Shown here: positions 1 through 64,000 of the stretch, piece after piece
Layout of the letters: every line of letters starts with the position of its first letter
Numbering within the stretch: the stretch's first letter is position 1
From: an uncultured Bacteroidales bacterium
Lineage (GTDB): Bacteria; Bacteroidota; Bacteroidia; Bacteroidales; Paludibacteraceae
Length of the DNA: 64,000 bases
Reading direction: 5' to 3'
NCBI GenBank assembly: GCA_902800215.1
Contig: CADCDS010000006.1
Span: forward strand, 1 to 64,000
Translations under genes and position numbers: made by a program
The notes under the pieces: generated by a model
Database searches by the model: none
Told to the model about the DNA's origin: nothing
The model's input: only the letters and a program-made list of their open reading frames with translations

Positions 1-1
1 T

Positions 2-409
2 GTGCGCAAACTGATGTTGCAGCAATTGGGTGTCATCAAAACGATTGCCGGAACACCCACCGAAGCCAACCAACAACTGCTTGCGCGTCTCATGGCATTG
101 AACGAGGAAACCGCCAATGCCCTCATCGACTGGCCAAGCATTTACCAAACCATCGATCTTGTCTATGACGGTTTCTATACACGACTCGTGCAGAAATATG
201 GAACCACCGACCAATCCAACGATCCGGCGCACCCGGTCTTGAACGAGAAGGAATTGCAACTCTGTTGTTTGCTCAAAGCTGATTTCTCCACCAAGGAGAT
301 CAACATGCTCACTCGTCAAAGTCTCCAAACCATCTACCAACGTAAGACCCAAGTCCGTCAGAAACTTTCCCTTGCCGAAGCCGAAGACATCACAACTGCG
401 ATAATCTAA
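2..409 (+). CDS. C-terminal part of a TPR/HTH-type regulator (5' end outside window)
   Basis: The reading frame is open from the first bases, so this is the tail of a longer gene. The last 60 residues hold a LuxR/GerE-like helix-turn-helix: a segment beginning LNEKELQLCCLL, then STKEINMLTRQSLQTIYQRK as the recognition helix. The layout resembles the end of the regulator at 51985-53190 (LNEQDIRICVLV, then SHKEIAEMLNCS), which has TPRs and a transmembrane helix before its HTH. By analogy this is probably a membrane-anchored or cytoplasmic TPR regulator of the kind common in Bacteroidales. The stop codon is followed by a hairpin that lacks a T-run on this strand. Target genes are unknown. Confidence 0.6.
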   Translation: MRKLMLQQLGVIKTIAGTPTEANQQLLARLMALNEETANALIDWPSIYQTIDLVYDGFYTRLVQKYGTTDQSNDPAHPVLNEKELQLCCLLKADFSTKEINMLTRQSLQTIYQRKTQVRQKLSLAEAEDITTAII

Positions 410-417
410 TTAGGGCA

Positions 418-444
418 TAAAAAAAGCACTCGCTTAGGAGTGCT
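418..444 (-). terminator. Intrinsic terminator of hsp20
   Basis: Perfect 7-bp stem AGCACTC (425-431) / GAGTGCT (438-444) with a 6-nt loop. On the minus strand it is followed by a run of seven T (complement of 418-424). It lies about 20 bp past the hsp20 stop codon. Confidence 0.85.
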
Positions 445-464
445 CTGCATGGATACATGCTTTG

Positions 465-911
465 TTATGAGATCGCTATTTGCCTACTGGTCTTACCCTC
501 TTCGCGTTTAATCTTCGGCAGGTCGATGGTCAAGATACCATCTTCGACCTTAGCGGCGATCTTTGCCTCGTCCACATTGTCCGGCAAGGTGTACTTCTGC
601 TCGAAGTTCGTGTAAGCAAACTCGCGTCTCAGATAGTGCTCATGTTTGTCTTCTTCCTTGTGCTCGAACTTGTTCTCGATGGCAACACACAGATTGTGGT
701 CTTCATCGACATGTACTCGGCAGTACTCTTTCTTAACACCCGGAGCAGCTAACTCAACGGTGTAACTGTTAGCGGTCTCTTTGACGTTGACCGAAGGCGC
801 CACATTGCTGGCCGTGTTCAGCATGTCATTGTTCAAAAACTCGTCGAATACGGTGGGAAACCATCCGTTTGTCGGCAGCCAACTGTTTCTACGACACATT
901 GCATTTTTCAT
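465..911 (-). CDS. Hsp20 family small heat-shock protein
   Basis: Encodes 148 residues of the alpha-crystallin/Hsp20 family, an ATP-independent cytoplasmic holdase that binds unfolding proteins. The N-terminus is short and aromatic (NGWFPTVFDEFL). The alpha-crystallin domain follows: beta strands from PSVNVKETANSYTVELAAPG through KVEDGILTIDLPK. The C-terminal tail carries the I-x-I type anchor IAI. I chose the ATG at 911 because a GGAGG lies 7 nt upstream; a TTG two codons earlier is also in frame but is too close to that site. The gene is monocistronic with its own terminator. Its upstream region holds a 17-bp palindrome and three evenly spaced TGCCA-N3-TGTCC repeats, which suggest stress control. 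Confidence 0.93.
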   Translation of the reverse strand: MKNAMCRRNSWLPTNGWFPTVFDEFLNNDMLNTASNVAPSVNVKETANSYTVELAAPGVKKEYCRVHVDEDHNLCVAIENKFEHKEEDKHEHYLRREFAYTNFEQKYTLPDNVDEAKIAAKVEDGILTIDLPKIKREEGKTSRQIAIS

Positions 912-934
912 AATCAATCCTCCAAATAAATTTA

Positions 935-951
935 GTTAAACATTGTTTAAC
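935..951. promoter_or_regulatory. 17-bp palindrome upstream of hsp20
   Basis: GTTAAACA-T-TGTTTAAC is a perfect inverted repeat 24 bp before the hsp20 start codon. It would lie in the 5' leader or at the start of transcription. No standard TAnnTTTG box is obvious nearby on the minus strand, so it may be an operator or part of an alternative promoter. Confidence 0.45.
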
Positions 952-1041
952 GTAGCTTGCGTAGTTTACGTTGTTGGCGTAGTATGCGTAATTGCGTTTT
1001 CACCCTAACAAAGGCAAATTATGTGCCAACCCTAAAATCTC

Positions 1042-1094
1042 TGCCAAAATGTCCATCTTTCGTGCCAAATTGTCCACTTACTGCCATTTTGTCC
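1042..1094. promoter_or_regulatory. Three phased TGCCA-N3-TGTCC operator-like repeats
   Basis: Copies at 1042-1054, 1063-1075 and 1082-1094, with spacings of 21 and 19 bp, about two helical turns each. Each copy is a loose palindrome of the form TGNCA-N3-TGNCN. They sit between divergent hsp20 and the plus-strand promoter at 1102-1133, so they could act on either side. The regulator is not known to me. Confidence 0.5.
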
Positions 1095-1101
1095 ATTAAA
1101 A

Positions 1102-1133
1102 TTTGCATATGTCAAAAAAAAGTTGTAATTTTG
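1102..1133 (+). promoter_or_regulatory. Bacteroidetes-type promoter for the peptide/fimbrillin/surface-protein run
   Basis: -33 box TTTG at 1102-1105 and -7 box TAATTTTG at 1126-1133, separated by 20 nt. It is followed by an inverted repeat TTGCACG (1131-1137) / CGTGCAA (1144-1150) across the expected start site. The first start codon is at 1167. Confidence 0.8.
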
Positions 1134-1166
1134 CACGCGAAATCGTGCAACAAACAAAATAACCAT

Positions 1167-1316
1167 ATGAAAAGACATTACATGCGTCCGATTGTGGACA
1201 GAACGGAGATGGCGCCGGGACAGATGCTATGCAGCAGCGGTGGCGGCAGTGGCTTTAAAGCCGAGATTGGAGAATACGGCACCAATACCGGAGGCGGCTT
1301 TATTCAGGAACCGTAA
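1167..1316 (+). CDS. Small 49-residue Gly-rich peptide, unknown function
   Basis: A short ORF starting MKRHYMRPIVDRTEMAPGQM, then CSSGGGSGF and a Gly/Thr-rich end (YGTNTGGGFIQEP). It begins 34 bp after the promoter -7 box and ends 16 bp before the fimbrillin-like lipoprotein, so it is the first gene of the transcript. There is no signal peptide. The general pattern (basic MKxxYxxP start, a central acidic/hydrophobic stretch, then a Gly/Ser tail) is one I associate with tiny, usually unannotated Bacteroidales ORFs upstream of surface-protein genes. It may be a leader-type or peptide product. An upstream in-frame extension from 957 would cross the promoter and is rejected. Confidence 0.6.
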   Translation: MKRHYMRPIVDRTEMAPGQMLCSSGGGSGFKAEIGEYGTNTGGGFIQEP

Positions 1317-1332
1317 AGATTGTTGATTTGGT

Positions 1333-2265
1333 ATGAAAAAAGAACTTTTTATATCGTTCCTGTGCGGGCTGATGGCGGTAGCAGGAACAGCGTGCAGCCA
1401 TTCGGATGAGCCGAGTGGAGAAGAAATGGAGGTAAAGACGCGTTTTCTGACGATCCGATCGGAGGAAGGAGCGGCATCGCCGCGGCGTATTCTCAATGCG
1501 ACGATTACCGACGAAGGCAGTACCTTGTCTTCCATGTGGACGGCAGGTGACGCATTGAGTTATTGCAACCTGAGCCGGCAGATTCAGTTAGGAGTGGCGG
1601 ATGACAACGTGTATCAGGGTCCGTTGACGGCTATCGAGACGAAACATATCTCGATGGTGCAGGGTGACGTGGAGTGCACGGTGAATGACTATCTGGCGGT
1701 GGTGTATCCGGCGAACAACACGTTTGAGTTCATCTCAACGGGTACCAAGTACCGCTATCATTTTTCCTTGGCCGGACAGGACGGTACGTTAGCCGGATTA
1801 GCGACGAACTATCATCAGGTGTACGGCCGTGCGCATGTGACGGCGGTGACGGACAAGACGGCGGATGCGACGATGGCCAAGATGCAGAGTCTGCTGACGG
1901 TATGCAAGTTCAGTTTCAAGGACAAAGCCACGAATGCGGATATCCCGGTTGAGACGCTGACGATTCAATATGCCGATGCCACTTCGGAGAACGGTAAGTA
2001 TCCGCAGAAAGGGCAAGTGACGGTATTGGTGACGACTGAAAATCATGAGGCAAAGGCCGAGAAATACGACGTGACGGCTCCGTTAGTGGTCACTTGTTCG
2101 TCAGAGCAGCCTGCGGTGTACGTAGCGCTGATGCCGGAGATCGCATCCCGTACGTATCACTTCACGGTGACCAACAGTGAAGGCATCTATTCCGGTACGG
2201 CTTCGGCATGGCTCAAAGAAGGCGAGTATGTGCCGGCAACGGGTTTGAAACTGCAGAAACAATAA
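1333..2265 (+). CDS. Fimbrillin-like surface lipoprotein
   Basis: A 310-residue lipoprotein with a type II signal peptide: MKK start, hydrophobic core, and lipid-anchored Cys-21 in AGTAC followed by SHSDEP. The body has the repeat-free beta-rich pattern of the fimbrillin-like families: an ITDEGSTLSSMWTAGDALSY segment near the N-terminus, the hydrophobic DYLAVVYPANN motif, and an ending of the type SGTASAWLKEGEYVPATGLKL. Such proteins are pilus subunits or anchored surface ligands exported as lipoproteins. It is 12 bp upstream of the 3361-residue secreted protein, so the two probably act together at the cell surface. Exact fimbrial class not determined. Confidence 0.75.
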   Translation: MKKELFISFLCGLMAVAGTACSHSDEPSGEEMEVKTRFLTIRSEEGAASPRRILNATITDEGSTLSSMWTAGDALSYCNLSRQIQLGVADDNVYQGPLTAIETKHISMVQGDVECTVNDYLAVVYPANNTFEFISTGTKYRYHFSLAGQDGTLAGLATNYHQVYGRAHVTAVTDKTADATMAKMQSLLTVCKFSFKDKATNADIPVETLTIQYADATSENGKYPQKGQVTVLVTTENHEAKAEKYDVTAPLVVTCSSEQPAVYVALMPEIASRTYHFTVTNSEGIYSGTASAWLKEGEYVPATGLKLQKQ

Positions 2266-2277
2266 AAACTACGCGAT

Positions 2278-5200
2278 ATGAAAAAGAGAATTATCGGAAT
2301 CCTGCTGATGCTTACAGCTTGTGTAGGTACTATCCAAGCAGACGACTGGGTGCTGTTTGAGTCCAAGTACAATGCATGGCACTACACGGACCACCTCTAT
2401 CTGGAGGTTTTCCTTGCCGACCTGGACGGAGGTAACACGTACTGTAAGGAAGGTACGTTGGTTGCCACGAACGGCAAACAGAGTTATGAGTTGGTGAAGT
2501 TGAAATATATCAACGAAGGTGACGATGAGGATCAGACAGCGAAGGTGAAAGCCACGTTGCTGATGCGGAATAGCAAGGCATGGTTCACCAACTCGCAGAG
2601 CGGCGATCAGGAGTTGAGTACATCGGAGCAGACGCACTGGTTGACCAAGTGGGGTAGTGACTACCATTACATGACGGCGCAGATCAACTTCTACTACCCC
2701 TCTGAGTTGGCCGGCGATACCTGGAAGATCTACTTCCACTTCAAGCACTCGAACGACAGTTGGTACGACAAGACACTGGCGTGGGTGACGACGAGCAGCA
2801 CGCTCGGTCTGTCGGACTATAACGTCGACTCATACAAAGTGGAGCGCACGGGTCTGGACAAGATCACCTTCACGGTGCCGAAACTGCAGGACGATATTGA
2901 CAGTAAGTTCAGTTCTATCCGCAAGCGTGAAGCGAAGTACGAGGTAAGTTATATCTTCTACAAGCAGGACGGCACATCGGTGACCTTGAATAAGCAATAC
3001 GAGGCTTCGACCTCGCAGGAGAAGCAAGAGGAATGTACGTTCCCGGAAGGCGTGGGCAATCCGAAACGCATCGACTGCCAGGTGAAGGCTATCCACGGTG
3101 TGAAAGATCCAGATGGCTGGTTCAACAAACGGACCAAGACCACGACGCGAGACGATGCGTTCAAAGTCATTCCCGTGCCGGGTGAGATTACGATGGATTT
3201 CCACCAGTTCGACAAACAGACGGCATTGGCATGGATGACTCCCGGCGCCAGCAACTACATGACCGTCACGCCGTATATCTACCGTATCGAGACGGACGCC
3301 ACGGGTAGCCCGAAATCCGGCAGCTCGTGGAGCAAACGCGGATCGGTAAGCAGCACGACAGGCGGTTCGTTGCATTTCACGGATGATAATGTATCTACCG
3401 GTACGTACTACCGCTATATGGCAGTCAATGTACCGACCGATTGGATCAACCACGGTATCAACGAGAGCAGTCTGAACAACCCGACAGACGACCTGTTGTC
3501 TAAGTTAGGATGCTTGCTATCGGAGGTGATGAACACGGCGCCGACAATGAGTATCTACGGTCTGCAGCAAGACACGTCAATGACGGACAAGGTACGTCTG
3601 ACCTGGCAGTACAGCCGTGTGCCGACCGATGATGCTACCGTCAACTTCAAGGTACTGCGCAAGACGAGTCAGGAAGGCGACTGGAGTGAGTACGGTACGG
3701 TGAGCGCCGATGCGGAACCGACTGCCGGCACGGTATTGGCATTTGAGGATGCCGATCTGCCTAACTCGACCGCCCGCTACCAGTACAAGATTCGCTTGGA
3801 GGTAAAAGGCTATCGTTTTGAGAGCGACGCCATCTACGCGGGTCTGCTCTCCGGTACGGCCCTGAAGAGCTTCACCGCCACCAAAGGTACGCACGACGGA
3901 AGTGTGACGCTCTCGTGGAATGCGAAGCAGGTAGGTACGGCCAATAGTAACTATGTGATTTCCAGACGATATGTGAATTCGAATAGTGAGTTCATGCAGA
4001 TCCACACCACCAACGGTGCGGACGCCAACTACTCGTATGAGGACAACACGGTGAAGCCTGGTTATTACTACGAATACAAGATAGAAGTCTATGAGGGCGG
4101 CGTGATGCAGAACACGCTCTATACCGTCGGTTTCTGCCAGTCACGCGGTACGATAGCCGGTATTGTCAACTACGGCAGCGGTACCTCCGTGCCGGGTGTA
4201 CGCATGTGGCTCCGTCCCTCCGCAGCAGACGCTGACAACACGATAGAGAGTCATTCGCAGTACGTCCACGGTGCCTCGGAAGGTATCTTATGGGACGGGG
4301 ACGCTGTAGAGCAAGGCAAGATCTTCGGTGAAGGCAAAGACTACACTGTGCAGTTCTTCGTCCGTCCTGATGAAGGGCTGAGCGAGGGTGCTGTGCTGGC
4401 GGATATCCCGGGAGTAGGCCAAGTGACTCTGGCCAACAAAACGACGGAGGGGTATGAACTGCGTTGCGAGACCAAACCCGTCACGACAGACCTCTCCACG
4501 CTCACCGGTGCCTATACCGCGCAGGACGGCGAGGTACTGACCGGCACCTTGGGCGGTAACTACAAGATCTCTATTGCCGACGGCGCAACGGTCGTTCTCC
4601 GCGACGCGACCATTAACGGCACGCACGGCATGAACTACCAGTGGGCAGGTATTACCTGTAAGGGCGATGCCACGATAGTACTGGAAGGCGAGAACCGCGT
4701 AAAAGGCTTTATGGACGAATACCCCGGCATCTTAATCCCCAAGGACAAGACGCTGACCATCCGCGGTCTGGGTTCGCTGACCACCCTCACCTCGAACGGC
4801 TGGGGATCGGCAGGTATCGGCGGCGGGTACCAAATACCCTGCGGTAATATCGTCATCGAAGGAGGTATTATCACAGCCACCGGAGGAGAACACGCCACCG
4901 GTGTAGGTGGCGGTCGGAACACCTCCTGCGGAACCATCACCATTACGGGCGGTAAGGTCACAGCCACCGGTGGAGAGGGGGGTGCGGCCATCGGACGAGG
5001 TACGTACGGCAGCTGCGGCACGATTACCATCGGCGGTACGGTGCTATGGGACGGCTCTAACTATCAGAACGGTGGAGAATCCATCCTCGCACTCAATTCG
5101 TACACGTATGACGAAGGCGACGACTGGATGAGCCAACAGACGCCTTACGAGACCGTACACCCCACCGGTGCCTTCCTTCCCGCCGGCAAGTACTCGCTGC

Positions 5201-8200
5201 TGACGATAAGCAAGACAGGCCACCAGATGAGCCTGCAGGTGGATACGAATGAAGTGAAGACCATCACGGTGGATGATCTGGATATTCTCTCGCCCTTCGC
5301 CATCGGTGGCATGCGCGGCATTGCACCCGATTGGGCATTCAAGGGCAATTTTGCCGAGGTGCGTGTATGGAACCATTGTCTGTCCGACACGGAGAAGAAG
5401 AATTATCTGGACCGTGTGCTGAACGGTCGCGAGTCGGGTCTGATGCTCTACTGGCCGCTGGACGAAGGCTTGCAGCGCTACGCATTCGATGCCTCGTACT
5501 CGAACGACCTGCCTAACGGTCGTCATGCGACGGTGGGCAATAACATCACCCCGTCGCCTATCGTGCCGGTCGAGAGCCAGTTGGCACGGTACGGCCTGAC
5601 CAACGAGAACGGCGAGTACCTGATTCGCGGTATCCCGTTCATGGGTAGCGGTTCGTCCTATACCCTGGTGCCGGAGAAAGGTATCCACCGATTCAATCCG
5701 GATGTCCGTTCGCTGTTTATCAGTCCGACTTCGCTGACGGCGAATAATGTGGATTTTGAGGATGTCAGTTCGTTCCCCATGACCGGTCATATCTACTATG
5801 CCGGAACCAATATCCCGGCGGAAGGCATTATGTTCTACGTGGACGGTGTAGCGTTGACCTCGGATGGAAAGGTGCAGCAGACGGATGCCGACGGTTATTA
5901 CAATATTAGCGTACCGATCGGTGAGCACTACGTGGAAGCCAAACTGGAAGGTCACGTGTTAGTGGATAATGGTCGTTTCCCGACCACAGGAACCTATAAC
6001 TTCGTAGATCGCGTACGGCATGACTTCTCCGATTCGACCCTGGTTAATTTTGTTGGTCGTGTGAGCGGAGCCAAGTACAACGACACCATTCCGGTAGGTT
6101 TTGCCGAATCGCATAATAACATCGGTATTGCCACGATCACGCTCAAGTTGAACAACGAGTCTTTCTCGTTCAACTGCGCAGACGATTATATCTCTCCGGC
6201 GACGGAGAACCGCTCTTTTGCCAGCGACACGGTGTCTATTCAGAGCAAGACCTGGACGGGCTTTGGCGCGGCATCCAAATATATCTACATCATGACGGAT
6301 AGTCTGACCGGTGAGTTCAGCGCGGTATTACCGCCGCTCAAGTACACCGTGCAGAGCGTGGAGGTGAAAAAGAATAGCGATGTGGAGTTCTCTTCGTTGC
6401 CGGAGATTGACTTGGCCAATCCGGGTCAAAAGCGAACGGACTCGATCCTCATAGCGACGGAAGCGGGCGACACGATCACACGGTCATACACATACAACAC
6501 CAAGAAAGTTTGGACCTATATGGCCGGTCCGCAAGTAGATGTAGTAGAGAAGGATCATCCGGAGGGCGCTTTTGGTAAAGACATGTTGCTGATTCCGCTG
6601 GAAGATCAGAAGAATGACACGCTGCGTGGTCTCTATACGGTGGACGAGTCGGGTAACGTAGAATATCTATTCAACTATCCGATTTATCAGATGATGAACA
6701 GTGTCGAATATGCGGTACACGGCTATGAGGCGTACACGAACTACGATAGCGGTACGCCGGTGACGGATACCGTACACCTGAACGGTCAGGAGTTGATCAT
6801 CGGTAATGAGATGAGTGACGACCAGGCGGTCGTGTATGACTCACCGGATACTTTGCAATACAAGGCGGGTGAGATCTACGAGATGAAGTATAACACGGTC
6901 ACCTTGGATAAGGAAGGTCGTGCAAGACTGAAGTGGACGGTAGGATTACCGAACATCGTCAGTCCGTTTACCCGCCAGGTCAATATAACGCTCAAGCGCG
7001 ATGACCGCACCTATGATGCCTTCCGCATGGACGCCATCGTATTGGGTCAACTGACGAACGGAAATAATTTTGTTACCCAAGGTCCATCCGATGTCCTCTT
7101 TATTCTGCGTGACCCGTACGGAGCCCACTCCAAGACCACGCTCAAAAGAGGTAAGGTGAACACCAAAACCACCTATTCCACCTATCAGCGTTCCGGAGAG
7201 CATTCGTTGGTGACTGACTGGATAGGAGGAACCGGTATTACTACAGCCAATGGCTTTGGCGTTGCTATTATCACTGCGGCTAAGGTAGCGGTCGATGTGA
7301 CTGTCGGTGTCAAGTCCAATTGGAAATATACGCACAAGGAAGATAAGATCTATAAGACCACAGAAGTAGAATCCTATTCTACCGGCGACAAATATCCGTA
7401 TGTGGGCGCCAAAGGCGATGTGTTCATCGGTACATCGAATAATATTCTGGTTGGCACGTGCCGTAAAGTGCATGTGAAGAAAGATGTGCAGACCAATCAA
7501 TACAACATTGTTCTGGAAGATGCGCTTGCACTCGGAGCAGAGGTCGAAACATCGTTCGCCTACTCGCAGTACGAGTTGGAGAATGTGATGATTCCGAAAT
7601 GGAAAGACCAGCGCAAGCAGTACCTGACGCAGGTAGCAACGAAAGCGGAAGCGGAGAGTTATGTGAACAACAGTGATCACATCATATGCGTGACGTGGCT
7701 CAGTCCGTCCGACCCGCATTACGGCGACAGCGCTACGTTTATTGCCGTGCAACCGAAGGTGCAACCGAAAGAGACGAAGATAGACAGCGTAACCTGGTGT
7801 AACAACCAAATCAAAGAGTGGGAGAAATACCTGCGCCTAAACGAGGAGGCGAAGATCAAAGCGATGAAAGAAGGTAAGTTCACCAATTACTCCATCGACG
7901 GCGGTACTACGCGTACGTTTACCTATCGCAATGACACAACCACCATTGACCAAAAACAAACCGACTATACCATTCAGGCGGTACTGGGATGGAAACAAGG
8001 CTGGGAAATAAAGGGTTTAACTTGTTTAGGTATTCAAACCAATCTGGCGACCAATGTAGGCGGCGGAGAGATCACCGGATCGGGTAATGACAATGAGAAC
8101 TATACCGAATGGGAGTATGTGCTCAATGATGGTAACCGCGATGCGGATCTGTCTATCAATATGTACGAGGCGGAGAGCGGCAGAAACAGTAAGATCTTCT

Positions 8201-11200
8201 CGCTCTTTGGCGGACAGACCTACAACCCGTACGAGCCGGCTGACTCGACGCACTACTATCAGGAGAACGGTCAATACCTGCCGTTGGGCAACGGAACAGT
8301 TCGTATGGAACAGCCGTACATCCAGGTCGGTGTCGGCAACAGTGCGCCTGCCAAGACGGCTACGCTGACTGATATCCCTGCCGGACAGAGTGCTACGGCG
8401 ATCCTGTACTGCTCGAACATGACCAACACCCATCAGGTGCTGCCGTTCGGTTATAACGTATCTGTGATGGAAGACAGCGACACGACGGGTCTGCAGATCC
8501 TGATGGACGGCACGCCTATCAACGGCCGTACGATCTGGATGGAGCAAGGTACGACGACACAGAAAGTGATTACCGTGCAACAAACGGACCAGAGTATCCT
8601 TGATCACGAGGGCATCCGTATCCGTTTCCTATCGCAGTACCAGCCGGCTACCATCTACGATGAGATTACCCTCAACGCGCATTTCATGCCATCCTCTTCG
8701 CTGGTAGCGTTGACGGTGACGAACCCCGTGGTGAACACCGATCCGACAACCGGTAACGGCGTGCTGAACCTCAAAGTATCGGGTTTCAACCGCCAGTTCA
8801 AGAACCTCAAGCAGATCGGCATCCAATACCGTTTTGCAGGCAATACGCAGTGGACGAATCTCCATACCTGGGTGCTGAACGAGAATGATACCATCGGTAC
8901 CGGTTACGACTTGTTACCGGCACAAGGTGATTTGAAGCTGACCCTGGATATGTCGAGTAACCTCAGTTATCCGGAGGGCGATTATGAGTTCCGCGCCTAT
9001 ACGATGACGCCGTATGGCGCCGAACAAGTGCAGGTATATAGCGAAGTGACGCAGGTAGTGAAGGACATGACCTTGCCTCGTCCGTTGTACACGCCTGCGC
9101 CCGCGAACGGTATCTTAGGTATCGGCGATCAGTTGTCGGTAGAGTTCAACGAGGACATCGTGCCGGGTTATGTAGGCGACAAGAACGCCATCATTACCGC
9201 GAAGTTGAACGGCCGGCCGATCGATCATGAGGTCTCGCTGAGGCTGGTCCCGTACGGCGATGAAGTACACACGATGAATCCGGTCTTCCTGAGCGGTAAC
9301 TTCTCGATGGAGTTCTGGCTCAACTGGCATGAAGCAGGTACGGTGCTCCATCAAGGAGCCGGTGCCGGTAATCTCAGTATTGCCATCAATAACGAGAGAT
9401 ATGTGATTGTCAATGTGGCAGGTGTCGAGTTTACCAGTGAACAGACCGTGCCGAAGGACAAGTGGATCTACATTGTCATGAACTACAAGGCCGAGACCAT
9501 GACCTTTAACATGCTGGCGCAATACGACGAGACAACCGCTATGCTGTTCCAGAGCACCAAGGTGCCGGAGTCGAAGGTACGGATCGTTGATAACGTGGAG
9601 GACAACTACCTCTATCTGGGACGTATCTATGCCAATATCCATGATCTGGGTCTCTATAATACCTACCTCGATGTGCTGGAAGCAGCAGGTAAGAAATACG
9701 AGTCCAAGGATGCCTATACCTACGGTTTGACCAACTATTGGCCGATGAATGAGGGTCACGGAAAGGTTGCGGAAGACTCCCGTCATACCCATGACTTCAT
9801 CGTGACGGACACTTGGGATATCGCTAATACCAATTATTCGTTGCGCCTGGATAATATGACGGGCGCACAGGTAGATATATCCCGCATCAATACTACGCTC
9901 AATGACAGTTATGTGATCGAGTTATGGTATGAGCATTACGCGCTGGATAACGATACGATTTGGGAAACCGACGGAATGCGTCTGCGGTACGAAGGTAGAA
10001 GAATTGTGCTGGAATACGGCAACAAATCGCACGTGGTAGTATCCTACGATGATTTCTCGGATATGATGAGCGGTTGGCACCATTTTGCATTGAATGTGGT
10101 ACGCGGTCAAGCGGCATCGTTCTATTTTGACGGACATCGTACGGCCGTGATGGCAGAAGCCGACATGCCGGTTCTGAAGGGTGCTACATTGACGCTTGCC
10201 AAGGGCGGACAGTTGTCTTATGTGGACGAGCTGCGCATCTGGAAAGCAACGCTCTCGGAGGAACGCCTGTTAGCGAACCGTTACCATACCATGGATACCT
10301 CAGAGGTTTATTCCCATGGACTGATGGCATACTATCCGTTTGAGAAAGACAGTGTGATCAACGGTGTGGACACCAAGGGTGAGACCTTGGAGAATATGGC
10401 ACCGAAGTCCGATGCCGGAGACGTGGTAGCGCCGAATTACGTCTTCGTTGAATCGACACCGCCGTTGAAGAATGCGCCGCGTGAGGTACGTCTGACCGCT
10501 GCACCGGTAGCTTCGGAACGTAAGGTGGTGATCAATCTGCTTAATACCGAAGTGACGCCGCGTGAGTTGGAGGGTACTACGCTCAATATCACCCTGGCGG
10601 AGATTCATGACCTGCACGGCAATACGTCGAACCCCATCAAGTGGACCGCGTATGTGCAGCAGAACACACTCAAATGGAAGAAAGACTCCGTTAATATCTA
10701 CAAGAAATACGGCGAGAGTTACACCTTTGATGTGGATATCGAGAATCTGGGTGGTCAGATTGAGTATTACACGGTGGAGAATAAGCCGGATTGGCTGACG
10801 CTGGTGAACAGCGAAGAGTCAGATGACCTGAAGCCGCTTAAGACGAAGACCTTACGCTTCTCCGTTCATGCACTTGTGCCGGTGAACGACTACGATATCA
10901 CCATCGGTCTGCAGGGCAATAACGAGATTCTCGAACCGCTGCGTATCGTGATGAAAGTGCGTGGTGAGACCCCGGATTGGTCGGTTGACCCGACGTTGTA
11001 TGACCATAACATGACGATCATCGGACAGGTCTATATCGGCGGTATTCTGATGGAGAACAGCGAGAGTATGGTTGCCGCCTTCATCGGCGGTGAGTGCCGT
11101 GGTATCGCTTCGCCGACCAAGGTGCGTGGAGCCGCTTATGTTTCGCTTCCTATCTACGGTCATGACGTAGCAGACCGGGATGCGAACAAACCCGTTTCCT

Positions 11201-12363
11201 TCCGTATCTGGGATGCTACCCGAGGTGTAGCTTACACCGATGCACGTATCGCATTGGAGGGTATTGACACGCTCATCATCTTCCATCAGGACACCCTCAT
11301 CGGCAACTACGACATGCCGGCTATCTGGACCAAGAGCGATAAGGTAGAGCAGCTGATCTCGGTACACGAGAACTGGAACTGGATCGCGCTGGGTGTACAG
11401 CCCGAGACGCAGTACTGCGACCTGCTCTTTGCCGACTACAGCGGTTGGGGTATTCTGCTCAAAGACCGGAACACGTATATCCAATCGAACGGTGCGGAAT
11501 GGAAAGGAAACCTGGTGCCGGCGGAGAATACGATGTATAAGATGAAGATCACCCGTACGCCGTCCACGAAGGAAGCAACGCTGCAGAAGCAGTTCTCCAT
11601 CCGTGGTCAGCAACCGGCTTTGAAAGATATGCCGGTAGTACTGGATTCGGGTTGGAACTGGATCGCTTACACGCCGCTCACGACCAAGCGTATCAACTCG
11701 GCGCTGGCAGGTGCAAGACCGAAAGCAGGTGATATCATCAAGTCCCAGACGGCGGTGTCTATCTACGGCACAAGCGGTTGGGAAGGAACGCTTCAGTCGC
11801 TGGAAAGCGGACATGGATATCTTTATTACAGTACCGAAGATAAGGTGAAGAGCTTCACTTATCCGGAGGATCTGTACATGGTCGTTTATCCTGCGCCGTA
11901 CCGTGCGATACGGGCAACTGCACTCCAATGGTTCACACCGGTAGATCAGCATAACTATCCGTCCAATATGACGATGACGATTCGGATTTTGGACGGTCAG
12001 GCACGTGTGGATACCTGTGAGATAGCCGCGTTTATCGGTGACGAGTGCCGCGGTGCGATTCGTGCTGATGAAGAAGGACTGTACTACCTCGTTATCAGCG
12101 GTGAAGGCGCCGGACAGACGATGACTATCCGGACGGTGCTGAACGGTGAGGAAGTGACGATCGACAGCGATCTGACCTATGTATCCGATGAGCATGTGGG
12201 TACACCGTGGGATCCGTATATCATCCAACTCAACCCGGCAGAAGGTATCGAGGCCGTCGGTGCAGGAACGGATGACAGCCGTGTTTACAAGGTGCTCGAA
12301 GACGATCATATCGTCATCATCCGGAATAATGAGAAATATGATGTAACCGGTAAAAAATTATAA
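2278..12363 (+). CDS. Giant 3361-residue multidomain secreted surface protein (LamG, beta-helix, FN3)
   Basis: Residues 1-21 are a signal peptide; LTAC inside it also fits a lipobox. Visible order, approximate residues: beta-rich start; two fibronectin-III-like domains (415-520 and 530-620); a ConA/LamG-like domain in two halves (635-705 and 965-1080) split by a parallel beta-helix region (730-925) with repeats like ITITGGKVTATGG; a carboxypeptidase-regulatory-like domain (1166-1240); a long unclassified stretch; Big-like plus LamG domains (2330-2470, 2520-2690); then duplicated AAFIGxECRG modules (about 2925 and 3245) interleaved with WNWIA modules (about 3035 and 3120). The last 24 residues match the short tag seen on six other secreted proteins here. 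It is probably a type IX-type exported adhesin or glycan-binding protein; no catalytic motif was recognised. The sequence is intact over 10 kb. Confidence 0.75.
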   Translation: MKKRIIGILLMLTACVGTIQADDWVLFESKYNAWHYTDHLYLEVFLADLDGGNTYCKEGTLVATNGKQSYELVKLKYINEGDDEDQTAKVKATLLMRNSKAWFTNSQSGDQELSTSEQTHWLTKWGSDYHYMTAQINFYYPSELAGDTWKIYFHFKHSNDSWYDKTLAWVTTSSTLGLSDYNVDSYKVERTGLDKITFTVPKLQDDIDSKFSSIRKREAKYEVSYIFYKQDGTSVTLNKQYEASTSQEKQEECTFPEGVGNPKRIDCQVKAIHGVKDPDGWFNKRTKTTTRDDAFKVIPVPGEITMDFHQFDKQTALAWMTPGASNYMTVTPYIYRIETDATGSPKSGSSWSKRGSVSSTTGGSLHFTDDNVSTGTYYRYMAVNVPTDWINHGINESSLNNPTDDLLSKLGCLLSEVMNTAPTMSIYGLQQDTSMTDKVRLTWQYSRVPTDDATVNFKVLRKTSQEGDWSEYGTVSADAEPTAGTVLAFEDADLPNSTARYQYKIRLEVKGYRFESDAIYAGLLSGTALKSFTATKGTHDGSVTLSWNAKQVGTANSNYVISRRYVNSNSEFMQIHTTNGADANYSYEDNTVKPGYYYEYKIEVYEGGVMQNTLYTVGFCQSRGTIAGIVNYGSGTSVPGVRMWLRPSAADADNTIESHSQYVHGASEGILWDGDAVEQGKIFGEGKDYTVQFFVRPDEGLSEGAVLADIPGVGQVTLANKTTEGYELRCETKPVTTDLSTLTGAYTAQDGEVLTGTLGGNYKISIADGATVVLRDATINGTHGMNYQWAGITCKGDATIVLEGENRVKGFMDEYPGILIPKDKTLTIRGLGSLTTLTSNGWGSAGIGGGYQIPCGNIVIEGGIITATGGEHATGVGGGRNTSCGTITITGGKVTATGGEGGAAIGRGTYGSCGTITIGGTVLWDGSNYQNGGESILALNSYTYDEGDDWMSQQTPYETVHPTGAFLPAGKYSLLTISKTGHQMSLQVDTNEVKTITVDDLDILSPFAIGGMRGIAPDWAFKGNFAEVRVWNHCLSDTEKKNYLDRVLNGRESGLMLYWPLDEGLQRYAFDASYSNDLPNGRHATVGNNITPSPIVPVESQLARYGLTNENGEYLIRGIPFMGSGSSYTLVPEKGIHRFNPDVRSLFISPTSLTANNVDFEDVSSFPMTGHIYYAGTNIPAEGIMFYVDGVALTSDGKVQQTDADGYYNISVPIGEHYVEAKLEGHVLVDNGRFPTTGTYNFVDRVRHDFSDSTLVNFVGRVSGAKYNDTIPVGFAESHNNIGIATITLKLNNESFSFNCADDYISPATENRSFASDTVSIQSKTWTGFGAASKYIYIMTDSLTGEFSAVLPPLKYTVQSVEVKKNSDVEFSSLPEIDLANPGQKRTDSILIATEAGDTITRSYTYNTKKVWTYMAGPQVDVVEKDHPEGAFGKDMLLIPLEDQKNDTLRGLYTVDESGNVEYLFNYPIYQMMNSVEYAVHGYEAYTNYDSGTPVTDTVHLNGQELIIGNEMSDDQAVVYDSPDTLQYKAGEIYEMKYNTVTLDKEGRARLKWTVGLPNIVSPFTRQVNITLKRDDRTYDAFRMDAIVLGQLTNGNNFVTQGPSDVLFILRDPYGAHSKTTLKRGKVNTKTTYSTYQRSGEHSLVTDWIGGTGITTANGFGVAIITAAKVAVDVTVGVKSNWKYTHKEDKIYKTTEVESYSTGDKYPYVGAKGDVFIGTSNNILVGTCRKVHVKKDVQTNQYNIVLEDALALGAEVETSFAYSQYELENVMIPKWKDQRKQYLTQVATKAEAESYVNNSDHIICVTWLSPSDPHYGDSATFIAVQPKVQPKETKIDSVTWCNNQIKEWEKYLRLNEEAKIKAMKEGKFTNYSIDGGTTRTFTYRNDTTTIDQKQTDYTIQAVLGWKQGWEIKGLTCLGIQTNLATNVGGGEITGSGNDNENYTEWEYVLNDGNRDADLSINMYEAESGRNSKIFSLFGGQTYNPYEPADSTHYYQENGQYLPLGNGTVRMEQPYIQVGVGNSAPAKTATLTDIPAGQSATAILYCSNMTNTHQVLPFGYNVSVMEDSDTTGLQILMDGTPINGRTIWMEQGTTTQKVITVQQTDQSILDHEGIRIRFLSQYQPATIYDEITLNAHFMPSSSLVALTVTNPVVNTDPTTGNGVLNLKVSGFNRQFKNLKQIGIQYRFAGNTQWTNLHTWVLNENDTIGTGYDLLPAQGDLKLTLDMSSNLSYPEGDYEFRAYTMTPYGAEQVQVYSEVTQVVKDMTLPRPLYTPAPANGILGIGDQLSVEFNEDIVPGYVGDKNAIITAKLNGRPIDHEVSLRLVPYGDEVHTMNPVFLSGNFSMEFWLNWHEAGTVLHQGAGAGNLSIAINNERYVIVNVAGVEFTSEQTVPKDKWIYIVMNYKAETMTFNMLAQYDETTAMLFQSTKVPESKVRIVDNVEDNYLYLGRIYANIHDLGLYNTYLDVLEAAGKKYESKDAYTYGLTNYWPMNEGHGKVAEDSRHTHDFIVTDTWDIANTNYSLRLDNMTGAQVDISRINTTLNDSYVIELWYEHYALDNDTIWETDGMRLRYEGRRIVLEYGNKSHVVVSYDDFSDMMSGWHHFALNVVRGQAASFYFDGHRTAVMAEADMPVLKGATLTLAKGGQLSYVDELRIWKATLSEERLLANRYHTMDTSEVYSHGLMAYYPFEKDSVINGVDTKGETLENMAPKSDAGDVVAPNYVFVESTPPLKNAPREVRLTAAPVASERKVVINLLNTEVTPRELEGTTLNITLAEIHDLHGNTSNPIKWTAYVQQNTLKWKKDSVNIYKKYGESYTFDVDIENLGGQIEYYTVENKPDWLTLVNSEESDDLKPLKTKTLRFSVHALVPVNDYDITIGLQGNNEILEPLRIVMKVRGETPDWSVDPTLYDHNMTIIGQVYIGGILMENSESMVAAFIGGECRGIASPTKVRGAAYVSLPIYGHDVADRDANKPVSFRIWDATRGVAYTDARIALEGIDTLIIFHQDTLIGNYDMPAIWTKSDKVEQLISVHENWNWIALGVQPETQYCDLLFADYSGWGILLKDRNTYIQSNGAEWKGNLVPAENTMYKMKITRTPSTKEATLQKQFSIRGQQPALKDMPVVLDSGWNWIAYTPLTTKRINSALAGARPKAGDIIKSQTAVSIYGTSGWEGTLQSLESGHGYLYYSTEDKVKSFTYPEDLYMVVYPAPYRAIRATALQWFTPVDQHNYPSNMTMTIRILDGQARVDTCEIAAFIGDECRGAIRADEEGLYYLVISGEGAGQTMTIRTVLNGEEVTIDSDLTYVSDEHVGTPWDPYIIQLNPAEGIEAVGAGTDDSRVYKVLEDDHIVIIRNNEKYDVTGKKL

Positions 12364-12375
12364 TACGACATACAG

Positions 12376-13467
12376 ATGAAAAACAGATGGATTTTTATTG
12401 GGGCAGCCGTGTTAGGGTTGGCTGCATGTGGTGGTAATCCGGAGGCGCAGTTCGTGCCGACGTCTTATCCGACGATGGAAGTGAGCAAGAGTGATATCAC
12501 CTTGCCGTTGAAGTACAGTGCGACGTTGAAAGGCACGTCGGACGTGACGATCAAGCCGCAGGTCAGCGGACAACTGATGGAGGTATGTATCACGGAGGGG
12601 CAGCAGGTGAAGAAAGGCGACGTGCTGTTTCGCATCGACAGTCGGGATGCCGCGTTGGAGTTAGAGTCAGCTGAGGCTAATCTGTTAGCGGCGCAAGCGT
12701 CCGAGAGCAGTGCTAAGTTAGAGTACGAGAGCACGCAGAACCTGTACGAGAAGAAGATCGTAAGCAAGTATATGTTAGACAATGCGTCGAACGAGTACAA
12801 GCAGGCGCAGGCCTCAACGGCACAGGCGAAAGCGAGTGCAGACAGGGCGAGAGTGAACCTCGGTTACTGCACGATCACGGCACCGGTGGACGGTGTGATC
12901 GGTTCGATACCGGTGTATGCCGGAGACCAGGTGAATGCCGGTACGTACCTGACGATGGTGAGCGGTAACGCGAAGATGTATGCCGAGTTTTCGGTGAGTG
13001 AGTCGGTGCTGGAAGAGCGTGCGCATGCGGAGGTGAAAGATAACGAGAGTCTGTTAGCCGGTATGCCGGATGCGACGTGGTTGTTCAAGAACGGTTCGGA
13101 ATATCCGTTGAAAGGTCGGATCACGAGTATCACCGGTACGGTGGACCGTACAACAGGTACGCTGACTTGCAAGGCGACGTTCCCCAATCCGGACGGCGGC
13201 TTGTACTCGGGTATCCAGGGAACGGTAGTGATTCCGTTTGAAGTGAGCGATGTGATGGTGGTTCCCCAGAATGCGGTGGTACGACTGCAGGACAAGAGTC
13301 TGGTGTACAAAGTAGGACCAGACAGTTGTGCATACAGTACGATCGTGACGACGGCAGGTATCAGCAGTGAACGGGATCTGGTTGTGACGAGTGGTCTGGA
13401 AGTAGGCGACGTGATTGTGACCGAAGGAGCGAATAACGTGTACGAAGGACAGAGGGTGATTTTCTAA
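12376..13467 (+). CDS. RND efflux periplasmic adaptor (AcrA/MexA family) lipoprotein
   Basis: A 363-residue membrane-fusion protein that bridges the inner membrane pump and outer membrane channel. The N-terminus is a lipoprotein signal (LGLAACGGNP). The barrel-sandwich (lipoyl-like) halves are IKPQVSGQLMEVCITEGQQVKKGDVLFRID and ITAPVDGVIGSIPVYAGDQV, separated by an alpha hairpin (residues 95-165, rich in Ala/Glu/Lys). The C-terminal part has the beta-barrel and membrane-proximal domains with GLEVGDVIVTEGANNVYEGQRV. It starts 12 bp after the giant gene and precedes the pump gene, from which it is separated by a 73-bp stuttering repeat that begins at its stop codon. Confidence 0.95.
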   Translation: MKNRWIFIGAAVLGLAACGGNPEAQFVPTSYPTMEVSKSDITLPLKYSATLKGTSDVTIKPQVSGQLMEVCITEGQQVKKGDVLFRIDSRDAALELESAEANLLAAQASESSAKLEYESTQNLYEKKIVSKYMLDNASNEYKQAQASTAQAKASADRARVNLGYCTITAPVDGVIGSIPVYAGDQVNAGTYLTMVSGNAKMYAEFSVSESVLEERAHAEVKDNESLLAGMPDATWLFKNGSEYPLKGRITSITGTVDRTTGTLTCKATFPNPDGGLYSGIQGTVVIPFEVSDVMVVPQNAVVRLQDKSLVYKVGPDSCAYSTIVTTAGISSERDLVVTSGLEVGDVIVTEGANNVYEGQRVIF

Positions 13468-13538
13468 TTGAAGATTGGAAATTGGAGATTGGAAATTGGA
13501 GATTGGAAATTGGAGATTGGAAATTGAAGATTGAAGAT
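13468..13538 (+). repeat. Intercistronic stutter array, ATTGGAGATTGGAA words
   Basis: The whole spacer between the adaptor and pump genes is tandem copies of a roughly 14-bp word (GATTGGAAATTGGA), degrading to GAAGATTGAAGATT near the next start codon. It starts directly after the TAA stop. There is no hairpin or promoter. See the findings for the other arrays. Confidence 0.9.
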
Positions 13539-13540
13539 TT

Positions 13541-16500
13541 ATGAAGGGTAATATATTCATAAGCAAACATGTGATGGCCTGTGCGATTGCGATTGTGATT
13601 GCACTGATCGGCTATATCTGTCTGAACACCTTAGCGGTGGAGCAGTATCCGAATATTGCACCGCCGACGGTGGAGGTGAGCACGAGTTATTCGGGAGCGG
13701 ATGCCAACACATGTATGAAATCGGTGATCCAACCCTTGGAGGAGCAGATCAACGGTGTGCAGGACATGACGTATATGACGGCTACGGCATCCTCAACGGG
13801 TGACGTAACGATCATGGTGTATTTCAAGCAGGGCGCCGATGCCGACATGGCGACGGTGAATGTGCAGAACCGTGTGTCGCAGGCGGAGGCGTTACTACCG
13901 AGTGACGTGCTGCAGACGGGTGTGACGGTGACCAAGCGTCAGAACAGTATCCTGCAGATCGCCGGTCTGAAATCGACGGACGGTAAGTATGATGCGGATT
14001 TTATATCGAACTATATCGACATCAACGTCAAGCCGCGGTTACAACGTATCACGGGTGTAGGAGCGGTAACGAACTTAGGTAACACCTATGCGTTACGGGT
14101 ATGGTTACGACCGGATCAGATGGCGCAATACGGTCTGGAACCGGACGATGTGTCGGCAGCTATTCAGGCGCAGAGTTTCGTGACGTCCACCGGTACGTTA
14201 GGTCAACAATCCGAGAACGCCTATCAATATCCGATGGAGTACAAGGGTACGCTGAAGAGTATTGAAGAGTTTGAGAACATCGTACTGCGTACGCAGGGTA
14301 ACAGCAATGTGCTGTATTTGCGCGATGTGGCGACGGTGGAGATCGGCGCGAAGAGTTACACGATGACGTCGAATATGGATGGTATGCCGGGTGTGTTCTA
14401 TCTGATTAATCAATCGCCCGGAGCGAATGCCACCTTGGTGAATCAGAAGATCGGGGAACTGTATGAGCAGTTGAAACCGACCTTACCGGCAGGATTGGAG
14501 TTTGTGATCCTGGAGACGAGTGACGACTTCCTTTTTGCGGCTATTCACAATGTGGTGGAGACCTTGATCATTGCGATTCTGTTAGTGATCATCGTGGTAT
14601 ATTTCTTCCTGCAGAGTTTCAAGGCGACGATTATTCCGTCGATCTCGATCATCGTATCGCTGTTAGGTACGTTCGGTATTGTGACGTTAGCAGGATTCTC
14701 GCTAAATATATTAACCTTGTTTGCCTTGGTGCTGGCGATCGGAACAGTGGTAGATGACGCGATAGTGGTGGTAGAAGCCGTGATGGGAAAACTGGAGAAC
14801 GGCGAACGGACGAATGGCGAAAGTGGAAAGGCACGTGCGATACGGGCGACACGGGAAGCGATGAGCGAAGTGTCGGTTGCCGTGGTATCGTGTACCTTGG
14901 TGTTCATGGCGGTGTTTATTCCGGTTACGTTCATGAGCGGCACGAGCGGTACGTTCTTCACGCAGTTTGGTATCACGATTGCAGGATCGGTGGGTCTGAG
15001 TTGCGTCTGTGCGTTAGTGCTTTGTCCGGCACTGTGTGCGTTAATGATGAGACCGAATGAAGAGTCGAAAGTGGAAAGTGGAAAGAAAGGCAAATGGCAC
15101 TGGAAGGGAATTAACTACTACACAAAGAAGGCGTATGAGGTGAGTTTCAACGCGATCTTGGGTAAATACAAGAAGGCGGTGAAGGGGTATATCCAACATC
15201 CGTGGATCTCGGGAGTGCTGTTAGCGGTAGCAGCGGTGCTGTTTATTTTCCTGATGCGCGGAATGCCGTCGGGCTTGGTGCCGCAGGAAGATCAAGGTGT
15301 GATCATGTGTGAGGTGCGCATGCCGGAAGGTGCGACGCTGCATGAGAACAGCGAGATCATGAAGCAGGTGGAAGAGAAAGTGAAGGCTATTCCGGAGTTG
15401 GAGAGTTACGGTTTATGTAGCGGTTACGGTTTGATTTCGAGTAGCGGATCGAGTTACGCATCGCTGATTATCCGTTTGAAGAACTGGGATGACCGTAAGG
15501 GTGACGAGCATTACATCGACAATGTGATCTATAAGTTCTACTTGGATTGCCAGAGTATCAAGAATGCGCAGGTGCTGCCGTTCCAGATGCCGCAGATTCC
15601 GGGTTACGGTACATCAAATAGTATCGACTTGCAGGTGCAAGACCGGAGTGACGGTGATCTGAGTGATTTCGGAAACAAGACGAATGCTTTCTTGGCGAAG
15701 TTGATGGAGCGTCCGGAGATCGGAAGTGCGATGTCCACTTACTCAGAGCGTTTCCCGAAATACAAGGTGCATGTGGATCCGATTCAGTGCGAGCGTGCCG
15801 GAACGACGGCCAAGGCAGTGTTGAACACCCTGGGTGCGTACTGTGGCGGTTCGTATGTAGGGAATTTCAACCAGTTCAGCAAGGTATATAATATCCTGGT
15901 AGCTGCGGCTCCGGAGTACCGTTTGGATCCATCGTCGCTGAATAACATGTTTATCAAGGTGAGTGACGACAAGATGGCGCCATTGTCGCAGTTTGTGACC
16001 TTGGAAGAGATCGTAGGTTCTTCGTCTCATTCGCATTTTAACTTATATCAGTCGATCTCCTGCAGCGTGACGGCGGGTAACGGTTATTCGGAGAGTCAGG
16101 CACACGAAGCGATTGCAGAGGTGTTCAAAGAGACGATGCCGAGTTATTGCAGTTTTGAATACGGATCGATGTCGCGAGAGGTGGAAGAGAGTGCGCACAG
16201 TAACACGACGCTGTTGATTTACGCGATTTGTGTGCTGTTGATCTATTTAATCTTAGGCTCGTTGTACAACTCCTGGTTGATACCGTTTGCGGTGCTGCTG
16301 AGTGTTCCGTTTGGTCTGATGGGTGCGTTCCTGTTCTCGTGGGTAGGTTACAAGTTAGGTTATCCGGGAATGGAGAACAACGTCTATCTGCAGACGGGTG
16401 TGATCATGTTGATCGGTTTGTTGGCTAAGACGGCAATCCTGATTACGGAGTTTGCCAGTGAGCGTCGCAAGCAGGGTTTGACGATTGTGGATGCGGCGCT

Positions 16501-16729
16501 GGAGGCTTGTAAGGAGCGTCTGCGACCGATCTTGATGACCGTTATCACCATGATCGTAGGTATGTTACCGTTGGTATTCTCGAGTGGTGCCGGAGCGAAC
16601 GGAAACCGGGCGTTGGCAGTAGGTGTGGTTGGCGGTATGCTGATCGGTACGATTGCGCTGATGTTCGCGGTTCCGGCGTTCTTCATTGTGTTCCAGAAGT
16701 TGGAGGAGAAGGTGAAAGGTGAAAAGTGA
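13541..16729 (+). CDS. RND multidrug efflux pump, HAE1/AcrB family
   Basis: A 1062-residue inner-membrane proton/drug antiporter. It has the usual duplicated layout of one plus six transmembrane helices in each half, with two large periplasmic loops. The proton-relay residues are present: adjacent Asp-405/Asp-406 in GTVVDDAIVVVEAV (TM4) and Lys-963 in GLLAKTAILITEFAS (TM10). The start FISKHVMACAIAIVIALIG and early NTLAVEQYPNIAPPTVEVS are typical. Two loops carry inserted stutter-repeat peptides absent from ordinary AcrB: KLENGERTNGESGK after TM4 and EESKVESGKKGK after TM6. The end (KVKGEK) is made of GTGAAAG-type repeats that continue into the channel gene spacer. Confidence 0.96.
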   Translation: MKGNIFISKHVMACAIAIVIALIGYICLNTLAVEQYPNIAPPTVEVSTSYSGADANTCMKSVIQPLEEQINGVQDMTYMTATASSTGDVTIMVYFKQGADADMATVNVQNRVSQAEALLPSDVLQTGVTVTKRQNSILQIAGLKSTDGKYDADFISNYIDINVKPRLQRITGVGAVTNLGNTYALRVWLRPDQMAQYGLEPDDVSAAIQAQSFVTSTGTLGQQSENAYQYPMEYKGTLKSIEEFENIVLRTQGNSNVLYLRDVATVEIGAKSYTMTSNMDGMPGVFYLINQSPGANATLVNQKIGELYEQLKPTLPAGLEFVILETSDDFLFAAIHNVVETLIIAILLVIIVVYFFLQSFKATIIPSISIIVSLLGTFGIVTLAGFSLNILTLFALVLAIGTVVDDAIVVVEAVMGKLENGERTNGESGKARAIRATREAMSEVSVAVVSCTLVFMAVFIPVTFMSGTSGTFFTQFGITIAGSVGLSCVCALVLCPALCALMMRPNEESKVESGKKGKWHWKGINYYTKKAYEVSFNAILGKYKKAVKGYIQHPWISGVLLAVAAVLFIFLMRGMPSGLVPQEDQGVIMCEVRMPEGATLHENSEIMKQVEEKVKAIPELESYGLCSGYGLISSSGSSYASLIIRLKNWDDRKGDEHYIDNVIYKFYLDCQSIKNAQVLPFQMPQIPGYGTSNSIDLQVQDRSDGDLSDFGNKTNAFLAKLMERPEIGSAMSTYSERFPKYKVHVDPIQCERAGTTAKAVLNTLGAYCGGSYVGNFNQFSKVYNILVAAAPEYRLDPSSLNNMFIKVSDDKMAPLSQFVTLEEIVGSSSHSHFNLYQSISCSVTAGNGYSESQAHEAIAEVFKETMPSYCSFEYGSMSREVEESAHSNTTLLIYAICVLLIYLILGSLYNSWLIPFAVLLSVPFGLMGAFLFSWVGYKLGYPGMENNVYLQTGVIMLIGLLAKTAILITEFASERRKQGLTIVDAALEACKERLRPILMTVITMIVGMLPLVFSSGAGANGNRALAVGVVGGMLIGTIALMFAVPAFFIVFQKLEEKVKGEK

Positions 16730-16732
16730 AAG

Positions 16733-18187
16733 ATGAAAGGAAAAAGGAATATGAAAGCAAATAAATTTTCAATTTTCAATTTTCTTATCCCAAGGGAACG
16801 ATTATTTCAATTTTCAATTATTATCGCGCTATGCGCGATGATGTGTTCGTGCGGCGTATATAAGAAATACCAACCGCAGCAAGAGGCACCGAAGGATTTG
16901 TTCGGGCAGACGACGATAGGGGATACCTTGGATTTGACGAAAGACAACATGGCAGAGTTATCCTGGCGGGAGTTTTTTGTAGATCCTATTCTGCAGGAAT
17001 TGATTGACTCGGCTTTGGTGCGTAACACGGATATGCGTTCAGCACAACTGACGTTGAAGAAAGCGGAGGCATCGTTAAAAGCGGCGAAGTTGGCTTTTCT
17101 GCCGTCCTTGTCGTTACAACCGTCAGCGAGTGTGTATAGCACAATGGGAACGAACGGATCCTTAAGCGGTGCATCGTACACGTACGATATCCCGTTGCAG
17201 TTGGATTGGAACGTAGGTATCTCGGGTTCGAGGATTGTAGGTAAACGCAAGGCGCAGGCGGTGGTAGAACAAGCGAAGGCGCAACGCGATGCAATGCAGG
17301 CGAATATCATCTCGACTATGGCGCAGCAGTATTTCATGTTACTGCTGTTAGACCGTCAGTTGGAGATATTACAGGAGACAGACAGTCTGTGGAACGAGTC
17401 GTTAGAGACCGAGCGGGCATTATGGGAAAACGGTAAGGCCTACTCAACGGCGGTGAATCAGATGGAGTCGAGTAACCTGAGTGTGAAAGTACAGATTGTG
17501 GATACGAGACGCAGCATCAAGAATATCGAGAACAGTATCTGTCAGATGTTAGGTCTGACGCCGCAGACGATCCGTAGAAACACGTGGGGAGACTATGCGT
17601 TACCGGAGCGATTCGGTACGGGTGTTCCGGGTGTGTTGTTACAGAATCGTCCGGATATCCGGTTGGCGGACCATATGTTAGAGGAAGCGTTTTATAACAC
17701 GGCTTCGGCACGTGCGGCTTTCTATCCTTCGCTGTCGTTACAAGGTATCTTGGGATGGACGAATAACGGTGGTATTATAACGGATCCGGGTGCATTGATC
17801 CTGAAAGCCATCGGTTCGTTGGTACAACCGATCTTCCAGCAAGGTAAGTTACAGGCAAATCTGAAGATTGCCAAATACGAGCAGGAGGAACAGTTGGATC
17901 AGTACGTACAGACGGTGATCAATGCCGGTAACGAAGTGAACGAGTGCTTAGCGGACTGCCAGACGGCGTACGACAAGAACCTGCTGTATCAGCGTCAAGT
18001 GGAGGTGCTGCAAGACGCATATGAGGGTACGCACGAGTTGATGAATAGCGGTAAGGCAAGTTATCTGGAGGTGCTGACAGCGCAGGAGTCGTTACTTTCA
18101 GCGCAGTTGAATGAGGCAGAGAACCTGTATAAGGGTTCGATTGCTTTGATCGGATTGTACATAGCGCTGGGAGGTGCGACGAAGTAG
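16733..18187 (+). CDS. TolC-like outer membrane efflux lipoprotein (NodT/OprM family)
   Basis: A 484-residue channel partner of the adaptor and pump. Two outer-membrane-efflux-protein repeats are visible (about residues 80-275 and 290-480), with coiled-coil stretches such as QLTLKKAEASLKAAKLAFLPSLSL and the end GSIALIGLYIALGGA. The N-terminus is odd: a lipoprotein signal ending CAMMCSCGVY is preceded by FSIFNFLIPRERLFQFSII, encoded by TTTTCAATTTTCAA stutter repeats. A second ATG at 16751 may be the true start, giving MKANKFS. The 3-bp gap after the pump gene implies coupled translation. Confidence 0.93.
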   Translation: MKGKRNMKANKFSIFNFLIPRERLFQFSIIIALCAMMCSCGVYKKYQPQQEAPKDLFGQTTIGDTLDLTKDNMAELSWREFFVDPILQELIDSALVRNTDMRSAQLTLKKAEASLKAAKLAFLPSLSLQPSASVYSTMGTNGSLSGASYTYDIPLQLDWNVGISGSRIVGKRKAQAVVEQAKAQRDAMQANIISTMAQQYFMLLLLDRQLEILQETDSLWNESLETERALWENGKAYSTAVNQMESSNLSVKVQIVDTRRSIKNIENSICQMLGLTPQTIRRNTWGDYALPERFGTGVPGVLLQNRPDIRLADHMLEEAFYNTASARAAFYPSLSLQGILGWTNNGGIITDPGALILKAIGSLVQPIFQQGKLQANLKIAKYEQEEQLDQYVQTVINAGNEVNECLADCQTAYDKNLLYQRQVEVLQDAYEGTHELMNSGKASYLEVLTAQESLLSAQLNEAENLYKGSIALIGLYIALGGATK

Positions 18188-18245
18188 GGGCAAGCAGTTT
18201 GGTACGATTTTTGTAGGAAATAAAAATATAGATCATAAAAGATAG

Positions 18246-20714
18246 ATGTACAATTTTTATAAGTTTATCCGGAAACACCGTATTTTCTTCTGGGGCGGCG
18301 TGTTTATATTGGTGGTAGCGTTGTCGATGTTAGCGGCGCGTTGCGGCTTTGAGGAGAACATTTTTAAGTTGCTACCTGAGACGGGAGATGAGTCCTTCCG
18401 CGTGACGTTCACGAATCTGAAGTTAAAAGACAAGATTTTCGTGCAAGTGGTTCCGACGGAAGAGGAGTCGGATCCGATGGAGCTGGCGGACGCGTTGGAG
18501 TTGTTTATGGACGGTGTGAACGAGGCGACGGCAGAGCGCAACACGGTGCTGTACACGTTATCTTACGTGGATCCGTTCTGGTTACTGGATTCGGTAGGCG
18601 GATATGTGGCGCAGCATATGCCGGCGTATCTGGATGTGGATGCAGCGATGTTGGATTCGTTATGTTCGGCGAAGCATATCCGTCATCAGTTAGCGAGTTA
18701 TCAGGATTTTCTAAGGACGGACATGGGTGATCTGGCATCCGGAATGGTGGGTCATGATCCCTGTGGTATTGCGTTGGGCACGGTACGGAAGATGCTGCCT
18801 GACGGGATGACGTTAGAGGAGTTGGTGCAAGGCGCGGAAGAGTCATCGCGTTACATGAACGGTTATCTGTTTGCACCGGACGGCCAGGCTTGTCTGGGCT
18901 TTATCACGCCGAATTTCGGAACGGACAACTCCCGTGAGGCGAGTCGGTTGGTAGCGACGATGAACGAGGTGAAGGCCAAGGTGAAGGAGCAGTATCCGAA
19001 TGTGGATGTGTTGTTTCACGGTTCGATTGTGATTGCCGGAGGAAACAGCAAGCAGATGCGGAGCGATATCTATATCACGGTAGGCATCGCGATGCTGATT
19101 ATCTTTATCTTGTTAGCATTATGTCTGAAACGGCCGTCGTATCTGATGATCACTATTGTGGCGCTGGTGTTCGGCGTGATCTTGGCGATGGCGGGTATTT
19201 ATATCATCCAGAACAGTATCTCGTTGATGAGTCTGGGTATAGGTTGCGTGGTGTTGGGTGTGGCATTCAGTTACGTGCTGCACGTGTTGATTCATTATTT
19301 GTACACGGGTAGTATCGAGATGACGCTGAAGGAGCAGACGAAGCCGGTGCTGGTAGGATCGTTAACGACGATCGGTGCGTTTGCGGGTCTGCTGTTCACC
19401 AATTCTCCGTTACTGAAGGACTTCGGATTGTTTGCGTTGTTTGTGATTGCCGGCACGACGTTTTTGAGTTTGCTTGTGGCGCCGCATCTGTTACCGCGTA
19501 AGTTCACACCGAACCGACGTGCGTTTGCGTTTTTGGAGAAGATGAACTCGTATCATATCGACCGGAACAAGCCGGTGGTTATTCTGACGATATTGTGGGT
19601 AGCGGTATGTATGGTTTTCTCGGGTAGGTACCAGTTTGACAACGATTTGCGTCATATTAGTTATCTGCATCCGGATTGCGTGTATTCGCAGAACCACTGG
19701 AACGAGTTGATGAACGAGGGTTATAACCAGCAGTACTATGCGTCGGTGGCGTCGAGTTACGATGAGGCGCTGGAGCAGTTACCGCGAATAGAGCGGACGG
19801 TGGACAGTCTGCGTGCGGAAGGTATTGTGGCACCGGGCGTGAACCGTTCGTTGCTGATGCCGTCGTTAGCAAAACAGCAGGCGCGGTTGGATGTATGGAA
19901 AGGATATTTCACGCCGGCGAAGCAGCAGGAGGTATGGCAGACGATTGAGAAAGAATGTCAGCGGATGGGTATTCCGCCGCGGATGTTCGAACCATTCAAG
20001 CGGATGATGGCGCATCCGGCAGAACCGGATCTGATGGTGGAGAGCGGTGTATTGCCGCCGGAGATTCTGGAGAATTTTGTGGAGGAGAAGAACGACCTGT
20101 ATCTGGTGTATTTCTCCGTGAAAGCGACGAAGGAGGACACGAAGGCGGTGAACGACTGTCTGACGGCGGTGGACGGCTGTATGCTGATGAATCCGTATTA
20201 TTACTGCAAGAACCTGATCGAGTTGATACGCGATGATTTCAATTTGATCATGTGGATCAGTTTGGGATTTGTGCTGCTGCTGTTGCTATGTACGTACCGG
20301 AATATATGGATTACGCTGATAGCGTTAGTGCCGATGGTGCTGTCGTGGTACACGGTTTTGGGCGCGATGGCGCTATTTGGCCAACCGTTTAACTTGGTGA
20401 ATATCATCGTGTCGTCGTTTGTGTTCGGTATCGGAGTGGATTACTCGGTATTTATCATGGAGGGGTTGTTGAAGGGTCATGAGAACAACCCGACGATGGT
20501 GTATAACAAGACAGCGATCACGATGTCGGCGGTGATCCTGGTGATCTGTATGTTTGTGTTGGGTTTTGCGATCCATCCGGCCGTTCAGAGTATCAGTTTT
20601 GCATCGTTGGTAGGAATGATCACGACGATCATGTTGTCGTACACGTTGGAGCCGATTTTGTTCCGGTTCTACATGAAATGTAAAAACAGAAAAAAGAAGG
20701 AGAATAAGAAATGA
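18246..20714 (+). CDS. MMPL/RND-superfamily predicted exporter
   Basis: An 822-residue membrane protein of the MMPL-like exporter class (COG4258 type). A helix at residues 13-30 is followed by a large extracytoplasmic domain (35-270), then a block of helices (about 275-420, IYITVGIAMLIIFILLALCL onward). A second helix plus large loop and a second block follow at about 665-815. Such exporters move lipids or lipid-linked products across the inner membrane and often pair with a LolA-like carrier, as here, where the next gene overlaps by 4 bp (ATGA). It is 58 bp downstream of the efflux channel with no promoter seen between. Substrate unknown. Confidence 0.85.
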   Translation: MYNFYKFIRKHRIFFWGGVFILVVALSMLAARCGFEENIFKLLPETGDESFRVTFTNLKLKDKIFVQVVPTEEESDPMELADALELFMDGVNEATAERNTVLYTLSYVDPFWLLDSVGGYVAQHMPAYLDVDAAMLDSLCSAKHIRHQLASYQDFLRTDMGDLASGMVGHDPCGIALGTVRKMLPDGMTLEELVQGAEESSRYMNGYLFAPDGQACLGFITPNFGTDNSREASRLVATMNEVKAKVKEQYPNVDVLFHGSIVIAGGNSKQMRSDIYITVGIAMLIIFILLALCLKRPSYLMITIVALVFGVILAMAGIYIIQNSISLMSLGIGCVVLGVAFSYVLHVLIHYLYTGSIEMTLKEQTKPVLVGSLTTIGAFAGLLFTNSPLLKDFGLFALFVIAGTTFLSLLVAPHLLPRKFTPNRRAFAFLEKMNSYHIDRNKPVVILTILWVAVCMVFSGRYQFDNDLRHISYLHPDCVYSQNHWNELMNEGYNQQYYASVASSYDEALEQLPRIERTVDSLRAEGIVAPGVNRSLLMPSLAKQQARLDVWKGYFTPAKQQEVWQTIEKECQRMGIPPRMFEPFKRMMAHPAEPDLMVESGVLPPEILENFVEEKNDLYLVYFSVKATKEDTKAVNDCLTAVDGCMLMNPYYYCKNLIELIRDDFNLIMWISLGFVLLLLLCTYRNIWITLIALVPMVLSWYTVLGAMALFGQPFNLVNIIVSSFVFGIGVDYSVFIMEGLLKGHENNPTMVYNKTAITMSAVILVICMFVLGFAIHPAVQSISFASLVGMITTIMLSYTLEPILFRFYMKCKNRKKKENKK

Positions 20715-21280
20715 AACGTATTTCAATGATGCTCATGGCTGTTGCCATGACAGGTGTTGTTTTTGCGCAGAATATCCCGGCAACTTTGCGTGCGTTGCAT
20801 CCGTCGGATGAGAAGGTGGAGTGCCAGTTTAAAGAGGAGCGAAAGAAAGCGAGTGTGAAAGAGACGGAGAAGCGTGAGGGTAAGATTGTGTACCAGGCGC
20901 CGGATGATCTGCGTATGGATTATACGCAGCCTGCAGGGGATTATATCCTGATTACTGCGGATAAGATGGAGCAGTGCAAGAACGGCAAGAAGCAGTCGGT
21001 TCGGGTGAAGAACAGCCGTTCGAACCGATATACGGTGTATCGGGCAACGTTGCTGAGTTGTATCGCCGGCGATATTGAGAATGCGGCCTTGCTGAATGAA
21101 GCGAAGTTCCGTTGTGAGCAGAAGGGAAACAAGTACCTGTGCACGATCACGGCGGAGGACGCAGGCGACAAGGAGCTGAAGGAGATTCAGTTGGAGTATG
21201 AAGTAGGGACAGGAAAGATTTTGATGATGAAGTTGACGGAAGGAAGCGGCAACACGGCTACGTTCCACGTGAGTTATTGA
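20711..21280 (+). CDS. LolA-like periplasmic lipid/lipoprotein carrier
   Basis: A 189-residue periplasmic protein with signal peptide MKRISMMLMAVAMTGVVFAQ. It has the LolA-type pattern: VECQFKEERK, GKIVYQAPDDLRMDYTQPAGD, a DKMEQCKNGKK turn, and a C-terminal LEYEVGTGKILMMKLTEGSGNTATF strand set. LolA-fold proteins carry lipidated cargo to the outer membrane. The start codon overlaps the exporter stop (ATGA), which argues for a functional pair handling one lipid-like substrate rather than general lipoprotein traffic. It is the last gene before the strong terminator at 21308. Confidence 0.82.
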   Translation: MKRISMMLMAVAMTGVVFAQNIPATLRALHPSDEKVECQFKEERKKASVKETEKREGKIVYQAPDDLRMDYTQPAGDYILITADKMEQCKNGKKQSVRVKNSRSNRYTVYRATLLSCIAGDIENAALLNEAKFRCEQKGNKYLCTITAEDAGDKELKEIQLEYEVGTGKILMMKLTEGSGNTATFHVSY

Positions 21281-21307
21281 GTAGAAAGAAAGGGAATAAA
21301 AGCAAAA

Positions 21308-21334
21308 AAGAGACCTATGCGGGTCTCTTTTTTG
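21308..21334. terminator. Bidirectional intrinsic terminator between lolA-like gene and tRNA-Phe
   Basis: Stem AAGAGACC (21308-21315) / GGTCTCTT (21322-21329) with a 6-nt loop. It is flanked by A-rich sequence on the left and a T-run on the right, so it can end the plus-strand run and also the minus-strand tRNA transcript. Confidence 0.9.
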
Positions 21335-21407
21335 TGGTGCCACCGAGAATCGAACTAGGGACACAAGGATTTTCAGTCCTTTGCTCTACCAACTGAGCTA
21401 TGGCACC
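21335..21407 (-). tRNA. tRNA-Phe (anticodon GAA)
   Basis: 73 nt read on the minus strand: acceptor GGTGCCA, D-arm GCTCAGTTGGTAGAGC, anticodon stem/loop GGACTGAAAATCC with GAA, T-arm with GTTCGATTC, acceptor TGGCACC and discriminator A. The 3' CCA is not encoded. It has its own promoter at 21440-21471 and terminator at 21308-21334. Confidence 0.96.
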
Positions 21408-21439
21408 ATGCAAATCGTCCTTTTGAACGAAAGCGGCTG

Positions 21440-21471
21440 CAAAATTACAACAATTTTTTGAATTGACCAAA
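21440..21471 (-). promoter_or_regulatory. Promoter of tRNA-Phe
   Basis: Read on the minus strand: TTTGGTCAATTC from the -33 box, a 20-nt spacing, then TAATTTTG. The -33 region and A-tract are nearly identical to the rpmH promoter at 37914-37945 and differ from the TTTGCATAT type used by most other genes here. Confidence 0.82.
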
Positions 21472-21486
21472 TTTTTTTGCATTTTT

Positions 21487-21518
21487 TTTGCATAAATGCG
21501 TATTTTTTTGTAATTTTG
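21487..21518 (+). promoter_or_regulatory. Promoter of trmO
   Basis: TTTG 21487-21490, 20 nt, TAATTTTG 21511-21518. An inverted repeat AATTTTG / CAAAATT (21512-21528, 3-nt loop) covers the expected transcription start. The start codon follows at 21538. Confidence 0.78.
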
Positions 21519-21537
21519 CGCCAAAATTGGTAGAAAG

Positions 21538-22197
21538 ATGACTTTAAAAGTGATTGCATATGCCCGAAACGGGCACACGGATAAGTTCGGTATTCCGCGA
21601 CAGAGCAGGGAGGAAAGTCCGATTGTGACGCGTATCGTTTTCGAACCGGAATACCGGGTTGCGGAGGCGCTGCGGGGGATCGAAGGATATAGCCATTTGT
21701 GGTTGATCTGGGGCTTTTCGGAGGTTCCTGAAGGCGATTGGAGTCCGACAGTGCGGCCACCGAGACTGGGAGGAAATAAAAGGATGGGTGTTTTTGCAAC
21801 GAGAAGTCCATTCCGACCGAATCCGTTGGGCTTGAGCAGTGTGAAGTTGGTGGGGATCGAGAATGGGGAGTTGATTGTGAGCGGTGCGGATGTGCTGGAT
21901 GGCACACCGATTTATGATATCAAGCCGTATTTGAGTTTTTCAGATAGTCATGAAGACGCGAAGAACGGTTTTGCGGAAGATAGTAAAGGTTATCGGTTAG
22001 AGGTGATCGGTGATAGGGATTCCGTTCCGGAATCTGTATGGCGCGATTTGGAGTATATTTTGAGTCAGGATCCTCGTCCGGGCTATCAGGATGATCCGGA
22101 TCGGGAGTATAAGATGGACTATGCCGGGTGGACGGTGACGTTTACGGTGAAAGTGCCAAATGTTTTTGTAAAAAAGATAGAAAAAACAGTCAAATAA
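21538..22197 (+). CDS. trmO: tRNA N6-threonylcarbamoyladenosine(37) methyltransferase (TrmO/TsaA family)
   Basis: A 219-residue SAM-dependent methyltransferase that adds N6-methyl to t6A37 of tRNA-Thr. The signature block VFATRSPFRPNPLGLSSVKL and the second motif GADVLDGTPIYDIKPYL are both present, as is the N-terminal GIPRQSR. The C-terminal half (residues 140-219) is the family's usual accessory extension containing DPRPGYQDDPDREYKMDYAGW. It lies next to tRNA-Phe but has its own promoter; the pairing is probably coincidental. Its stop codon lies inside the left arm of an inverted repeat reaching into the next promoter. Confidence 0.92.
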   Translation: MTLKVIAYARNGHTDKFGIPRQSREESPIVTRIVFEPEYRVAEALRGIEGYSHLWLIWGFSEVPEGDWSPTVRPPRLGGNKRMGVFATRSPFRPNPLGLSSVKLVGIENGELIVSGADVLDGTPIYDIKPYLSFSDSHEDAKNGFAEDSKGYRLEVIGDRDSVPESVWRDLEYILSQDPRPGYQDDPDREYKMDYAGWTVTFTVKVPNVFVKKIEKTVK

Positions 22198-22253
22198 CAC
22201 TTTTTTTTAGAAAAAACGCGCGTGCGCTTGCGTATGTAAAAAAAAAGTGTTAT
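22194..22253. repeat. Long inverted repeat spanning trmO stop and amylase promoter
   Basis: Left arm ATAACAC plus eight T (22194-22208); right arm A-tract plus GTGTTAT (22239-22253). The arms are 15 bp and perfectly complementary. The left arm contains the trmO stop, and the right arm overlaps the -7 box of the amylase operon promoter. Confidence 0.8.
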
Positions 22254-22258
22254 CTTTG
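22227..22258 (+). promoter_or_regulatory. Promoter of the alpha-glucan (GH13) operon
   Basis: CTTG 22227-22230, 20 nt, TATCTTTG 22251-22258; the start codon is at 22284. The -7 box lies in the right arm of the inverted repeat 22194-22253, a possible regulatory structure. Confidence 0.72.
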
Positions 22259-22283
22259 CAGTCGTTTTTAACAAAGTTAAACC

Positions 22284-23762
22284 ATGAAAAAAATTATTCT
22301 GACAGTTGTTACATTATTTTATCTCGCAGGCGCGGGTGTAGGGGCGCATGCTACGAATGCAGGTGTTCCGGCGGAGTGCGAGGACGTGATGTTGCAAGCT
22401 TTTTACTGGGATAGTTACAAGACGCAGAGTAGTACGGATTCCAAGTTTGGACGTACGAAATGGATTGATTTACTGAAAGATACCGCGGCTATTAATGCAA
22501 ATTTTGATGTGGTATGGTTTCCGCCGAGTGCCGGTCCGACGGGTTGCGGCGTGGGTTATTCTGCTCGTCAGTATAGCAGTCAAGAAAGCGATTGGGGATC
22601 CAAAGCCAAATTGCAGGAACTGATCACGGCATTGCATAAGGGCAATACGAAAGTGTTGGCGGATGTGGTATTGAACCACCGCGGAAACTACAACTCCTGG
22701 TGTAATTTCTATCAGGATAACTTTGGATCGTACGGAACGTATCAGTTGACGCAGCAACATATCTGTCGGAATGACGAGTGCTTTACCGATTCGAAATCCA
22801 GTTGCTATAACGCATCGTATTCGGACCGCGGAGCGAATGACACGGGCGATAACTTCGACGGCGCGCGTGACTTGGATCACACGAGCGAATATGTGCAGAA
22901 CTGGTCGAAGGCCTATACCCAATGGTTGATGGGTGAGATGAAGTACGACGGTTTTCGGTACGATATGACGTTAGGTTTCCACGGCCGGTATCTGAAGATG
23001 TACAACGAGGCGGCACAACCGTATATGTCGGTGTCGGAGTTATGGCATAGTATCGATCGTCAGAAACAACACCTGCAAGAGTGCGAATACAACACGATGG
23101 TGTTTGACTTCCAGATGAAATACTCGATGAAGGGTATTGTGGATGGTTCGTACGGTAAGCTGAATGCGAATAAGACGTTTGTGGGCTTGCGCAAGGAGGG
23201 CTTGTCGCGTTATTCGGTGACGTTTATTGATAACCATGATACGTTTGATCGCGGGAGCGCGTATGGCGACAACCAGTATACCAAGACTACTGATCTGACG
23301 ACTGCTACGAACAAGGATGTTGTTCTTCAGGCGAGTGCGTATATGCTGATGATGCCGGGTGTGCCGTGTGTGTTCTATCCGCATTGGGCAAGTTACAAGA
23401 GTGAGATTAATGAGTTGATCGCTGTGCGTAAGCGCGTGGGTATTCACAGTGAGTCTCAAGTGTTGGAAGAGGAAAGTGGTCAATATAAGTACCATGCTAC
23501 GATCCAAGGGCATCGCGGAAAGGTGATTGTGCGTGTAGGCAAGTACCGCAGCACAACGGTGCCTGAGGGTTTTGAACTGGCAGTAGAAGGCGGTGACAGA
23601 GGCCAATATACGGTGTATATCCGTATGGATGAGCAAGGTGTGGAACAGCCTACCTCCGACTCCTCCCTGAAGGGAAGAGGGGAAAAGTTCATGAAGGACG
23701 GGAAACTGTATATCCGCGTGAATGAAACAACATATGACATGTTAGGAAATAAAATACTATGA
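22284..23762 (+). CDS. Secreted GH13 alpha-amylase 1
   Basis: A 492-residue endo-acting alpha-glucan hydrolase exported by a signal peptide (VTLFYLAGAGVGAHA). All four GH13 conserved regions are present: DVVLNH; GFRYDMTLG (nucleophile Asp); SVSELW (acid/base Glu); FIDNHD (stabilising Asp). The catalytic (beta/alpha)8 barrel starts almost at the mature N-terminus (ECEDVMLQAFYWDSY), so unlike the next two amylases it lacks the N-terminal module. The end carries the short secretion tag (GKLYIRV...YDMLGNKIL) after a PTSDSSLKGRG linker. The stop overlaps the next start by 4 bp. First gene of the operon. Confidence 0.95.
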   Translation: MKKIILTVVTLFYLAGAGVGAHATNAGVPAECEDVMLQAFYWDSYKTQSSTDSKFGRTKWIDLLKDTAAINANFDVVWFPPSAGPTGCGVGYSARQYSSQESDWGSKAKLQELITALHKGNTKVLADVVLNHRGNYNSWCNFYQDNFGSYGTYQLTQQHICRNDECFTDSKSSCYNASYSDRGANDTGDNFDGARDLDHTSEYVQNWSKAYTQWLMGEMKYDGFRYDMTLGFHGRYLKMYNEAAQPYMSVSELWHSIDRQKQHLQECEYNTMVFDFQMKYSMKGIVDGSYGKLNANKTFVGLRKEGLSRYSVTFIDNHDTFDRGSAYGDNQYTKTTDLTTATNKDVVLQASAYMLMMPGVPCVFYPHWASYKSEINELIAVRKRVGIHSESQVLEEESGQYKYHATIQGHRGKVIVRVGKYRSTTVPEGFELAVEGGDRGQYTVYIRMDEQGVEQPTSDSSLKGRGEKFMKDGKLYIRVNETTYDMLGNKIL

Positions 23763-25552
23763 GAAAGCAAGTTTTAGTGTTGGCGCTGTTAGTGTGTGCG
23801 GCTTTGTCGTACGCCGGCAGTTACGGTATTTTAGTGAATGGTCAGATCTATTTCGCGGCGGAGTATCGCGGCAAGGACGGTATGACCGGTACGTATGACG
23901 AGTATCTGGCGCATGTAACGTTGACGAATGGAGATTCGTTCCAGTTATATGACGTGGACTATGATGCACGTTGGGCGGTGGATCTGGATACGTATTCGGA
24001 GAACGGTTTTACGAAGAGCGGTGACCATTATACGAGTTCGGTGACGGGTTGCTACGATTGCTACATCAAGTTAAAATACGGTGAGGATCAGCTTTATATA
24101 GGCAACGGCAGTGACTGCGGTAGTGGTATAGATATCGATGATATCTATCGCGGTGCGGTACCTCATGAGTGTGAGGCGGTGCTGATGCAGGCGTTTTACA
24201 ATGAGTCGTACAGTGCGACGGCGCCGGGTGTGAGTGAATACGGAGACACCAAATGGGCGACCTTGACACCGCAGGCCGCAGAGATCGGTGCGTATTTCGA
24301 TTATGTATGGTTACCGCCGAGTGCGAACGGTGACGGCATGGGTTATCACCCGAAGCAATACAGCAATCAGAATTCGAATTGGGGAACGCGTGCGGAGTTG
24401 GATGCCTTGATCAGCGCGTTGCATGATGCGGGTTCGAAGGTGGTAGCAGACGTTGTGATCAACCACTGCACGGGCTGGACGAGTTGGTGCGATTTTCCGA
24501 CGATGGATTTCGGAGAGTACGGTGTTTTTCATCCGGATGCCAGTTATATCTGTCAGGATGACGAGGTGAATAAGAATCCGGAAGCGGGTGACTGTTACGG
24601 TGCGGCAACGGGAAATATGGATGACGGTGAGAACTGGGATGGAGCACGTGACTGGAGCCATGATAATGTGTATGTGCAGGAGATGTTCGTCGCGTATCTG
24701 AAATGGATGCGTAATGAGATGCATTATGACGGATTCCGGTACGACAAGGGTGACGGTTTTAACAACTGGCATCACTGGCATTATAACTCGGAGGCACGAC
24801 CGGAGATTGCTTTTATGGAGTGTTACAAGGGCACGGACGATATCTGGTCGCGTATTGTAGGTGCCAACTATGACTTGCTGGCATTGGATTTTGACTTGAA
24901 ATGGCATGTTTTTAATTCGATAGCCGGTTGGGATTACAGTCGGGGTCGCGGTGATTGTATCATGAGTAGGGGCAACGGTCGTCATTCGGTGACGTTCATC
25001 GAGAGTCACGACTGGTTCTTGCGTCCGGATAACGAGAATGAGTTCGGAGGAAGAGGAAACTCGATGACGCCGGCGCTAAAGGCTCGTCTGATGCAGGCGA
25101 ATGCGTTGTTGCTGAGTATGCCGGGTGTGCCGTGTGTGTTCTATCCGCATTGGGCGAAATACAAAGCGGAGTTGAAGCCGATGATTGTGGCGCGTAAGTG
25201 GGCAGGAGTGCATAGCGAGAGTGAAGTGAAAGACGAGTACGCGACGAGTACGGGTTATCAGGCGACGGTGGTAGGTAAGCACGGATGGTTGATCTTGTGC
25301 CTGGGTGACAAAGCGAACCAGCAGGGTTTTGAAGGATATACGTTGGTGGCAAGTAACTACAGCACGATGGAGGGTCATAACGAGAGTTTTGAGATCTGGG
25401 TGAACAGTAACCAGCCGAGACCGACGACGGATGTCGAAGAGGTTACGGGTTACGGGTTACAGGTTACGGGTGAGAAGTTTATGAAAGACGGTAAGCTGTT
25501 TATCCGGGTAGGGGAGACGGTTTACGACATGATGGGTCAAATAATGAAATAA
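23759..25552 (+). CDS. Secreted GH13 alpha-amylase 2 with N-terminal binding module
   Basis: 597 residues. Signal peptide to about residue 19, then a roughly 105-residue beta-rich module (SYGILVNGQIYF to YIGNGSDCGSGID) shared with the next two gene products. The GH13 barrel starts at HECEAVLMQAFYNESY. Catalytic regions: DVVINH, GFRYDKGDG, AFMECYKG, FIESHD. The short C-terminal tag is present (GKLFIRVGETVYDMMGQIMK), preceded by VTGYGLQVTGEK, which is encoded by GGTTACGGGTTAC stutter repeats. Linked by ATGA overlap to amylase 1; 4 bp separate it from amylase 3. Confidence 0.94.
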   Translation: MRKQVLVLALLVCAALSYAGSYGILVNGQIYFAAEYRGKDGMTGTYDEYLAHVTLTNGDSFQLYDVDYDARWAVDLDTYSENGFTKSGDHYTSSVTGCYDCYIKLKYGEDQLYIGNGSDCGSGIDIDDIYRGAVPHECEAVLMQAFYNESYSATAPGVSEYGDTKWATLTPQAAEIGAYFDYVWLPPSANGDGMGYHPKQYSNQNSNWGTRAELDALISALHDAGSKVVADVVINHCTGWTSWCDFPTMDFGEYGVFHPDASYICQDDEVNKNPEAGDCYGAATGNMDDGENWDGARDWSHDNVYVQEMFVAYLKWMRNEMHYDGFRYDKGDGFNNWHHWHYNSEARPEIAFMECYKGTDDIWSRIVGANYDLLALDFDLKWHVFNSIAGWDYSRGRGDCIMSRGNGRHSVTFIESHDWFLRPDNENEFGGRGNSMTPALKARLMQANALLLSMPGVPCVFYPHWAKYKAELKPMIVARKWAGVHSESEVKDEYATSTGYQATVVGKHGWLILCLGDKANQQGFEGYTLVASNYSTMEGHNESFEIWVNSNQPRPTTDVEEVTGYGLQVTGEKFMKDGKLFIRVGETVYDMMGQIMK

Positions 25553-25556
25553 GGAT

Positions 25557-27395
25557 ATGAAGAAAAGAATCAGTATCATTTTGATGATGGTGTTGTGTGC
25601 GACGATGTCGTGGGCAGCCAGTTACGGAATCTTGGTAAACGGCAAGATGTATTACCAGGGAGCCAAGGTGGATGAGTTTGAAGGTTTCACGCAGTACCTG
25701 GCGAATGTGCAGGTGGTGAGCGGAGACAAGTTGCAGTTGTATGATTATGAGAATAAAGCCGGTTGGGCGGTGGATCTGAATACTTATTCGGAGTCAGGTT
25801 TTACGCGTGACGGCGATCATTACAATGCGACGGTAAGCGGTTGTTATGCCTTCTATATCAAGTTGAAGTATCAGGAGGATGAATTGTATATCGGTAACGG
25901 CAGCGATTGCGGTGCAGGAGTAGATATCTCCAGTGGAGAAGTTCCGGAACCGGTGTATGGCGGAGCTGTACCGGCGCAGTGTCCGGACGTGATGATTCAG
26001 GCATTCTACTGGAACAGTACATCCGGAACGGCATCAGAAGGAAACGGATACGGTCGTACAAAATGGGTGGATTTCCTGAATGGAACCAATGGATCTTCGG
26101 CAGAGGAGATCGGTCAGTGGTTCGACTTGGTGTGGTTGCCGTGTATGAGTGCCGGTGGTGGTTTGGGTTATCACCCGTATGACTACGGCAGTCTGGACAG
26201 TGACCGAGGCACGAAGCAGAAGTTGACGCAGTTGATTACGACGCTGCATCAAAACGGTGCGCGTGTGGTAGCGGATATCGTGATTAACCACGCTGATGCG
26301 AAGAGCGGATGGTGCGGCTATGCAAATGGATATAACTTCGGCTCATACGGAACGTTTGTTCCAGATGGCACGTATATCTGCAGCACGGACGAGGTGAATA
26401 CCTATGCACCGGAGACGGCATGCCGGGGTTTTGCGGTAGGTAATCCGGATGACGGATACGGAGATGAAGCGAACTATGCGGCATCCAGAGACTGGGACCA
26501 TACAAGTACGAAGGTGCGTGATATGTTCAAAGCGTATTTGAAATGGATGCGTAATGAAGTGAAAGTGGACGGATTCCGTTATGACTACTGCAAGGGATAC
26601 CATACCTCGCATATAAATGAGTATAACACGGCATCGCAACCGTATTTCAGTGTGATGGAGTATTGGGATGGAAACGTGAACGAGTTGATGTCCAGAATGA
26701 CGGAAGCAGGATGGAACACGGCAACGTTTGATTTCGCTATGAAATATACGGCGTTTAACCAAGGTATCGCGTCGGATTACTATCAGGGTCTGCGTGGTGC
26801 AGGTTTGTTAGGCGCAGGAAAGAGCCGTTATGCGGTGACGTTTATCGACAGTCACGATTCTTTCCAACGCGATAACGACAATGAGTTCTGTGGAAACGGT
26901 AATTCGATGGGTCTGTGTGCGGATAAGCTGATGCAGGCGCATGCGTATATGCTGTCGATGCCGGGTGTGCCGTGTGTGTTCTGGCCGCATTGGGTGACGT
27001 TCAAGGATAAAATCAAGCCGATGATTAACGCACGTTACAAGACAGGCGTGCATAGTGAGAGTGCTGTGAACGACGAGGCAGGTGACGGTTATTACAAGGC
27101 GACGATCACCGGTAAAAATGGCGAGATTCGTCTGTTGTTAGGTCCTAATTCGGGTTATAACAGCACACCGAGTGGTTACACGCTGGCCGTGAAGGGCACC
27201 AACTACGGTGTGTATTATAAGATGACCAGCGCACGTGGAGACAAGGATACCGAGCGTACGGACAGAACGCAAGGTGTTGAAGAGGTTACGGATAACGGGT
27301 TACAGGTTACGGGTGAGAAGTTCATAGAGAACGGCAAACTCTATATCCGTTGCGGTGAGCAGGTATATGACGTGATGGGTCGTATTGTGAAATAA
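25557..27395 (+). CDS. Secreted GH13 alpha-amylase 3 with N-terminal binding module
   Basis: 612 residues: signal peptide ending SWAASYG, the shared module (YGILVNGKMYYQG to YIGNGSDCGAGVDIS), and a GH13 barrel from QCPDVMIQAFYWNST. Catalytic regions are DIVINH, GFRYDYCKGY, SVMEYWDG and FIDSHD. The tag GKLYIRCGEQVYDVMGRIVK ends the protein, again preceded by VTDNGLQVTGEK from stutter repeats. It is close to amylase 2 in both layout and wording, indicating tandem duplication followed by divergence. Probably acts on starch or glycogen outside the cell. Confidence 0.94.
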   Translation: MKKRISIILMMVLCATMSWAASYGILVNGKMYYQGAKVDEFEGFTQYLANVQVVSGDKLQLYDYENKAGWAVDLNTYSESGFTRDGDHYNATVSGCYAFYIKLKYQEDELYIGNGSDCGAGVDISSGEVPEPVYGGAVPAQCPDVMIQAFYWNSTSGTASEGNGYGRTKWVDFLNGTNGSSAEEIGQWFDLVWLPCMSAGGGLGYHPYDYGSLDSDRGTKQKLTQLITTLHQNGARVVADIVINHADAKSGWCGYANGYNFGSYGTFVPDGTYICSTDEVNTYAPETACRGFAVGNPDDGYGDEANYAASRDWDHTSTKVRDMFKAYLKWMRNEVKVDGFRYDYCKGYHTSHINEYNTASQPYFSVMEYWDGNVNELMSRMTEAGWNTATFDFAMKYTAFNQGIASDYYQGLRGAGLLGAGKSRYAVTFIDSHDSFQRDNDNEFCGNGNSMGLCADKLMQAHAYMLSMPGVPCVFWPHWVTFKDKIKPMINARYKTGVHSESAVNDEAGDGYYKATITGKNGEIRLLLGPNSGYNSTPSGYTLAVKGTNYGVYYKMTSARGDKDTERTDRTQGVEEVTDNGLQVTGEKFIENGKLYIRCGEQVYDVMGRIVK

Positions 27396-27424
27396 ATGTT
27401 AAACTAACTATACAGATTAATACA

Positions 27425-28291
27425 ATGAAAAAGATTTTTACAGTTTTCGCAGCCATGTGTATGGCGCTGAGTATGTCGGCAGCCAATTATGGTGTGTTGG
27501 TAAACAGTCGTTATTACTATCCCGGCACGATGGTGGATGAGTTTGAAGGATTCACACAGTATCTGGCGCATGTGCAACTGAAGGCAGGTGATTACTGTCA
27601 GTTATGCGATGCAGACAACAAGGCTGTTTGGGCGGTGGATTTGAACACGGCTTCGGTAGCCGGTTTCACCCGTAACGGTGAGTTGTACGAAGTAAGTACG
27701 GCCGGTTGCTATGATTTCTATATCAAGTTGAAGTATCAACAAGACGAGTTGTATATCGGTAACGGTTCGGACTGCGGAGAGGGTATCGATATCAGCGGTA
27801 TTATTGACGATGGAGGAGATGACGACGTGAACTATTACGCGATCGGATGGATTAATGGAACGGACCATGGTGAAACTGCATATGATGTGTATGAGGATCA
27901 GTACTTATTTGTGGATGGTAAGTTGACGATTGATTGTCAGATGGGAAGTTATATCGCCATTAAGGATCACAAGGGTAATTTCTATTATTCGAAGACAGCG
28001 ACCACTATTGCCAACGAGTCTGTGACGATGGATTGGGCAAACGGCTGGTCCGGATGCGAGAAATGGGCCATCCCAGAGGGAACGAACTATATCATCATTC
28101 GCAGTGCAAAGTTCAAAGACAAGATTCAGTTGGAGCGTGTGGACAAAGCGACCTATGATGCGTATCAATACAATCCGCAGGGCATCGAGAAGACGGAAGT
28201 GACTGAGAAAGCGCACAAGGTGATTATGGATGGTCAGTTGCGTATCGTTCGTGGTGGTAAGATCTATGACGCTACGGGACGTGAGTTGTAA
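27425..28291 (+). CDS. Secreted catalysis-free binding protein with the amylase-type N-terminal module
   Basis: 288 residues with a signal peptide (SMSAANYG). Residues 20-125 repeat the module of amylases 2 and 3: YGVLVNSRYYY, EGFTQYLAHVQ, WAVDLNTAS, YDFYIKLKYQQDELYIGNGSDCG. There is no GH13 barrel. A second domain (about 135-255) reads WINGTDHGETAYDVYED through GTNYIIIRSAKFKDKIQLERV and may be another carbohydrate-binding beta-sandwich. It ends with the short tag (GQLRIVRGGKIYDATGREL). It is likely a surface glucan-binding protein acting alongside the amylases, comparable in role only to SusE/SusF. No family name can be given. Confidence 0.7.
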   Translation: MKKIFTVFAAMCMALSMSAANYGVLVNSRYYYPGTMVDEFEGFTQYLAHVQLKAGDYCQLCDADNKAVWAVDLNTASVAGFTRNGELYEVSTAGCYDFYIKLKYQQDELYIGNGSDCGEGIDISGIIDDGGDDDVNYYAIGWINGTDHGETAYDVYEDQYLFVDGKLTIDCQMGSYIAIKDHKGNFYYSKTATTIANESVTMDWANGWSGCEKWAIPEGTNYIIIRSAKFKDKIQLERVDKATYDAYQYNPQGIEKTEVTEKAHKVIMDGQLRIVRGGKIYDATGREL

Positions 28292-28311
28292 TTTTAGATT
28301 TTAGATTTTTA
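28292..28311 (+). repeat. Intercistronic stutter array, ATTTTAG words
   Basis: The spacer between the binding protein and amylase 4 is TTTTAGATTTTAGATTTTTAT, beginning at the TAA stop and ending at the next ATG. Confidence 0.75.
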
Positions 28312-28312
28312 T

Positions 28313-30337
28313 ATGCGCAAGTTGTTTTTAAGTCTGGTTGGTTTATGTGTACTGGCATTGGGCACGTACGCAGCCAACTGGAACGATGTAAAGGATGTTG
28401 TGCCTGTAGAGAAAGTTCGTCCTGCAGGAGTGACTAACGGTATCTATTACGGAGCAGATGGCACGTCTGTGACGCTGTGTACGTACGCAGCCAGTAAGAC
28501 GCAGTCGGCGAAACGGGTGTTCCTGTTAGGCGACATGACGGACTGGAAGCTCAAGGAGGAGTACCAGCTTTATAAGGACGGCAATTATTTCTGGATCACG
28601 CTGACCGGTTTAACTCCGGGTCAGGAGTATCGTTTTCAGTATGCTGTGGAGCGTGCGGATGGCGTGAAGAAGCAGATCTCGGATTTGTATTCGGAGAAAG
28701 TGCTGCATCCCGATGACCAGTATGAACCGAAGAAAGTGGATCCGGACCTGCTGGATTATCCTGCCGGAAAGGGAGCCGATGGTTATGTGACCGTTATCCA
28801 GCCCGGTAAGCCGCAATTCCAATGGTCCGACGCTACCTTGCATTTCCAACGTCCGAATAAGAACAACTTGGTCATTTATGAGTTGTGGATCTACGACTAT
28901 ACCGAAGGTCGTTCGCTGAAAGGCCTGATGAAACGATTGGATTATATCCAGAACTTAGGAGTGAATGCGGTGGAGTTGATGCCGATCTGTGAGTTTGACG
29001 GAAACTACAACTGGGGTTATTCGCCGAACCACTATTTTGCGCCGGACAGAGCGTACGGTTCGGAGACGATGTACAAGGAATTTATTGACGAGTGTCATAA
29101 ACGCGGCATCGCGGTGATTATCGACATGGTGTTTAACCATGCGACGGGAAACAATCCGATGAATAAACTCTATCCGTATGGAACGGACTTGGCAAATAAT
29201 CCTTGGTTTAATGTGAACGCGCCGCATAGCGATAACGTGTATGAAGACTGGAATCACGGATTTGCACCGGCGAAGGAGATGTTCACGCGTGCGTTGAAGT
29301 ACTGGTTGACGGAATATAAGGTGGACGGTTTCCGTTTTGACCTTAGTCACGGTTTGTGTTCCGACCAACCCAACACCTCGGTTGCTAATTTGAAATACTA
29401 CTACGACAACGGAGTGAAAGCCGTTTCTCCGGATGCATATATGATTCTTGAGCATTGGGGTGGAAATATGGGTACCGAGCGTCCCCAACTGATCAGTTAC
29501 GGAATGCAGTGTTGGAATAATACGACCAATGCCTATTGTCAGACAGCTATGGGCTGGTTGAAGGACGGAGACGGTTTTGGTGATGCCAACAAGGACGGCT
29601 ATGTTTCTTATTGCGAGTCGCACGACGAGGAACGCATGCAGTATAAATGCAAAAAGTACGGTAATGGAGATTTGCAAACCAATACCGCGGCGCGCTTAGG
29701 ACGCGTTGCGGAGAACGTAGCATTCAACGTGCTGCTGAACGGATCGCATATGTTGTGGATGTGGGAAGAGATCGGATATGATTTCTCGATTAACTGCGAT
29801 ATCGATCATCCAAATGATTATAACGAGAGTTATCGTTGTAACAAGAAACCTCGTCCGGAGATTCGTAGTTATTTCACCAATGCCAATCGTGTAGCGGCGT
29901 TTACCCAGTGTGCGCAGGTCATTACGTTGCGTACGCAATTGATGCCGAGTGTTTTTGAAGGCAATCCTACGGCTGTCAGTATTAGTTCCGGTAAGAAACT
30001 GCGTACGATCCAATGGGGAAGTGATGTGTTTGTGGCTGCTAACTTCGATGTAAGTGATAGTCAGGCGGTGACGTTACCTTCGGGCACATGGTATGACTAT
30101 CTGAATGGCGCAACACGAGCGAATGGTACGTATACCTTAGCGCCGGGTGAGTTGAAAGTGTTCACGGGAACACAGGTACAGGCACCTACGTTCACGAATA
30201 TTGAAAAACGGGACCACCAGAATGTGGAGGAAGTGATTAGTGAACCGGTACCGAGTGTTAAGTTTATACAGAACGGTCAGATTTTCATCCTTCGTGGGGA
30301 TAAAGTGTATAATATCCAAGGTCAATTGGTTCGATAA
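28313..30337 (+). CDS. Secreted GH13 enzyme 4 with CBM48-like N-terminal domain
   Basis: 674 residues with a signal peptide (LALGTYAANW). An N-terminal CBM48/E-set-like domain (about 35-150: TSVTLCTYAASKTQSAKRVFLLGDM, then YRFQYAVERADG) precedes a branching-enzyme/pullulanase-like GH13 barrel. Catalytic regions are DMVFNH, GFRFDLSHG, MILEHWGG and CESHDEERM, all with the essential Asp, Glu and Asp. The sequence VIYELWIYDYTEGRSLKGLM at the barrel start also fits that subfamily. It ends with the tag GQIFILRGDKVYNIQGQLVR. The stop overlaps the next gene (TAATG). It may debranch or process alpha-glucan; exact specificity not resolved. Confidence 0.92.
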   Translation: MRKLFLSLVGLCVLALGTYAANWNDVKDVVPVEKVRPAGVTNGIYYGADGTSVTLCTYAASKTQSAKRVFLLGDMTDWKLKEEYQLYKDGNYFWITLTGLTPGQEYRFQYAVERADGVKKQISDLYSEKVLHPDDQYEPKKVDPDLLDYPAGKGADGYVTVIQPGKPQFQWSDATLHFQRPNKNNLVIYELWIYDYTEGRSLKGLMKRLDYIQNLGVNAVELMPICEFDGNYNWGYSPNHYFAPDRAYGSETMYKEFIDECHKRGIAVIIDMVFNHATGNNPMNKLYPYGTDLANNPWFNVNAPHSDNVYEDWNHGFAPAKEMFTRALKYWLTEYKVDGFRFDLSHGLCSDQPNTSVANLKYYYDNGVKAVSPDAYMILEHWGGNMGTERPQLISYGMQCWNNTTNAYCQTAMGWLKDGDGFGDANKDGYVSYCESHDEERMQYKCKKYGNGDLQTNTAARLGRVAENVAFNVLLNGSHMLWMWEEIGYDFSINCDIDHPNDYNESYRCNKKPRPEIRSYFTNANRVAAFTQCAQVITLRTQLMPSVFEGNPTAVSISSGKKLRTIQWGSDVFVAANFDVSDSQAVTLPSGTWYDYLNGATRANGTYTLAPGELKVFTGTQVQAPTFTNIEKRDHQNVEEVISEPVPSVKFIQNGQIFILRGDKVYNIQGQLVR

Positions 30338-30972
30338 TGTATATTGCCATCGCAGGAAATATCGGAGCAGGAAAGACGACGCTGACGAAGATGTTAGCGA
30401 AGTACTACGGGTGGGAGCCGCGTTTTGAGAGCGTGAGTTTCAATCCGTATCTGGAGGATTATTACGGGGATATAGAGCGTTGGGCGTTCTGTTTGGAAAC
30501 CTATTTCTTGAAAGAACGGTTCAAGGATATGTTAGCCGTGCAGAAGGCGAGTCATACCATCGTGCAGGACCGTTCTATTTTTGAAGGCGTATATGTGTTC
30601 GTGCGTAATAACTACGAGCGTGGTGATCTGAGCAAACGGGACTATGAGACGTTCATGGAGTTGTTTGATCTGATGACCTCCCAACTCAAACGACCGGATA
30701 TGATGATTTACTTACGTAAATCCGTTCCGGCACTAATCGCGCAGATTCAGAAACGGGGTAGGGACTACGAGCAGACCATGCAGATTGACTATCTGACAGG
30801 ACTGAACGAGAAGTATGAAGATTTTATCTTCCGTCAGTACGATGGTCGTGTGTTGGTGATCGAATCGGACGGTATGGATTTTGAAAATAATCCGGCAGAC
30901 TTCCGTACGGTGATCGACAAAGTAGATGCTGAGCTCTTCGGACTCTTTAGTGAAAATAACTGGACTAAATAA
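30337..30972 (+). CDS. Deoxynucleoside kinase 1
   Basis: A 211-residue dNK-family salvage kinase using ATP to phosphorylate deoxynucleosides (deoxyadenosine/deoxyguanosine-type in related bacteria). The P-loop IAGNIGAGKTTLT is at residues 4-16, the ERS/DRS-type motif QDRSIFEGVYVF near 87, and a lid region with IQKRGRDYEQTM near 145. Its start overlaps the stop of the upstream amylase, so it is co-transcribed with the glucan operon although functionally unrelated. A paralogue follows 8 bp later. Confidence 0.93.
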   Translation: MYIAIAGNIGAGKTTLTKMLAKYYGWEPRFESVSFNPYLEDYYGDIERWAFCLETYFLKERFKDMLAVQKASHTIVQDRSIFEGVYVFVRNNYERGDLSKRDYETFMELFDLMTSQLKRPDMMIYLRKSVPALIAQIQKRGRDYEQTMQIDYLTGLNEKYEDFIFRQYDGRVLVIESDGMDFENNPADFRTVIDKVDAELFGLFSENNWTK

Positions 30973-30980
30973 TTTATACT

Positions 30981-31628
30981 ATGCATATAGCAGTAGCAGG
31001 AAACATCGGTTGTGGTAAGACCACACTGACGAACATGTTAGCCAAACATTATGGCTGGGAGCCGCGTTTTGAGAGCGTGGAGTACAATCCTTATTTAGCG
31101 GATTTCTATGCCGATATGGGGCGGTGGTCCTTTAATCTTCAGGTTTATTTCCTCAACAAGCGTTTCAAAGACGTGGTGGAGATCGGTAAATCGGACAAGT
31201 ATATCATCCAAGACCGTACCATCTATGAGGATGCCCGTATCTTTGCGCCGAATCTTCATGATCAGGGTCTGATGAGTGATCGGGATTTTGATAACTATCA
31301 GGATCTCTTTGAATTGATGACCACACTGGTTAAGATGCCGGATCTGCTTATCTATGTTCGTGCATCGGTGCCGACACTGGTAGCGCAGATTCAGAAGCGT
31401 GCACGCGGATACGAGCAGCAGATGAAATTGGATTACCTGCAAGGACTGAACGACAAGTACGAGAACTGGATCAAGGACTATAAAGGTAAACTGCTCATTG
31501 TGGAAGGAGATACGGTTAAGTTCGGCGATAATCCGGAAGATTTCCGTTGGGTGACCGACCGTATCGATGCCGAGTTGTTCGGTCTCTTCCCGTTTGAGAC
31601 AGAGGAAAAAACAGGCAAAGAGATTTGA
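30981..31628 (+). CDS. Deoxynucleoside kinase 2
   Basis: A 215-residue paralogue of the preceding kinase. P-loop [25 protein letters not shown] motif and lid [12 protein letters not shown]. Differences near the DR(S/T) motif and around residue 50-75 ([19 protein letters not shown] versus DIERWAFCLETYFLKERFK) suggest different base preference, as in two-subunit deoxyadenosine/deoxyguanosine kinases of some bacteria. Its stop overlaps the TTG start of xerC. Confidence 0.93.
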
Positions 31629-32494
31629 TTCAACATTTTCTCGATTATATAGCTATTGAGCGGAAGTATTCCGCGAGAACGGTAGAAGCCTATCGCGATG
31701 ATTTGCGTGACTTCTGCCGTTTTCTCGGATGGGAACCGGAAGAGTTTGATCCTACGAAATTAGACGAGACGGATGTCAAGAACTGGATGCTGGATATGAT
31801 AGAGGAGCAGAATCAGTCTCCGCGTTCCGTGAAGAGGCGTCTGTCGGCTTTGCGTTCGTTTTATAAGTTTCTGTTACGGCAAAAGAAGGTGGATAAGGAC
31901 ATTACTGCCCGTATCATACCGCCTAAGGCGGATAAGCCGTTGCCGGTGTTCTTCCGTCAGGAAGAGATGGATCGTGCGTTGAATGAGATGAATGGTTCCT
32001 CTTCTCAACGGGATGATCTCATTATCTCACTTCTATATCAGACCGGCATGCGTCAGGCAGAACTGCTGAACCTCACCGATGCCGATTTGGATTTGCAACA
32101 GGGTCAGGTTCGTATCTTCGGTAAGCGTCGTAAGGAACGGGTGGTGCCTATCGGGCCAAAACTGGTGGAGCAAATCAAGGAGTACATGGAGACACGGGAT
32201 GAGAATACCGACGGTCGTTTCTTTCCCGGATTAACGAAAGGCACCTTATATAAGATTGTGCGCACGCGTATGGGCGAAGTGAGCACGCTTAAGAAACACT
32301 CGCCGCACGTGTTACGGCACACGTTTGCCACTGCGATGTTAGATAACGGAGCGGATATCCGGACGATTCAAGAACTGTTGGGGCACGCGTCATTGAGTAC
32401 GACACAAGTGTATGCCCATACTACGTTTGAGCAGATCAAGCGTGTCTATAACGCCACGCATCCGAGAGCGAAACGAGGTCAAAGTCCTAAGTGA
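31625..32494 (+). CDS. Tyrosine recombinase XerC-like
   Basis: A 289-residue site-specific recombinase, probably for chromosome dimer resolution at dif. The N-terminal SAM-like domain is [26 protein letters not shown]. The catalytic domain has Arg in TGMRQAEL, Lys in [36 protein letters not shown], giving R-K-H-R-H-Y. The start is a TTG overlapping the kinase stop (TTGA); no upstream ATG gives a better N-terminus, and MIQHFLDY aligns with the usual family start. Its last 16 bp overlap the convergent DUF5686 gene, and its terminator lies inside that gene. Confidence 0.93.
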
Positions 32495-34752
32495 ATTCGG
32501 AAACGCATTCCCCATTGAATGGTGGGAGAAAGACTCCAGACGGAGTACAGGTCACATACGCGTAAGATATTCCCCAGACCGACACCCACCTCTGCATAGA
32601 GGTGGTTCTTTTTTTCTGAACTCAGATACCCGTAAGCAATCTTCGCTTCAACGAGTTCGCGTAGATGTAACCATCTCACACCGGGGATGAGATTGAAGAG
32701 AATACCTTGTCCGTTCCATTCCGTTTGTAGCGTCACGTATTTGTCGGCTAACAGTTGATTTCCGTGCAGCATAGTGAAGCGGTAGGGATCATAGGCATAG
32801 CCTTGGTTAGCACTTGCTTGCCATAAGAGGGTGTTGGGCACTTGGCCGAAGATCGCACCGCCTTGAAAGGCGTAGGTCAGTGTTCCTCCCATGCCTAAAT
32901 GGGCGTGCTGGGTGAGCATCAGGCGCAAATGGGCGTATAGACCGTCGGTCCAGTGACCGGTTTCAAAACCGGCATATAACACGGGATATTTATTGGAATA
33001 GGCATAGCGACGGAGAAAATAACCGTCGTATTTCTTCTCTCCCCAACTGAACCGTGCGATGGTGGAAAGCGATTGATAAGCATAACCATCCTGCCATCCT
33101 GCACGGATGTATGCATGGGTCTCCAGGTTCGGTGTCCAATCGCCGAACCAATGGAACTGAATCTGTCGTTGCCGGATGGCTGTGTTGACGCAAAGACTAT
33201 CCCGATGCAGCGCCTCAAACGCATAGGCGGTGAAGTCCATATTTCCCCATCCCATGGAGTTCTCCCGTAACAGGCGGTCAAAATCATCCACTTCTGACCA
33301 TACATAACGGTCATTGTATTCTAATTGTATGATATGCCTGCGTGGAGTAGGTAGGTTAACAGAGATACGTCCCATTCCTTTGACGCTGCGATCTTTGAAA
33401 CCGTATCCGACAGACGCCTCCAGACTAACTGTTTTCGACATCTTCTCATTGGTGCGGAAAGGCAGGCCGACGTGTACTCCTTCATGTTTGTTTACTTGCA
33501 GGATTTCCTGCACGTGACCGATATCGACGGCTGTTCCGGTAGGTATATATCCTGTTGTGGCAATCGTGGCAATCCATTTGGCGGTACGGATAAGCGGTAA
33601 CGAATCCAATGTTATGAAGGCCGTGTCGGTGGAAATCGGACGACTCGGATTATTCAGATTATTCGGAGTAATCGGATTGTTCTGATAATTCGGATTTTTC
33701 AAACTTGTGGTCAGCAGTAACGTAGGAAAGACCGTTCCTGCCTTCTCGGTCTTGATGGTAAAATCGAGTAAGGCAGAGATCTGTTCCTCGGAGATGGTGC
33801 CGTCCGGTGCCAATAGTTGGGAAACGTGGATGTCATTCACGTAGTTCACGGCCACTTCAGCCGGTACATAGGCATGTATCTCCTTTAAGGCGAAGGTGCT
33901 CGTGTCAATCACCATTTCTCCATTGAACGTGGCATAAAAGGGATTGCGTGTGCGGAAATGAATGGTATCTTCTCCTGCCAGGTAATAGCGGTAGTATAGG
34001 TTTCCACCGGACGCCAAAGGAGATAGAAAAGCGTGTCCCATCAGGGAGACACTGTTGGCGTAGAAATTGAGGTTTCCTTCGCCGCCTATGAGGGTTGAGT
34101 AGTCTGTGGAGGTGAGTATCAGAGCCTGTGTGCGTTGATCATTCGCCGGAATCATTTCGTGACCACTTAAACGAAAGGTCTGCGTCTCCTTGTAAAGAGG
34201 TAAGATATAGGTGGAGTCCTCTTGTGCCATCATTCCTGCCTGCAGGCTGCGCCATAAGGCCCGGCGCAGATGTCTTTTCTGAATATGCGATACATACAAG
34301 GTCTGTTCGCGTTGCACGGTGGATGTGTTTTCTGTATGCAGCGTCCGGTCATTCTCTGCCCGATGCGCACGTATTTGGCGTAATAAGGCTAAAGCCGGAT
34401 TTTCATTGGGTGCTACAACAATCTCGGAGAGCGTGGCTACTTTCTCCCGCAGGCTTACTTGCAAACCTGCCATTGTTCCGGGTTCGATATCGAAACGTTG
34501 GGTGAAATAGCCGACAGCGGAGAAGACCAATTGTGCCTTTCCCGTCATATCCACCCGAAGGACGTACGAACCGTTTTCGTCTGAGGTGGTGCCGATCTTG
34601 GTGCCGCGAAAGTGAATGTTCACATTCGGTATCGCTTCTCCTGTAGTCTCATTGACGATCTCGCCTACGATGATAGTCTCCACTGCTTGCAGCGGAGCAA
34701 AGAAAAAGGACAAAAGCCAAAGGACTACTATGAAAAGTTGGCGGGATGACAT
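32479..34752 (-). CDS. DUF5686 outer membrane protein with carboxypeptidase-regulatory-like domain
   Basis: 757 residues: signal peptide ([13 protein letters not shown]), then a carboxypeptidase-regulatory-like beta domain (about 26-112, [22 protein letters not shown]), then the DUF5686 region with a predicted outer membrane beta-barrel C-terminal half ending [14 protein letters not shown]. The arrangement resembles the plug-like start of TonB-linked proteins but there is no receptor plug domain. A loop at about residues 350-368 ([20 protein letters not shown]) is made of TCAGATTATTCGG stutter repeats. It is the last gene of the rpmH operon; its start overlaps xerD by 25 bp and its end overlaps convergent xerC by 16 bp. 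Confidence 0.85.
32586..32617 (+). terminator. Intrinsic terminator of xerC embedded in the DUF5686 gene
   Basis: Perfect 8-bp stem CCACCTCT (32586-32593) / AGAGGTGG (32598-32605), loop GCAT, then TTCTTTTTTT on the plus strand. It lies 92 bp after the xerC stop and within the antisense coding sequence of DUF5686, where it encodes part of the C-terminal barrel strand. Confidence 0.88.
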
Positions 34753-35639
34753 TCTAAGATAGCTTTTCGTAAGTCTTGTACATCAAGATGGGTATAGATC
34801 TCCGTGGTAGCCAGATCTTCGTGTCCCAGCAGTTGCTGGATGATACGCAAGTCAGCACCGTTCTGTAACAGATGGGTCGCAAACGAATGACGCAGGGTAT
34901 GGGGACTAACGGTCTTGGTGATACCTGCTTGTTCGCACAGTCTGCGCACGATGGTGAACACCATGGCTCGTGTCAACGGTCGTCCGTACCGGTTGACGAA
35001 CGCAATGTCTCTGGCTTCCGGTTTGACAGGCCAGGTAGCACGATCCTGCATCCAATATCCGAACCACTCTTCCGCTACGGGAGACAGAGGAACTAAGCGC
35101 TGCTTGGATCCTTTTCCTTCGATAAGCATATAATGCTCATTGAGGTAGATACGGCTTAAGGGTAGGTTCACTAGTTCACTCACTCGCAAACCACTTCCGT
35201 ACAGCATCTCCATCATCGCCCGGTTGCGGTGACCCTCATTGGTACTCAGATCGATTGCATCCATCATTCGGTTCACTTCCTCCAGAGTTAGCACGGTGGG
35301 CAGATGTTTGGATTTCTTCGGACCTTCCAATAACTCCGACGGATCCTGTTCGATATAATCTTTGTATAACAAAAAACGGAACCAGGCATGGATGCCGGCC
35401 AATACACGTGCTTGCGTGGCTTCCGACTTGATGTCCTTGAAAGCATCAAAAATAAACGCCTGTAATTGGTCAAAATCCATCTTAACGAAATCCAGCTTGT
35501 TCTCCTGACAATACGTGCGCAGTTTGTCCAAATCCATCTCGTAACCCTCGATGGTGTTGGGCGAATAACCGCGTTCCAGACGCAACCAGGTGTGGTACTC
35601 TTTGCGTAACGCTTCGTCAGATGTCACTTTTTTAACCAT
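34728..35639 (-). CDS. Tyrosine recombinase XerD-like
   Basis: 303 residues from the ATG at 35639 ([26 protein letters not shown]). A further upstream in-frame ATG at 35666 would lengthen the overlap with the lipoprotein gene and adds nothing family-like. Catalytic residues: Arg in [12 protein letters not shown], Lys in [37 protein letters not shown]. Typical XerD size. Overlaps the upstream lipoprotein gene by 16 bp and the downstream DUF5686 gene by 25 bp. Together with xerC 2.2 kb away it supplies the probable XerCD pair. Confidence 0.93.
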
Positions 35640-36151
35640 GGGATAAGCGCACCGGAATAGGTGCAATTGTAGGTTGCTTTCGATCCGTACACGTTTTTGT
35701 AATACAAGGTAAAGAGCAGGCTGTCGTTGCGATAGACGAATGAACCGGAGTCCAATACTTGAATCTGCTTGATCTGATCCTCTTCGATGTTGAGGATATA
35801 CATACCGAAGGGATAGCCTTCGTAGTCCTTACCGGGAAGAAAAGTGAAGGCCTCAGCCGTGGTGTCGGAACGATAGGAGCCGATCTCTATCAGGGAGTCA
35901 GGAACAAAAATATCGGATATATACAAGTTATACCCGGTACCGACGATACGCTTGTCTTCGTTCAGATCCAATCCTGCCGAATAGAGATCTAAGGATACCA
36001 CTGCTTGCGCTACGGAGTCATAACAATGTCCGTGTATCTGTTCGTAAGCCGTGGCATAGGTCTTCGGTAAACCTCTGTAGGCCGAAGGAGTGTTGGGCTT
36101 ACAACCGACCAGCATCGTTAACAAAATGATATATGCGATACTATGCTTCAT
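35624..36151 (-). CDS. Hypothetical lipoprotein
   Basis: 175 residues. Type II signal [20 protein letters not shown] with the lipid-anchor Cys at 17. The remainder is beta-rich with no family I can name; noticeable segments are [33 protein letters not shown] and [21 protein letters not shown]. It lies between lolC/E and xerD with overlaps on both sides (11 and 16 bp), so it is translated with them. A role at the outer membrane or periplasm is inferred only from the anchor and neighbours. Confidence 0.7.
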
Positions 36152-37370
36152 ACTGTTCTCCTTTCACTTTTCTCGTCGGATACCAGGCGGCAAGGAATCC
36201 CAAACCTAACACCAGTACCGCTACCAGCACGATGTCAGCTGCTTGTACTTCCACCGGGTAAGCGGAAACGATATAACTGCTGCCGTCACCCAGTTCCAGC
36301 CATCCGAAATGTTGCTGTCCCAGACACAAGACGAGGCCGATGATTAAACCAAAGAATGTTCCTAACGCAGAAATGAACCATCCTTCCAAACGGAAGATAC
36401 GACGGATAGACGCTTCGTCTGCACCCATATAGGACAGAATACGGCTGTCGTCTTTTTTATCGATGATAAGCATGGAAAGCGAACCGATGATGTTGATGAC
36501 CGCGATGAGGGAGATGAATCCTAACAGCAGGACGGTTAACCATTTCTCCATTCGGAAGATCCGGAAGTATTCCGCTTGTTGATCCCGACGGTCCAACACT
36601 TGATAATCGTCGCCTAAAAGTCGGGAAATTTGTGATTTAAGACGAGATATCTCGATACCCTCTTCCGGAACAATCCGCAGTGCGGTAGCGGTATGATCAT
36701 CATATTCGTACAACCGTTGTGCCAATTCGATGGAGACGATGAGGGTCTGGTTTGTCGTGCCGTTTTGGTCACCGCTGAAGATACCGGCGGTGAAGGCTTT
36801 TTCTTCCAGCAGGGACTGATCGGGGCGAGCCAGATTAATCCGTTTTGTGCGTTTAGGCGCATAGATATGCAGCGCCTTGATGCTGTGACTGTAGAGGTGA
36901 AAGACTTCCGCAATGTCACTGCCTACCACGGCACGTTCGTGCGCACCGTCATAAACGGAGAAATAGCCGTCGTAGATAAGGGAGTCCAGATTAGTTGTCT
37001 GCAGAAACAGACTATCCACGCCTAACACGTGTGCCGGTGTCTGCTGGCCTTCGTACCGCACGATAGCGGTTTGTTCAATTTGCCGGGATATGCAGGCGAT
37101 GTCCTCACGCGCGTATAAAGAAACGATCGGTGCCGTGTCGGTACGTAAGGTCTGCCCTTCGGAAGGAAGAACCATCAACGGAGGGTCAATAGCGGAGAAC
37201 ATCTCTTCCGCTAAGTTTCCCATACCGTTTAAGCCGCTCAGCACGCAGATCATCGCTGCCGTAACAACAGCAACCGCCACCGCACTGATGCAGGTGACGA
37301 TATTAATGGCATTGTGTCCTTTCTTCGAGAAAAGATACCGCCAAGCTATATGCCATTCGAATTTAGCCAT
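36141..37370 (-). CDS. LolC/LolE-type ABC transporter permease (FtsX domain)
   Basis: 409 residues from the ATG at 37370 (MAKFEWHIAWRYLFSKKGHNAINIVT), which overlaps rbfA by 8 bp. Helix 1 is at about 22-45, followed by a MacB-like periplasmic domain (about 50-265) and three C-terminal helices of the FtsX domain (VLLLGFISLIAVINIIGSLSML, WFISALGTFFGLIIGLVL, ADIVLVAVLVLGLGFLAAWYPTRK). Such permeases extract lipoproteins from the inner membrane for LolA. The periplasmic loop has a SRLKSQISRL segment that resembles stutter-derived peptides. The ATPase gene is not in the window. Confidence 0.88.
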   Translation of the reverse strand: MAKFEWHIAWRYLFSKKGHNAINIVTCISAVAVAVVTAAMICVLSGLNGMGNLAEEMFSAIDPPLMVLPSEGQTLRTDTAPIVSLYAREDIACISRQIEQTAIVRYEGQQTPAHVLGVDSLFLQTTNLDSLIYDGYFSVYDGAHERAVVGSDIAEVFHLYSHSIKALHIYAPKRTKRINLARPDQSLLEEKAFTAGIFSGDQNGTTNQTLIVSIELAQRLYEYDDHTATALRIVPEEGIEISRLKSQISRLLGDDYQVLDRRDQQAEYFRIFRMEKWLTVLLLGFISLIAVINIIGSLSMLIIDKKDDSRILSYMGADEASIRRIFRLEGWFISALGTFFGLIIGLVLCLGQQHFGWLELGDGSSYIVSAYPVEVQAADIVLVAVLVLGLGFLAAWYPTRKVKGEQYEA

Positions 37371-37698
37371 GCAGCAACTCATCAATGCGCTCCATCCGAT
37401 CGATGGTCTCGTCCAAATGGAAGACTATTTCCGGAATGATACGCAGTTGATGGCGCTCCAAGCTGCCAAGCTCACCGCGAAAACGGTGCGCATTCTCCTC
37501 AATAAGCGTCATCGTTTCTGCTACCTTGTTATGGGGGAAGATAGACAGATAAATATGCGCAATAGAGAGATCGGGCGAAACGCGCACCTCGCTTACGGAA
37601 ATCAATGTTCCTTGCAGCGTGCGCGCGTATCGCAATAGGATGTCGCTCATGTCTTTTTGTATCAGACGAGCGATCTTGTGTTGTCTAGTTGACTCCAT
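37363..37698 (-). CDS. rbfA: Ribosome-binding factor A
   Basis: A 111-residue 30S maturation and cold-adaptation factor. It has a KH-like fold with the usual start TRQHKIARLIQKDMSDILLRY, the middle segment LISVSEVRVSPDLSIAHIYLSIF and the end LRIIPEIVFHLDETIDRMERIDELL. The start codon overlaps the rpmH stop (TAATG), tying it to the L34 transcript. Confidence 0.94.
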   Translation of the reverse strand: MESTRQHKIARLIQKDMSDILLRYARTLQGTLISVSEVRVSPDLSIAHIYLSIFPHNKVAETMTLIEENAHRFRGELGSLERHQLRIIPEIVFHLDETIDRMERIDELLHG

Positions 37699-37856
37699 TA
37701 AAATTTGTGGCGACCTTCGTCAGCTACGGTCAGTTTCTTACGACCTTTAGCACGGCGTGCGGCCAATACGCGGCGACCGTTAGCGGTAGCCATTCTCTCC
37801 AAGAAGCCGTGTTTGTTACGACGCTTGCGTTGGGAAGGTTGGAATGTACGTTTCAT
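37698..37856 (-). CDS. rpmH: 50S ribosomal protein L34
   Basis: 52 residues beginning [20 protein letters not shown] and containing [19 protein letters not shown], the L34 signature. It has a short C-terminal extension [12 protein letters not shown] usual in Bacteroidetes. It heads an unusual operon (rbfA, lolC/E, lipoprotein, xerD, DUF5686) and not the rnpA-containing operon found in many bacteria; rnpA is not nearby. The leader between promoter and start is about 50 nt and holds a GTTCTC/GAGAAC hairpin (37874-37889). Confidence 0.96.
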
Positions 37857-37913
37857 TGTCTTTAATTATTTAGGTTCTCTCACGAGAACGGGTTTATACG
37901 TCAAAAAAGCATG

Positions 37914-37945
37914 CAAAATTACAACATTTTTTTGAATTGACCAAA
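37914..37945 (-). promoter_or_regulatory. Promoter of the rpmH operon
   Basis: On the minus strand: TTTGGTCAATTC, 20-nt spacing, TAATTTTG. The stretch matches the tRNA-Phe promoter almost base for base, suggesting a shared growth-related promoter class. Confidence 0.85.
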
Positions 37946-37980
37946 TTTTTTCGCACTTTTTTTTACTTTTGAGTGCATTT

Positions 37981-38541
37981 TTAGTCAAAAACCTCCATTA
38001 AGACATCCAACGAACGGGGATTTTGCCACGTTTCGACATGTTCGTCGAAATATTTGCATAGTGCCTGCAGTTCTTTCTGACGCTCCGATCGGGTGGTGGG
38101 CATAGCCGGTTCGTGTTCCATCTTAAAACCTAATTTTTCCGCAAAATCGATGAGAAAAGAAAGATGGAAATTCTGCGGTTCGTCGGTCTGATCCAGTTCC
38201 TCTATTGCCTGTGCGATGAACTCATACATCGGTTCATCAGCCATCGGGTGCCGCAGTACATGATAGAGCACCTCACTCATAAAGAGCGCTATCGTGCGTT
38301 TGTACGGATCGGTGATAAGTGTCGTCGGCACATAGGCCAGTTGTGCCGTACGCACGGAATGTTCATCGGTCGTCAGTTGCACCACGGACAGCGGACTGTA
38401 TTTACCACTGGTGTTCTTGCGTCCGAGGCCGTACACCTTATAATTTACGCGCCCGCCTTCGCGTGTGTACGCGTGAAGCAGGTGCGCTTTGTCCGATTGC
38501 GGTTGTAGGCTTAAAACGATGGCATCAATGGTGACTAACAT
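37981..38541 (-). CDS. recO: DNA repair protein RecO
   Basis: 186 residues from the ATG at 38541 (MLVTIDAIVLSLQPQSDKAHLLHAYTREGG). The N-terminal OB-fold has the expected GRVNYKVYGLGRKN turn; the C-terminal helical part includes NFHLSFLIDFAEKLGF. It is shorter than typical RecO (about 240) and no zinc-binding Cys cluster is visible, as in other Bacteroidetes RecO proteins I know of. It overlaps the upstream metallophosphoesterase by 17 bp and is the last gene before the rpmH promoter. Confidence 0.88.
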   Translation of the reverse strand: MLVTIDAIVLSLQPQSDKAHLLHAYTREGGRVNYKVYGLGRKNTSGKYSPLSVVQLTTDEHSVRTAQLAYVPTTLITDPYKRTIALFMSEVLYHVLRHPMADEPMYEFIAQAIEELDQTDEPQNFHLSFLIDFAEKLGFKMEHEPAMPTTRSERQKELQALCKYFDEHVETWQNPRSLDVLMEVFD

Positions 38542-39475
38542 ACGTGCTGTCAATGAGAACACCGTCACTCAGACGATAGGTCTTGAATTCCATCTGAGGT
38601 TCCTTACCCGGTATCAGCGGGTGGGGGATAGAGATGACGGAATAGACGGGGATGGTGTCTGATGCCTGTGCGGTCAAACCCTTATGTTGCGCTTTGGTCT
38701 TACCGGCGGTGTTCAGTACCACAAACGGCATCTCACGCATGTAACTATGGTCATGGCCGGCAATCACCAAATCGGCATCGCCCAGCGCATTGCGGAAGGT
38801 GCAATAGATAAGCGGATTATGCCTGCCTTTGGCAGCGGTTACTACGGGATGATGCATCAGTACCACCACATAACGGTCACCGGCATTGTTCATCGTCTTC
38901 CGCAGCCACGTCAGCGTACGCGTCAGATGAACGATACGCCACAAGGGGTTCGTATCGATAGAGATCAGCCGAACCTGCGGTAGATCGACATAATAGGTGG
39001 CACCAGGCACTCCTTCCGGTCCGTTCTTCGGATAACGGAACGCGTAGTTCCATACGTCTGAGCAGGATTTGAACAGACCTTTGGTGTACTCGTGATTACC
39101 GGGCGTAGCAATGACCGGTAAACCGCATAAGCGGCTGGGAAGCCATTCCTGCAGCAGTAACTGGTAGTAGAAGTTCTGGCCTCTTTCCATCCAGTCACCC
39201 GTCTGCACGATGACATCGGCTTCCGGCACCCGTGCTGCCAGACGGTTGTAGTCGGTATGCGTCAGCCGGTTGTGGATATCACCCAGCACCAGCATATCAA
39301 AACTGGCCGGTGTCTTGTCTTTCTCAAAAGAAGGGAAGACATAGTTATGAATAGCGCCTTCCCATTTGGGCTCAGGCGGCATATCGAACCATGCATGCCA
39401 GCGGACAGCGAAGAGAATCGCAATGCCCGCCAGCAGGATGGTTACAAAGATATATCTTTTCTTTAATCGACGCAT
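38525..39475 (-). CDS. Membrane-anchored calcineurin-like metallophosphoesterase
   Basis: 316 residues with one N-terminal transmembrane helix (YIFVTILLAGIAILFAVRW). Metal-binding motifs of the calcineurin fold: LVLGDIHNR, QTGDWMERG, ATPGNHEY, LMHHPVV, IAGHDHSY. The catalytic domain faces the periplasm. The start overlaps the DUF3127 stop (TGATG). The substrate cannot be read from sequence; related proteins act on phosphoesters, UDP-sugars or lipid intermediates. Confidence 0.88.
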   Translation of the reverse strand: MRRLKKRYIFVTILLAGIAILFAVRWHAWFDMPPEPKWEGAIHNYVFPSFEKDKTPASFDMLVLGDIHNRLTHTDYNRLAARVPEADVIVQTGDWMERGQNFYYQLLLQEWLPSRLCGLPVIATPGNHEYTKGLFKSCSDVWNYAFRYPKNGPEGVPGATYYVDLPQVRLISIDTNPLWRIVHLTRTLTWLRKTMNNAGDRYVVVLMHHPVVTAAKGRHNPLIYCTFRNALGDADLVIAGHDHSYMREMPFVVLNTAGKTKAQHKGLTAQASDTIPVYSVISIPHPLIPGKEPQMEFKTYRLSDGVLIDSTYVSHH

Positions 39476-39897
39476 CAGAACGGCAGATCACTCGTGCCGT
39501 CACCGGCCGAAGCGTCAAACGGATCTACATTGACCGGAGCTTCTGCAGGCGCAGCAGCCGGTTGAGCCGGAGCAGCAGCCACAGGAGCAGCAGCCGGTGC
39601 TACAGGTGCAGCGGCACCTTGCGTTACGTCGCCTTGTACGATGCGGTACGCACGGATAGAGGTGTACCAACGACCGTTGAACTCACGGCTCTCGATATCG
39701 AAACTAACCGTTACCAACTGGTCAATTGCACAGGGGTTCATACGGATACGGTCCTCGCCGAACACCTCGAAATGCACTTTACGGGGATATTGGTCCAATG
39801 TCTCCAATACGTACGGCTGTACCTTCCACGGATTACCGTTACGGCCTACACCTTCCTGGATAGGCAGTACTTGTATGATTTTTCCTACTACTTCCAT
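39475..39897 (-). CDS. DUF3127 protein with SSB-like C-terminal tip
   Basis: 140 residues. The first 90 form the DUF3127 domain (MEVVGKIIQVLPIQEG to YTSIRAYRIVQ), which looks like a small OB-fold. A Pro/Ala-rich linker (AAAPVAPAAAPVAAAP) follows, and the protein ends GTSDLPF. The layout OB-fold, flexible linker, acidic/hydrophobic tip ending PF mirrors single-stranded DNA binding protein. It is 3 bp downstream of pgk and overlaps the metallophosphoesterase start by one codon. A role in DNA metabolism is plausible given recO two genes later but is inference. Confidence 0.8.
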   Translation of the reverse strand: MEVVGKIIQVLPIQEGVGRNGNPWKVQPYVLETLDQYPRKVHFEVFGEDRIRMNPCAIDQLVTVSFDIESREFNGRWYTSIRAYRIVQGDVTQGAAAPVAPAAAPVAAAPAQPAAAPAEAPVNVDPFDASAGDGTSDLPF

Positions 39898-39900
39898 GAC

Positions 39901-41151
39901 TTATTCTCCTTTAATAGCTGCAACACCCGGGAGCACTTTGCCTTCGATTGCTTCGAGAAGAGCACCGCCACCGGTAGAGATATACGATACTTGGTCTGCC
40001 AGACCGAACTTGTTCACGCATGCTACGGAGTCACCACCGCCGATGAGCGAGAATGCACCGTTCTTGGTAGCCTCTGCAATAGCCAAACCGATGGCACGGC
40101 TTCCGTCGCAGAAGTTATCGAACTCAAACACACCTGCAGGACCGTTCCAGAGGATCGTCTTGGCGCCTTTGATAGCAGCAGCGAAGTTCTTCTGTGCCTC
40201 AGGACCTGCATCCAGTCCTTCCCAACCCTCAGGAATAGCGTTAGACGGGAAGATCTTCTTGTTCGCGTCATTGCTGAAACTGTCAGCGCAGATAGCATCC
40301 GGAGCCAGAACGAGTTCAACACCATTCTTCTTTGCCAACTCCTCAACGCCAAGTGCTACATCCAGTTTGTCCAACTCAACGATCGAGTTACCGATCTCAC
40401 CGCCGTGTGCTTTCGCAAACGTATAGGTCATACCGCCGCAAAGAATCAGTTTATCTACCTTACCCAGCAGGTTCTCGATGATACCGATCTTGGAGCTTAC
40501 TTTCGAACCACCCATGATGGCAACGAAAGGACGTTTGATGTCGCCCAGCACAGCGTCCACAGCTGCAACCTCTTTCTCCATCAGGAAACCGAGCATCTTG
40601 TTATCAGCATCGAAATAGTCTGCGATGACAGCGGTAGAAGCATGTTTGCGGTGCGCCGTACCGAAGGCGTCCATGACGTAGCAGTCAGCGTAGCTTGCCA
40701 AAACCTTTGCGAACTCTTTCTGACGCGCCTTCATCTCTTTCTTAGCCGGTTCGTAAGCCGGATCTTCTTTCTCGATACCTACCGGTTTACCTTCCTCTTC
40801 CGGATAGAAACGGAGGTTCTCCAGCATCAGTACCTCACCCGGTTTGAGAGCAGCAGCCTTGTCCTGTGCCTTTGCGCAGTCTTCAGCGAATTGAACCGGA
40901 CGACCCAGTGCAGCAGCAACAGCGTCTACGATCTGACTGAGGCTATACTTGGCAGCCACTTTACCTTTCGGTTTACCCATGTGGCTCATGATGATGAGCG
41001 CACCGCCCTCATCAAGGATGTGTTTGAGTGTCGGCAGTGCACCGCGAATACGGGTGTCGTCTGTGATCTTACCATTCTCATCCAGAGGTACGTTGAAATC
41101 TACACGTACGATCGCCTTCTTACCGGCGAATTTGTAATCTTTGATAGTCAT
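39901..41151 (-). CDS. pgk: Phosphoglycerate kinase
   Basis: A 416-residue cytoplasmic glycolytic kinase (1,3-bisphosphoglycerate + ADP to 3-phosphoglycerate + ATP). Diagnostic segments: [20 protein letters not shown], the [10 protein letters not shown] loop, [16 protein letters not shown], the hinge, and the C-terminal nucleotide site [12 protein letters not shown] and [18 protein letters not shown]. Full length. The 66-bp spacer upstream is an ACGTCATAACG stutter array, so it is probably transcribed with the DUF6242 lipoprotein gene. A 594-codon antisense ORF over it is a codon-bias artefact. Confidence 0.97.
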
Positions 41152-41217
41152 AATTGTAATATTTTAGTTTGTTAGTTAATTTCGTCATTACGTCATAACG
41201 TCATGTCGTCATAACGA
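41152..41217 (-). repeat. Intercistronic stutter array, TTATGACG words
   Basis: The spacer begins at the TAA stop of the DUF6242 gene (minus strand) with TAATCGTTATGACGACATGACG and continues with GTTATGACGTAATGACG. An AT-rich stretch then leads to pgk. No promoter box is seen. Confidence 0.85.
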
Positions 41218-42555
41218 TTATTTTTCCCAATCTATACTGTTCAGCCGACCTTTGTACACATCGCTGTAGGTGGTATGTTGGTCTTGCCCGCCAAACAGAT
41301 AAATCGTATTATTACGCACGATGGCGTTCTGTTTCTGCCGTGCCTGATACACTTCCGGCAGTTGGTTCTTGGACGTGTCAGCCTGTGTCCAGGTGATACC
41401 CTCATCTTCGGAGATAAGGATATCGCGACCGAAATACTGCATCTTCTCATCCACACCGCCGAACATCATCAGTGCCTCGTTGTATTCGATGACCGAGATA
41501 CCGGTGAGGCTGGTGAACGACGGACGATCGATGGAGAACTCCTCCAGACGATAACTGCCGTTCGGCAAGGGATGGGTAGAGTATTCGATATTCCAACGGG
41601 TGTTAAGACTTTGACCGTTCTCAGCAAAACCGCCGATGATCATCGCCCGTTCCCGCATACTGGCGCTATGGAAGGTGACGGCTGCAAAGTCACTGATCGG
41701 AAAATCACCTTCCGGTTGCAGTCCGCTCAGCTGAATATCGTTTCCGTCAAACGTGGCTAACTCATAGCCGCTACCGTTATCGACCAGTGCCCAGACAAGA
41801 TCGTTCCAATAGAGCAGCATCGTGATCACCGGAGCAGAGACAGTGTGACCTGTCCAATGAAGGATATCCGTGGAGGTATAGATGATGTTTCCTTGTCCGT
41901 AATATAACGTACTACCGTCACTGATAATCTGACGCACACGGGTACCGTCGGGCAGACCTTGCAGCTCACCCACCGCGGTCCAATGGGCACCGTCCGCCGA
42001 ACGGAAAGCCGCTTCCTCCCAACCGTTTGAACCGATCAGCACGAAGTCATTGCCCATTTCAACCACTTTCTGCTCACTATCACCGGCATCATAGACCGCG
42101 TCGGTCAGTTGTGTCCAGGTGAACAGATCCGGATCCACCTGGTGTACGGTCGGACAAATCTCGTACACCTTCATGGTTGACTGATCTGCCGATTTGATGG
42201 TGAGGTAGATCGGTTGCTTGTTGAAGTTCAGCGTGTCGTAACCGGTTAACGAAACGACGGTGTCCGGAAACGTGAGAAAGGCTGCACCCGGCGTAGCGGC
42301 AAACACGAAACGCGGCACAACACTGTCCAGCCGTGTACCGTAGAGCATGGAGTCTTTGTTCCAAACCAAACCCGTGTCGATTCGCTCTTCTACAGTGAAC
42401 ACCGCTGCGGCTAAACCCGGCATGGAGTCGTTCTTCGCAAACGAGAAAGCCGATAACTTGGCCGTCGATGATGCTACCGTAGTAGTGGTCCTGGACTCAC
42501 ATCCCCACCAAAAAAGCGGTATAAACAGCAATATTATGTAAAAATATTTGCGCAT
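41218..42555 (-). CDS. DUF6242-type lipoprotein with kelch/beta-propeller-like body
   Basis: 445 residues. Lipoprotein signal with Cys in FWWGCESR. The N-terminal domain (about 30-140) has FSFAKNDSMPGLAAAVFTVEE and the ordered STMKVYEICPTVHQVDPDLFTW linker. The rest has propeller-like repeats with AAFRSADGAHWTAVG, IIGGFAENGQ, MMFGGVDEKMQ and YLFGGQDQHTTYSDVYKG. This matches the DUF6242 family of Bacteroidales surface lipoproteins as I remember it. Function unknown, perhaps binding. Divergent from the 5-formyl-THF cyclo-ligase gene; the only -7-like box is shared in the palindrome 42571-42592. Confidence 0.75.
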   Translation of the reverse strand: MRKYFYIILLFIPLFWWGCESRTTTTVASSTAKLSAFSFAKNDSMPGLAAAVFTVEERIDTGLVWNKDSMLYGTRLDSVVPRFVFAATPGAAFLTFPDTVVSLTGYDTLNFNKQPIYLTIKSADQSTMKVYEICPTVHQVDPDLFTWTQLTDAVYDAGDSEQKVVEMGNDFVLIGSNGWEEAAFRSADGAHWTAVGELQGLPDGTRVRQIISDGSTLYYGQGNIIYTSTDILHWTGHTVSAPVITMLLYWNDLVWALVDNGSGYELATFDGNDIQLSGLQPEGDFPISDFAAVTFHSASMRERAMIIGGFAENGQSLNTRWNIEYSTHPLPNGSYRLEEFSIDRPSFTSLTGISVIEYNEALMMFGGVDEKMQYFGRDILISEDEGITWTQADTSKNQLPEVYQARQKQNAIVRNNTIYLFGGQDQHTTYSDVYKGRLNSIDWEK

Positions 42556-42592
42556 TTCAATTTTTTTTTGTACCTTTGCAGCCGCAAAGGTA
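42547..42592. promoter_or_regulatory. Promoter with palindromic -7 box between DUF6242 and fthC genes
   Basis: Plus strand: TTTG 42547-42550, 20 nt, TACCTTTG 42571-42578. The box is part of a perfect palindrome TACCTTTGC (42571-42579) / GCAAAGGTA (42584-42592) with a 4-nt loop. The inverted copy offers a TACCTTTG box for the minus-strand gene, though without a well-spaced -33 box. Confidence 0.78.
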
Positions 42593-42607
42593 AAATGATG
42601 AAAAACT

Positions 42608-43213
42608 ATGTTATTTCAAGCTCAATTTCATGACATAAGGATGTTAATCCCTTGGATCCGGATCCGTCGTGAGCAGCGTGCTCTCCGTTCTATTGCGGAG
42701 CAGCGTCGCCGTATCATGACGCCGGAAGAGGTAGCCGAGCAGTCGGGCAAGATCATCGCGCAATTGGAGCGCATGTCCATGTTCCGGGATGCCAAAACCG
42801 TTCTCCTCTATTACCCTATCCATAATGAGGTGGACTTGCGTCCATTGCTCACCAAGTACAGGGGTCAAAAAACATTCTTATTCCCTGTCACCCATCGTCA
42901 CTCGATGGAGATCCGTCCCTATGACGGAGAGGATATGATGCGTAAAGGTCGCATGGGTGTTCCTGAACCTCAGACGGAGACCTGGAATGGTTCGGTCGAT
43001 CTGATCATCGTTCCCGGTGTCGTCTTTGACCAGCATTGTCACCGTATCGGTAGAGGTGGTGGATACTACGATAAGTATCTGCGCATGCATCATCTTCACG
43101 CGAAGAAGATCGGCGTTTGCTATTCCTTCCAACTCAAGAAACACACGATTCCTCATATGTGGTTAGACCACAAGATGGATCGCGTTGTTACCCCTCAGCA
43201 GACCATTGGATAG
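42608..43213 (+). CDS. 5-formyltetrahydrofolate cyclo-ligase family protein
   Basis: A 201-residue folate enzyme converting 5-formyl-THF to 5,10-methenyl-THF with ATP. Family landmarks: KTVLLYYPIHNEVDLRPLL, LFPVTHRHSMEIRPY, MGVPEP, VDLIIVPGVVFDQHCHRIGRGGGYYDKYL (split here by the conserved Gly-rich RGGGYYD). ATG 42608 is used as start; residue 12 (MLIPWIRIRREQR) may be the true start since the family normally begins at the basic helix. Its stop lies inside a perfect hairpin, and the gene converges on the next one with a 26-bp overlap. Confidence 0.92.
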   Translation: MLFQAQFHDIRMLIPWIRIRREQRALRSIAEQRRRIMTPEEVAEQSGKIIAQLERMSMFRDAKTVLLYYPIHNEVDLRPLLTKYRGQKTFLFPVTHRHSMEIRPYDGEDMMRKGRMGVPEPQTETWNGSVDLIIVPGVVFDQHCHRIGRGGGYYDKYLRMHHLHAKKIGVCYSFQLKKHTIPHMWLDHKMDRVVTPQQTIG

Positions 43214-43955
43214 TCGGTTGACTATCCTTGATGCGCTTCAGCTCACGGTCGCCATCGGCCGTGAGTTTCTTTTCGCCCTTCCGGTAATAATAGATGACGC
43301 CGTACATCTGACATTTCATCATACGTGCGTACGGGTACTCATCTTTATAATAGTCCTCAATACGGTTCCACAAATCAAGGATGATCGCGTCTGCCTGTGC
43401 ACGCAGCGGCTCGAGGTCACCGTGTACGCGTTCCGTGTTCTGCACATGGAAGGTATGCTGGCGCTGATGCTCGCAGAAGATGTCATAATGCACCTTCACC
43501 TTGTTGATTGCCGGGTTATAGATCGGGAATCCACCATTGGCCATTCGTTTCTGCTCCCCGTCGATGATCTTCTTTCCCCATTCCAGGATATACTCCTCCT
43601 GCGACAGATCCGGCACAACGTTCTCATGGGGATCCAGACCGTAAAGCAGTTTCTGTTCCTTCTTGATCTCCCCACGGATCACCGCCAGATTCAGCACCTG
43701 GATGAAATGGGAGATATACATTCGTGCGTTCTGCACGATATGACGGTACTGCTTGTTGGCTTTGACGGAAGAGGTGTAGTTGTCCTTGGACATCATCACG
43801 GCGTTCTCAAACGGGATGAGGAAACGCTGTGCCTCACTCATCACTTTGTACGGAAGAACCTGCTCGGTATAATCCGCGCTCTGTGCACGCTGAACCGCTG
43901 TCTGTAACGCATGCAGGCGTGCTAAGTCTGTGTTGGGAAGTCTTCTGTAGGGCAT
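43188..43955 (-). CDS. Conserved-looking hypothetical protein
   Basis: 255 residues, no signal peptide, mostly helical. Segments of note: FLIPFENAVMMSKDNYTSSVKANKQYRHIVQNARMYISHFIQV (helical pair), YDIFCEHQRQHTFHV, and a charged C-terminal helix IYYYRKGEKKLTADGDRELKRI. I do not recognise a family. It is the last gene after ddl and the polyprenyl synthase, separated from the latter by a TTAGCC stutter array, and it overlaps the convergent cyclo-ligase gene by 26 bp. Confidence 0.7.
   Translation of the reverse strand: MPYRRLPNTDLARLHALQTAVQRAQSADYTEQVLPYKVMSEAQRFLIPFENAVMMSKDNYTSSVKANKQYRHIVQNARMYISHFIQVLNLAVIRGEIKKEQKLLYGLDPHENVVPDLSQEEYILEWGKKIIDGEQKRMANGGFPIYNPAINKVKVHYDIFCEHQRQHTFHVQNTERVHGDLEPLRAQADAIILDLWNRIEDYYKDEYPYARMMKCQMYGVIYYYRKGEKKLTADGDRELKRIKDSQPTIQWSAEG
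43208..43227. other. Perfect hairpin covering the fthC stop codon
   Basis: GGATAGTC (43208-43215) / GACTATCC (43220-43227), loop GGTT. The TAG stop of the cyclo-ligase is within the left arm. There is no T-run directly after it on either strand. Confidence 0.75.
43242..43274 (+). terminator. Intrinsic terminator of fthC embedded in the convergent gene
   Basis: CTCACGG (43242-43248) / CCGTGAG (43259-43265) followed by TTTCTTTTC. It lies 29 bp past the fthC stop, inside the coding region of the convergent unknown gene. Confidence 0.72.
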
Positions 43956-44016
43956 ATATTTACTTTAGCTTTTGGCTATTGGCTATTAGCTAACGGCTAA
44001 CGGCTAACAGCTAATG
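43956..44016 (-). repeat. Intercistronic stutter array, AGCCGTTAGCC words
   Basis: Starts at the TAA stop of the polyprenyl synthase gene (minus strand), TAACATTAGCTGTTAGCCG, and continues GTTAGCCGTTAGCTAATAGCC and GCCAATAGCCAAAAGC up to near the next start. Confidence 0.9.
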
Positions 44017-44979
44017 TTAATTCTTGCGGTTTACTAATTGTTCTGCCATCACACGCAAACGCTCGGTTGCTTCATTCTGCGGCAGTTTATCGAGTTGCGC
44101 CAGCGCCAGCGCCATCTCTTGCTCCATGATTACCTCGCAGGCTTCACGAACGCTGAGACGGTTGTAGATCTTCGTCACGGCAGCAATCTTCTCCTCTTTC
44201 TTCTCCGTGTCCATTAACCACTGCAGCAACTCGGCTTTCGTCTCCGCGTCAGCGGTCTCCAGTGCGGTGATCAGCAGCGCCGTCTTCTTGTTGGCACAGA
44301 TGTCCCCACCGATCGCCTTTCCGAAGGTCTTGGGATCACCGTACACATCGAGGATATCATCCTGGATCTGGAATGCCAAACCGATATGCAGACCGTACTG
44401 GTACAGTGCCTCTTGTTGCACACTCGTCGCGCCGGCAATATAGCCTCCGATACGCATCGCGTTCGCCAACAGCACCGAGGTCTTGAGCTCGATCATCTTC
44501 ATATAATCATCCACCGTCACTTGACTCATATGCTCAAAATCCACATCCATCTGCTGGCCTTCGCAGATACCCGTCGCCATCTCGTTGAACCAGTTCAGTA
44601 CCTGCGGCAGTTTCGGTGCCGGCACCTTGGCTAATAACTTATACGCCTCGATCAACATCTGGTCACCGGACAAGATCGCCGTGTTGTCGTTCCATTTGAC
44701 ATGCACCGTCTCCCGACCTCTACGCACCGTCGCACGGTCCATGACATCGTCGTGCATCAGCGTGAAGTTATGGAATACCTCCAATGCCAACGCTGCCGGC
44801 AGCACGTCATCCATCGAGTTGATTAACCCTCCGTTGGTGATACACTCAGCGGCGATCAGCGCCAAAGTCGGGCGAACACGTTTGCCACCCGAAGCTAGCG
44901 TGTATGCGATCGGTTCATACAAACCCTTCGGCTCCTTGTTCCAATCCAGCCGCGCTATTTCTTTGTTAATATCGATCAT
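44017..44979 (-). CDS. Polyprenyl (trans-isoprenyl) diphosphate synthase
   Basis: 320 residues from ATG 44979 (MIDINKEIARLDWNKEPKG). Class I isoprenyl synthase: first Asp-rich motif LMHDDVMDRATVRRG, second motif QIQDDILDVYGDP, plus SGGKRVRPTL for isopentenyl diphosphate binding. It makes farnesyl, geranylgeranyl or longer diphosphate for quinones or cell-wall lipid carrier; the small residues ahead of the first motif (NFTLMHDD) do not settle the chain length. It begins 1 bp past the ddl stop, so it is coupled to peptidoglycan precursor synthesis. Confidence 0.93.
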   Translation of the reverse strand: MIDINKEIARLDWNKEPKGLYEPIAYTLASGGKRVRPTLALIAAECITNGGLINSMDDVLPAALALEVFHNFTLMHDDVMDRATVRRGRETVHVKWNDNTAILSGDQMLIEAYKLLAKVPAPKLPQVLNWFNEMATGICEGQQMDVDFEHMSQVTVDDYMKMIELKTSVLLANAMRIGGYIAGATSVQQEALYQYGLHIGLAFQIQDDILDVYGDPKTFGKAIGGDICANKKTALLITALETADAETKAELLQWLMDTEKKEEKIAAVTKIYNRLSVREACEVIMEQEMALALAQLDKLPQNEATERLRVMAEQLVNRKN

Positions 44980-44980
44980 A

Positions 44981-46009
44981 TTAAAACTTATTTTCAATAA
45001 TATCTGTCAAGACATCTTTAATATCGAGTCCTGCCGCTCTTACCTGCTGCGGAATAAAGCTCGTCGGTGTCATTCCCGGCGTGGTATTCACTTCGAGTAA
45101 CATAAGTTTGGCATCCTGTAACCCGTCACCCGTAACCGGTAACCCTTTAATAATCCAATCGACGCGAATAATTCCCTGCGCACCGATGATGTCGTATAGA
45201 CGCAGTGTCTCGGCTTGGATCTTATCGCGTATGGCATCGGGGATACGTGCCGGCGTGATCTCGTCCACCTCGCCTTTGTACTTCGCGTTGTAATCGAAGA
45301 ACTCGTTATGCGTCACCACCTCCGTGATCGGGAATGCAACCGCTTTGTCCTTCGTCTTATACACACCGCAGGTCACTTCCGTACCTTGCATAAACGACTC
45401 GCAGATCACCTCGTCGCCCTCTTGGAACGCCCGTTCGATGGCCGGATAGATATCCTCCACGGTCTTTACTTTCGTGCAACCGAACGAACTACCGCCTACG
45501 TTGCTCTTGATGAAACACGGCAGACCTAAGGTCTCCGCGATCTTCGGCGCATTCGGCAGTTTCTGACCGGCACGAAGCATCAGACTGTTCGCGATATGAA
45601 AACCGAAATACGACAAATAATGGTTGCAGGCGTATTTGTTAAACGTCAGCGCAGCTGCCAGCACACCGCAACAACTGTACGGCATACCGATCATATCCAG
45701 ATAACCCTGCAGGATTCCGTTCTCACCCGGTGTACCGTGGATCGTGATATACGCAAAATCGAAGGTGTGCTTCTCGCCTGCGCGCGTAAAAGAAAAATCA
45801 TTCTTATCGATGGGATAAGAATCATTCTCCAATTTCCATTCTCCATTTTCCAATGCCGGAACGGCATACCAGTTCTTGCCGTCAAAAACGACGATGGTGA
45901 CATCGTAGCGCTCCTTGTCCATAAAGGAGTAGATACCCGCTGCCGAACGCAGCGATACCTCATGTTCGCTACTGTCTCCGCCTGCTATAATCGCTATTTT
46001 TCGTTTCAT
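44981..46009 (-). CDS. ddl: D-alanine--D-alanine ligase
   Basis: A 342-residue ATP-grasp ligase joining two D-Ala for peptidoglycan. Landmarks: IAGGDSSEHEVSLRSA start, GTPGENGILQGYLDMIGMPYS, LPCFIKSNVGGSSFGCTKV, QGIIRVDWI and LLEVNTTPGMTPTSFIPQ. An unusual loop near residue 55, PALENGEWKLENDSYPID, is encoded by TCCAATTTCCATTC stutter words and replaces a shorter loop in other Ddl proteins. It lies 9 bp downstream of the lipoprotein gene, with the promoter at 46528-46559. Confidence 0.95.
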   Translation of the reverse strand: MKRKIAIIAGGDSSEHEVSLRSAAGIYSFMDKERYDVTIVVFDGKNWYAVPALENGEWKLENDSYPIDKNDFSFTRAGEKHTFDFAYITIHGTPGENGILQGYLDMIGMPYSCCGVLAAALTFNKYACNHYLSYFGFHIANSLMLRAGQKLPNAPKIAETLGLPCFIKSNVGGSSFGCTKVKTVEDIYPAIERAFQEGDEVICESFMQGTEVTCGVYKTKDKAVAFPITEVVTHNEFFDYNAKYKGEVDEITPARIPDAIRDKIQAETLRLYDIIGAQGIIRVDWIIKGLPVTGDGLQDAKLMLLEVNTTPGMTPTSFIPQQVRAAGLDIKDVLTDIIENKF

Positions 46010-46018
46010 TGTCTTGTG

Positions 46019-46498
46019 TTATTTCTTCACTGCAACCAGGTTCACCTCTCCGTCGCCGGTAAGCGCATATGCACCGTAGGTAGCCGATGCACTGATGTCG
46101 CTCTTCCATTGAAGGATGCTGTCTGCTACCAGTTGTGCTTTGTTGTTCAGAAAATTCAACTCCACGTCAACGCCCTCATAACTGGTCGTCATCGTCGTGG
46201 TCTCTAACGTCAACTCTTTGCCCTTGACGGTACCGAAGATCGAATCGTTGAAGGCAATAATCGCAACCCGGTTCTCAGCACCGCTGCGTACGATCTCAAA
46301 CGAACCGTCTTCGTTCAGCGGCATCGTCGTTGCCTTGACACCGCCTAAGTACAGATTTGCCTCACCGGTTGTCACATATTCGTACGCTCCCACAAAGGCT
46401 TCCACCTGTTTCTCGCGCTGCGCTTCTGTCTCACAACTGGTCATTCCCACTACCGCCATCATGGCGATCATTCCCGTTTTAATCCAATTCTTTTTCAT
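46019..46498 (-). CDS. Hypothetical lipoprotein (lipocalin-like size)
   Basis: 159 residues; lipoprotein signal with Cys in VVGMTSCETE. The body is a run of short beta strands (YEYVTTGEANLYLGG, GSFEIVRSG, KELTLETTTMTT, NKAQLVADSILQW) ending GEVNLVAVKK, consistent with a small beta-barrel. No family named. It is the first gene of the ddl operon; its start is about 22 nt from the predicted transcription start. Confidence 0.7.
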   Translation of the reverse strand: MKKNWIKTGMIAMMAVVGMTSCETEAQREKQVEAFVGAYEYVTTGEANLYLGGVKATTMPLNEDGSFEIVRSGAENRVAIIAFNDSIFGTVKGKELTLETTTMTTSYEGVDVELNFLNNKAQLVADSILQWKSDISASATYGAYALTGDGEVNLVAVKK

Positions 46499-46527
46499 CT
46501 CAGAAATCCCATTTTCAAAATTTCGTG

Positions 46528-46559
46528 CAAAATTACAAAATTTTTTTCATATATGCAAG
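46528..46559 (-). promoter_or_regulatory. Promoter of the lipoprotein-ddl-polyprenyl synthase operon
   Basis: Minus strand: CTTGCATAT from the -33 box, 20 nt, TAATTTTG. Confidence 0.78.
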
Positions 46560-46615
46560 CGCGCGCGCGTTTTTCTTAATTTTTTTTCTTCCATCTCCCT
46601 CTCAATGTGCATTTT

Positions 46616-46670
46616 GGCGACATCATTGTCGCCATTATCAACGTCGTTTATTATTCCGAATATCATTCGG
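46616..46670. other. Two perfect hairpins in a 200-bp gene-free stretch
   Basis: GGCGACA (46616-46622) / TGTCGCC (46627-46633), loop TCAT; and CCGAAT (46656-46661) / ATTCGG (46665-46670), loop ATC. Neither has a T-run. The whole stretch 46560-46758 holds no convincing gene; it is pyrimidine-rich on the plus strand. Confidence 0.6.
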
Positions 46671-46690
46671 CTTCCCCTTCCCTCTATCCG

Positions 46691-46714
46691 AAAAAACAGC
46701 AGCGTTCCCGCTGC
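46691..46714 (-). terminator. Intrinsic terminator of the protease gene
   Basis: GCAGCG (46699-46704) / CGCTGC (46709-46714), loop TTCC; on the minus strand it is followed by GTTTTTT (complement of 46691-46697). It lies about 45 bp past the protease stop. Confidence 0.82.
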
Positions 46715-46758
46715 CGTTCTCTTTTTCTTCCCACCTTCGTCCGTTTCCAGAAATTTTA

Positions 46759-48237
46759 CTACCAAGCCACTCCGATAGTTAGGCCGACACCGTGCTGGAG
46801 ATATTGGTTGAGACCAAAGGCACCGATATTCGTTTTGAGGGGTTCGATGGTCATTGTTGCTTTGCTCCAAAGCCAGTTCATGTCATAATGAAGTCCTATG
46901 ACAAATTCACTAGATCCGGTAGGAATACGCCAATCCAAACCCACACGCGTATCAGTCGTGATCGCCGCATTGGTATTATACGCATCGCCGTTAAGGAGCG
47001 GTCCGGCAGCCGCACTCTGGTTGATGCGCGGAGCAAGAATAAACTTACCCACCTGAATCGGCAGCTGCGCTCCCAGATAAACGCCGAACAAAGGTCCCGC
47101 ACTAATTACCGGCGTGCTTGATTTCTGGGTCTCGCTAATCAAAGCCGTAACCTGAAGACCCGTCGTAATGAAGCCAAGCCAGTCGTGCCCGAACTGGATT
47201 CCAGCTATTTGGTTCATACCGAAATAATTGTCATAAATCAAATGGAAATGGTTCATATTGTCCATATCGGTCACGATATGTGTTGCGGAGCGCTCGAACT
47301 TCTTTGCGCCTTTTCCTTTGCTCTTCACCAGACTGTCGCGTACAGCCAATGTGCGCAAAGCGGGGTCAAGCGGAAGATGCCAATCCATGTCCCGTATATC
47401 TTTCTGAACCGAATCCGGCAGATTGCGGAATACATAGAGCCAGTCTTCGCCGGAAAGTGACCGCAGCGGCTCGATCTCCTTGCCGGCATCGGTTTTGGAC
47501 GCTCCCAAGGTAGCGATAAACGATTGCACGTCTTCTTTTCCGATCGCCAAGCCCACTCCTTCGCGGTAGAAAGCCTTCCATGTATTGACACCAAGGATCT
47601 CGTACTTGCCGTCTTTATTCTTGAGCAACAGCGGACCGCCGCTGCTACCGGGATCGATAGAAGCGGTATGCTGGATGATACGCGAAGCGTGCTCATGGCT
47701 GTCCACGTCCACACGCGCATTGGAAATGCTTCCGCGCGTGAGCTGCCAGGATGGTTTGTTCGCCAACTCGGGAAAACCTGCTGCCACAATAGAGAAATCT
47801 TCCTCTATCTCGCCGGCATAGACAGGAAGCGCAATCATTTCGCAATCCGCAGGAAGGGCTATCGCCGCCAAGTCCGTTGAAGCAATATTCGTCACATCGC
47901 AATGCTCGTAGCGGACGGTCTTTTCATGGAGTTGGAAGATAATCGTTGCTTTCTCGGCATAGCCGACTACATGCAGGTTGGTGAGCACATATTTCTTGCC
48001 GCCCTGCTCCACAACAACACCCGAACCGAAAGTGCCCTCGCTTTTGTAAGCTGTCAAAGTACGCGAAGCACTTCTCATTCCGGCTCTCGCCGTATAGAGG
48101 GCGTAGTCGCCCATGAGCGATTTGTCCGCATCGGAATACTCCGGTTCAACGACACAAACACTATGCCGCAAGCCTTGCGCAGAAGCCGGCAGCAGCACAC
48201 ACAGCAGCATAGCTGCCAAATAGAAAATACGTTTCAT
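46759..48237 (-). CDS. Trypsin-like serine protease fused to a probable outer membrane beta-barrel
   Basis: 492 residues: signal peptide (LLCVLLPASAQ), an S1C/HtrA-like protease domain (about 60-245) and a C-terminal region (about 315-492) of alternating aromatic strands ending GLTIGVAW, typical of an outer membrane barrel. Catalytic triad: His-89 in LTNLHVVG, Asp-122 in STDLAAIAL, Ser-199 in DPGSSGGPL. There is no PDZ domain; a charged helical linker (RSLSGEDWLYVFRNLPDSV, KSKGKGAKKF) joins the halves. The protease is thus probably tethered to the outer membrane. Next to it upstream is a small secreted protein gene (11 bp gap), possibly its partner or substrate. Confidence 0.82.
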   Translation of the reverse strand: MKRIFYLAAMLLCVLLPASAQGLRHSVCVVEPEYSDADKSLMGDYALYTARAGMRSASRTLTAYKSEGTFGSGVVVEQGGKKYVLTNLHVVGYAEKATIIFQLHEKTVRYEHCDVTNIASTDLAAIALPADCEMIALPVYAGEIEEDFSIVAAGFPELANKPSWQLTRGSISNARVDVDSHEHASRIIQHTASIDPGSSGGPLLLKNKDGKYEILGVNTWKAFYREGVGLAIGKEDVQSFIATLGASKTDAGKEIEPLRSLSGEDWLYVFRNLPDSVQKDIRDMDWHLPLDPALRTLAVRDSLVKSKGKGAKKFERSATHIVTDMDNMNHFHLIYDNYFGMNQIAGIQFGHDWLGFITTGLQVTALISETQKSSTPVISAGPLFGVYLGAQLPIQVGKFILAPRINQSAAAGPLLNGDAYNTNAAITTDTRVGLDWRIPTGSSEFVIGLHYDMNWLWSKATMTIEPLKTNIGAFGLNQYLQHGVGLTIGVAW

Positions 48238-48248
48238 ATCAGAAAAAA

Positions 48249-49022
48249 TTATTCGTCGTCACCCACTACACCATTCGAAACTGAGTCCGTCTTCGTCTCC
48301 GGAACAGCTTTTTCTTCCGGCATGGTGTTGTCTTCAGGAATCACTTTTAGCGGCATTTCCGCTTTCTTGTCCCCCGCCATTTCGTCCAATATATACTGCA
48401 TATCGGAGCCTTTGAGTTTGCCTTTCTTGATAGCCGTAGCGATCTCTTCATTCTCAGCAAACAGTTTCGCTGCCGCTTTCTTCATCGCCATAAAACTGCC
48501 GTTCACCATCGCCAGCTCAGCCAGTTCCAACTCCGGGCGAACCAGATAATAGAGCGTAGGCGTGTCCGGTCCGTTTCCACCTACAAACTTAATAAAATTC
48601 AAATCGCCTGTTTTCTTATCCATTTGATAGTTCATCTCGCATTGAAAGACCACTCCCCAGGCACTTCCCATCACCGGATTACCCCATTGATGCTCATTCT
48701 GCATCATCGATTTGCGGGCGTGGACGTAGTACAACACGTGCTTCTTATCCGGGAAATCCTTATGCCAGATCTTGATACCAACGATATTCGCCGCATCTAT
48801 ATCCGTATGACCTTTGTCACCCGCATTCTTTTTGACCCCCAGCTTGCCTTTGCCGACTCGCGGTAACTCCACCTCCGCGTATTCTTCGGAATGTCCGTCC
48901 ACGAAATACACTTCACCCGGGTAATAATGAGGCGTAAGCAAGTTCATTTGTGTAATAAACTGCGCGTGAAGCGCTACGCTGGCAAAGACTGCTGCCAGAA
49001 CAAGAAGAAATCTTTTTTTCAT
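48249..49022 (-). CDS. Hypothetical secreted protein
   Basis: 257 residues from ATG 49022 (MKKRFLLVLAAVFASVALHAQF, a clean type I signal). A longer in-frame version from 49091 would run through the promoter and is rejected. The body (ITQMNLLTPHYYPGEVYFVDG, VGIKIWHKDFPDKKHVLYYVHARK) is mixed alpha/beta; the end is acidic and Pro/Glu-rich (PEDNTMPEEKAVPETKTD). Family unknown. Co-transcribed with the protease-barrel gene 11 bp downstream; promoter at 49053-49084. Confidence 0.68.
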   Translation of the reverse strand: MKKRFLLVLAAVFASVALHAQFITQMNLLTPHYYPGEVYFVDGHSEEYAEVELPRVGKGKLGVKKNAGDKGHTDIDAANIVGIKIWHKDFPDKKHVLYYVHARKSMMQNEHQWGNPVMGSAWGVVFQCEMNYQMDKKTGDLNFIKFVGGNGPDTPTLYYLVRPELELAELAMVNGSFMAMKKAAAKLFAENEEIATAIKKGKLKGSDMQYILDEMAGDKKAEMPLKVIPEDNTMPEEKAVPETKTDSVSNGVVGDDE

Positions 49023-49052
49023 AAATTTGAACGTTTTATTAACAATTCGCTG

Positions 49053-49084
49053 CAAAATTACAGCTTTTTTTTGAAATATGCAAT
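49053..49084 (-). promoter_or_regulatory. Promoter of the secreted protein/protease pair
   Basis: Minus strand: ATTGCATAT at the -33 position, 20 nt, TAATTTTG; the start codon lies 30 bp downstream. Confidence 0.7.
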
Positions 49085-49120
49085 AGTTCATGTTATTTTT
49101 TCGTCATTTCACACACAAAA

Positions 49121-49316
49121 AAGCGTGCGCTTTCGTTCGCTTCATTTGATTTGTTGAGGTCTTCGACTACCTTTATCACTCAAATAAATGCACGGAAAAC
49201 TCACGCTGTTACGTGAGCGTGCATAAACCGTACTTGAGTGATTTTGATTTTGTTAAAAGTGTCGAAGTTTCAACAAATCAAGTTTTGGCTTATTACGCTA
49301 TTTTTGCGCGACGCTT
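49121..49316. repeat. Nested imperfect inverted repeat, about 196 bp
   Basis: Successive paired segments, outside to inside: AAGCGTGCGC (49121-49130) with GCGCGACGCTT (49306-49316, one extra base); TTGATTTGTTGA (49146-49157) with TCAACAAATCAA (49270-49281); CTTCGAC (49161-49167) with GTCGAAG (49261-49267); ATCACTCAA (49175-49183) with TTGAGTGAT (49234-49242); ATGCACG (49188-49194) with CGTGCAT (49218-49224); CTCACG (49200-49205) with CGTGAG (49212-49217); loop CTGTTA. It occupies the gene-free stretch between two minus-strand genes. It could be a miniature inverted-repeat element or a structured RNA. Confidence 0.8.
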
Positions 49317-49337
49317 CGCGCTTTGTATGTCTATATT

Positions 49338-49799
49338 TTATAGGTCTCCAGACCAGCCGTGCCCTAAGTCCCAATGCTCATCGTATCGGAACTCAAAATA
49401 CGGTAACGCAAAGTATTTCTCCAACAATTCCGTCAGTTCGTCCTCAATATCCTTTGCCCATTGACCTACAAACACCACAAAATGATCTACTGCCCATGCT
49501 ACGCGGCCACGAGGAACCTGCGTGTAATCCCCGCTGAACTTAGTCGGCTCATGTTTTGCTAAAGCACGGAAATACTGTTTCTGCCAAATTGTTCGGTGTA
49601 AAGTCTGGTAGTTGATATACGGCAAACCTTTCTCTGCAGCCTCTTCTACCATCTTCGGTGTCAGCTCTTTCTTATACACGCCAAAGAAATCATGTTCCTC
49701 TGCATCATACCAAAAGATACCGACTGCCGGCATAGGCTCATCGAAAGACTTCATGTCCTTCATAATAGCCTCTTTTTCCTTATGTGATAAAGTAGTCAT
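49338..49799 (-). CDS. Conserved-looking hypothetical protein
   Basis: 153 residues, cytoplasmic by appearance. Begins MTTLSHKEKEAIMKDMKSFDEPMP; contains AVGIFWYDAEEHDFFGVYKKELTPKMVEEAAEKGLPYINY and PRGRVAWAVDHFVVFVGQWAKDIEDELTELLEKYFALPYFEFRYDEHWDLGHGW, an aromatic, acidic C-terminus. I do not recognise a named family. It has a strong promoter (49882-49926) with a palindromic -7 box and a roughly 90-nt leader. The nested inverted repeat lies just past its stop codon. Confidence 0.75.
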   Translation of the reverse strand: MTTLSHKEKEAIMKDMKSFDEPMPAVGIFWYDAEEHDFFGVYKKELTPKMVEEAAEKGLPYINYQTLHRTIWQKQYFRALAKHEPTKFSGDYTQVPRGRVAWAVDHFVVFVGQWAKDIEDELTELLEKYFALPYFEFRYDEHWDLGHGWSGDL

Positions 49800-49881
49800 A
49801 AACTTAGTGTTGCATCTAATTCACGTTCGCTCATATTTTGGCAATAATATACAAATTCGGATGCTGCATATTTGTTACCTA

Positions 49882-49926
49882 ACCTTTGCGACTGCAAAGG
49901 TACAACAAATATTTGAAATACACAAG
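49882..49926 (-). promoter_or_regulatory. Promoter with palindromic -7 box
   Basis: Minus strand: CTTG (49926-49923), 20 nt, TACCTTTG (49902-49895). The box is mirrored: ACCTTTGC (49882-49889) / GCAAAGGT (49894-49901), 4-nt loop. Same design as 42571-42592. Leader to the start codon at 49799 is about 90 nt. Confidence 0.78.
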
Positions 49927-49989
49927 GATTTCCAGAGAAAAATCGAATTTATTTGAATTTTTGCCTCCTTTTTGCCCTTTCTTTTCTAA

Positions 49990-50127
49990 TTAGGTCTGTG
50001 CTCTGTACTCTGTATTCTGTGTTCCTAAAAATGTACTTATCTCCACCTGGTCTCCACCTGATCACAATGGATGCTCAATGGATGCTGAAAGGGTGCTCAA
50101 TGGTTGCTGAAACCATCCTGAGCACCC
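49990..50127. repeat. Composite stutter-repeat spacer with strong hairpin
   Basis: Three different tandem words in a row: CTCTGTA-type 7-mers (about 49998-50023), TCTCCACCTGG 11-mers (50040-50061), and four 11-mers alternating TGGATGCTCAA and TGGATGCTGAA (50068-50111). The last unit folds with downstream sequence: GGGTGCTCA (50091-50099) / TGAGCACCC (50119-50127), with inner ATGGTT / AACCAT. The hairpin may end the transcript of the gene at 50153-50509, although its T-run is weak. Confidence 0.8.
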
Positions 50128-50152
50128 TCTCACTATTATCTAATACCAATTT

Positions 50153-50509
50153 CTATTCGATCTCCCGACCCTCTTTCAACGCCAAACTCACCTCATGACG
50201 TACATAATCGCACAACCGTCCTTGAACAAACTTCCCGTGTTTGCGCGCCTTTCGCTTCGCCTCGTCATACTTTGCCTGCCAAACAGCCCTGCGTTCCGGA
50301 TCATGAAGTATCGCTCCACTAACCGCAATATAGTCCGTGAAACGCTTACACGTTGGATGAGCCGCCTTCTTTTTCTTTGTTTTCTTACTCAATTCCGGCT
50401 TCATACACAACGCTGCTTCCGCTCCATTACCAGGTATATGCCGCGCATAATGGCGTGAATCTACCATTCCGCTGGCATCATCTATCACTGCTGTCCACTT
50501 AACTTTCAT
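50153..50509 (-). CDS. Hypothetical basic protein
   Basis: 118 residues, Lys/Arg-rich, no signal peptide. Starts MKVKWTAVIDDASGMVDSRHYARH; the middle has a KKTKKKKAAHPTCKRFTDYIAVSGAILHD segment and the end is a charged helix RRAVWQAKYDEAKRKARKHGKF. It could bind nucleic acid, judging only by charge. Own promoter at 50529-50560 with a very short leader (about 12 nt). Confidence 0.6.
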   Translation of the reverse strand: MKVKWTAVIDDASGMVDSRHYARHIPGNGAEAALCMKPELSKKTKKKKAAHPTCKRFTDYIAVSGAILHDPERRAVWQAKYDEAKRKARKHGKFVQGRLCDYVRHEVSLALKEGREIE

Positions 50510-50528
50510 AGCCTTTCAAAAATTTGTG

Positions 50529-50560
50529 CAAATATACAACTTTTTTTTGACATATGCAAA
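50529..50560 (-). promoter_or_regulatory. Promoter of the basic hypothetical gene
   Basis: Minus strand: TTTGCATATGTC, 20-nt spacing, TATATTTG; ATTTG / CAAAT inverted repeat (50522-50533) at the expected start. Confidence 0.75.
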
Positions 50561-50584
50561 TTTTTAGGGACAATTTTGTCATTT

Positions 50585-51988
50585 TTATTCATTTATTTCT
50601 GTTCCTTGAACCGTATAGACCTTTTCGCCTTTTCGGATCAATAGTTGCCCGTTTCGAATGATCTTCTCTGCTCCAGGCGTAGGAACAATATCCTGATCTA
50701 TTGCATCCTTTCTCTGCGGATAGTTGAAAGTACCATAGATACGGTAGTCCCAATGGGGATTCGACAGATTCAGTTGGTACAGCCCTTCTTCAGTTAGTTC
50801 GACAGAAACAGAGTTTTGGAACGTGTTCGCATAAAGCATCGGCATGTGTTTGGGCGCATTGTTGCTTGACTCTTTCTGTAAAGAATAAGTGATCACATCG
50901 CCGGATGTCTCTTTGATCGTCAACTCATCGCCTTTCAGCGTCACAACCACCTGATTCGGATCTACGGGATCCACGGTCGATGAACCCGGGTCATCTCCGG
51001 TATAGGAGAACAAAGGAATAGTATCCGCAGGAGTCGAATATGGGTCATAATTATACTCACATCCATATTGCTCTCCCCAATCAGATGTATAGATATGTTC
51101 TCCGTTCTTATACGCGCAGAGAACCCCATAGGCTCTACTATCCGCACAACCGACACAACGTTTGACGCCGACAGGTCCGTCCATCCCGACACCTTCTATC
51201 CATGTTATATATAACGGATAGTTCTCGATCCCTTCATCCGTATGGGTATAACCGGTACTCAAGACGAATGTTCGTGGGGTAGTCTCTTGAATTTCCTCAA
51301 CAGTCATTGCCCAGCCGTCGGGGGAGTCCGCCGGACTTCCGCCTATCCATAGATTAGTCAGTTGGTCACCCTCTTGGGCATTGAATGCATACAGAAGGTA
51401 CTCATGTGCGCTGCCTGCAGGAATATAGTAAATATCGCGGTTCAACCCTTCACGTAATGCACCTCTATATGCGTCATCCTCTACCAGTTGGGTGTATCGT
51501 ATTCCGCCAATAACTGTGTCCGTAGTCAAGCGGGAATTGTAAGTCCTGTACACTTCGCAATAACCGCAGGTGACATTCGATATTTCCAATACATTCCACT
51601 CGTCGCAGAGGGAGGGAAGAGAGGCGTGTAAAGATATGTCCTGAACGCGTATAGCCAGACCTCCTTCCCGCGCTGTATATACATGGCCGGTAACAGTTGC
51701 GTTGACCGGATATACCAATGTATCGAGCAATGCGTTCAGGTTATCATTCCAAACATTCAAATAGTACAATTGTTCGTTGGCATTTAAAGCTATAGTTAAA
51801 CACGGCGGACAGGGAATGTCTTCTGTTGATTCAGGGCAAGGTAATGGAACTAATTGTAGAATACCGCTGATTGCAACAGGAGGATCGTCAAATAAACAAG
51901 TGCATGCGTCAACCTGACACATGGCTTTACTCGTCATCCACACGCTGCTTACTATCGCAAGCATGCACGTAAAAATCATTTTTCTCAT
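50585..51988 (-). CDS. Secreted cysteine-rich protein with short C-terminal secretion tag
   Basis: 467 residues with signal peptide (IVSSVWMTSKAMC). The N-terminal third is Cys-rich: DACTCLFDDPP, PCPESTEDIPCPPCLT, NVTCGYCEVY. Later come CVGCADSRAYGVLC and YGCEYNYDPYSTP. The middle contains a repeated NLWIGGSPAD/YTHTDEGIENYP beta pattern; the tag ends GQLLIRKGEKVYTVQGTEINE, as on the amylases. No family recognised. Its start codon overlaps the stop of the TPR/HTH regulator (ATGA), so the regulator and the exported protein are made together; a sensed or regulated partner relationship is inferred. Confidence 0.72.
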   Translation of the reverse strand: MRKMIFTCMLAIVSSVWMTSKAMCQVDACTCLFDDPPVAISGILQLVPLPCPESTEDIPCPPCLTIALNANEQLYYLNVWNDNLNALLDTLVYPVNATVTGHVYTAREGGLAIRVQDISLHASLPSLCDEWNVLEISNVTCGYCEVYRTYNSRLTTDTVIGGIRYTQLVEDDAYRGALREGLNRDIYYIPAGSAHEYLLYAFNAQEGDQLTNLWIGGSPADSPDGWAMTVEEIQETTPRTFVLSTGYTHTDEGIENYPLYITWIEGVGMDGPVGVKRCVGCADSRAYGVLCAYKNGEHIYTSDWGEQYGCEYNYDPYSTPADTIPLFSYTGDDPGSSTVDPVDPNQVVVTLKGDELTIKETSGDVITYSLQKESSNNAPKHMPMLYANTFQNSVSVELTEEGLYQLNLSNPHWDYRIYGTFNYPQRKDAIDQDIVPTPGAEKIIRNGQLLIRKGEKVYTVQGTEINE

Positions 51989-53190
51989 AGTATTGCTGTA
52001 TTTTGTAGTTTCTCTTGTAGTTGTCCGCCGGAAACGCCTAATTTCTTAGCGGTCAGATCTTTTAACTTACCGATACTCTTCGGAGAACAATTCAGCATCT
52101 CGGCGATCTCTTTATGACTTAATCCGATCAGTACCAACACGCAAATCCGTATATCTTGCTCGTTCAAATCCTGTGCCTTCAAAGTCTCCGCTAAACCGTG
52201 AAAACGTTTGTCCATTTGTCGGCACAACGCTGCAAGATCATCCCATGCCAACTCTTGCCGGATATCCTTCGCTTCTTGCAGTTGTCGCAAATTCTGCGTC
52301 AACTCCTTTCGTCTCGCTTCCTCAAAATCCGATTTCTCTCTCCGCAATTTTCGCTGTTTATGTACCACAACCGCTCCCCAAACCAACAATCCGATACCTA
52401 TTGCCCATAATAGGAGCACTTTTCTTGAATTAGCCTGTTCCTTTTTTGCCAAATCCTGTTTCAACAACTGCACCGCCTTCGTCAACTCTCCGTGCCTTTC
52501 TTTGATGGCATTCTGCACATCCGCTCGTTCTGACGACCATTGACGAATTGCCTCTGCGTCAGCATTCGTATCATTATGCGTCATGATATAATACAGATCG
52601 TCCAGATAAAACAGGTTCGTCATCCGCGGCAACAACTGCTCTGCATAATACATCGCCGAATCATCTATTTGTAAATAGGAATACGCCTGTGCGCGTAGCA
52701 TCAACAAATAGTCATTCTCCGCTCCCCTTGTATAATATAATACCGAATCATATTCTTCCCTGAACAAACTTGCCGCTGCTTTGGTCTCCATGACTTTTGC
52801 TTGCAATGTCTGACGGCTGATGGCTGATAGCTGAAGGCTGAGTGCCGAATCCACAAGCCTTAACGCTTTTTCTTTCTCACCCATTACCGCCTGTTCCCAT
52901 GCCATATTATTCAGCGCGTAAGCATAAGCCAAACTATCGTCCGTCTTCTTGAAATGTGCCGCACTCATCTCATACACCTCGTACGCCGTCTCATGGTCAT
53001 TGGCCTGCCGACACATGTTTGCCATATTCGAATATACGCGCCCTAACAATGCCTCATCCTCCGTCTCACTATGCGCAGCCTCAATGAAAGCCTGCATGGC
53101 TTCCACCTGCTTTCCCTCTTCGCGCAATGCCTTCCCGTTTTGGTAACACGTCATCGCGCTGGATAATAATATGACTGCAAAGATGTTCAT
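51985..53190 (-). CDS. Membrane-anchored TPR regulator with C-terminal LuxR-type HTH
   Basis: 401 residues: an N-terminal signal/anchor (IFAVILLSSAM), TPR-like helices (about 15-230, including NMANMCRQANDHETAYEVYEMSA), a transmembrane helix (VLLLWAIGIGLLVWGAVVV, about 262-280), a cytoplasmic coiled coil, and an HTH (LNEQDIRICVLVLIGLSHKEIAEMLNCSPKSIGKLKD). The layout places TPRs in the periplasm and the DNA-binding domain in the cytoplasm. An inserted stretch SALSLQLSAISRQTLQ near residue 115 comes from GGCTGATAGCTGA stutter words. Promoter at 53207-53238. Similar HTH to the partial gene at the window start. Confidence 0.82.
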   Translation of the reverse strand: MNIFAVILLSSAMTCYQNGKALREEGKQVEAMQAFIEAAHSETEDEALLGRVYSNMANMCRQANDHETAYEVYEMSAAHFKKTDDSLAYAYALNNMAWEQAVMGEKEKALRLVDSALSLQLSAISRQTLQAKVMETKAAASLFREEYDSVLYYTRGAENDYLLMLRAQAYSYLQIDDSAMYYAEQLLPRMTNLFYLDDLYYIMTHNDTNADAEAIRQWSSERADVQNAIKERHGELTKAVQLLKQDLAKKEQANSRKVLLLWAIGIGLLVWGAVVVHKQRKLRREKSDFEEARRKELTQNLRQLQEAKDIRQELAWDDLAALCRQMDKRFHGLAETLKAQDLNEQDIRICVLVLIGLSHKEIAEMLNCSPKSIGKLKDLTAKKLGVSGGQLQEKLQNTAIL

Positions 53191-53206
53191 GTTTCAAAAT
53201 CCGCTG

Positions 53207-53238
53207 CAAAATTACTGCTTTTTTCTCACCTGCGCAAG
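53207..53238 (-). promoter_or_regulatory. Promoter of the TPR/HTH regulator and secreted partner
   Basis: Minus strand: CTTG, 20 nt, TAATTTTG; the start codon is 17 bp downstream of the box. Confidence 0.75.
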
Positions 53239-53318
53239 AAAATGGTTTTGAAAAATAAAACTTGTAACGCTTTCATTTTCAGACTTTTGCCAATTTGTCT
53301 GTTTGAAAACGTACTTTT

Positions 53319-54083
53319 TTACTCAAAACGCAGATACGGAGCAATCCGTTTTATGTCCTCTTCTGTCAATTCCGGGAGAACCTTTAATTCCTCAACGCTG
53401 CTCAGTTTGACCTTTTTTCGGCGAAGGTTATAGATGGCTTTGGCCTGACTATACCTTAGATACGGATGGTGCTGCAGACGATCGACGGAGCAGCTGTTGA
53501 CATCTATCAACGTGATCGCCGCCGTGTCCACGATAAAATGCGCCAACAAAGTGTCCAGATGACACTTGGCAAAGGCATCATCCGTCAGTTGCAGGGTAGA
53601 GTAGTATCCGCCGAGTTGTTCCCTGTAACGTAGAATCTGTATCGCCGTATATTTGCCGATACCGCGAATATATTGCAACTCCGTGGTGTCACAATGGTTC
53701 AAATCCAGAATCGTGTCTTTTTTCTCATGCTTGACGAAATAGATCCCCATCGAATCCCGCCATAACGAATCGGCCACATGCGCCGAATCCCGTAGGCGCA
53801 CTAACTCTTCCCGACGTTCCAGTCGTCGCAACGAGTCAGCCACCCGAAAGGAGTCATACCGCAACTCCCTTTCTGCTGACCACTCCGCATAACGGATCGA
53901 ATCCGCACGACGCATCGAATCCTTGCGCTCCTCCCACGTACGACCTTTCTTCTTATACGGCGGATCAGATAAATTCGACAGATCCGGTTGCCGGGAAGGC
54001 CACACGGCATAGGTCACCCAGGCCACAAACGCTATGCCGAAAAGCACCGCTGCACCGATCCGTTGTGATTTAGAAAGTAACAA
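53319..54083 (-). CDS. ComEA-like helix-hairpin-helix protein
   Basis: 254 residues. One N-terminal transmembrane helix (AAVLFGIAFVAWVTYAVWP), then a long charged coiled coil with repeated RADSIR/VADSLR units (about 55-115), then two HhH-type regions: LNHCDTTELQYIRGIGKYTAIQILRYREQLGGY and DVNSCSVDRLQHHPYLRYSQAKAIYNLRRK, ending VLPELTEEDIKRIAPYL. The HhH repeats bind DNA in ComEA-type uptake proteins. The gene lies just past xseA and near a ComEC-like gene, supporting a DNA-handling role; the long coil is unusual for ComEA. Confidence 0.82.
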   Translation of the reverse strand: MLLSKSQRIGAAVLFGIAFVAWVTYAVWPSRQPDLSNLSDPPYKKKGRTWEERKDSMRRADSIRYAEWSAERELRYDSFRVADSLRRLERREELVRLRDSAHVADSLWRDSMGIYFVKHEKKDTILDLNHCDTTELQYIRGIGKYTAIQILRYREQLGGYYSTLQLTDDAFAKCHLDTLLAHFIVDTAAITLIDVNSCSVDRLQHHPYLRYSQAKAIYNLRRKKVKLSSVEELKVLPELTEEDIKRIAPYLRFE

Positions 54084-54091
54084 GTTACCTT

Positions 54092-54120
54092 AAACTGTTA
54101 AATGGTTAAACCGTTAAATT
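54092..54120 (-). repeat. Stutter array overlapping the xseA 3' end, GGTTTAACCATTTAAC words
   Basis: Minus strand: AATTTAACGGTTTAACC, then ATTTAACAGTTTAAGG. The array supplies the last residues (NLTV) and stop codon of xseA and most of the spacer to the ComEA-like gene. Confidence 0.8.
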
Positions 54121-55161
54121 GCGTGAACCGTCTGCCAAATGTGTAACTACTATATCGCCTGTCTCCAATTCATGGACACTCCGTACCACTTTGCCGTTCT
54201 TGCTCAGCAGACTGTATCCCATCTTATAGATCCGTTCCGGATTACATGCCTTCAGCCGTTGTTCCAACATCTCGATCTTATGCTGCCGAATAAGGATCTG
54301 CCGTTCCCGGGTCCGTTGCAGCCGCACAATCAGATCATTGATACGACTCATCTGATCATCCATCCGATGGATCAGCCATTCGGCCACCGCCGTAGGTGTC
54401 TTCAGCGCTTGACGCGCCACTAGATCCAGTACGGAGATATCCCGTGTGTGACCGATACCGGTAATGATCGGTATCTCAAACTGCGCACAGACTGCACATA
54501 ACTCATAACTATCGAAACAACTCAAATCCGTTGTGGCACCACCGCCGCGAATGATCACTACCGCATCAAAACCCTCTATCTCGCTCAATGCCGCAATAAT
54601 CGACTTCGCCGCATGTTCACCTTGCATCGCCGCTCCAAACAACTGCGTCTTAAATCGATAAGCGCTATTGTTCAATTGATGCTTGAAATCCTCATACCCT
54701 GCAGCATTGGCAGAAGAGATAACGGCAATCTTGCGAATGAGTGTCGGTAATGGTAGCAGTTGTTGTGCATCTAAAAGTCCGTCTGTCTGCAACTGAGCAA
54801 TGGTCTTCTGCCGCTGTTGGGCGATGTCACCCAACGTATAACTCGGATCGATACCCACGATAGACAGACTCAACCCATAGACAGGATGGTACTGAACCTC
54901 CGCTTCCACCAGCACCGCCATGCCCGGCTGCAGACGCTGACCCGTCTCGGACTCGAAATACGCCATCAGCATCTCCTGCGTACCGCTCCAACAGGTGGCA
55001 CGCATCTTCGCCGTCTTACCGTCCACCAACTCTAAATACAGATGTCCGCCTTTGCTGCTGAGACTGCTGATCTCCGCCTTCACCCAGAACGAACCGGACA
55101 GACTATTGTCCAGCACCTCGCCGATAAGGCCACATAGCTCCGTAAGGGTAAGCGTTGTCAT
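54106..55161 (-). CDS. xseA: Exodeoxyribonuclease VII large subunit
   Basis: 351 residues. N-terminal OB-fold (VLDNSLSGSFWVKAEISSLSSKGGHLYLELVD) and the catalytic region IAVISSANAAGYEDFKHQL, VVIIRGGGATTDLSCFDSYEL, PIITGIGHTRDISVLDLVA, TPTAVAEWL. The C-terminal coiled coil is short, which explains the length relative to about 450 residues in enterobacteria. The small subunit xseB is not in the window. The last residues come from a stutter array. Promoter at 55185-55216 with a leader of about 17 nt. Confidence 0.93.
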   Translation of the reverse strand: MTTLTLTELCGLIGEVLDNSLSGSFWVKAEISSLSSKGGHLYLELVDGKTAKMRATCWSGTQEMLMAYFESETGQRLQPGMAVLVEAEVQYHPVYGLSLSIVGIDPSYTLGDIAQQRQKTIAQLQTDGLLDAQQLLPLPTLIRKIAVISSANAAGYEDFKHQLNNSAYRFKTQLFGAAMQGEHAAKSIIAALSEIEGFDAVVIIRGGGATTDLSCFDSYELCAVCAQFEIPIITGIGHTRDISVLDLVARQALKTPTAVAEWLIHRMDDQMSRINDLIVRLQRTRERQILIRQHKIEMLEQRLKACNPERIYKMGYSLLSKNGKVVRSVHELETGDIVVTHLADGSRNLTV

Positions 55162-55184
55162 AATGTGCTATTTCAAATCCGTTG

Positions 55185-55216
55185 CAAAATTACAACTTTT
55201 TTCTGATATATGCAAG
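55185..55216 (-). promoter_or_regulatory. Promoter of xseA
   Basis: Minus strand: CTTGCATAT from the -33 box, 20 nt, TAATTTTG. Placed between the comEC-like gene and xseA. Confidence 0.75.
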
Positions 55217-55230
55217 TACGGTGTGTTTTT

Positions 55231-56535
55231 TTACTGCGGTTTTTTGACCACAGTCCAGTAAAACAGCAAGATGAGTGCGTAATAAACCGCTACCATCCAG
55301 CCATCAATTTGCGCACTTACCGTACTTCCCGGTAAACTCTCTATCCATCCTACCGCATGGTTCAGTAGCCATGCCACGGCACCCGTCACTTTACCTGCCA
55401 CCACGCCTATCCATCCACCGCCTAACGTCATAGTTACCAGACCTAAGGGCACTAAGATTGTTGCTAACGGCAACACGATCAGGTTTGTCAGCAGGAAATA
55501 ACTGCTCACCTGTCCGAAGTTATACATCGTAATCGGTAACGTACCTATCTGCGCTGCCAGAGAGACAATGATCATACCTACCACCCAACTCAGCGCCTTG
55601 CTTTTCCATACCTGACGGTGCAGAAACCGTTCCATACTGCTTGCCATCATCACAATCGCGGCGGTGGCCGTAAAACTCAATTGAAAACTGACACTCCACA
55701 GATCTGCAGGTCGTACCAGCAGAATGAGTACCGCAGCGGCTGCGATCGTATTGATCGACACCGCCCTTCTGTACGCCATCCGTGCAATCTCCACAATCGA
55801 CACCATCAGTACCGCACGCACCACCGAAGGTGTCATACCCGTTAACCAGGCGTAGAACCACATCACAGCGATGATAAGCAGACTGATCCCCCATCGTGCC
55901 CAACGCTCTTCGTATAGCGGTTTGAACCGTCCGCCTAAAGTGACTATCAACAGCAGTAACCCGTAGATCACACCCGTGTGCAGACCACTGACGGCTAACA
56001 CATGTGCCGCACCGGAGGCTTGAAAACGATGCTTCACCTCCGGATCCAGATCTTCCTTATATCCCAGCGTCAACGCACCTACGATCGCTAACTCATCGCC
56101 TTCCAATCCTGCCGCTTCCAGACGCCTATACAGCCGTTCCTGCAACGAAGGCTGATAGCTGACGGCTGACGGCTGAATGTTCCATCGTGCCGCAAACGCC
56201 CTGCCTATCCTTCGATCCCATTCGATCGTCGTATGTGCCACCACCGTATCTCCCCAGCCCGGCATCGTGTTGACGCTGTCCCGTAACAGGTACAGATACA
56301 CCGCTCCCTTTGCCGCCTGCCATGCTACCGCACTGCTGTCTTTTTGTGCAATCACCTCCGTTTCAAAGCGCTCACATTTCTCCGTCGGTTTGGCTTCACT
56401 CCTGATCACAAACGCCACATCCCGTGCCACCGCTTCCTCCACCGCCTTCGGACGCCAGTGGTCATAAAGCAATATTGCTGCCACCAGCGGTAACAGCAAT
56501 ACAACCATCGGATATGCTCTGAGGTACTTTTTCAC
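55231..56535 (-). CDS. Short ComEC/Rec2-type membrane protein
   Basis: 434 residues with about nine membrane helices. The competence-domain core is clear: RFQASGAAHVLAVSGLHTGVIYGLLLLI, GMTPSVVRAVLMVSIVEIARM, PADLWSVSFQLSFTATAAIV, QIGTLPITMYNFGQVSSYFLLTNLI. It stops right after the membrane core, and the C-terminal metallo-beta-lactamase domain of full ComEC is absent. The N-terminal OB-like segment is short (VAWQAAKGAVYLYL) and carries a stutter-derived loop (QPSAVSYQPSLQERL). Overlaps rpe by 4 bp. It may still form the DNA channel; competence itself is not proven. Confidence 0.85.
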   Translation of the reverse strand: MKKYLRAYPMVVLLLPLVAAILLYDHWRPKAVEEAVARDVAFVIRSEAKPTEKCERFETEVIAQKDSSAVAWQAAKGAVYLYLLRDSVNTMPGWGDTVVAHTTIEWDRRIGRAFAARWNIQPSAVSYQPSLQERLYRRLEAAGLEGDELAIVGALTLGYKEDLDPEVKHRFQASGAAHVLAVSGLHTGVIYGLLLLIVTLGGRFKPLYEERWARWGISLLIIAVMWFYAWLTGMTPSVVRAVLMVSIVEIARMAYRRAVSINTIAAAAVLILLVRPADLWSVSFQLSFTATAAIVMMASSMERFLHRQVWKSKALSWVVGMIIVSLAAQIGTLPITMYNFGQVSSYFLLTNLIVLPLATILVPLGLVTMTLGGGWIGVVAGKVTGAVAWLLNHAVGWIESLPGSTVSAQIDGWMVAVYYALILLFYWTVVKKPQ

Positions 56536-57176
56536 GCTTTCATCATTCGTATCGCTTCCTCCGGATCTTTCGCACCGAACACGGCACTTCCGGCTACCAA
56601 CGCATCGGCACCGGCTTCAAACAGCGCTGCGGCATTCTCCGTGTTCACACCTCCATCGATCTCAATCAGCGTCTTCAGACCCCGTTTCTCGATCTCCGCC
56701 TTGATAAAACGGATCTTGTCCATCGTTTCCGGAATGAATTTCTGTCCTCCGAAACCGGCAAAAACGGACATCAGTAGAATCATATCCACCTTGTCCAGAT
56801 ACGGCACTAAGCGTTTGACATCAATATCCGGATTGATCGTCAAGCATGTTCTCACACCCTTTGCCTTGATCATCTCCAGAATCGGCAACGGATCGTCCAC
56901 GGCTTCCAGATGAAAACCCACCGACCATGCACCGGCGTCACAGAAACGCTCCACATATTTCTCCGGATGCACGATCATCAGATGGACATCCAGCGGCTTC
57001 TTGCAGTACTGCTTAAACGGTACCATCAATGGAAAACCAAACGAGATATTGGGCACAAACGTACCATCCATCACGTCGATATGTAACCAATCCGCTTCAC
57101 TGCGGTTGATCATCTCCAAATCCTCTGCCAGATGTCCGAAATCCGCAGACAATACACTCGGTGCAATAATTTTCAT
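56532..57176 (-). CDS. rpe: Ribulose-phosphate 3-epimerase
   Basis: A 214-residue pentose-phosphate TIM-barrel enzyme interconverting D-ribulose 5-phosphate and D-xylulose 5-phosphate. Landmarks: PSVLSADFGHLAEDL, WLHIDVMDGTFVPNISFG, LDVHLMIVHPEKYV, GFGGQKFIPETMDKI, EIDGGVNTENAAALFEAGADALVAGSAVF. Full length. Lies 17 bp past the response-regulator stop, within a GTTAAATT stutter array. Confidence 0.96.
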   Translation of the reverse strand: MKIIAPSVLSADFGHLAEDLEMINRSEADWLHIDVMDGTFVPNISFGFPLMVPFKQYCKKPLDVHLMIVHPEKYVERFCDAGAWSVGFHLEAVDDPLPILEMIKAKGVRTCLTINPDIDVKRLVPYLDKVDMILLMSVFAGFGGQKFIPETMDKIRFIKAEIEKRGLKTLIEIDGGVNTENAAALFEAGADALVAGSAVFGAKDPEEAIRMMKA

Positions 57177-57215
57177 ATGAACAATTTAACAATTTAACAA
57201 TTTAACGTTTTAACG
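57177..57215 (-). repeat. Stutter array at the response-regulator 3' end, GTTAAATT words
   Basis: Minus strand: CGTTAAAACGTTAAATTG then TTAAATTGTTAAATTGTTC. The array encodes the last residues (KTLNC) and stop of the regulator and fills the 17-bp gap to rpe. Confidence 0.85.
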
Positions 57216-57871
57216 AGCTTATAACCTCGGTATCGTACGGCTATAAGCTCATACCCGATCGGTGTGAGATAGCCTCTCAGATGATTGATATACACGCCCA
57301 ACGACCGTGCCGTAAACGCATTGTCCTCTTTCCACAACGCACTGAGGATCTTGTGCTTATCTACCGTCTCACCCTCCTGCCGGCACAGCATCAGTAGCAG
57401 GTCGCTCTCCCTCGATGACATATGCTTGCCGTCAAAGGTCTGATGCGTTGCATCAAAAACGTGACCATTCAGGTCAAACACTCGTTGTTTACTCTCCTCA
57501 TACGCCCGTATCCGCCGCAAGACAGCTTCCATCCGGCATATCAGCAAATCCATCGAAAAGGGTTTCGTCTGGTAGTCATCGCAACCTAACTCAAACGCCC
57601 GGATCTGACTTTCCCTATCATTCCTCGTCGTGAGCACAAGCAACGGAATATGCGGTAAACGGTGCCGGATCTGCTTGATTAATTCAAAACCGTTTCCGTC
57701 TATCCCCTGTAACTCCGTCAGCACCACATCCCAACGGCCCTTCGACAAAGCTTCCAATCCCGCCTTGCCGTTTCCTACCGTCTGTGCCGCGTAACCCCGA
57801 CTTGCCAGATAGTCGCATAACACCGTGGACAGACTGATGTCACCGTCGATAATCAGTACTTTCGCCGACAT
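57194..57871 (-). CDS. OmpR-family response regulator with Glu at the phospho-acceptor site
   Basis: 225 residues: receiver domain (1-120) plus winged-helix DNA-binding domain (130-222, MSSRESDLLLMLCRQEGETVDKHKILSALW and GVYINHLRGYLTPIGYELIAVRYRGYKLV). The overall wording is near RprY-type Bacteroidetes regulators. Where the phosphorylated Asp is expected, the sequence reads WDVVLTELQGIDGNGFEL: Glu-53 replaces Asp. The acidic pocket is also changed (VLIIDGDISL). The conserved Lys in TKPFSMDLL is kept. It is probably active without phosphorylation. No histidine kinase gene adjoins. First gene of the transcript from the promoter at 57888-57919. Confidence 0.88.
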   Translation of the reverse strand: MSAKVLIIDGDISLSTVLCDYLASRGYAAQTVGNGKAGLEALSKGRWDVVLTELQGIDGNGFELIKQIRHRLPHIPLLVLTTRNDRESQIRAFELGCDDYQTKPFSMDLLICRMEAVLRRIRAYEESKQRVFDLNGHVFDATHQTFDGKHMSSRESDLLLMLCRQEGETVDKHKILSALWKEDNAFTARSLGVYINHLRGYLTPIGYELIAVRYRGYKLVKTLNC

Positions 57872-57887
57872 AACTTAAAAATCGCTG

Positions 57888-57935
57888 CAAAGTTACAAAA
57901 AAATTTGCATATGTGCAAAAAATTTTGTAATTTTG
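57888..57935. promoter_or_regulatory. Overlapping divergent promoters (response regulator / asparaginase)
   Basis: Minus: TTTG (57919-57916), 20 nt, TAACTTTG (57895-57888). Plus: TTTG (57904-57907), 20 nt, TAATTTTG (57928-57935). The two -33 boxes lie in one palindrome, TTTGCATATGTGCAAA (57904-57919), so polymerase cannot fill both at once. Each -7 box is followed by an inverted repeat: ATTTTGC / GCAAAAT (57930-57946) and TAACTT / AAGTTA (57871-57895). Confidence 0.82.
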
Positions 57936-57958
57936 CACCGCAAAATGGTGGAAAAGCT

Positions 57959-58981
57959 ATGAATAAAGTGCTTTTGATTTCTACGGGAGGTACGATTACC
58001 ATGGTCCGTGACAAGGTGTCCGACGCACTCATTCCGGCGGATATCGAGACGTTTAAGGCGTTTATGCCGGAACTCTTTGCCGGAGACATACAAGTCGATA
58101 TCGAAGCGTTCTCACCCCTGCTGGACTCCTCTGACGTCAATCCGGATTGCTGGGTGCGTATGGCTAAAACGGTCTATGACCGTTACAACGATTATGACGG
58201 TTTTGTCATCCTCCACGGCACCGATACGATGTCTTACTCGGCTTCTGCCCTCTCTTTCATGCTGGAGAACCTGGCCAAACCCGTGGTCTTCACCGGTAGC
58301 CAATTACCCGTCGGTGTGCTTCGTTCCGATGCCAAGGAAAACCTCCTTACCGCCATCGAGATTGCGGCAGCGAAGGATGAAGACGGTAATCCCATCGTGC
58401 CGGAAGTGACCATCTATTTCGAAGACAGGCTCTTCCGTGCCAATCGCACCACCAAGCGCAATGCCGAACATTTCTCGGCGTTTAACAGTTATAACTACCC
58501 GGCGCTGGCCAAGGCCGGTGTGCATATCACCTACCAGCCGCACCTCGTGCATTATAGCCATTCGGATGCACCGCTCTTGCTGCATACCCGTTTTGACTGC
58601 AACGTGGCGGTACTCAAACTCTTCCCCGGCATTCAGCAACCCGTCGTGCGTGCGCTCTTGCGTACACGAGGATTAAAAGGTGTGGTACTTGAAACCTTCG
58701 GTGCCGGAAATGCACCTACCGACAAATGGCTTTACCGGGAACTGAAATCGGCCGTCGAACGCGGTATCATCATCGTCAATAAGACGCAATGTAACACCGG
58801 TTCCGTGGAAATGGGACTCTATGCCGTGTCCCTCAACCTCATGAAAGCCGGTGTGCTCTCCGGTTATGATATCACCACCGAAGCACTGCTCACTAAGATG
58901 ATGCTGCTGCTCGGTGAACAACCTGAAAACGCCAAAGAACTTCTTTCCCAAGACCTCTGCGGCGAAATGACAATCGACTAA
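57959..58981 (+). CDS. ansA: L-asparaginase (type I)
   Basis: 340 residues from ATG 57959 (MNKVLLISTGGTITMV); a longer in-frame start at 57905 runs through the promoter and is rejected. It hydrolyses L-asparagine to aspartate and ammonia in the cytoplasm. Both catalytic Thr motifs are present: STGGTIT and LHGTDTMSYSASALSFML, plus GSQLPVGVLRSDAKENL and NGxxGxC-like NKTQCNTGSVEMGLY. No signal peptide. It is 11 bp upstream of the dipeptidase gene, consistent with peptide/amino acid use. Confidence 0.94.
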   Translation: MNKVLLISTGGTITMVRDKVSDALIPADIETFKAFMPELFAGDIQVDIEAFSPLLDSSDVNPDCWVRMAKTVYDRYNDYDGFVILHGTDTMSYSASALSFMLENLAKPVVFTGSQLPVGVLRSDAKENLLTAIEIAAAKDEDGNPIVPEVTIYFEDRLFRANRTTKRNAEHFSAFNSYNYPALAKAGVHITYQPHLVHYSHSDAPLLLHTRFDCNVAVLKLFPGIQQPVVRALLRTRGLKGVVLETFGAGNAPTDKWLYRELKSAVERGIIIVNKTQCNTGSVEMGLYAVSLNLMKAGVLSGYDITTEALLTKMMLLLGEQPENAKELLSQDLCGEMTID

Positions 58982-58992
58982 CTTACGATCAT

Positions 58993-60450
58993 ATGAAAAA
59001 CTTAGAACCCAAAGGCCTGTGGTCCAGTTTCTACAGCCTTACCCAGATTCCGCGTCCCAGCGGAAAACGCAAAGAGATCGCTGATTTCTTAGTATCTTAC
59101 GGTAAATCGCTCGGTCTCGAGACCCTGCAAGATGAGATCGGAAACGTACTCATTCGCAAACCCGCTTCCCCCGGTATGGAGAACCACCCGGGTGTGATCC
59201 TGCAAGGACACATGGATATGGTGCCGCAGAAGAACTCCGACAAAGTCTTTGACTTTGAGAAAGACCCCATTGAGGCCTATATCGAAGAGAACGGCGAATG
59301 GGTGACCGCTAACGGTACCACCCTCGGTGCCGACAACGGTATCGGTGTAGCTACAGCGATGGCGATCCTGGCTGATAAGAATGTCGTACATCCTCCCCTT
59401 GAGGCCCTCTTTACCATCGATGAGGAAACGGGTATGTACGGTGCCAATGACCTCAAAGCCGGCTGGCTGCAAGGTAAATATCTGCTCAACCTCGACTCGG
59501 AAACCGAAGGTGAACTGTACGTAGGCTGCGCCGGTGGCATCGACACCACGGCTACGTTCGATTATCAACCCGTGGAAACCGAAGAAGGCGACATCGCCCT
59601 TCGCGTTGAACTCAAAGGCTGCAAAGGCGGACACTCCGGTTGTGACATCCATCTGCAGCGTGCAAATGCCATCAAACTGCTCTTCCGTTTCCTCAAAGAT
59701 GCGGTATCTAATTTCGAAGCCCGTCTGGCCTATGTGGAAGGCGGTTCGCTCCGTAACGCCATTCCGCGTGAAGCATCGGCGGTCATCACCATCCCCGAAG
59801 ATAGCTATCAAGACCTCCAAGATCTCGTCGATCGTTACGAGGACTTGTGGTTGAAGGAGTACGACGGTATTGAGACCGACCTCACCTTCAAAGCTACCGA
59901 AATCGAGTGTCCGAAAACCGAAATGCCGGAAGAGGTACAGGACTTCCTCATCCATGCCATCACCCTCTGCCCGCATGGTGTCTATCGCATGATCCCCGAG
60001 ATGCCGGATATCGTCGAGACCTCCAACAACGTCGCGATGATTAAATCACAAATCACCAATGACAAATCACAAATCATAGTTTACTGCCTCACCCGTTCCA
60101 ACGTGGAGAGCCGCAAAGAGGAACTGGCTTCGATCATCCACTCCGCCTTTGCGCTCGCAGGCGCTGACGTCAAGTTCAGCGGTGCATACCCGGGATGGCA
60201 GCCGAACTTCAAAAGCACGTTACTTAAGACCATGAAAGAAACGTACGAGAAAGAGTTTGGTAACTCTCCTCGTATCGTTACTATCCATGCCGGACTGGAG
60301 TGCGGTATCATCGGCGGAAACTATCCCCACATGGAGATGATCTCCTTCGGTCCTACCATCGAGCACCCGCATAGTCCCGATGAGCGTGTCAATATCGCTA
60401 CTGTACAGAAGTTCTATCGATTCGTACTATCTGCTCTACAGCAGCTTTAG
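58993..60450 (+). CDS. pepD: Aminoacyl-histidine dipeptidase (M20 family, PepD-like)
   Basis: A 485-residue cytosolic zinc dipeptidase. M20 metal and catalytic motifs: LQGHMDMVPQ, GTTLGADNGIGVAT, FTIDEETGMYGAN, NLDSETEGELYVGCAGG, and near the end TIHAGLECGIIGG and SFGPTIEHPHSPDERV. A stutter-repeat peptide KSQITNDKSQII (residues about 351-362) interrupts the SNNVAMI...VYCLTRSN strand pair that is continuous in other PepD proteins. Probably co-transcribed with asparaginase. Its 3' end overlaps the convergent protease gene by 53 bp. Confidence 0.94.
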   Translation: MKNLEPKGLWSSFYSLTQIPRPSGKRKEIADFLVSYGKSLGLETLQDEIGNVLIRKPASPGMENHPGVILQGHMDMVPQKNSDKVFDFEKDPIEAYIEENGEWVTANGTTLGADNGIGVATAMAILADKNVVHPPLEALFTIDEETGMYGANDLKAGWLQGKYLLNLDSETEGELYVGCAGGIDTTATFDYQPVETEEGDIALRVELKGCKGGHSGCDIHLQRANAIKLLFRFLKDAVSNFEARLAYVEGGSLRNAIPREASAVITIPEDSYQDLQDLVDRYEDLWLKEYDGIETDLTFKATEIECPKTEMPEEVQDFLIHAITLCPHGVYRMIPEMPDIVETSNNVAMIKSQITNDKSQIIVYCLTRSNVESRKEELASIIHSAFALAGADVKFSGAYPGWQPNFKSTLLKTMKETYEKEFGNSPRIVTIHAGLECGIIGGNYPHMEMISFGPTIEHPHSPDERVNIATVQKFYRFVLSALQQL

Positions 60451-62029
60451 TGATCTCGTCATCCCGCTCAAATAACGGGAAGAAGCCTTCGTCACCTAAG
60501 ATATTACGAACGATATAGGCATTCAGAAGTCGCGTCATTAACGGGCGCGATTTTTGTATCTCATCCGCTTTCGGCTCCACACCCTTCTCTTTCGCAAAAG
60601 CAGCCATCTGACTTACCAGATCCTGTTTCAACAAATGGTTCTCCAGCGCTTTCCAGTTCGTAAACGCTTTCAACTCCTTTCGGTGCTCGTCTGTATATTT
60701 GAAGGCAAATTGGTAGGTGTACGCATGGTTAACACACAGGTTGTACCACGGCGTGTTCAGCGTCGTATCTCTACCGACAAACACATCCGGCATGATACCG
60801 CCGCCACCGTACACAATCCTTCCGTGCTTGGTCCGGTAGGTCGTCGAATCGGATAAGTGGATCGAGTCGGCCGAATAGAACTCACCGCTCTCATAACGCT
60901 CCATCAACTCGTTCTCGTACTCCTCCGATTCACCCAACTTATACGGTTTCTGGATACTCCGGCCCGATGGTGTGTAGTATCTCGCCACCGTCAGACGCAC
61001 CGCACTTCCGTCCGCAAACGGAATCTGCTGTTGTACCAGACCTTTACCGAAGGAACGGCGACCTACGATCAACGCACGGTCGTTATCCTGCATCGCACCG
61101 GCGAAGATCTCACTGGCGGAAGCAGAGAAATTATCGATCAACACTACCAACGGCACGTCTTGGAAATCACCGCTTCCGTCCGCCTTCGCTTCGTATCTCG
61201 GGTACGCCTTACCCTCTGAATAAACGATCATCTCGCCTCGGTGCAGGAACTCATTCGCCATTCGTATCGCCTGATCCATGTAACCGCCGGAGTTCTCACG
61301 CAGGTCCACGATGTACTTCGTCGCACCTTGCGCCTTCATCTCCTCCATCGCCATAATGAACTCCCGATAGGTCGTCTCGCCGAACTTGTTCGCACGCACA
61401 AAACCGATCTTCTGACCGTTCTTGATGATGATGAATTTCGCATCTACCGACGTCACCGGAATATCGCCACGGGTGATGGTGAAATACAACGGATTAGAAG
61501 CACCGGCACGCTTGATGCCTAACTTCACCTTCGTACCTTTCTCACCGCGTAAGGTCTTCATCACCTTCTCGTTGTTCAGTTTCTTGCCCACAAACGCACT
61601 GTCATCCACGCTGATGATCTTATCGCCGGCCAGCACACCCTTGCCTTCACACGGTCCACCGGCAATGACGGCTACGATATTCACCGTGTCCTGCTGGATC
61701 GTAAACTGCACACCGATACCGGAGAACGAACCCGATAACTCGGAATTAACCATCTCTAAGTCCTCTTTCGGGATATACGCACTGTGGGGATCCAGTTTCT
61801 TCACCAGCGCATCCATCGCCTCATCCGTGATGCTGTCTATGTTCAACTCGTCCACATACGAGTTTTCCATCAACTGCAGCAAACGGTCCACTTTCGAGGT
61901 CTCAAAATGCCACTGACCGTCCTGATACGAGATGCGCTGTGCCTGCGCCGGCTGACTCATCGCCAAACCTAAAAACAAACCTAACGCTACGCCAAAAACC
62001 GCTAATGTCGGTAAGATGTACTTTTTCAT
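60398..62029 (-). CDS. S41 carboxyl-terminal processing protease (CtpA/Prc-like)
   Basis: 543 residues with an N-terminal signal/anchor (FGVALGLFLGLAMSQPAQAQ). PDZ domain at about 80-165 (SGSFSGIGVQFTIQQDTVNIVAVIAGGPCEGKGVLAGDKIISVDD). The catalytic S41 domain has VDLRENSGGYMDQAIRMANEF, nucleophile Ser in DNFSASASEIFAGAMQDND and Lys in RRSFGKGLVQQQ. It degrades or trims periplasmic proteins. Preceded by dCMP deaminase and Mpl on the same strand; the spacer is a TTGGATATTGGA stutter array. Overlaps convergent pepD by 53 bp. Confidence 0.95.
   Translation of the reverse strand: MKKYILPTLAVFGVALGLFLGLAMSQPAQAQRISYQDGQWHFETSKVDRLLQLMENSYVDELNIDSITDEAMDALVKKLDPHSAYIPKEDLEMVNSELSGSFSGIGVQFTIQQDTVNIVAVIAGGPCEGKGVLAGDKIISVDDSAFVGKKLNNEKVMKTLRGEKGTKVKLGIKRAGASNPLYFTITRGDIPVTSVDAKFIIIKNGQKIGFVRANKFGETTYREFIMAMEEMKAQGATKYIVDLRENSGGYMDQAIRMANEFLHRGEMIVYSEGKAYPRYEAKADGSGDFQDVPLVVLIDNFSASASEIFAGAMQDNDRALIVGRRSFGKGLVQQQIPFADGSAVRLTVARYYTPSGRSIQKPYKLGESEEYENELMERYESGEFYSADSIHLSDSTTYRTKHGRIVYGGGGIMPDVFVGRDTTLNTPWYNLCVNHAYTYQFAFKYTDEHRKELKAFTNWKALENHLLKQDLVSQMAAFAKEKGVEPKADEIQKSRPLMTRLLNAYIVRNILGDEGFFPLFERDDEITKAAVEQIVRIDRTSVQ
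60530..60556 (+). terminator. Possible weak terminator of pepD inside the convergent protease gene
   Basis: TCGCG (60530-60534) / CGCGA (60546-60550), 11-nt loop, then TTTTTG. The stem is short; it lies 80 bp past the pepD stop. Confidence 0.35.
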
Positions 62030-62067
62030 ATCCTAATATCCAATATCCAATTTCCAATATCCAATTA
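62030..62067 (-). repeat. Intercistronic stutter array, TTGGATATTGGA words
   Basis: Begins at the TAA stop of the deaminase gene: TAATTGGATATTGG, AAATTGGATATTGG, ATATTAGGAT, running up to the protease start. The same word family as 13468-13538. Confidence 0.88.
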
Positions 62068-62487
62068 TCCCTGGTCATTCAAGAACACGACCTCAATCCC
62101 TGCCCGCTTGAGCAACTCCACACCGTCCATGATGCGGTATTCTTCGCCGTACACGACGCGCTTGATGCCCGACTGGATAATCAACTTCGAGCACTCCAGA
62201 CACGGACTGGCGGTCACGTACAGCGTCGCACCGTCGGAACTGTTATTCGACCGTGCTACCTTCGTCAGCGCATTCGCTTCCGCATGCAGCACGTAGGGTT
62301 TGCTCACATTATTTTCATCCTCGCAGATGTTCTCAAAACCCGAAGGCGTACCGTTATAACCGTCCGAAATAATCATCTGGTTCTTCACCAACAATGCACC
62401 CACCTTCCGCCGTACGCAGTAACTGTTCTCTGACCACGTCCGTGCCATCCGCATGTACAAATAATCCCGTTTCTCTTGCTTATCCAT
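62065..62487 (-). CDS. dCMP deaminase family protein (ComEB-like)
   Basis: A 140-residue zinc-dependent deaminase (dCMP to dUMP), feeding dTMP synthesis. The zinc site is VLHAEANALTKV and TASPCLECSKLIIQSGI; the preceding WSENSYCVRRKVGALLVKNQMIISDGYNGTP block is typical. Full length for the family. It lies between Mpl and the S41 protease with stutter arrays on both sides. Confidence 0.94.
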   Translation of the reverse strand: MDKQEKRDYLYMRMARTWSENSYCVRRKVGALLVKNQMIISDGYNGTPSGFENICEDENNVSKPYVLHAEANALTKVARSNNSSDGATLYVTASPCLECSKLIIQSGIKRVVYGEEYRIMDGVELLKRAGIEVVFLNDQG

Positions 62488-62522
62488 AACAATTTAACGA
62501 TTTAACGGTTTAACAATTTAAC
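62488..62522 (-). repeat. Stutter array at the mpl 3' end, GTTAAATTG words
   Basis: Minus strand: GTTAAATTGTTAAACCGTTAAATCG then TTAAATTGTT. It encodes the last residues (VKLLNR) and stop of the Mpl gene and the spacer to the deaminase gene. Confidence 0.85.
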
Positions 62523-63830
62523 GCAAAACTCTTTCACATCAATCCCGTCAAACGTGCCGCTGGACATCATGAGCAGCGCGACGTTACGATAATCTATTTC
62601 CTTCAGTCTCTCCTGTAACGCCGCACTCTCGGTAAACACCTCTACATTTTTCGTGCCAAACGCGTCACAAACCGCCTCTTTTGTGATCGGAGTGAGTTTT
62701 TTATGCTCGATCACCTTGGGGTTGAAATAGACGAATGCCTTGTCGGCTTCCGCCATACAGCCCTTATATTGCGGCAGAAAATCGGCCATCAGACTGCTGA
62801 ACGTATGTAACTCCATGCAGGCAATCAACTTCTTCTCCGGATACCGTTCCCGCACCGCATTGATCGTCGCCTTCAACTTACTCGGACTGTGCGCAAAATC
62901 TTTGTACGCCACGCAATCCTCGGTCTCGCATATCTTCTCCAGACGGTTCGAAGCACCGGTAAACGAAGCTATCTCGCGATAGAAATCATCCGGCGCCACA
63001 CCAATACAATGGCATGCTAACATCGCCGCCTGCAGGTTCTGCATGTTATGCTTTCCAAACACCTGCATCGGGACGTTTCCTTCGTACGCCTCGTAAGGAA
63101 CAATTTTACATTTTCCATTTTCCATTTTCAATTCTTCCGCCAATTTACAAAGATTTTCGTCGCCTTTATAGTAAATAAAGGTGTCGGAAATTGTGTGCGT
63201 AAATTTGCGGAAGGTCTCCACGTACTCCGGGAAAGTTGGGAACACATTGATATGATCCCAGGCGATACCCGTCAGGATAGCTACATGCGGATGGTACCAC
63301 AAAAACTTACTGCGCAGATCCAACGGACTCGTCAGGTACTCATCGCCTTCGAACACCGCGTACTTGGCCGTGTCGCTTAACCGCACCATCCGTTCAAAAC
63401 CTTCGATCTGGGCACCTACCATGTAGTCCGCTTCGATACCTAAGCGTTGCAACACGTACAGGATCATGGACGTCGTAGTCGTCTTACCGTGCGACCCACC
63501 TACCACAATCCGCACCTTGTCCTTCGTCTGCTCGTACAGATACTCCGGGAACGAATAGATCTTGATGCCTAACTCCCTGGCCTTCACCAACTCCGGGTTA
63601 TCTTCCCGAGCGTGCATGCCCAAGATGATCGCATCGATATCCTTCGTGATCTTCTCCGGATGCCAGCCCATCTCGTCCGGTAACAGACCTGCGTCCCGTA
63701 AGTGAGACAAAGCAGGGTCGAAGATTTCATCATCCGACCCCGTCACCTTGTATCCCGCCTTGGAGGCAACGGCTAATGCCAAGTTATGCATCGCCGCACC
63801 ACCGATAGCTATAAAATGGATATGTGTCAT
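62502..63830 (-). CDS. mpl: UDP-N-acetylmuramate:L-alanyl-gamma-D-glutamyl-meso-DAP ligase (Mpl family)
   Basis: 442 residues from ATG 63830 (MTHIHFIAIGGAAMHNLALAVASKAGYKVTGSDDE). A Mur ligase with the ATP loop GGSHGKTTTTSMIL, DEYLTSPLDLRSKFLWYHPHVAILTGIAWDH, and C-terminal KDFAHSPSKLKATINAVRERYP. Mpl reattaches recycled murein tripeptide to UDP-MurNAc. Residues EELKMENGKCKIVPYE carry a CATTTTCCATTTTCC stutter insertion; the C-terminus is also array-made. An upstream extension from 63908 would cross a hairpin and is rejected. Confidence 0.92.
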   Translation of the reverse strand: MTHIHFIAIGGAAMHNLALAVASKAGYKVTGSDDEIFDPALSHLRDAGLLPDEMGWHPEKITKDIDAIILGMHAREDNPELVKARELGIKIYSFPEYLYEQTKDKVRIVVGGSHGKTTTTSMILYVLQRLGIEADYMVGAQIEGFERMVRLSDTAKYAVFEGDEYLTSPLDLRSKFLWYHPHVAILTGIAWDHINVFPTFPEYVETFRKFTHTISDTFIYYKGDENLCKLAEELKMENGKCKIVPYEAYEGNVPMQVFGKHNMQNLQAAMLACHCIGVAPDDFYREIASFTGASNRLEKICETEDCVAYKDFAHSPSKLKATINAVRERYPEKKLIACMELHTFSSLMADFLPQYKGCMAEADKAFVYFNPKVIEHKKLTPITKEAVCDAFGTKNVEVFTESAALQERLKEIDYRNVALLMMSSGTFDGIDVKEFCVKLLNR

Positions 63831-63867
63831 CTTTTTTGTGAGCGAAACGTTCTCAATCAAAAACATT

Positions 63868-63892
63868 CTTTTGCGGTTGGGGTCCGCAAAAG
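63868..63892 (-). terminator. Hairpin, possible terminator of the gene entering from the right
   Basis: CTTTTGCGG (63868-63876) / CCGCAAAAG (63884-63892), 7-nt loop, followed on the minus strand by AATGTTTTTG. The T-run is not ideal; it could instead be a leader hairpin of mpl. Confidence 0.5.
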
Positions 63893-63943
63893 CATGAGCA
63901 GGGGGCACTGCGTTTTTTGATGAGAAGCATTCGCGCCGAGATA

Positions 63944-64000
63944 TTACTTAAAGAGTTTATCAAAATCTTCCTGACTAACCGTCTTTGCTTCTACCTTCAC
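63944..64000 (-). CDS. C-terminal fragment of a gene continuing past the window
   Basis: The minus-strand frame reads VKVEAKTVSQEDFDKLFK and a TAA stop at 63944-63946. Only 18 residues are visible, so no product can be named. The 113-bp gap to mpl holds the hairpin at 63868-63892. Confidence 0.5.
   Translation of the reverse strand: MKVEAKTVSQEDFDKLFK

Follow-up and report, generated by a model that had tools for sequence, protein, structure and literature searches.

Several spacers between co-directional genes of the window (the whole stretch of 64,000 nucleotides analysed here) consist of tandem copies of short words. A sequence-only reading had taken them for an active, sequence-flexible way of making or resizing operon spacers, and the question is whether the arrays are such a device or the local sign of a process acting on the whole genome.

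Tandem arrays in the window

We observed tandem words at all nine spacers named in that reading, with units of 7 or 8 bp at each. With a score of at least 12, the window holds 13 period-7 and 3 period-8 segments, and 10 shuffles hold none; their positions are related here to uncurated gene calls from our own ORF/hexamer script.

A period-7 array of alternating ATTGGAG and ATTGGAA (13466–13533, plus strand), with a 14-bp higher-order unit, fills most of the spacer between the gene of a HlyD/CusB-type membrane-fusion protein (12376–13467, plus strand), inside whose TAA its first base lies, and that of an AcrB-type RND transporter (13541–16729, plus strand). The RND gene itself carries two period-7 arrays on the same strand, an in-frame AAAGTGG array in a loop (15063–15085) and an AAAGGTG array at the C-terminal codons and the stop (16709–16739), and is directly followed by a period-7 AATTTTC array (16764–16784, plus strand), which is coding if the next gene starts at 16733, as in the ORF list, and not at 16838, as in our own calls. 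Two further period-7 arrays occupy short spacers: ATTTTAG (28291–28309, plus strand) fills one of 21 bp, and ATTGGAT (62035–62065, minus strand) lies in the 35 bp between a deaminase-like gene and an S41 peptidase gene. Upstream of the phosphoglycerate kinase gene, 5 nt behind a stop, we identified a period-8 array of the CGTCATGA family (41179–41212, minus strand). A separate place at 43964–44014 (minus strand) holds two inverted period-7 arrays, GTTAGCY then AATAGCC (43989–44014, which lies 2 nt behind a stop, and 43964–43992); both places are predicted to form hairpins. Three period-8 GTTAAAYY arrays, all on the minus strand, straddle the stops of the genes at 54106–55161 (54090–54119), 57194–57871 (57180–57215, GTTAAATT) and 62502–63866 (62487–62522), so the upstream gene's 3′ end accounts for about half of each.

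The arrays are not confined to spacers, as had been assumed, since nine of them lie inside called genes. Besides the loop array at 15063, these are, all with period 7 where a word is given, GGTTACG in the C-terminal coding part of the gene at 23759–25552 (25441–25471, plus strand), a similar array at the equivalent C-terminal place of the adjoining similar gene at 25557–27395 (27284–27314, plus strand), a GGTTACG-family array and a period-7/14 array in one coding sequence (45118–45145 and 45823–45852, minus strand), TCAGCCA (52806–52841, minus strand), TCAGCCG (56150–56176, minus strand), AAATCAC (60043–60076, plus strand) and ATTTTCC (63103–63138, minus strand).

Neither promoters nor hairpins had been seen in the spacers. 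Three of the nine stretches fold more stably than their shuffles, namely 41152–41217 (−11.7 vs. −6.4 ± 2.1 kcal/mol), 43956–44016 (−15.2 vs. −8.7 ± 2.4 kcal/mol) and 62030–62067 (−5.3 vs. −1.2 ± 1.2 kcal/mol), and the folding of the other six does not exceed that of shuffles. A promoter and terminator scan of 13300–13700 alone yielded none, and an Rfam scan of the window at the gathering score gave a tRNA (21335–21407) as its sole match, so that the arrays match no RNA family.

Distribution in the genome and in the genus

In 863 kb of the genome of the window, which include some contigs chosen because earlier matches were known there, we counted 77 period-7/8 arrays in 49.7 kb of co-directional spacers (2 after shuffling), 6 in 6.6 kb of convergent spacers, 3 in 22.8 kb of divergent spacers and 111 inside called genes (778 kb), with no array in the shuffled sequence of the last three classes. 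The arrays are thus real and far above chance; they are dispersed, with a bias towards non-coding DNA (1.55 per kb in co-directional spacers vs. 0.143 per kb in coding sequence). The same method applied to 12 genomes of other families revealed none in 242 kb of coding sequence and two in co-directional spacers. Within the genus, where 6 of the 18 stretches had been picked near earlier sequence matches, G017 and G011 are exceptions, with few arrays or with arrays placed in divergent spacers.

The anticipated enrichment of co-directional over divergent spacers depends on how it is counted. Divergent spacers are depleted in arrays when all species are pooled and, in the genome of the window, per base over all lengths (74 arrays in 48.8 kb of co-directional vs. 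3 in 22.8 kb of divergent spacers, p = 1.9e-9), but the difference per spacer within length classes of that genome is not significant (p = 0.20, 0.25 and 0.48). Convergent spacers of 20–120 bp contain an array in 9 of 44 cases and co-directional ones in 121 of 497 (Fisher p = 0.71, a comparison of low power given the few convergent cases).

Most arrays had been described as starting at the upstream TAA. Stop anchoring is in fact pronounced, with 21 of 45 arrays of the genome of the window (8.3 expected) and 37 of 74 in other species (13.8 expected) lying within 5 bp of the stop, while the three period-8 arrays mentioned above straddle it and the array at 16709–16739 is mostly coding. On the start side we found 10 arrays against 8.5 expected and, in the other species, 20 against 14.0; starts may be misplaced, since genes were called with our own script, trained on the genome of the window for the other species as well. 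Since convergent and co-directional spacers bear arrays at much the same frequency, what the sites share would seem to be loosely constrained sequence following a stop, not translational coupling, and the arrays are no dedicated means of making operon spacers.

Words and units

The words are not private to each locus, contrary to the first impression, but recur across the genome: 479 identical word pairs exist among 160 arrays, against 12.8 and 24.6 in two null models. AATCTCC, AACCCGT and AACAGCC are the commonest families, and the favoured families differ from species to species. In six of twelve families of this genome the variable positions fall on fixed columns (for AATCTCC, on one column in 32 of 41 arrays, a column that differs in other species); GTTAAA is fixed with variable YY, and ATTGGA mostly fixed with a variable N. 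The ATTGGA pattern gives 48 forward and 48 reverse matches, occurring on both strands; word-pattern matches overlap each other and hence exceed the number of arrays.

A strict rule of six fixed and one or two free bases was considered and dropped, since the longest invariant runs of period-7 arrays are not beyond random (3.71 vs. 3.78 in this genome, 3.82 vs. 3.73 in others) and those of period-8 arrays exceed it only slightly (4.78 vs. 4.21 and 4.61 vs. 4.37, respectively).

Neighbouring units resemble each other more than permuted ones do, both in the period-7 arrays of this genome (2428 of 2800 positions agree vs. 2387.7 ± 10.1) and in the period-7 (2718 of 3087 vs. 2683.8 ± 10.7) and period-8 arrays of other species (568 of 672 vs. 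548.6 ± 5.9). The effect is weak in the period-8 arrays of this genome (662 of 784 vs. 654.5 ± 6.0), and at the variable letter of AATCTCC adjacent units are less alike (55 of 141 vs. 63.4 ± 3.8).

Variation between related species

The same gene pairs differ among relatives in copy number, in presence or absence of the array and in its word; the comparison is between species, not strains. Close species pairs show whole-unit length differences in spacers (14, 7, 63 and 21 bp) and in coding arrays (42 and 14 bp), so copy number varies by unit steps, with exceptions of 24, 12 and 9 bp. Together with the likeness of adjacent units, this bears out the suggestion that spacers are resized, perhaps by slippage. 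At single sites, an array is present in one species and absent from the other, with 24 bp in L051 against 1 bp in L022 (flanks 95.0% identical) and 31 bp in L031 against 3 bp in L017 (flanks 93.1% identical; spacer lengths read from a separate spacer comparison, the pairwise site listing having nothing for this pair), and L018 and L046 have a 7-bp and an 8-bp word (flanks 90.1% identical). Operon spacers and protein loops can therefore be rebuilt between species with 90–95% identical flanking DNA. In the pairwise tallies, where some sites count twice since sites are listed in both directions, 24 spacer arrays are present in both species and 18 in one, and 8 coding arrays in both and 5 in one.

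The spacer between the membrane-fusion and RND genes was followed through one orthologous region, comprising the window and 47 named loci (L013–L059; a 48th, L060, is excluded from the counts). Of 48 species, 26 have an array there, made from 23 different words in all, and the spacer measures only 1–3 bp in nine species (L014, L017, L022, L025, L033, L038, L040, L052 and L053). Judged by eye from the alignment, in-frame arrays occupy the RND loop in the window, L013, L015, L019 and L059, their words differing, and most other loci have none.

As a separate observation, the number of identical word pairs and the replacement of a 7-bp by an 8-bp word between L018 and L046 speak against slippage acting alone.

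Origin of the arrays

We consider, with a probability of about 0.7, that the arrays are lineage-specific heptameric (less often 8-base) tandem repeats arising from a mutational process that acts on the whole genome. In this rumen genus of the Bacteroidales, such a process would create, lengthen, shorten and lose arrays, slippage or tandem duplication adding and removing units; copy-number differences and alike neighbouring units argue for this step, whose enzymology is conjectural. Arrays would persist where the DNA is least constrained and is not a promoter, that is, behind stops, in C-terminal tails and in protein loops, in the last case where the word gives no in-frame stop; this would explain their presence in short spacers of the co-directional and convergent kinds and their scarcity between divergent genes. 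Each species uses a small repertoire of word families over and over, at many sites that are not linked; since these families differ among species, a second step may spread or favour words. Any influence on translational coupling would be incidental. Resizing by slippage is supported by the data, and the spread of words by a separate process is what we infer from their reuse.

Words might instead spread as blocks, with arrays or inverted pairs copied between sites in the manner of a minimal mobile element before slippage diversifies them. The inverted pair of the window fits this, as a stretch of about 55 bp (GTTAGCY then AATAGCC) occurs at five sites on five contigs of the assembly, the other four copies being 85–94% identical to that of the window and one of them lying inside a coding stretch that by eye reads like uvrA; the favouring of one word per species is also consistent with it. 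However, 58 array pairs of at least 45 bp compare with 44–54 in five unit permutations, only a slight excess, and strings of ATTGGA variants are shared 27 times over four units (29.5 expected) and 146 times over three (117.8 ± 17.9, p = 0.08). Shared unit order as a sign of copying is thus not clear in this family and weak overall, and we regard block copying as unlikely. A reverse transcriptase also appears unlikely as spreader of words, PF00078 being found in 10 of 31 genomes and not in the assembly of the window (85% complete). Loss of mismatch repair is likewise unsupported: MutS_V matches occur in 30 of the 31 genomes, with two in that of the window.

Somewhat less credible still is a trans-acting activity that writes repeats: each species would place a handful of favoured words, one to three of whose positions are free (ATTGGA plus N, GTTAAA plus YY), at dozens of unlinked sites, both between genes and, in frame, within them, the favoured words changing so fast that orthologous spacers would keep the seven-base rhythm and not the sequence.

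The device first proposed, operon spacers selected for length whatever the word and tuning translational coupling, appears improbable. The many array-filled short co-directional spacers (121 of 497), the 23 words in one orthologous spacer, whole-unit resizing and the depletion between divergent genes would all suit it, but arrays are about as frequent per spacer between convergent genes, where no start codon follows, 111 arrays lie within called genes, and nine species manage with 1–3 bp between the membrane-fusion and RND genes.

We give even less weight to multimeric binding sites of an RNA- or DNA-binding regulator, one reader per word family, a role also suggested for TAACTGA repeats. Fixed and variable positions in some families (GTTAAA/YY, ATTGGA/N) and words common to unlinked sites favour them; nevertheless, families lie on both strands and inside coding sequence, about a dozen of them would each need a reader, words are swapped between species at orthologous sites, and the variable column of AATCTCC is not constant across species. 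Short repeats are error-prone in assembly, and the assembly of the window is in 30 contigs and most relatives are recorded as MAGs, but an artefact of chance, composition or assembly is hardly conceivable, as shuffles and other families yield almost none, arrays are in frame within genes, and they recur in records of several isolate series.

Relation to known heptameric repeats

As head-to-tail 7-bp arrays far above chance, the arrays belong with bacterial heptameric tandem repeats of the LSSR/STRR kind. Cyanobacterial STRR heptamers are degenerate 7-bp tandem repeats with several families per genome; by description, other words and another lineage set them apart.

Published descriptions do exist for part of what we observe, contrary to the expectation of none, which otherwise holds as far as the available parts of these sources go; among the matches listed in one open-licence library, no title or abstract concerned arrays of this kind in rumen Bacteroidales. 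Long simple sequence repeats (units of 5–11 nt) were surveyed by repeat length (Mrazek 2007, via PMC4679880 and PMC4692102), heptanucleotide units being the most abundant class in most genomes and slippage being proposed to be linked to polymerase contact length (via PMC4679880). TAACTGA heptamers were reported in Beggiatoaceae, cyanobacteria and five Bacteroidetes, and differ between two sister strains of cyanobacteria mostly through indels of 7 nt; Paludibacter propionicigenes has two heptamer sets (PMC4679880). Both these and the present arrays are heptamers between genes, but TAACTGA is a single word that, in the Beggiatoaceae genome, sits chiefly right before starts and in one orientation (available parts of PMC4679880), whereas the present arrays are anchored at the upstream stop in mixed orientation. 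In our ranked word list, TAACTGA is outside the 25 commonest of 160 period-7 words.

The available parts of both papers do not settle why seven-base units are favoured or by what route a single word comes to occupy many loci (PMC4679880, PMC4692102). The genus, with at least 60 other species and different favoured words among them, offers close pairs in which arrays were gained, lost or swapped at known sites, as well as in-frame coding arrays, so that birth, spread and loss become testable by comparison. What the present arrays add is the diversity of their words, the exchange of one word for another at fixed sites and a large number of in-frame arrays in coding sequence; seven-base repeats themselves were already known, and those described here are an uncommonly diverse, rapidly changing version of them.

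The nearest description, in its available parts, concerns GGGAATC in Xanthomonas and GGGGA(C/T)T in Nostoc/Anabaena (PMC4692102). These heptamers are widely scattered, occupying 117 intergenic regions in one strain. Those that lie downstream of a gene and on its coding strand are mostly 0–50 bp from the stop, some overlapping it. The heptamers are under-represented between divergent genes and vary in length and sequence among related species, and no functional class was found among their neighbours; they were shown to form quadruplexes, and 83% are at the same place in a sister species (PMC4692102). The present arrays resemble them in the 7-bp unit, dispersal, closeness to the stop, rarity between divergent genes and variation among species. 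They differ in also having period 8, in lying in large number inside coding sequence, and in their words: one G-rich family per organism there, many families per genome, swapped between species, here, where among the three commonest only AACCCGT can contain a run of three.

Genomic placement of the arrays

The tandem arrays named in the sequence-only reading were recovered by both Tandem Repeats Finder and our own lag scan. Gene calls came from a simple script based on ORFs and hexamers, and gapless periodic segments with a score of at least 12 were counted as arrays. In the window (bases 1-64000 of contig C6), 13 period-7 and three period-8 segments reached this score, and no segment of either period did so in ten shuffled windows. 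The sample of the window's own genome (assembly of 1.96 Mb, 30 contigs, 85% complete) amounted to 863 kb, window included; co-directional spacers (49.7 kb) held 77 period-7 or period-8 arrays, convergent spacers (6.6 kb) 6, divergent spacers (22.8 kb) 3 and coding sequence (778 kb) 111, against 2, 0, 0 and 0, respectively, when each block was shuffled once. In 18 stretches taken from other members of the genus, co-directional spacers held 14 arrays (34.3 kb), convergent spacers 2 (2.5 kb), divergent spacers 1 (3.7 kb) and coding sequence 27 (196 kb); for 47 named loci the figures were 73 (38.4 kb), 3 (1.7 kb), 2 (10.3 kb) and 39 (643 kb). These loci encode the nearest named relatives of one gene, and most of their records bear the title uncultured Bacteroidales or Paludibacteraceae bacterium (by record name, many rumen and related samples). 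In 302 kb from twelve genomes belonging to other families, co-directional spacers held two such arrays and coding sequence none.

With the own genome and the other species taken together, arrays were present in 121/497 co-directional, 9/44 convergent and 0/15 divergent spacers of 20–120 bp, and in 19/159, 2/11 and 1/72 of those of 120–300 bp (Fisher test, co-directional versus divergent, p = 0.03 and 0.005), with no difference between classes above 300 bp (18/134, 2/18 and 6/42; p = 1). The expected excess over divergent spacers and shuffled sequence was borne out in part: shuffles were near zero and divergent spacers were depleted when lengths were pooled (own genome, per base, p = 1.9e-9), but this is the sole significant own-genome comparison, none of the three length classes being significant in that genome alone.

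The start of the array fell no more than 5 bp from the upstream stop codon in 21 of 45 cases in the own genome, where random placement predicts 8.3, and in 37 of 74 cases among the other species (13.8 predicted). On the start-codon side, the own genome showed about the expected number (10 versus 8.5) and the other species a mild excess (20 versus 14.0). The arrays had been regarded as a device of the spacers between cistrons, a description that is too narrow, since convergent spacers and coding sequence carry them too; their placement is better described as behind a stop codon and away from promoters. One relative, G011, contradicts the rule of array-free divergent spacers, with five period-7/8 arrays in such spacers; its stretches L071 and L177–L180 hold five period-7 arrays, all of one word, AACTATT. 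Period-11 arrays were also in excess in the own sample (10 co-directional and three divergent spacers; none in the shuffle) and may be A/T-rich promoter regions.

Word families within and between genomes

Words were reduced for rotation and strand before counting. The 160 own period-7 arrays formed 479 same-word pairs, compared with 12.8 for words drawn from the neighbourhood and 24.6 for permuted letters, the most frequent words being AATCTCC (23 arrays), AACCCGT (15) and AACAGCC (9). Families occur on both strands: ATTGGAN matched the own genome 48 times on each strand, and the pattern read backwards once on each. In six of twelve own families the variable positions fell on the same columns across arrays: in AATCTCC one column varied in 32 of 41 arrays and each remaining column in between one and ten (chi-square p = 3e-15), followed by GTTAAATT (1e-10), AACAGCC (1e-8), AACCCGT (8e-8), CGTCATGA (0.002) and AAATCAC (0.01); column preference was not significant in the other six (p 0.09 to 0.49). 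In other species, AACAGCC kept its two columns (6 arrays), and AATCTCC had no significant column (11 arrays, p = 0.12), its most variable column being a different one, which argues against a fixed grammar of word positions.

Identical words made up 928/24604 ordered pairs between different stretches of the own genome, versus 28/6427 between species. Five other sampled species had 2 to 14 period-7 arrays each and 18/234 identical within-species pairs, mostly from G011 (14). Within the genus, ATTGGAN was found in 16/61 genomes, with 96 matches in that of the window and at most 23 in any other; across the order it was found in 8/119 genomes, nearly all from different families. Its backwards control reached 24 matches in one congeneric genome, in which it is therefore, by coincidence, a heptad word itself. 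GTGAAAR occurred in 28/61 genomes, strongly in G015 (58), G071 (44) and G042 (42) and with four matches in the window's genome; GTTAAAYY, also in 28/61, had 39 matches there and 46 in G033.

Turnover at orthologous sites

The spacer between the membrane-fusion gene (12376-13467) and the RND transporter gene (13541-16729) had an array score of at least 10 in 26 of 48 species (the window and 47 others) and of at least 12 in 23, with 23 distinct words, some near-identical; in nine species it measures merely 1–3 bp.

Nine pairs of named loci whose flanks are at least 88% identical were compared. Spacers changed by whole units from 50 to 64 bp (L042/L057), 85 to 92 (L026/L030), 127 to 64 (L054/L055) and 34 to 55 (L024/L029), and coding arrays from 56 to 98 bp (L051/L022) and 29 to 15 (L029/L024). 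Length was unchanged at 24 bp in L020/L051 and, in a coding array, at 22 bp in L024/L029. This comparison between species supports in part the suggestion that spacers are resized by slippage, with several whole-unit steps and three changes that are not multiples of 7: 62 to 86 (L022/L051), 81 to 93 (L024/L029, a period-8 word) and 78 to 69 (L020/L051). Arrays also differed by presence or absence: 31 versus 3 bp in L031/L017 (93.1% identity) and 24 versus 1 bp in L051/L022 (95.0%), the latter likelier a loss in L022, since L020 has the 24-bp form of L051. Words were swapped between L018 (ATTGAAA, period 7) and L046 (CGTCATGA, period 8; 90.1%), and at the end of one gene, where L022 has AAGTGAA-type units, L051 TCATAAA and L020 GAGAGTT plus TCATAAA. 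Further sites of the compared pairs showed larger rearrangements. A longer array, of TTGTTTGGGACTGCGTCC type and seen as period 14, occupies convergent spacers in L042 and L057, two species with 95.7% identity; the spacer measures 113 bp in one and 283 bp in the other.

Growth, copying and folding

Neighbouring units were more alike than permuted ones for period 7, both in the own genome (119 arrays) and in other species (114), and for period 8 in other species (24 arrays), the trace expected from unit-by-unit duplication; in 30 own period-8 arrays the effect was weak. The likeness breaks down at the variable letter of the ATTGGA family, which was alike in 55/141 adjacent units (63.4 ± 3.8 by permutation, slightly below) and in 51/102 second neighbours (45.9 ± 3.2, slightly above), a pattern that could arise if arrays are duplicated 14 bases at a time or if interrupted arrays persist.

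A spread of words between loci is evident at the level of pattern only. Ordered variant strings of the ATTGGA family were not clearly common to different sites, and block sharing between arrays hardly exceeded permutation, except for one inverted pair of AGCYAAN heptad arrays (~55 bp) at 43956-44016, with copies 85–94% identical to it on other contigs of the assembly (C19:26165, C2:13412, C20:23033 and C13:3684). Four of the five copies occupy co-directional spacers, and the remaining one, on C20, lies within a coding stretch that by eye resembles uvrA. Loss of mismatch repair is not supported as a cause, as mismatch repair is present; a PF00078 reverse transcriptase was not found in the assembly (85% complete). 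The spacers had been described as free of hairpins, yet three of the nine stretches folded are more stable than their shuffled versions.

Relation to published repeats

The arrays are the same kind of thing as published heptameric repeats, in different form. In the parts of the source considered, the G-rich heptamers of Xanthomonas and Nostoc (PMC4692102) likewise lie near stop codons, are scarce between divergent genes and vary in length among relatives; TAACTGA heptamers (PMC4679880, likewise in part) are the other nearest case. Beyond what those parts describe, we find numerous word families side by side, units of two lengths, words replaced at orthologous sites and frequent arrays in frame within genes. 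Why seven bases, and how words spread, are the questions that the arrays raise.

Arrays in coding sequence

The own sample held 102 period-7 arrays inside called genes, some overlapping the stop of their gene; the encoded peptides are, by eye, mostly hydrophilic with a seven-residue rhythm. Period-8 arrays numbered nine in coding sequence (23 versus 54 of period 7 in co-directional spacers), a scarcity that would follow from the stop codon that common period-8 words hold in one of three frames. No array fell inside a gene in the sampled stretches of G017 and G011. By eye in the alignment, one loop of the RND transporter (13541-16729) carries an AAAGTGG heptad array in the window, GTACAAT/GTACAAG types in L013 and L019, AACAGCC in L015 and AACGACC in L059, and is shorter and without an array in most other aligned loci.

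The neighbouring similar genes at 23759-25552 and 25557-27395, amylase-like by eye from their translation, bear a heptad array at the same near-C-terminal place; the array therefore either predates their duplication or has been copied. One open reading frame, of 3361 codons, runs without interruption through 2278-12363. The RND transporter and the outer-membrane factor share one frame with no stop between them, as if fused, in six of the 47 loci (L027, L033, L036, L037, L038 and L048; L025 was mis-set in that set), and appear as separate genes elsewhere.
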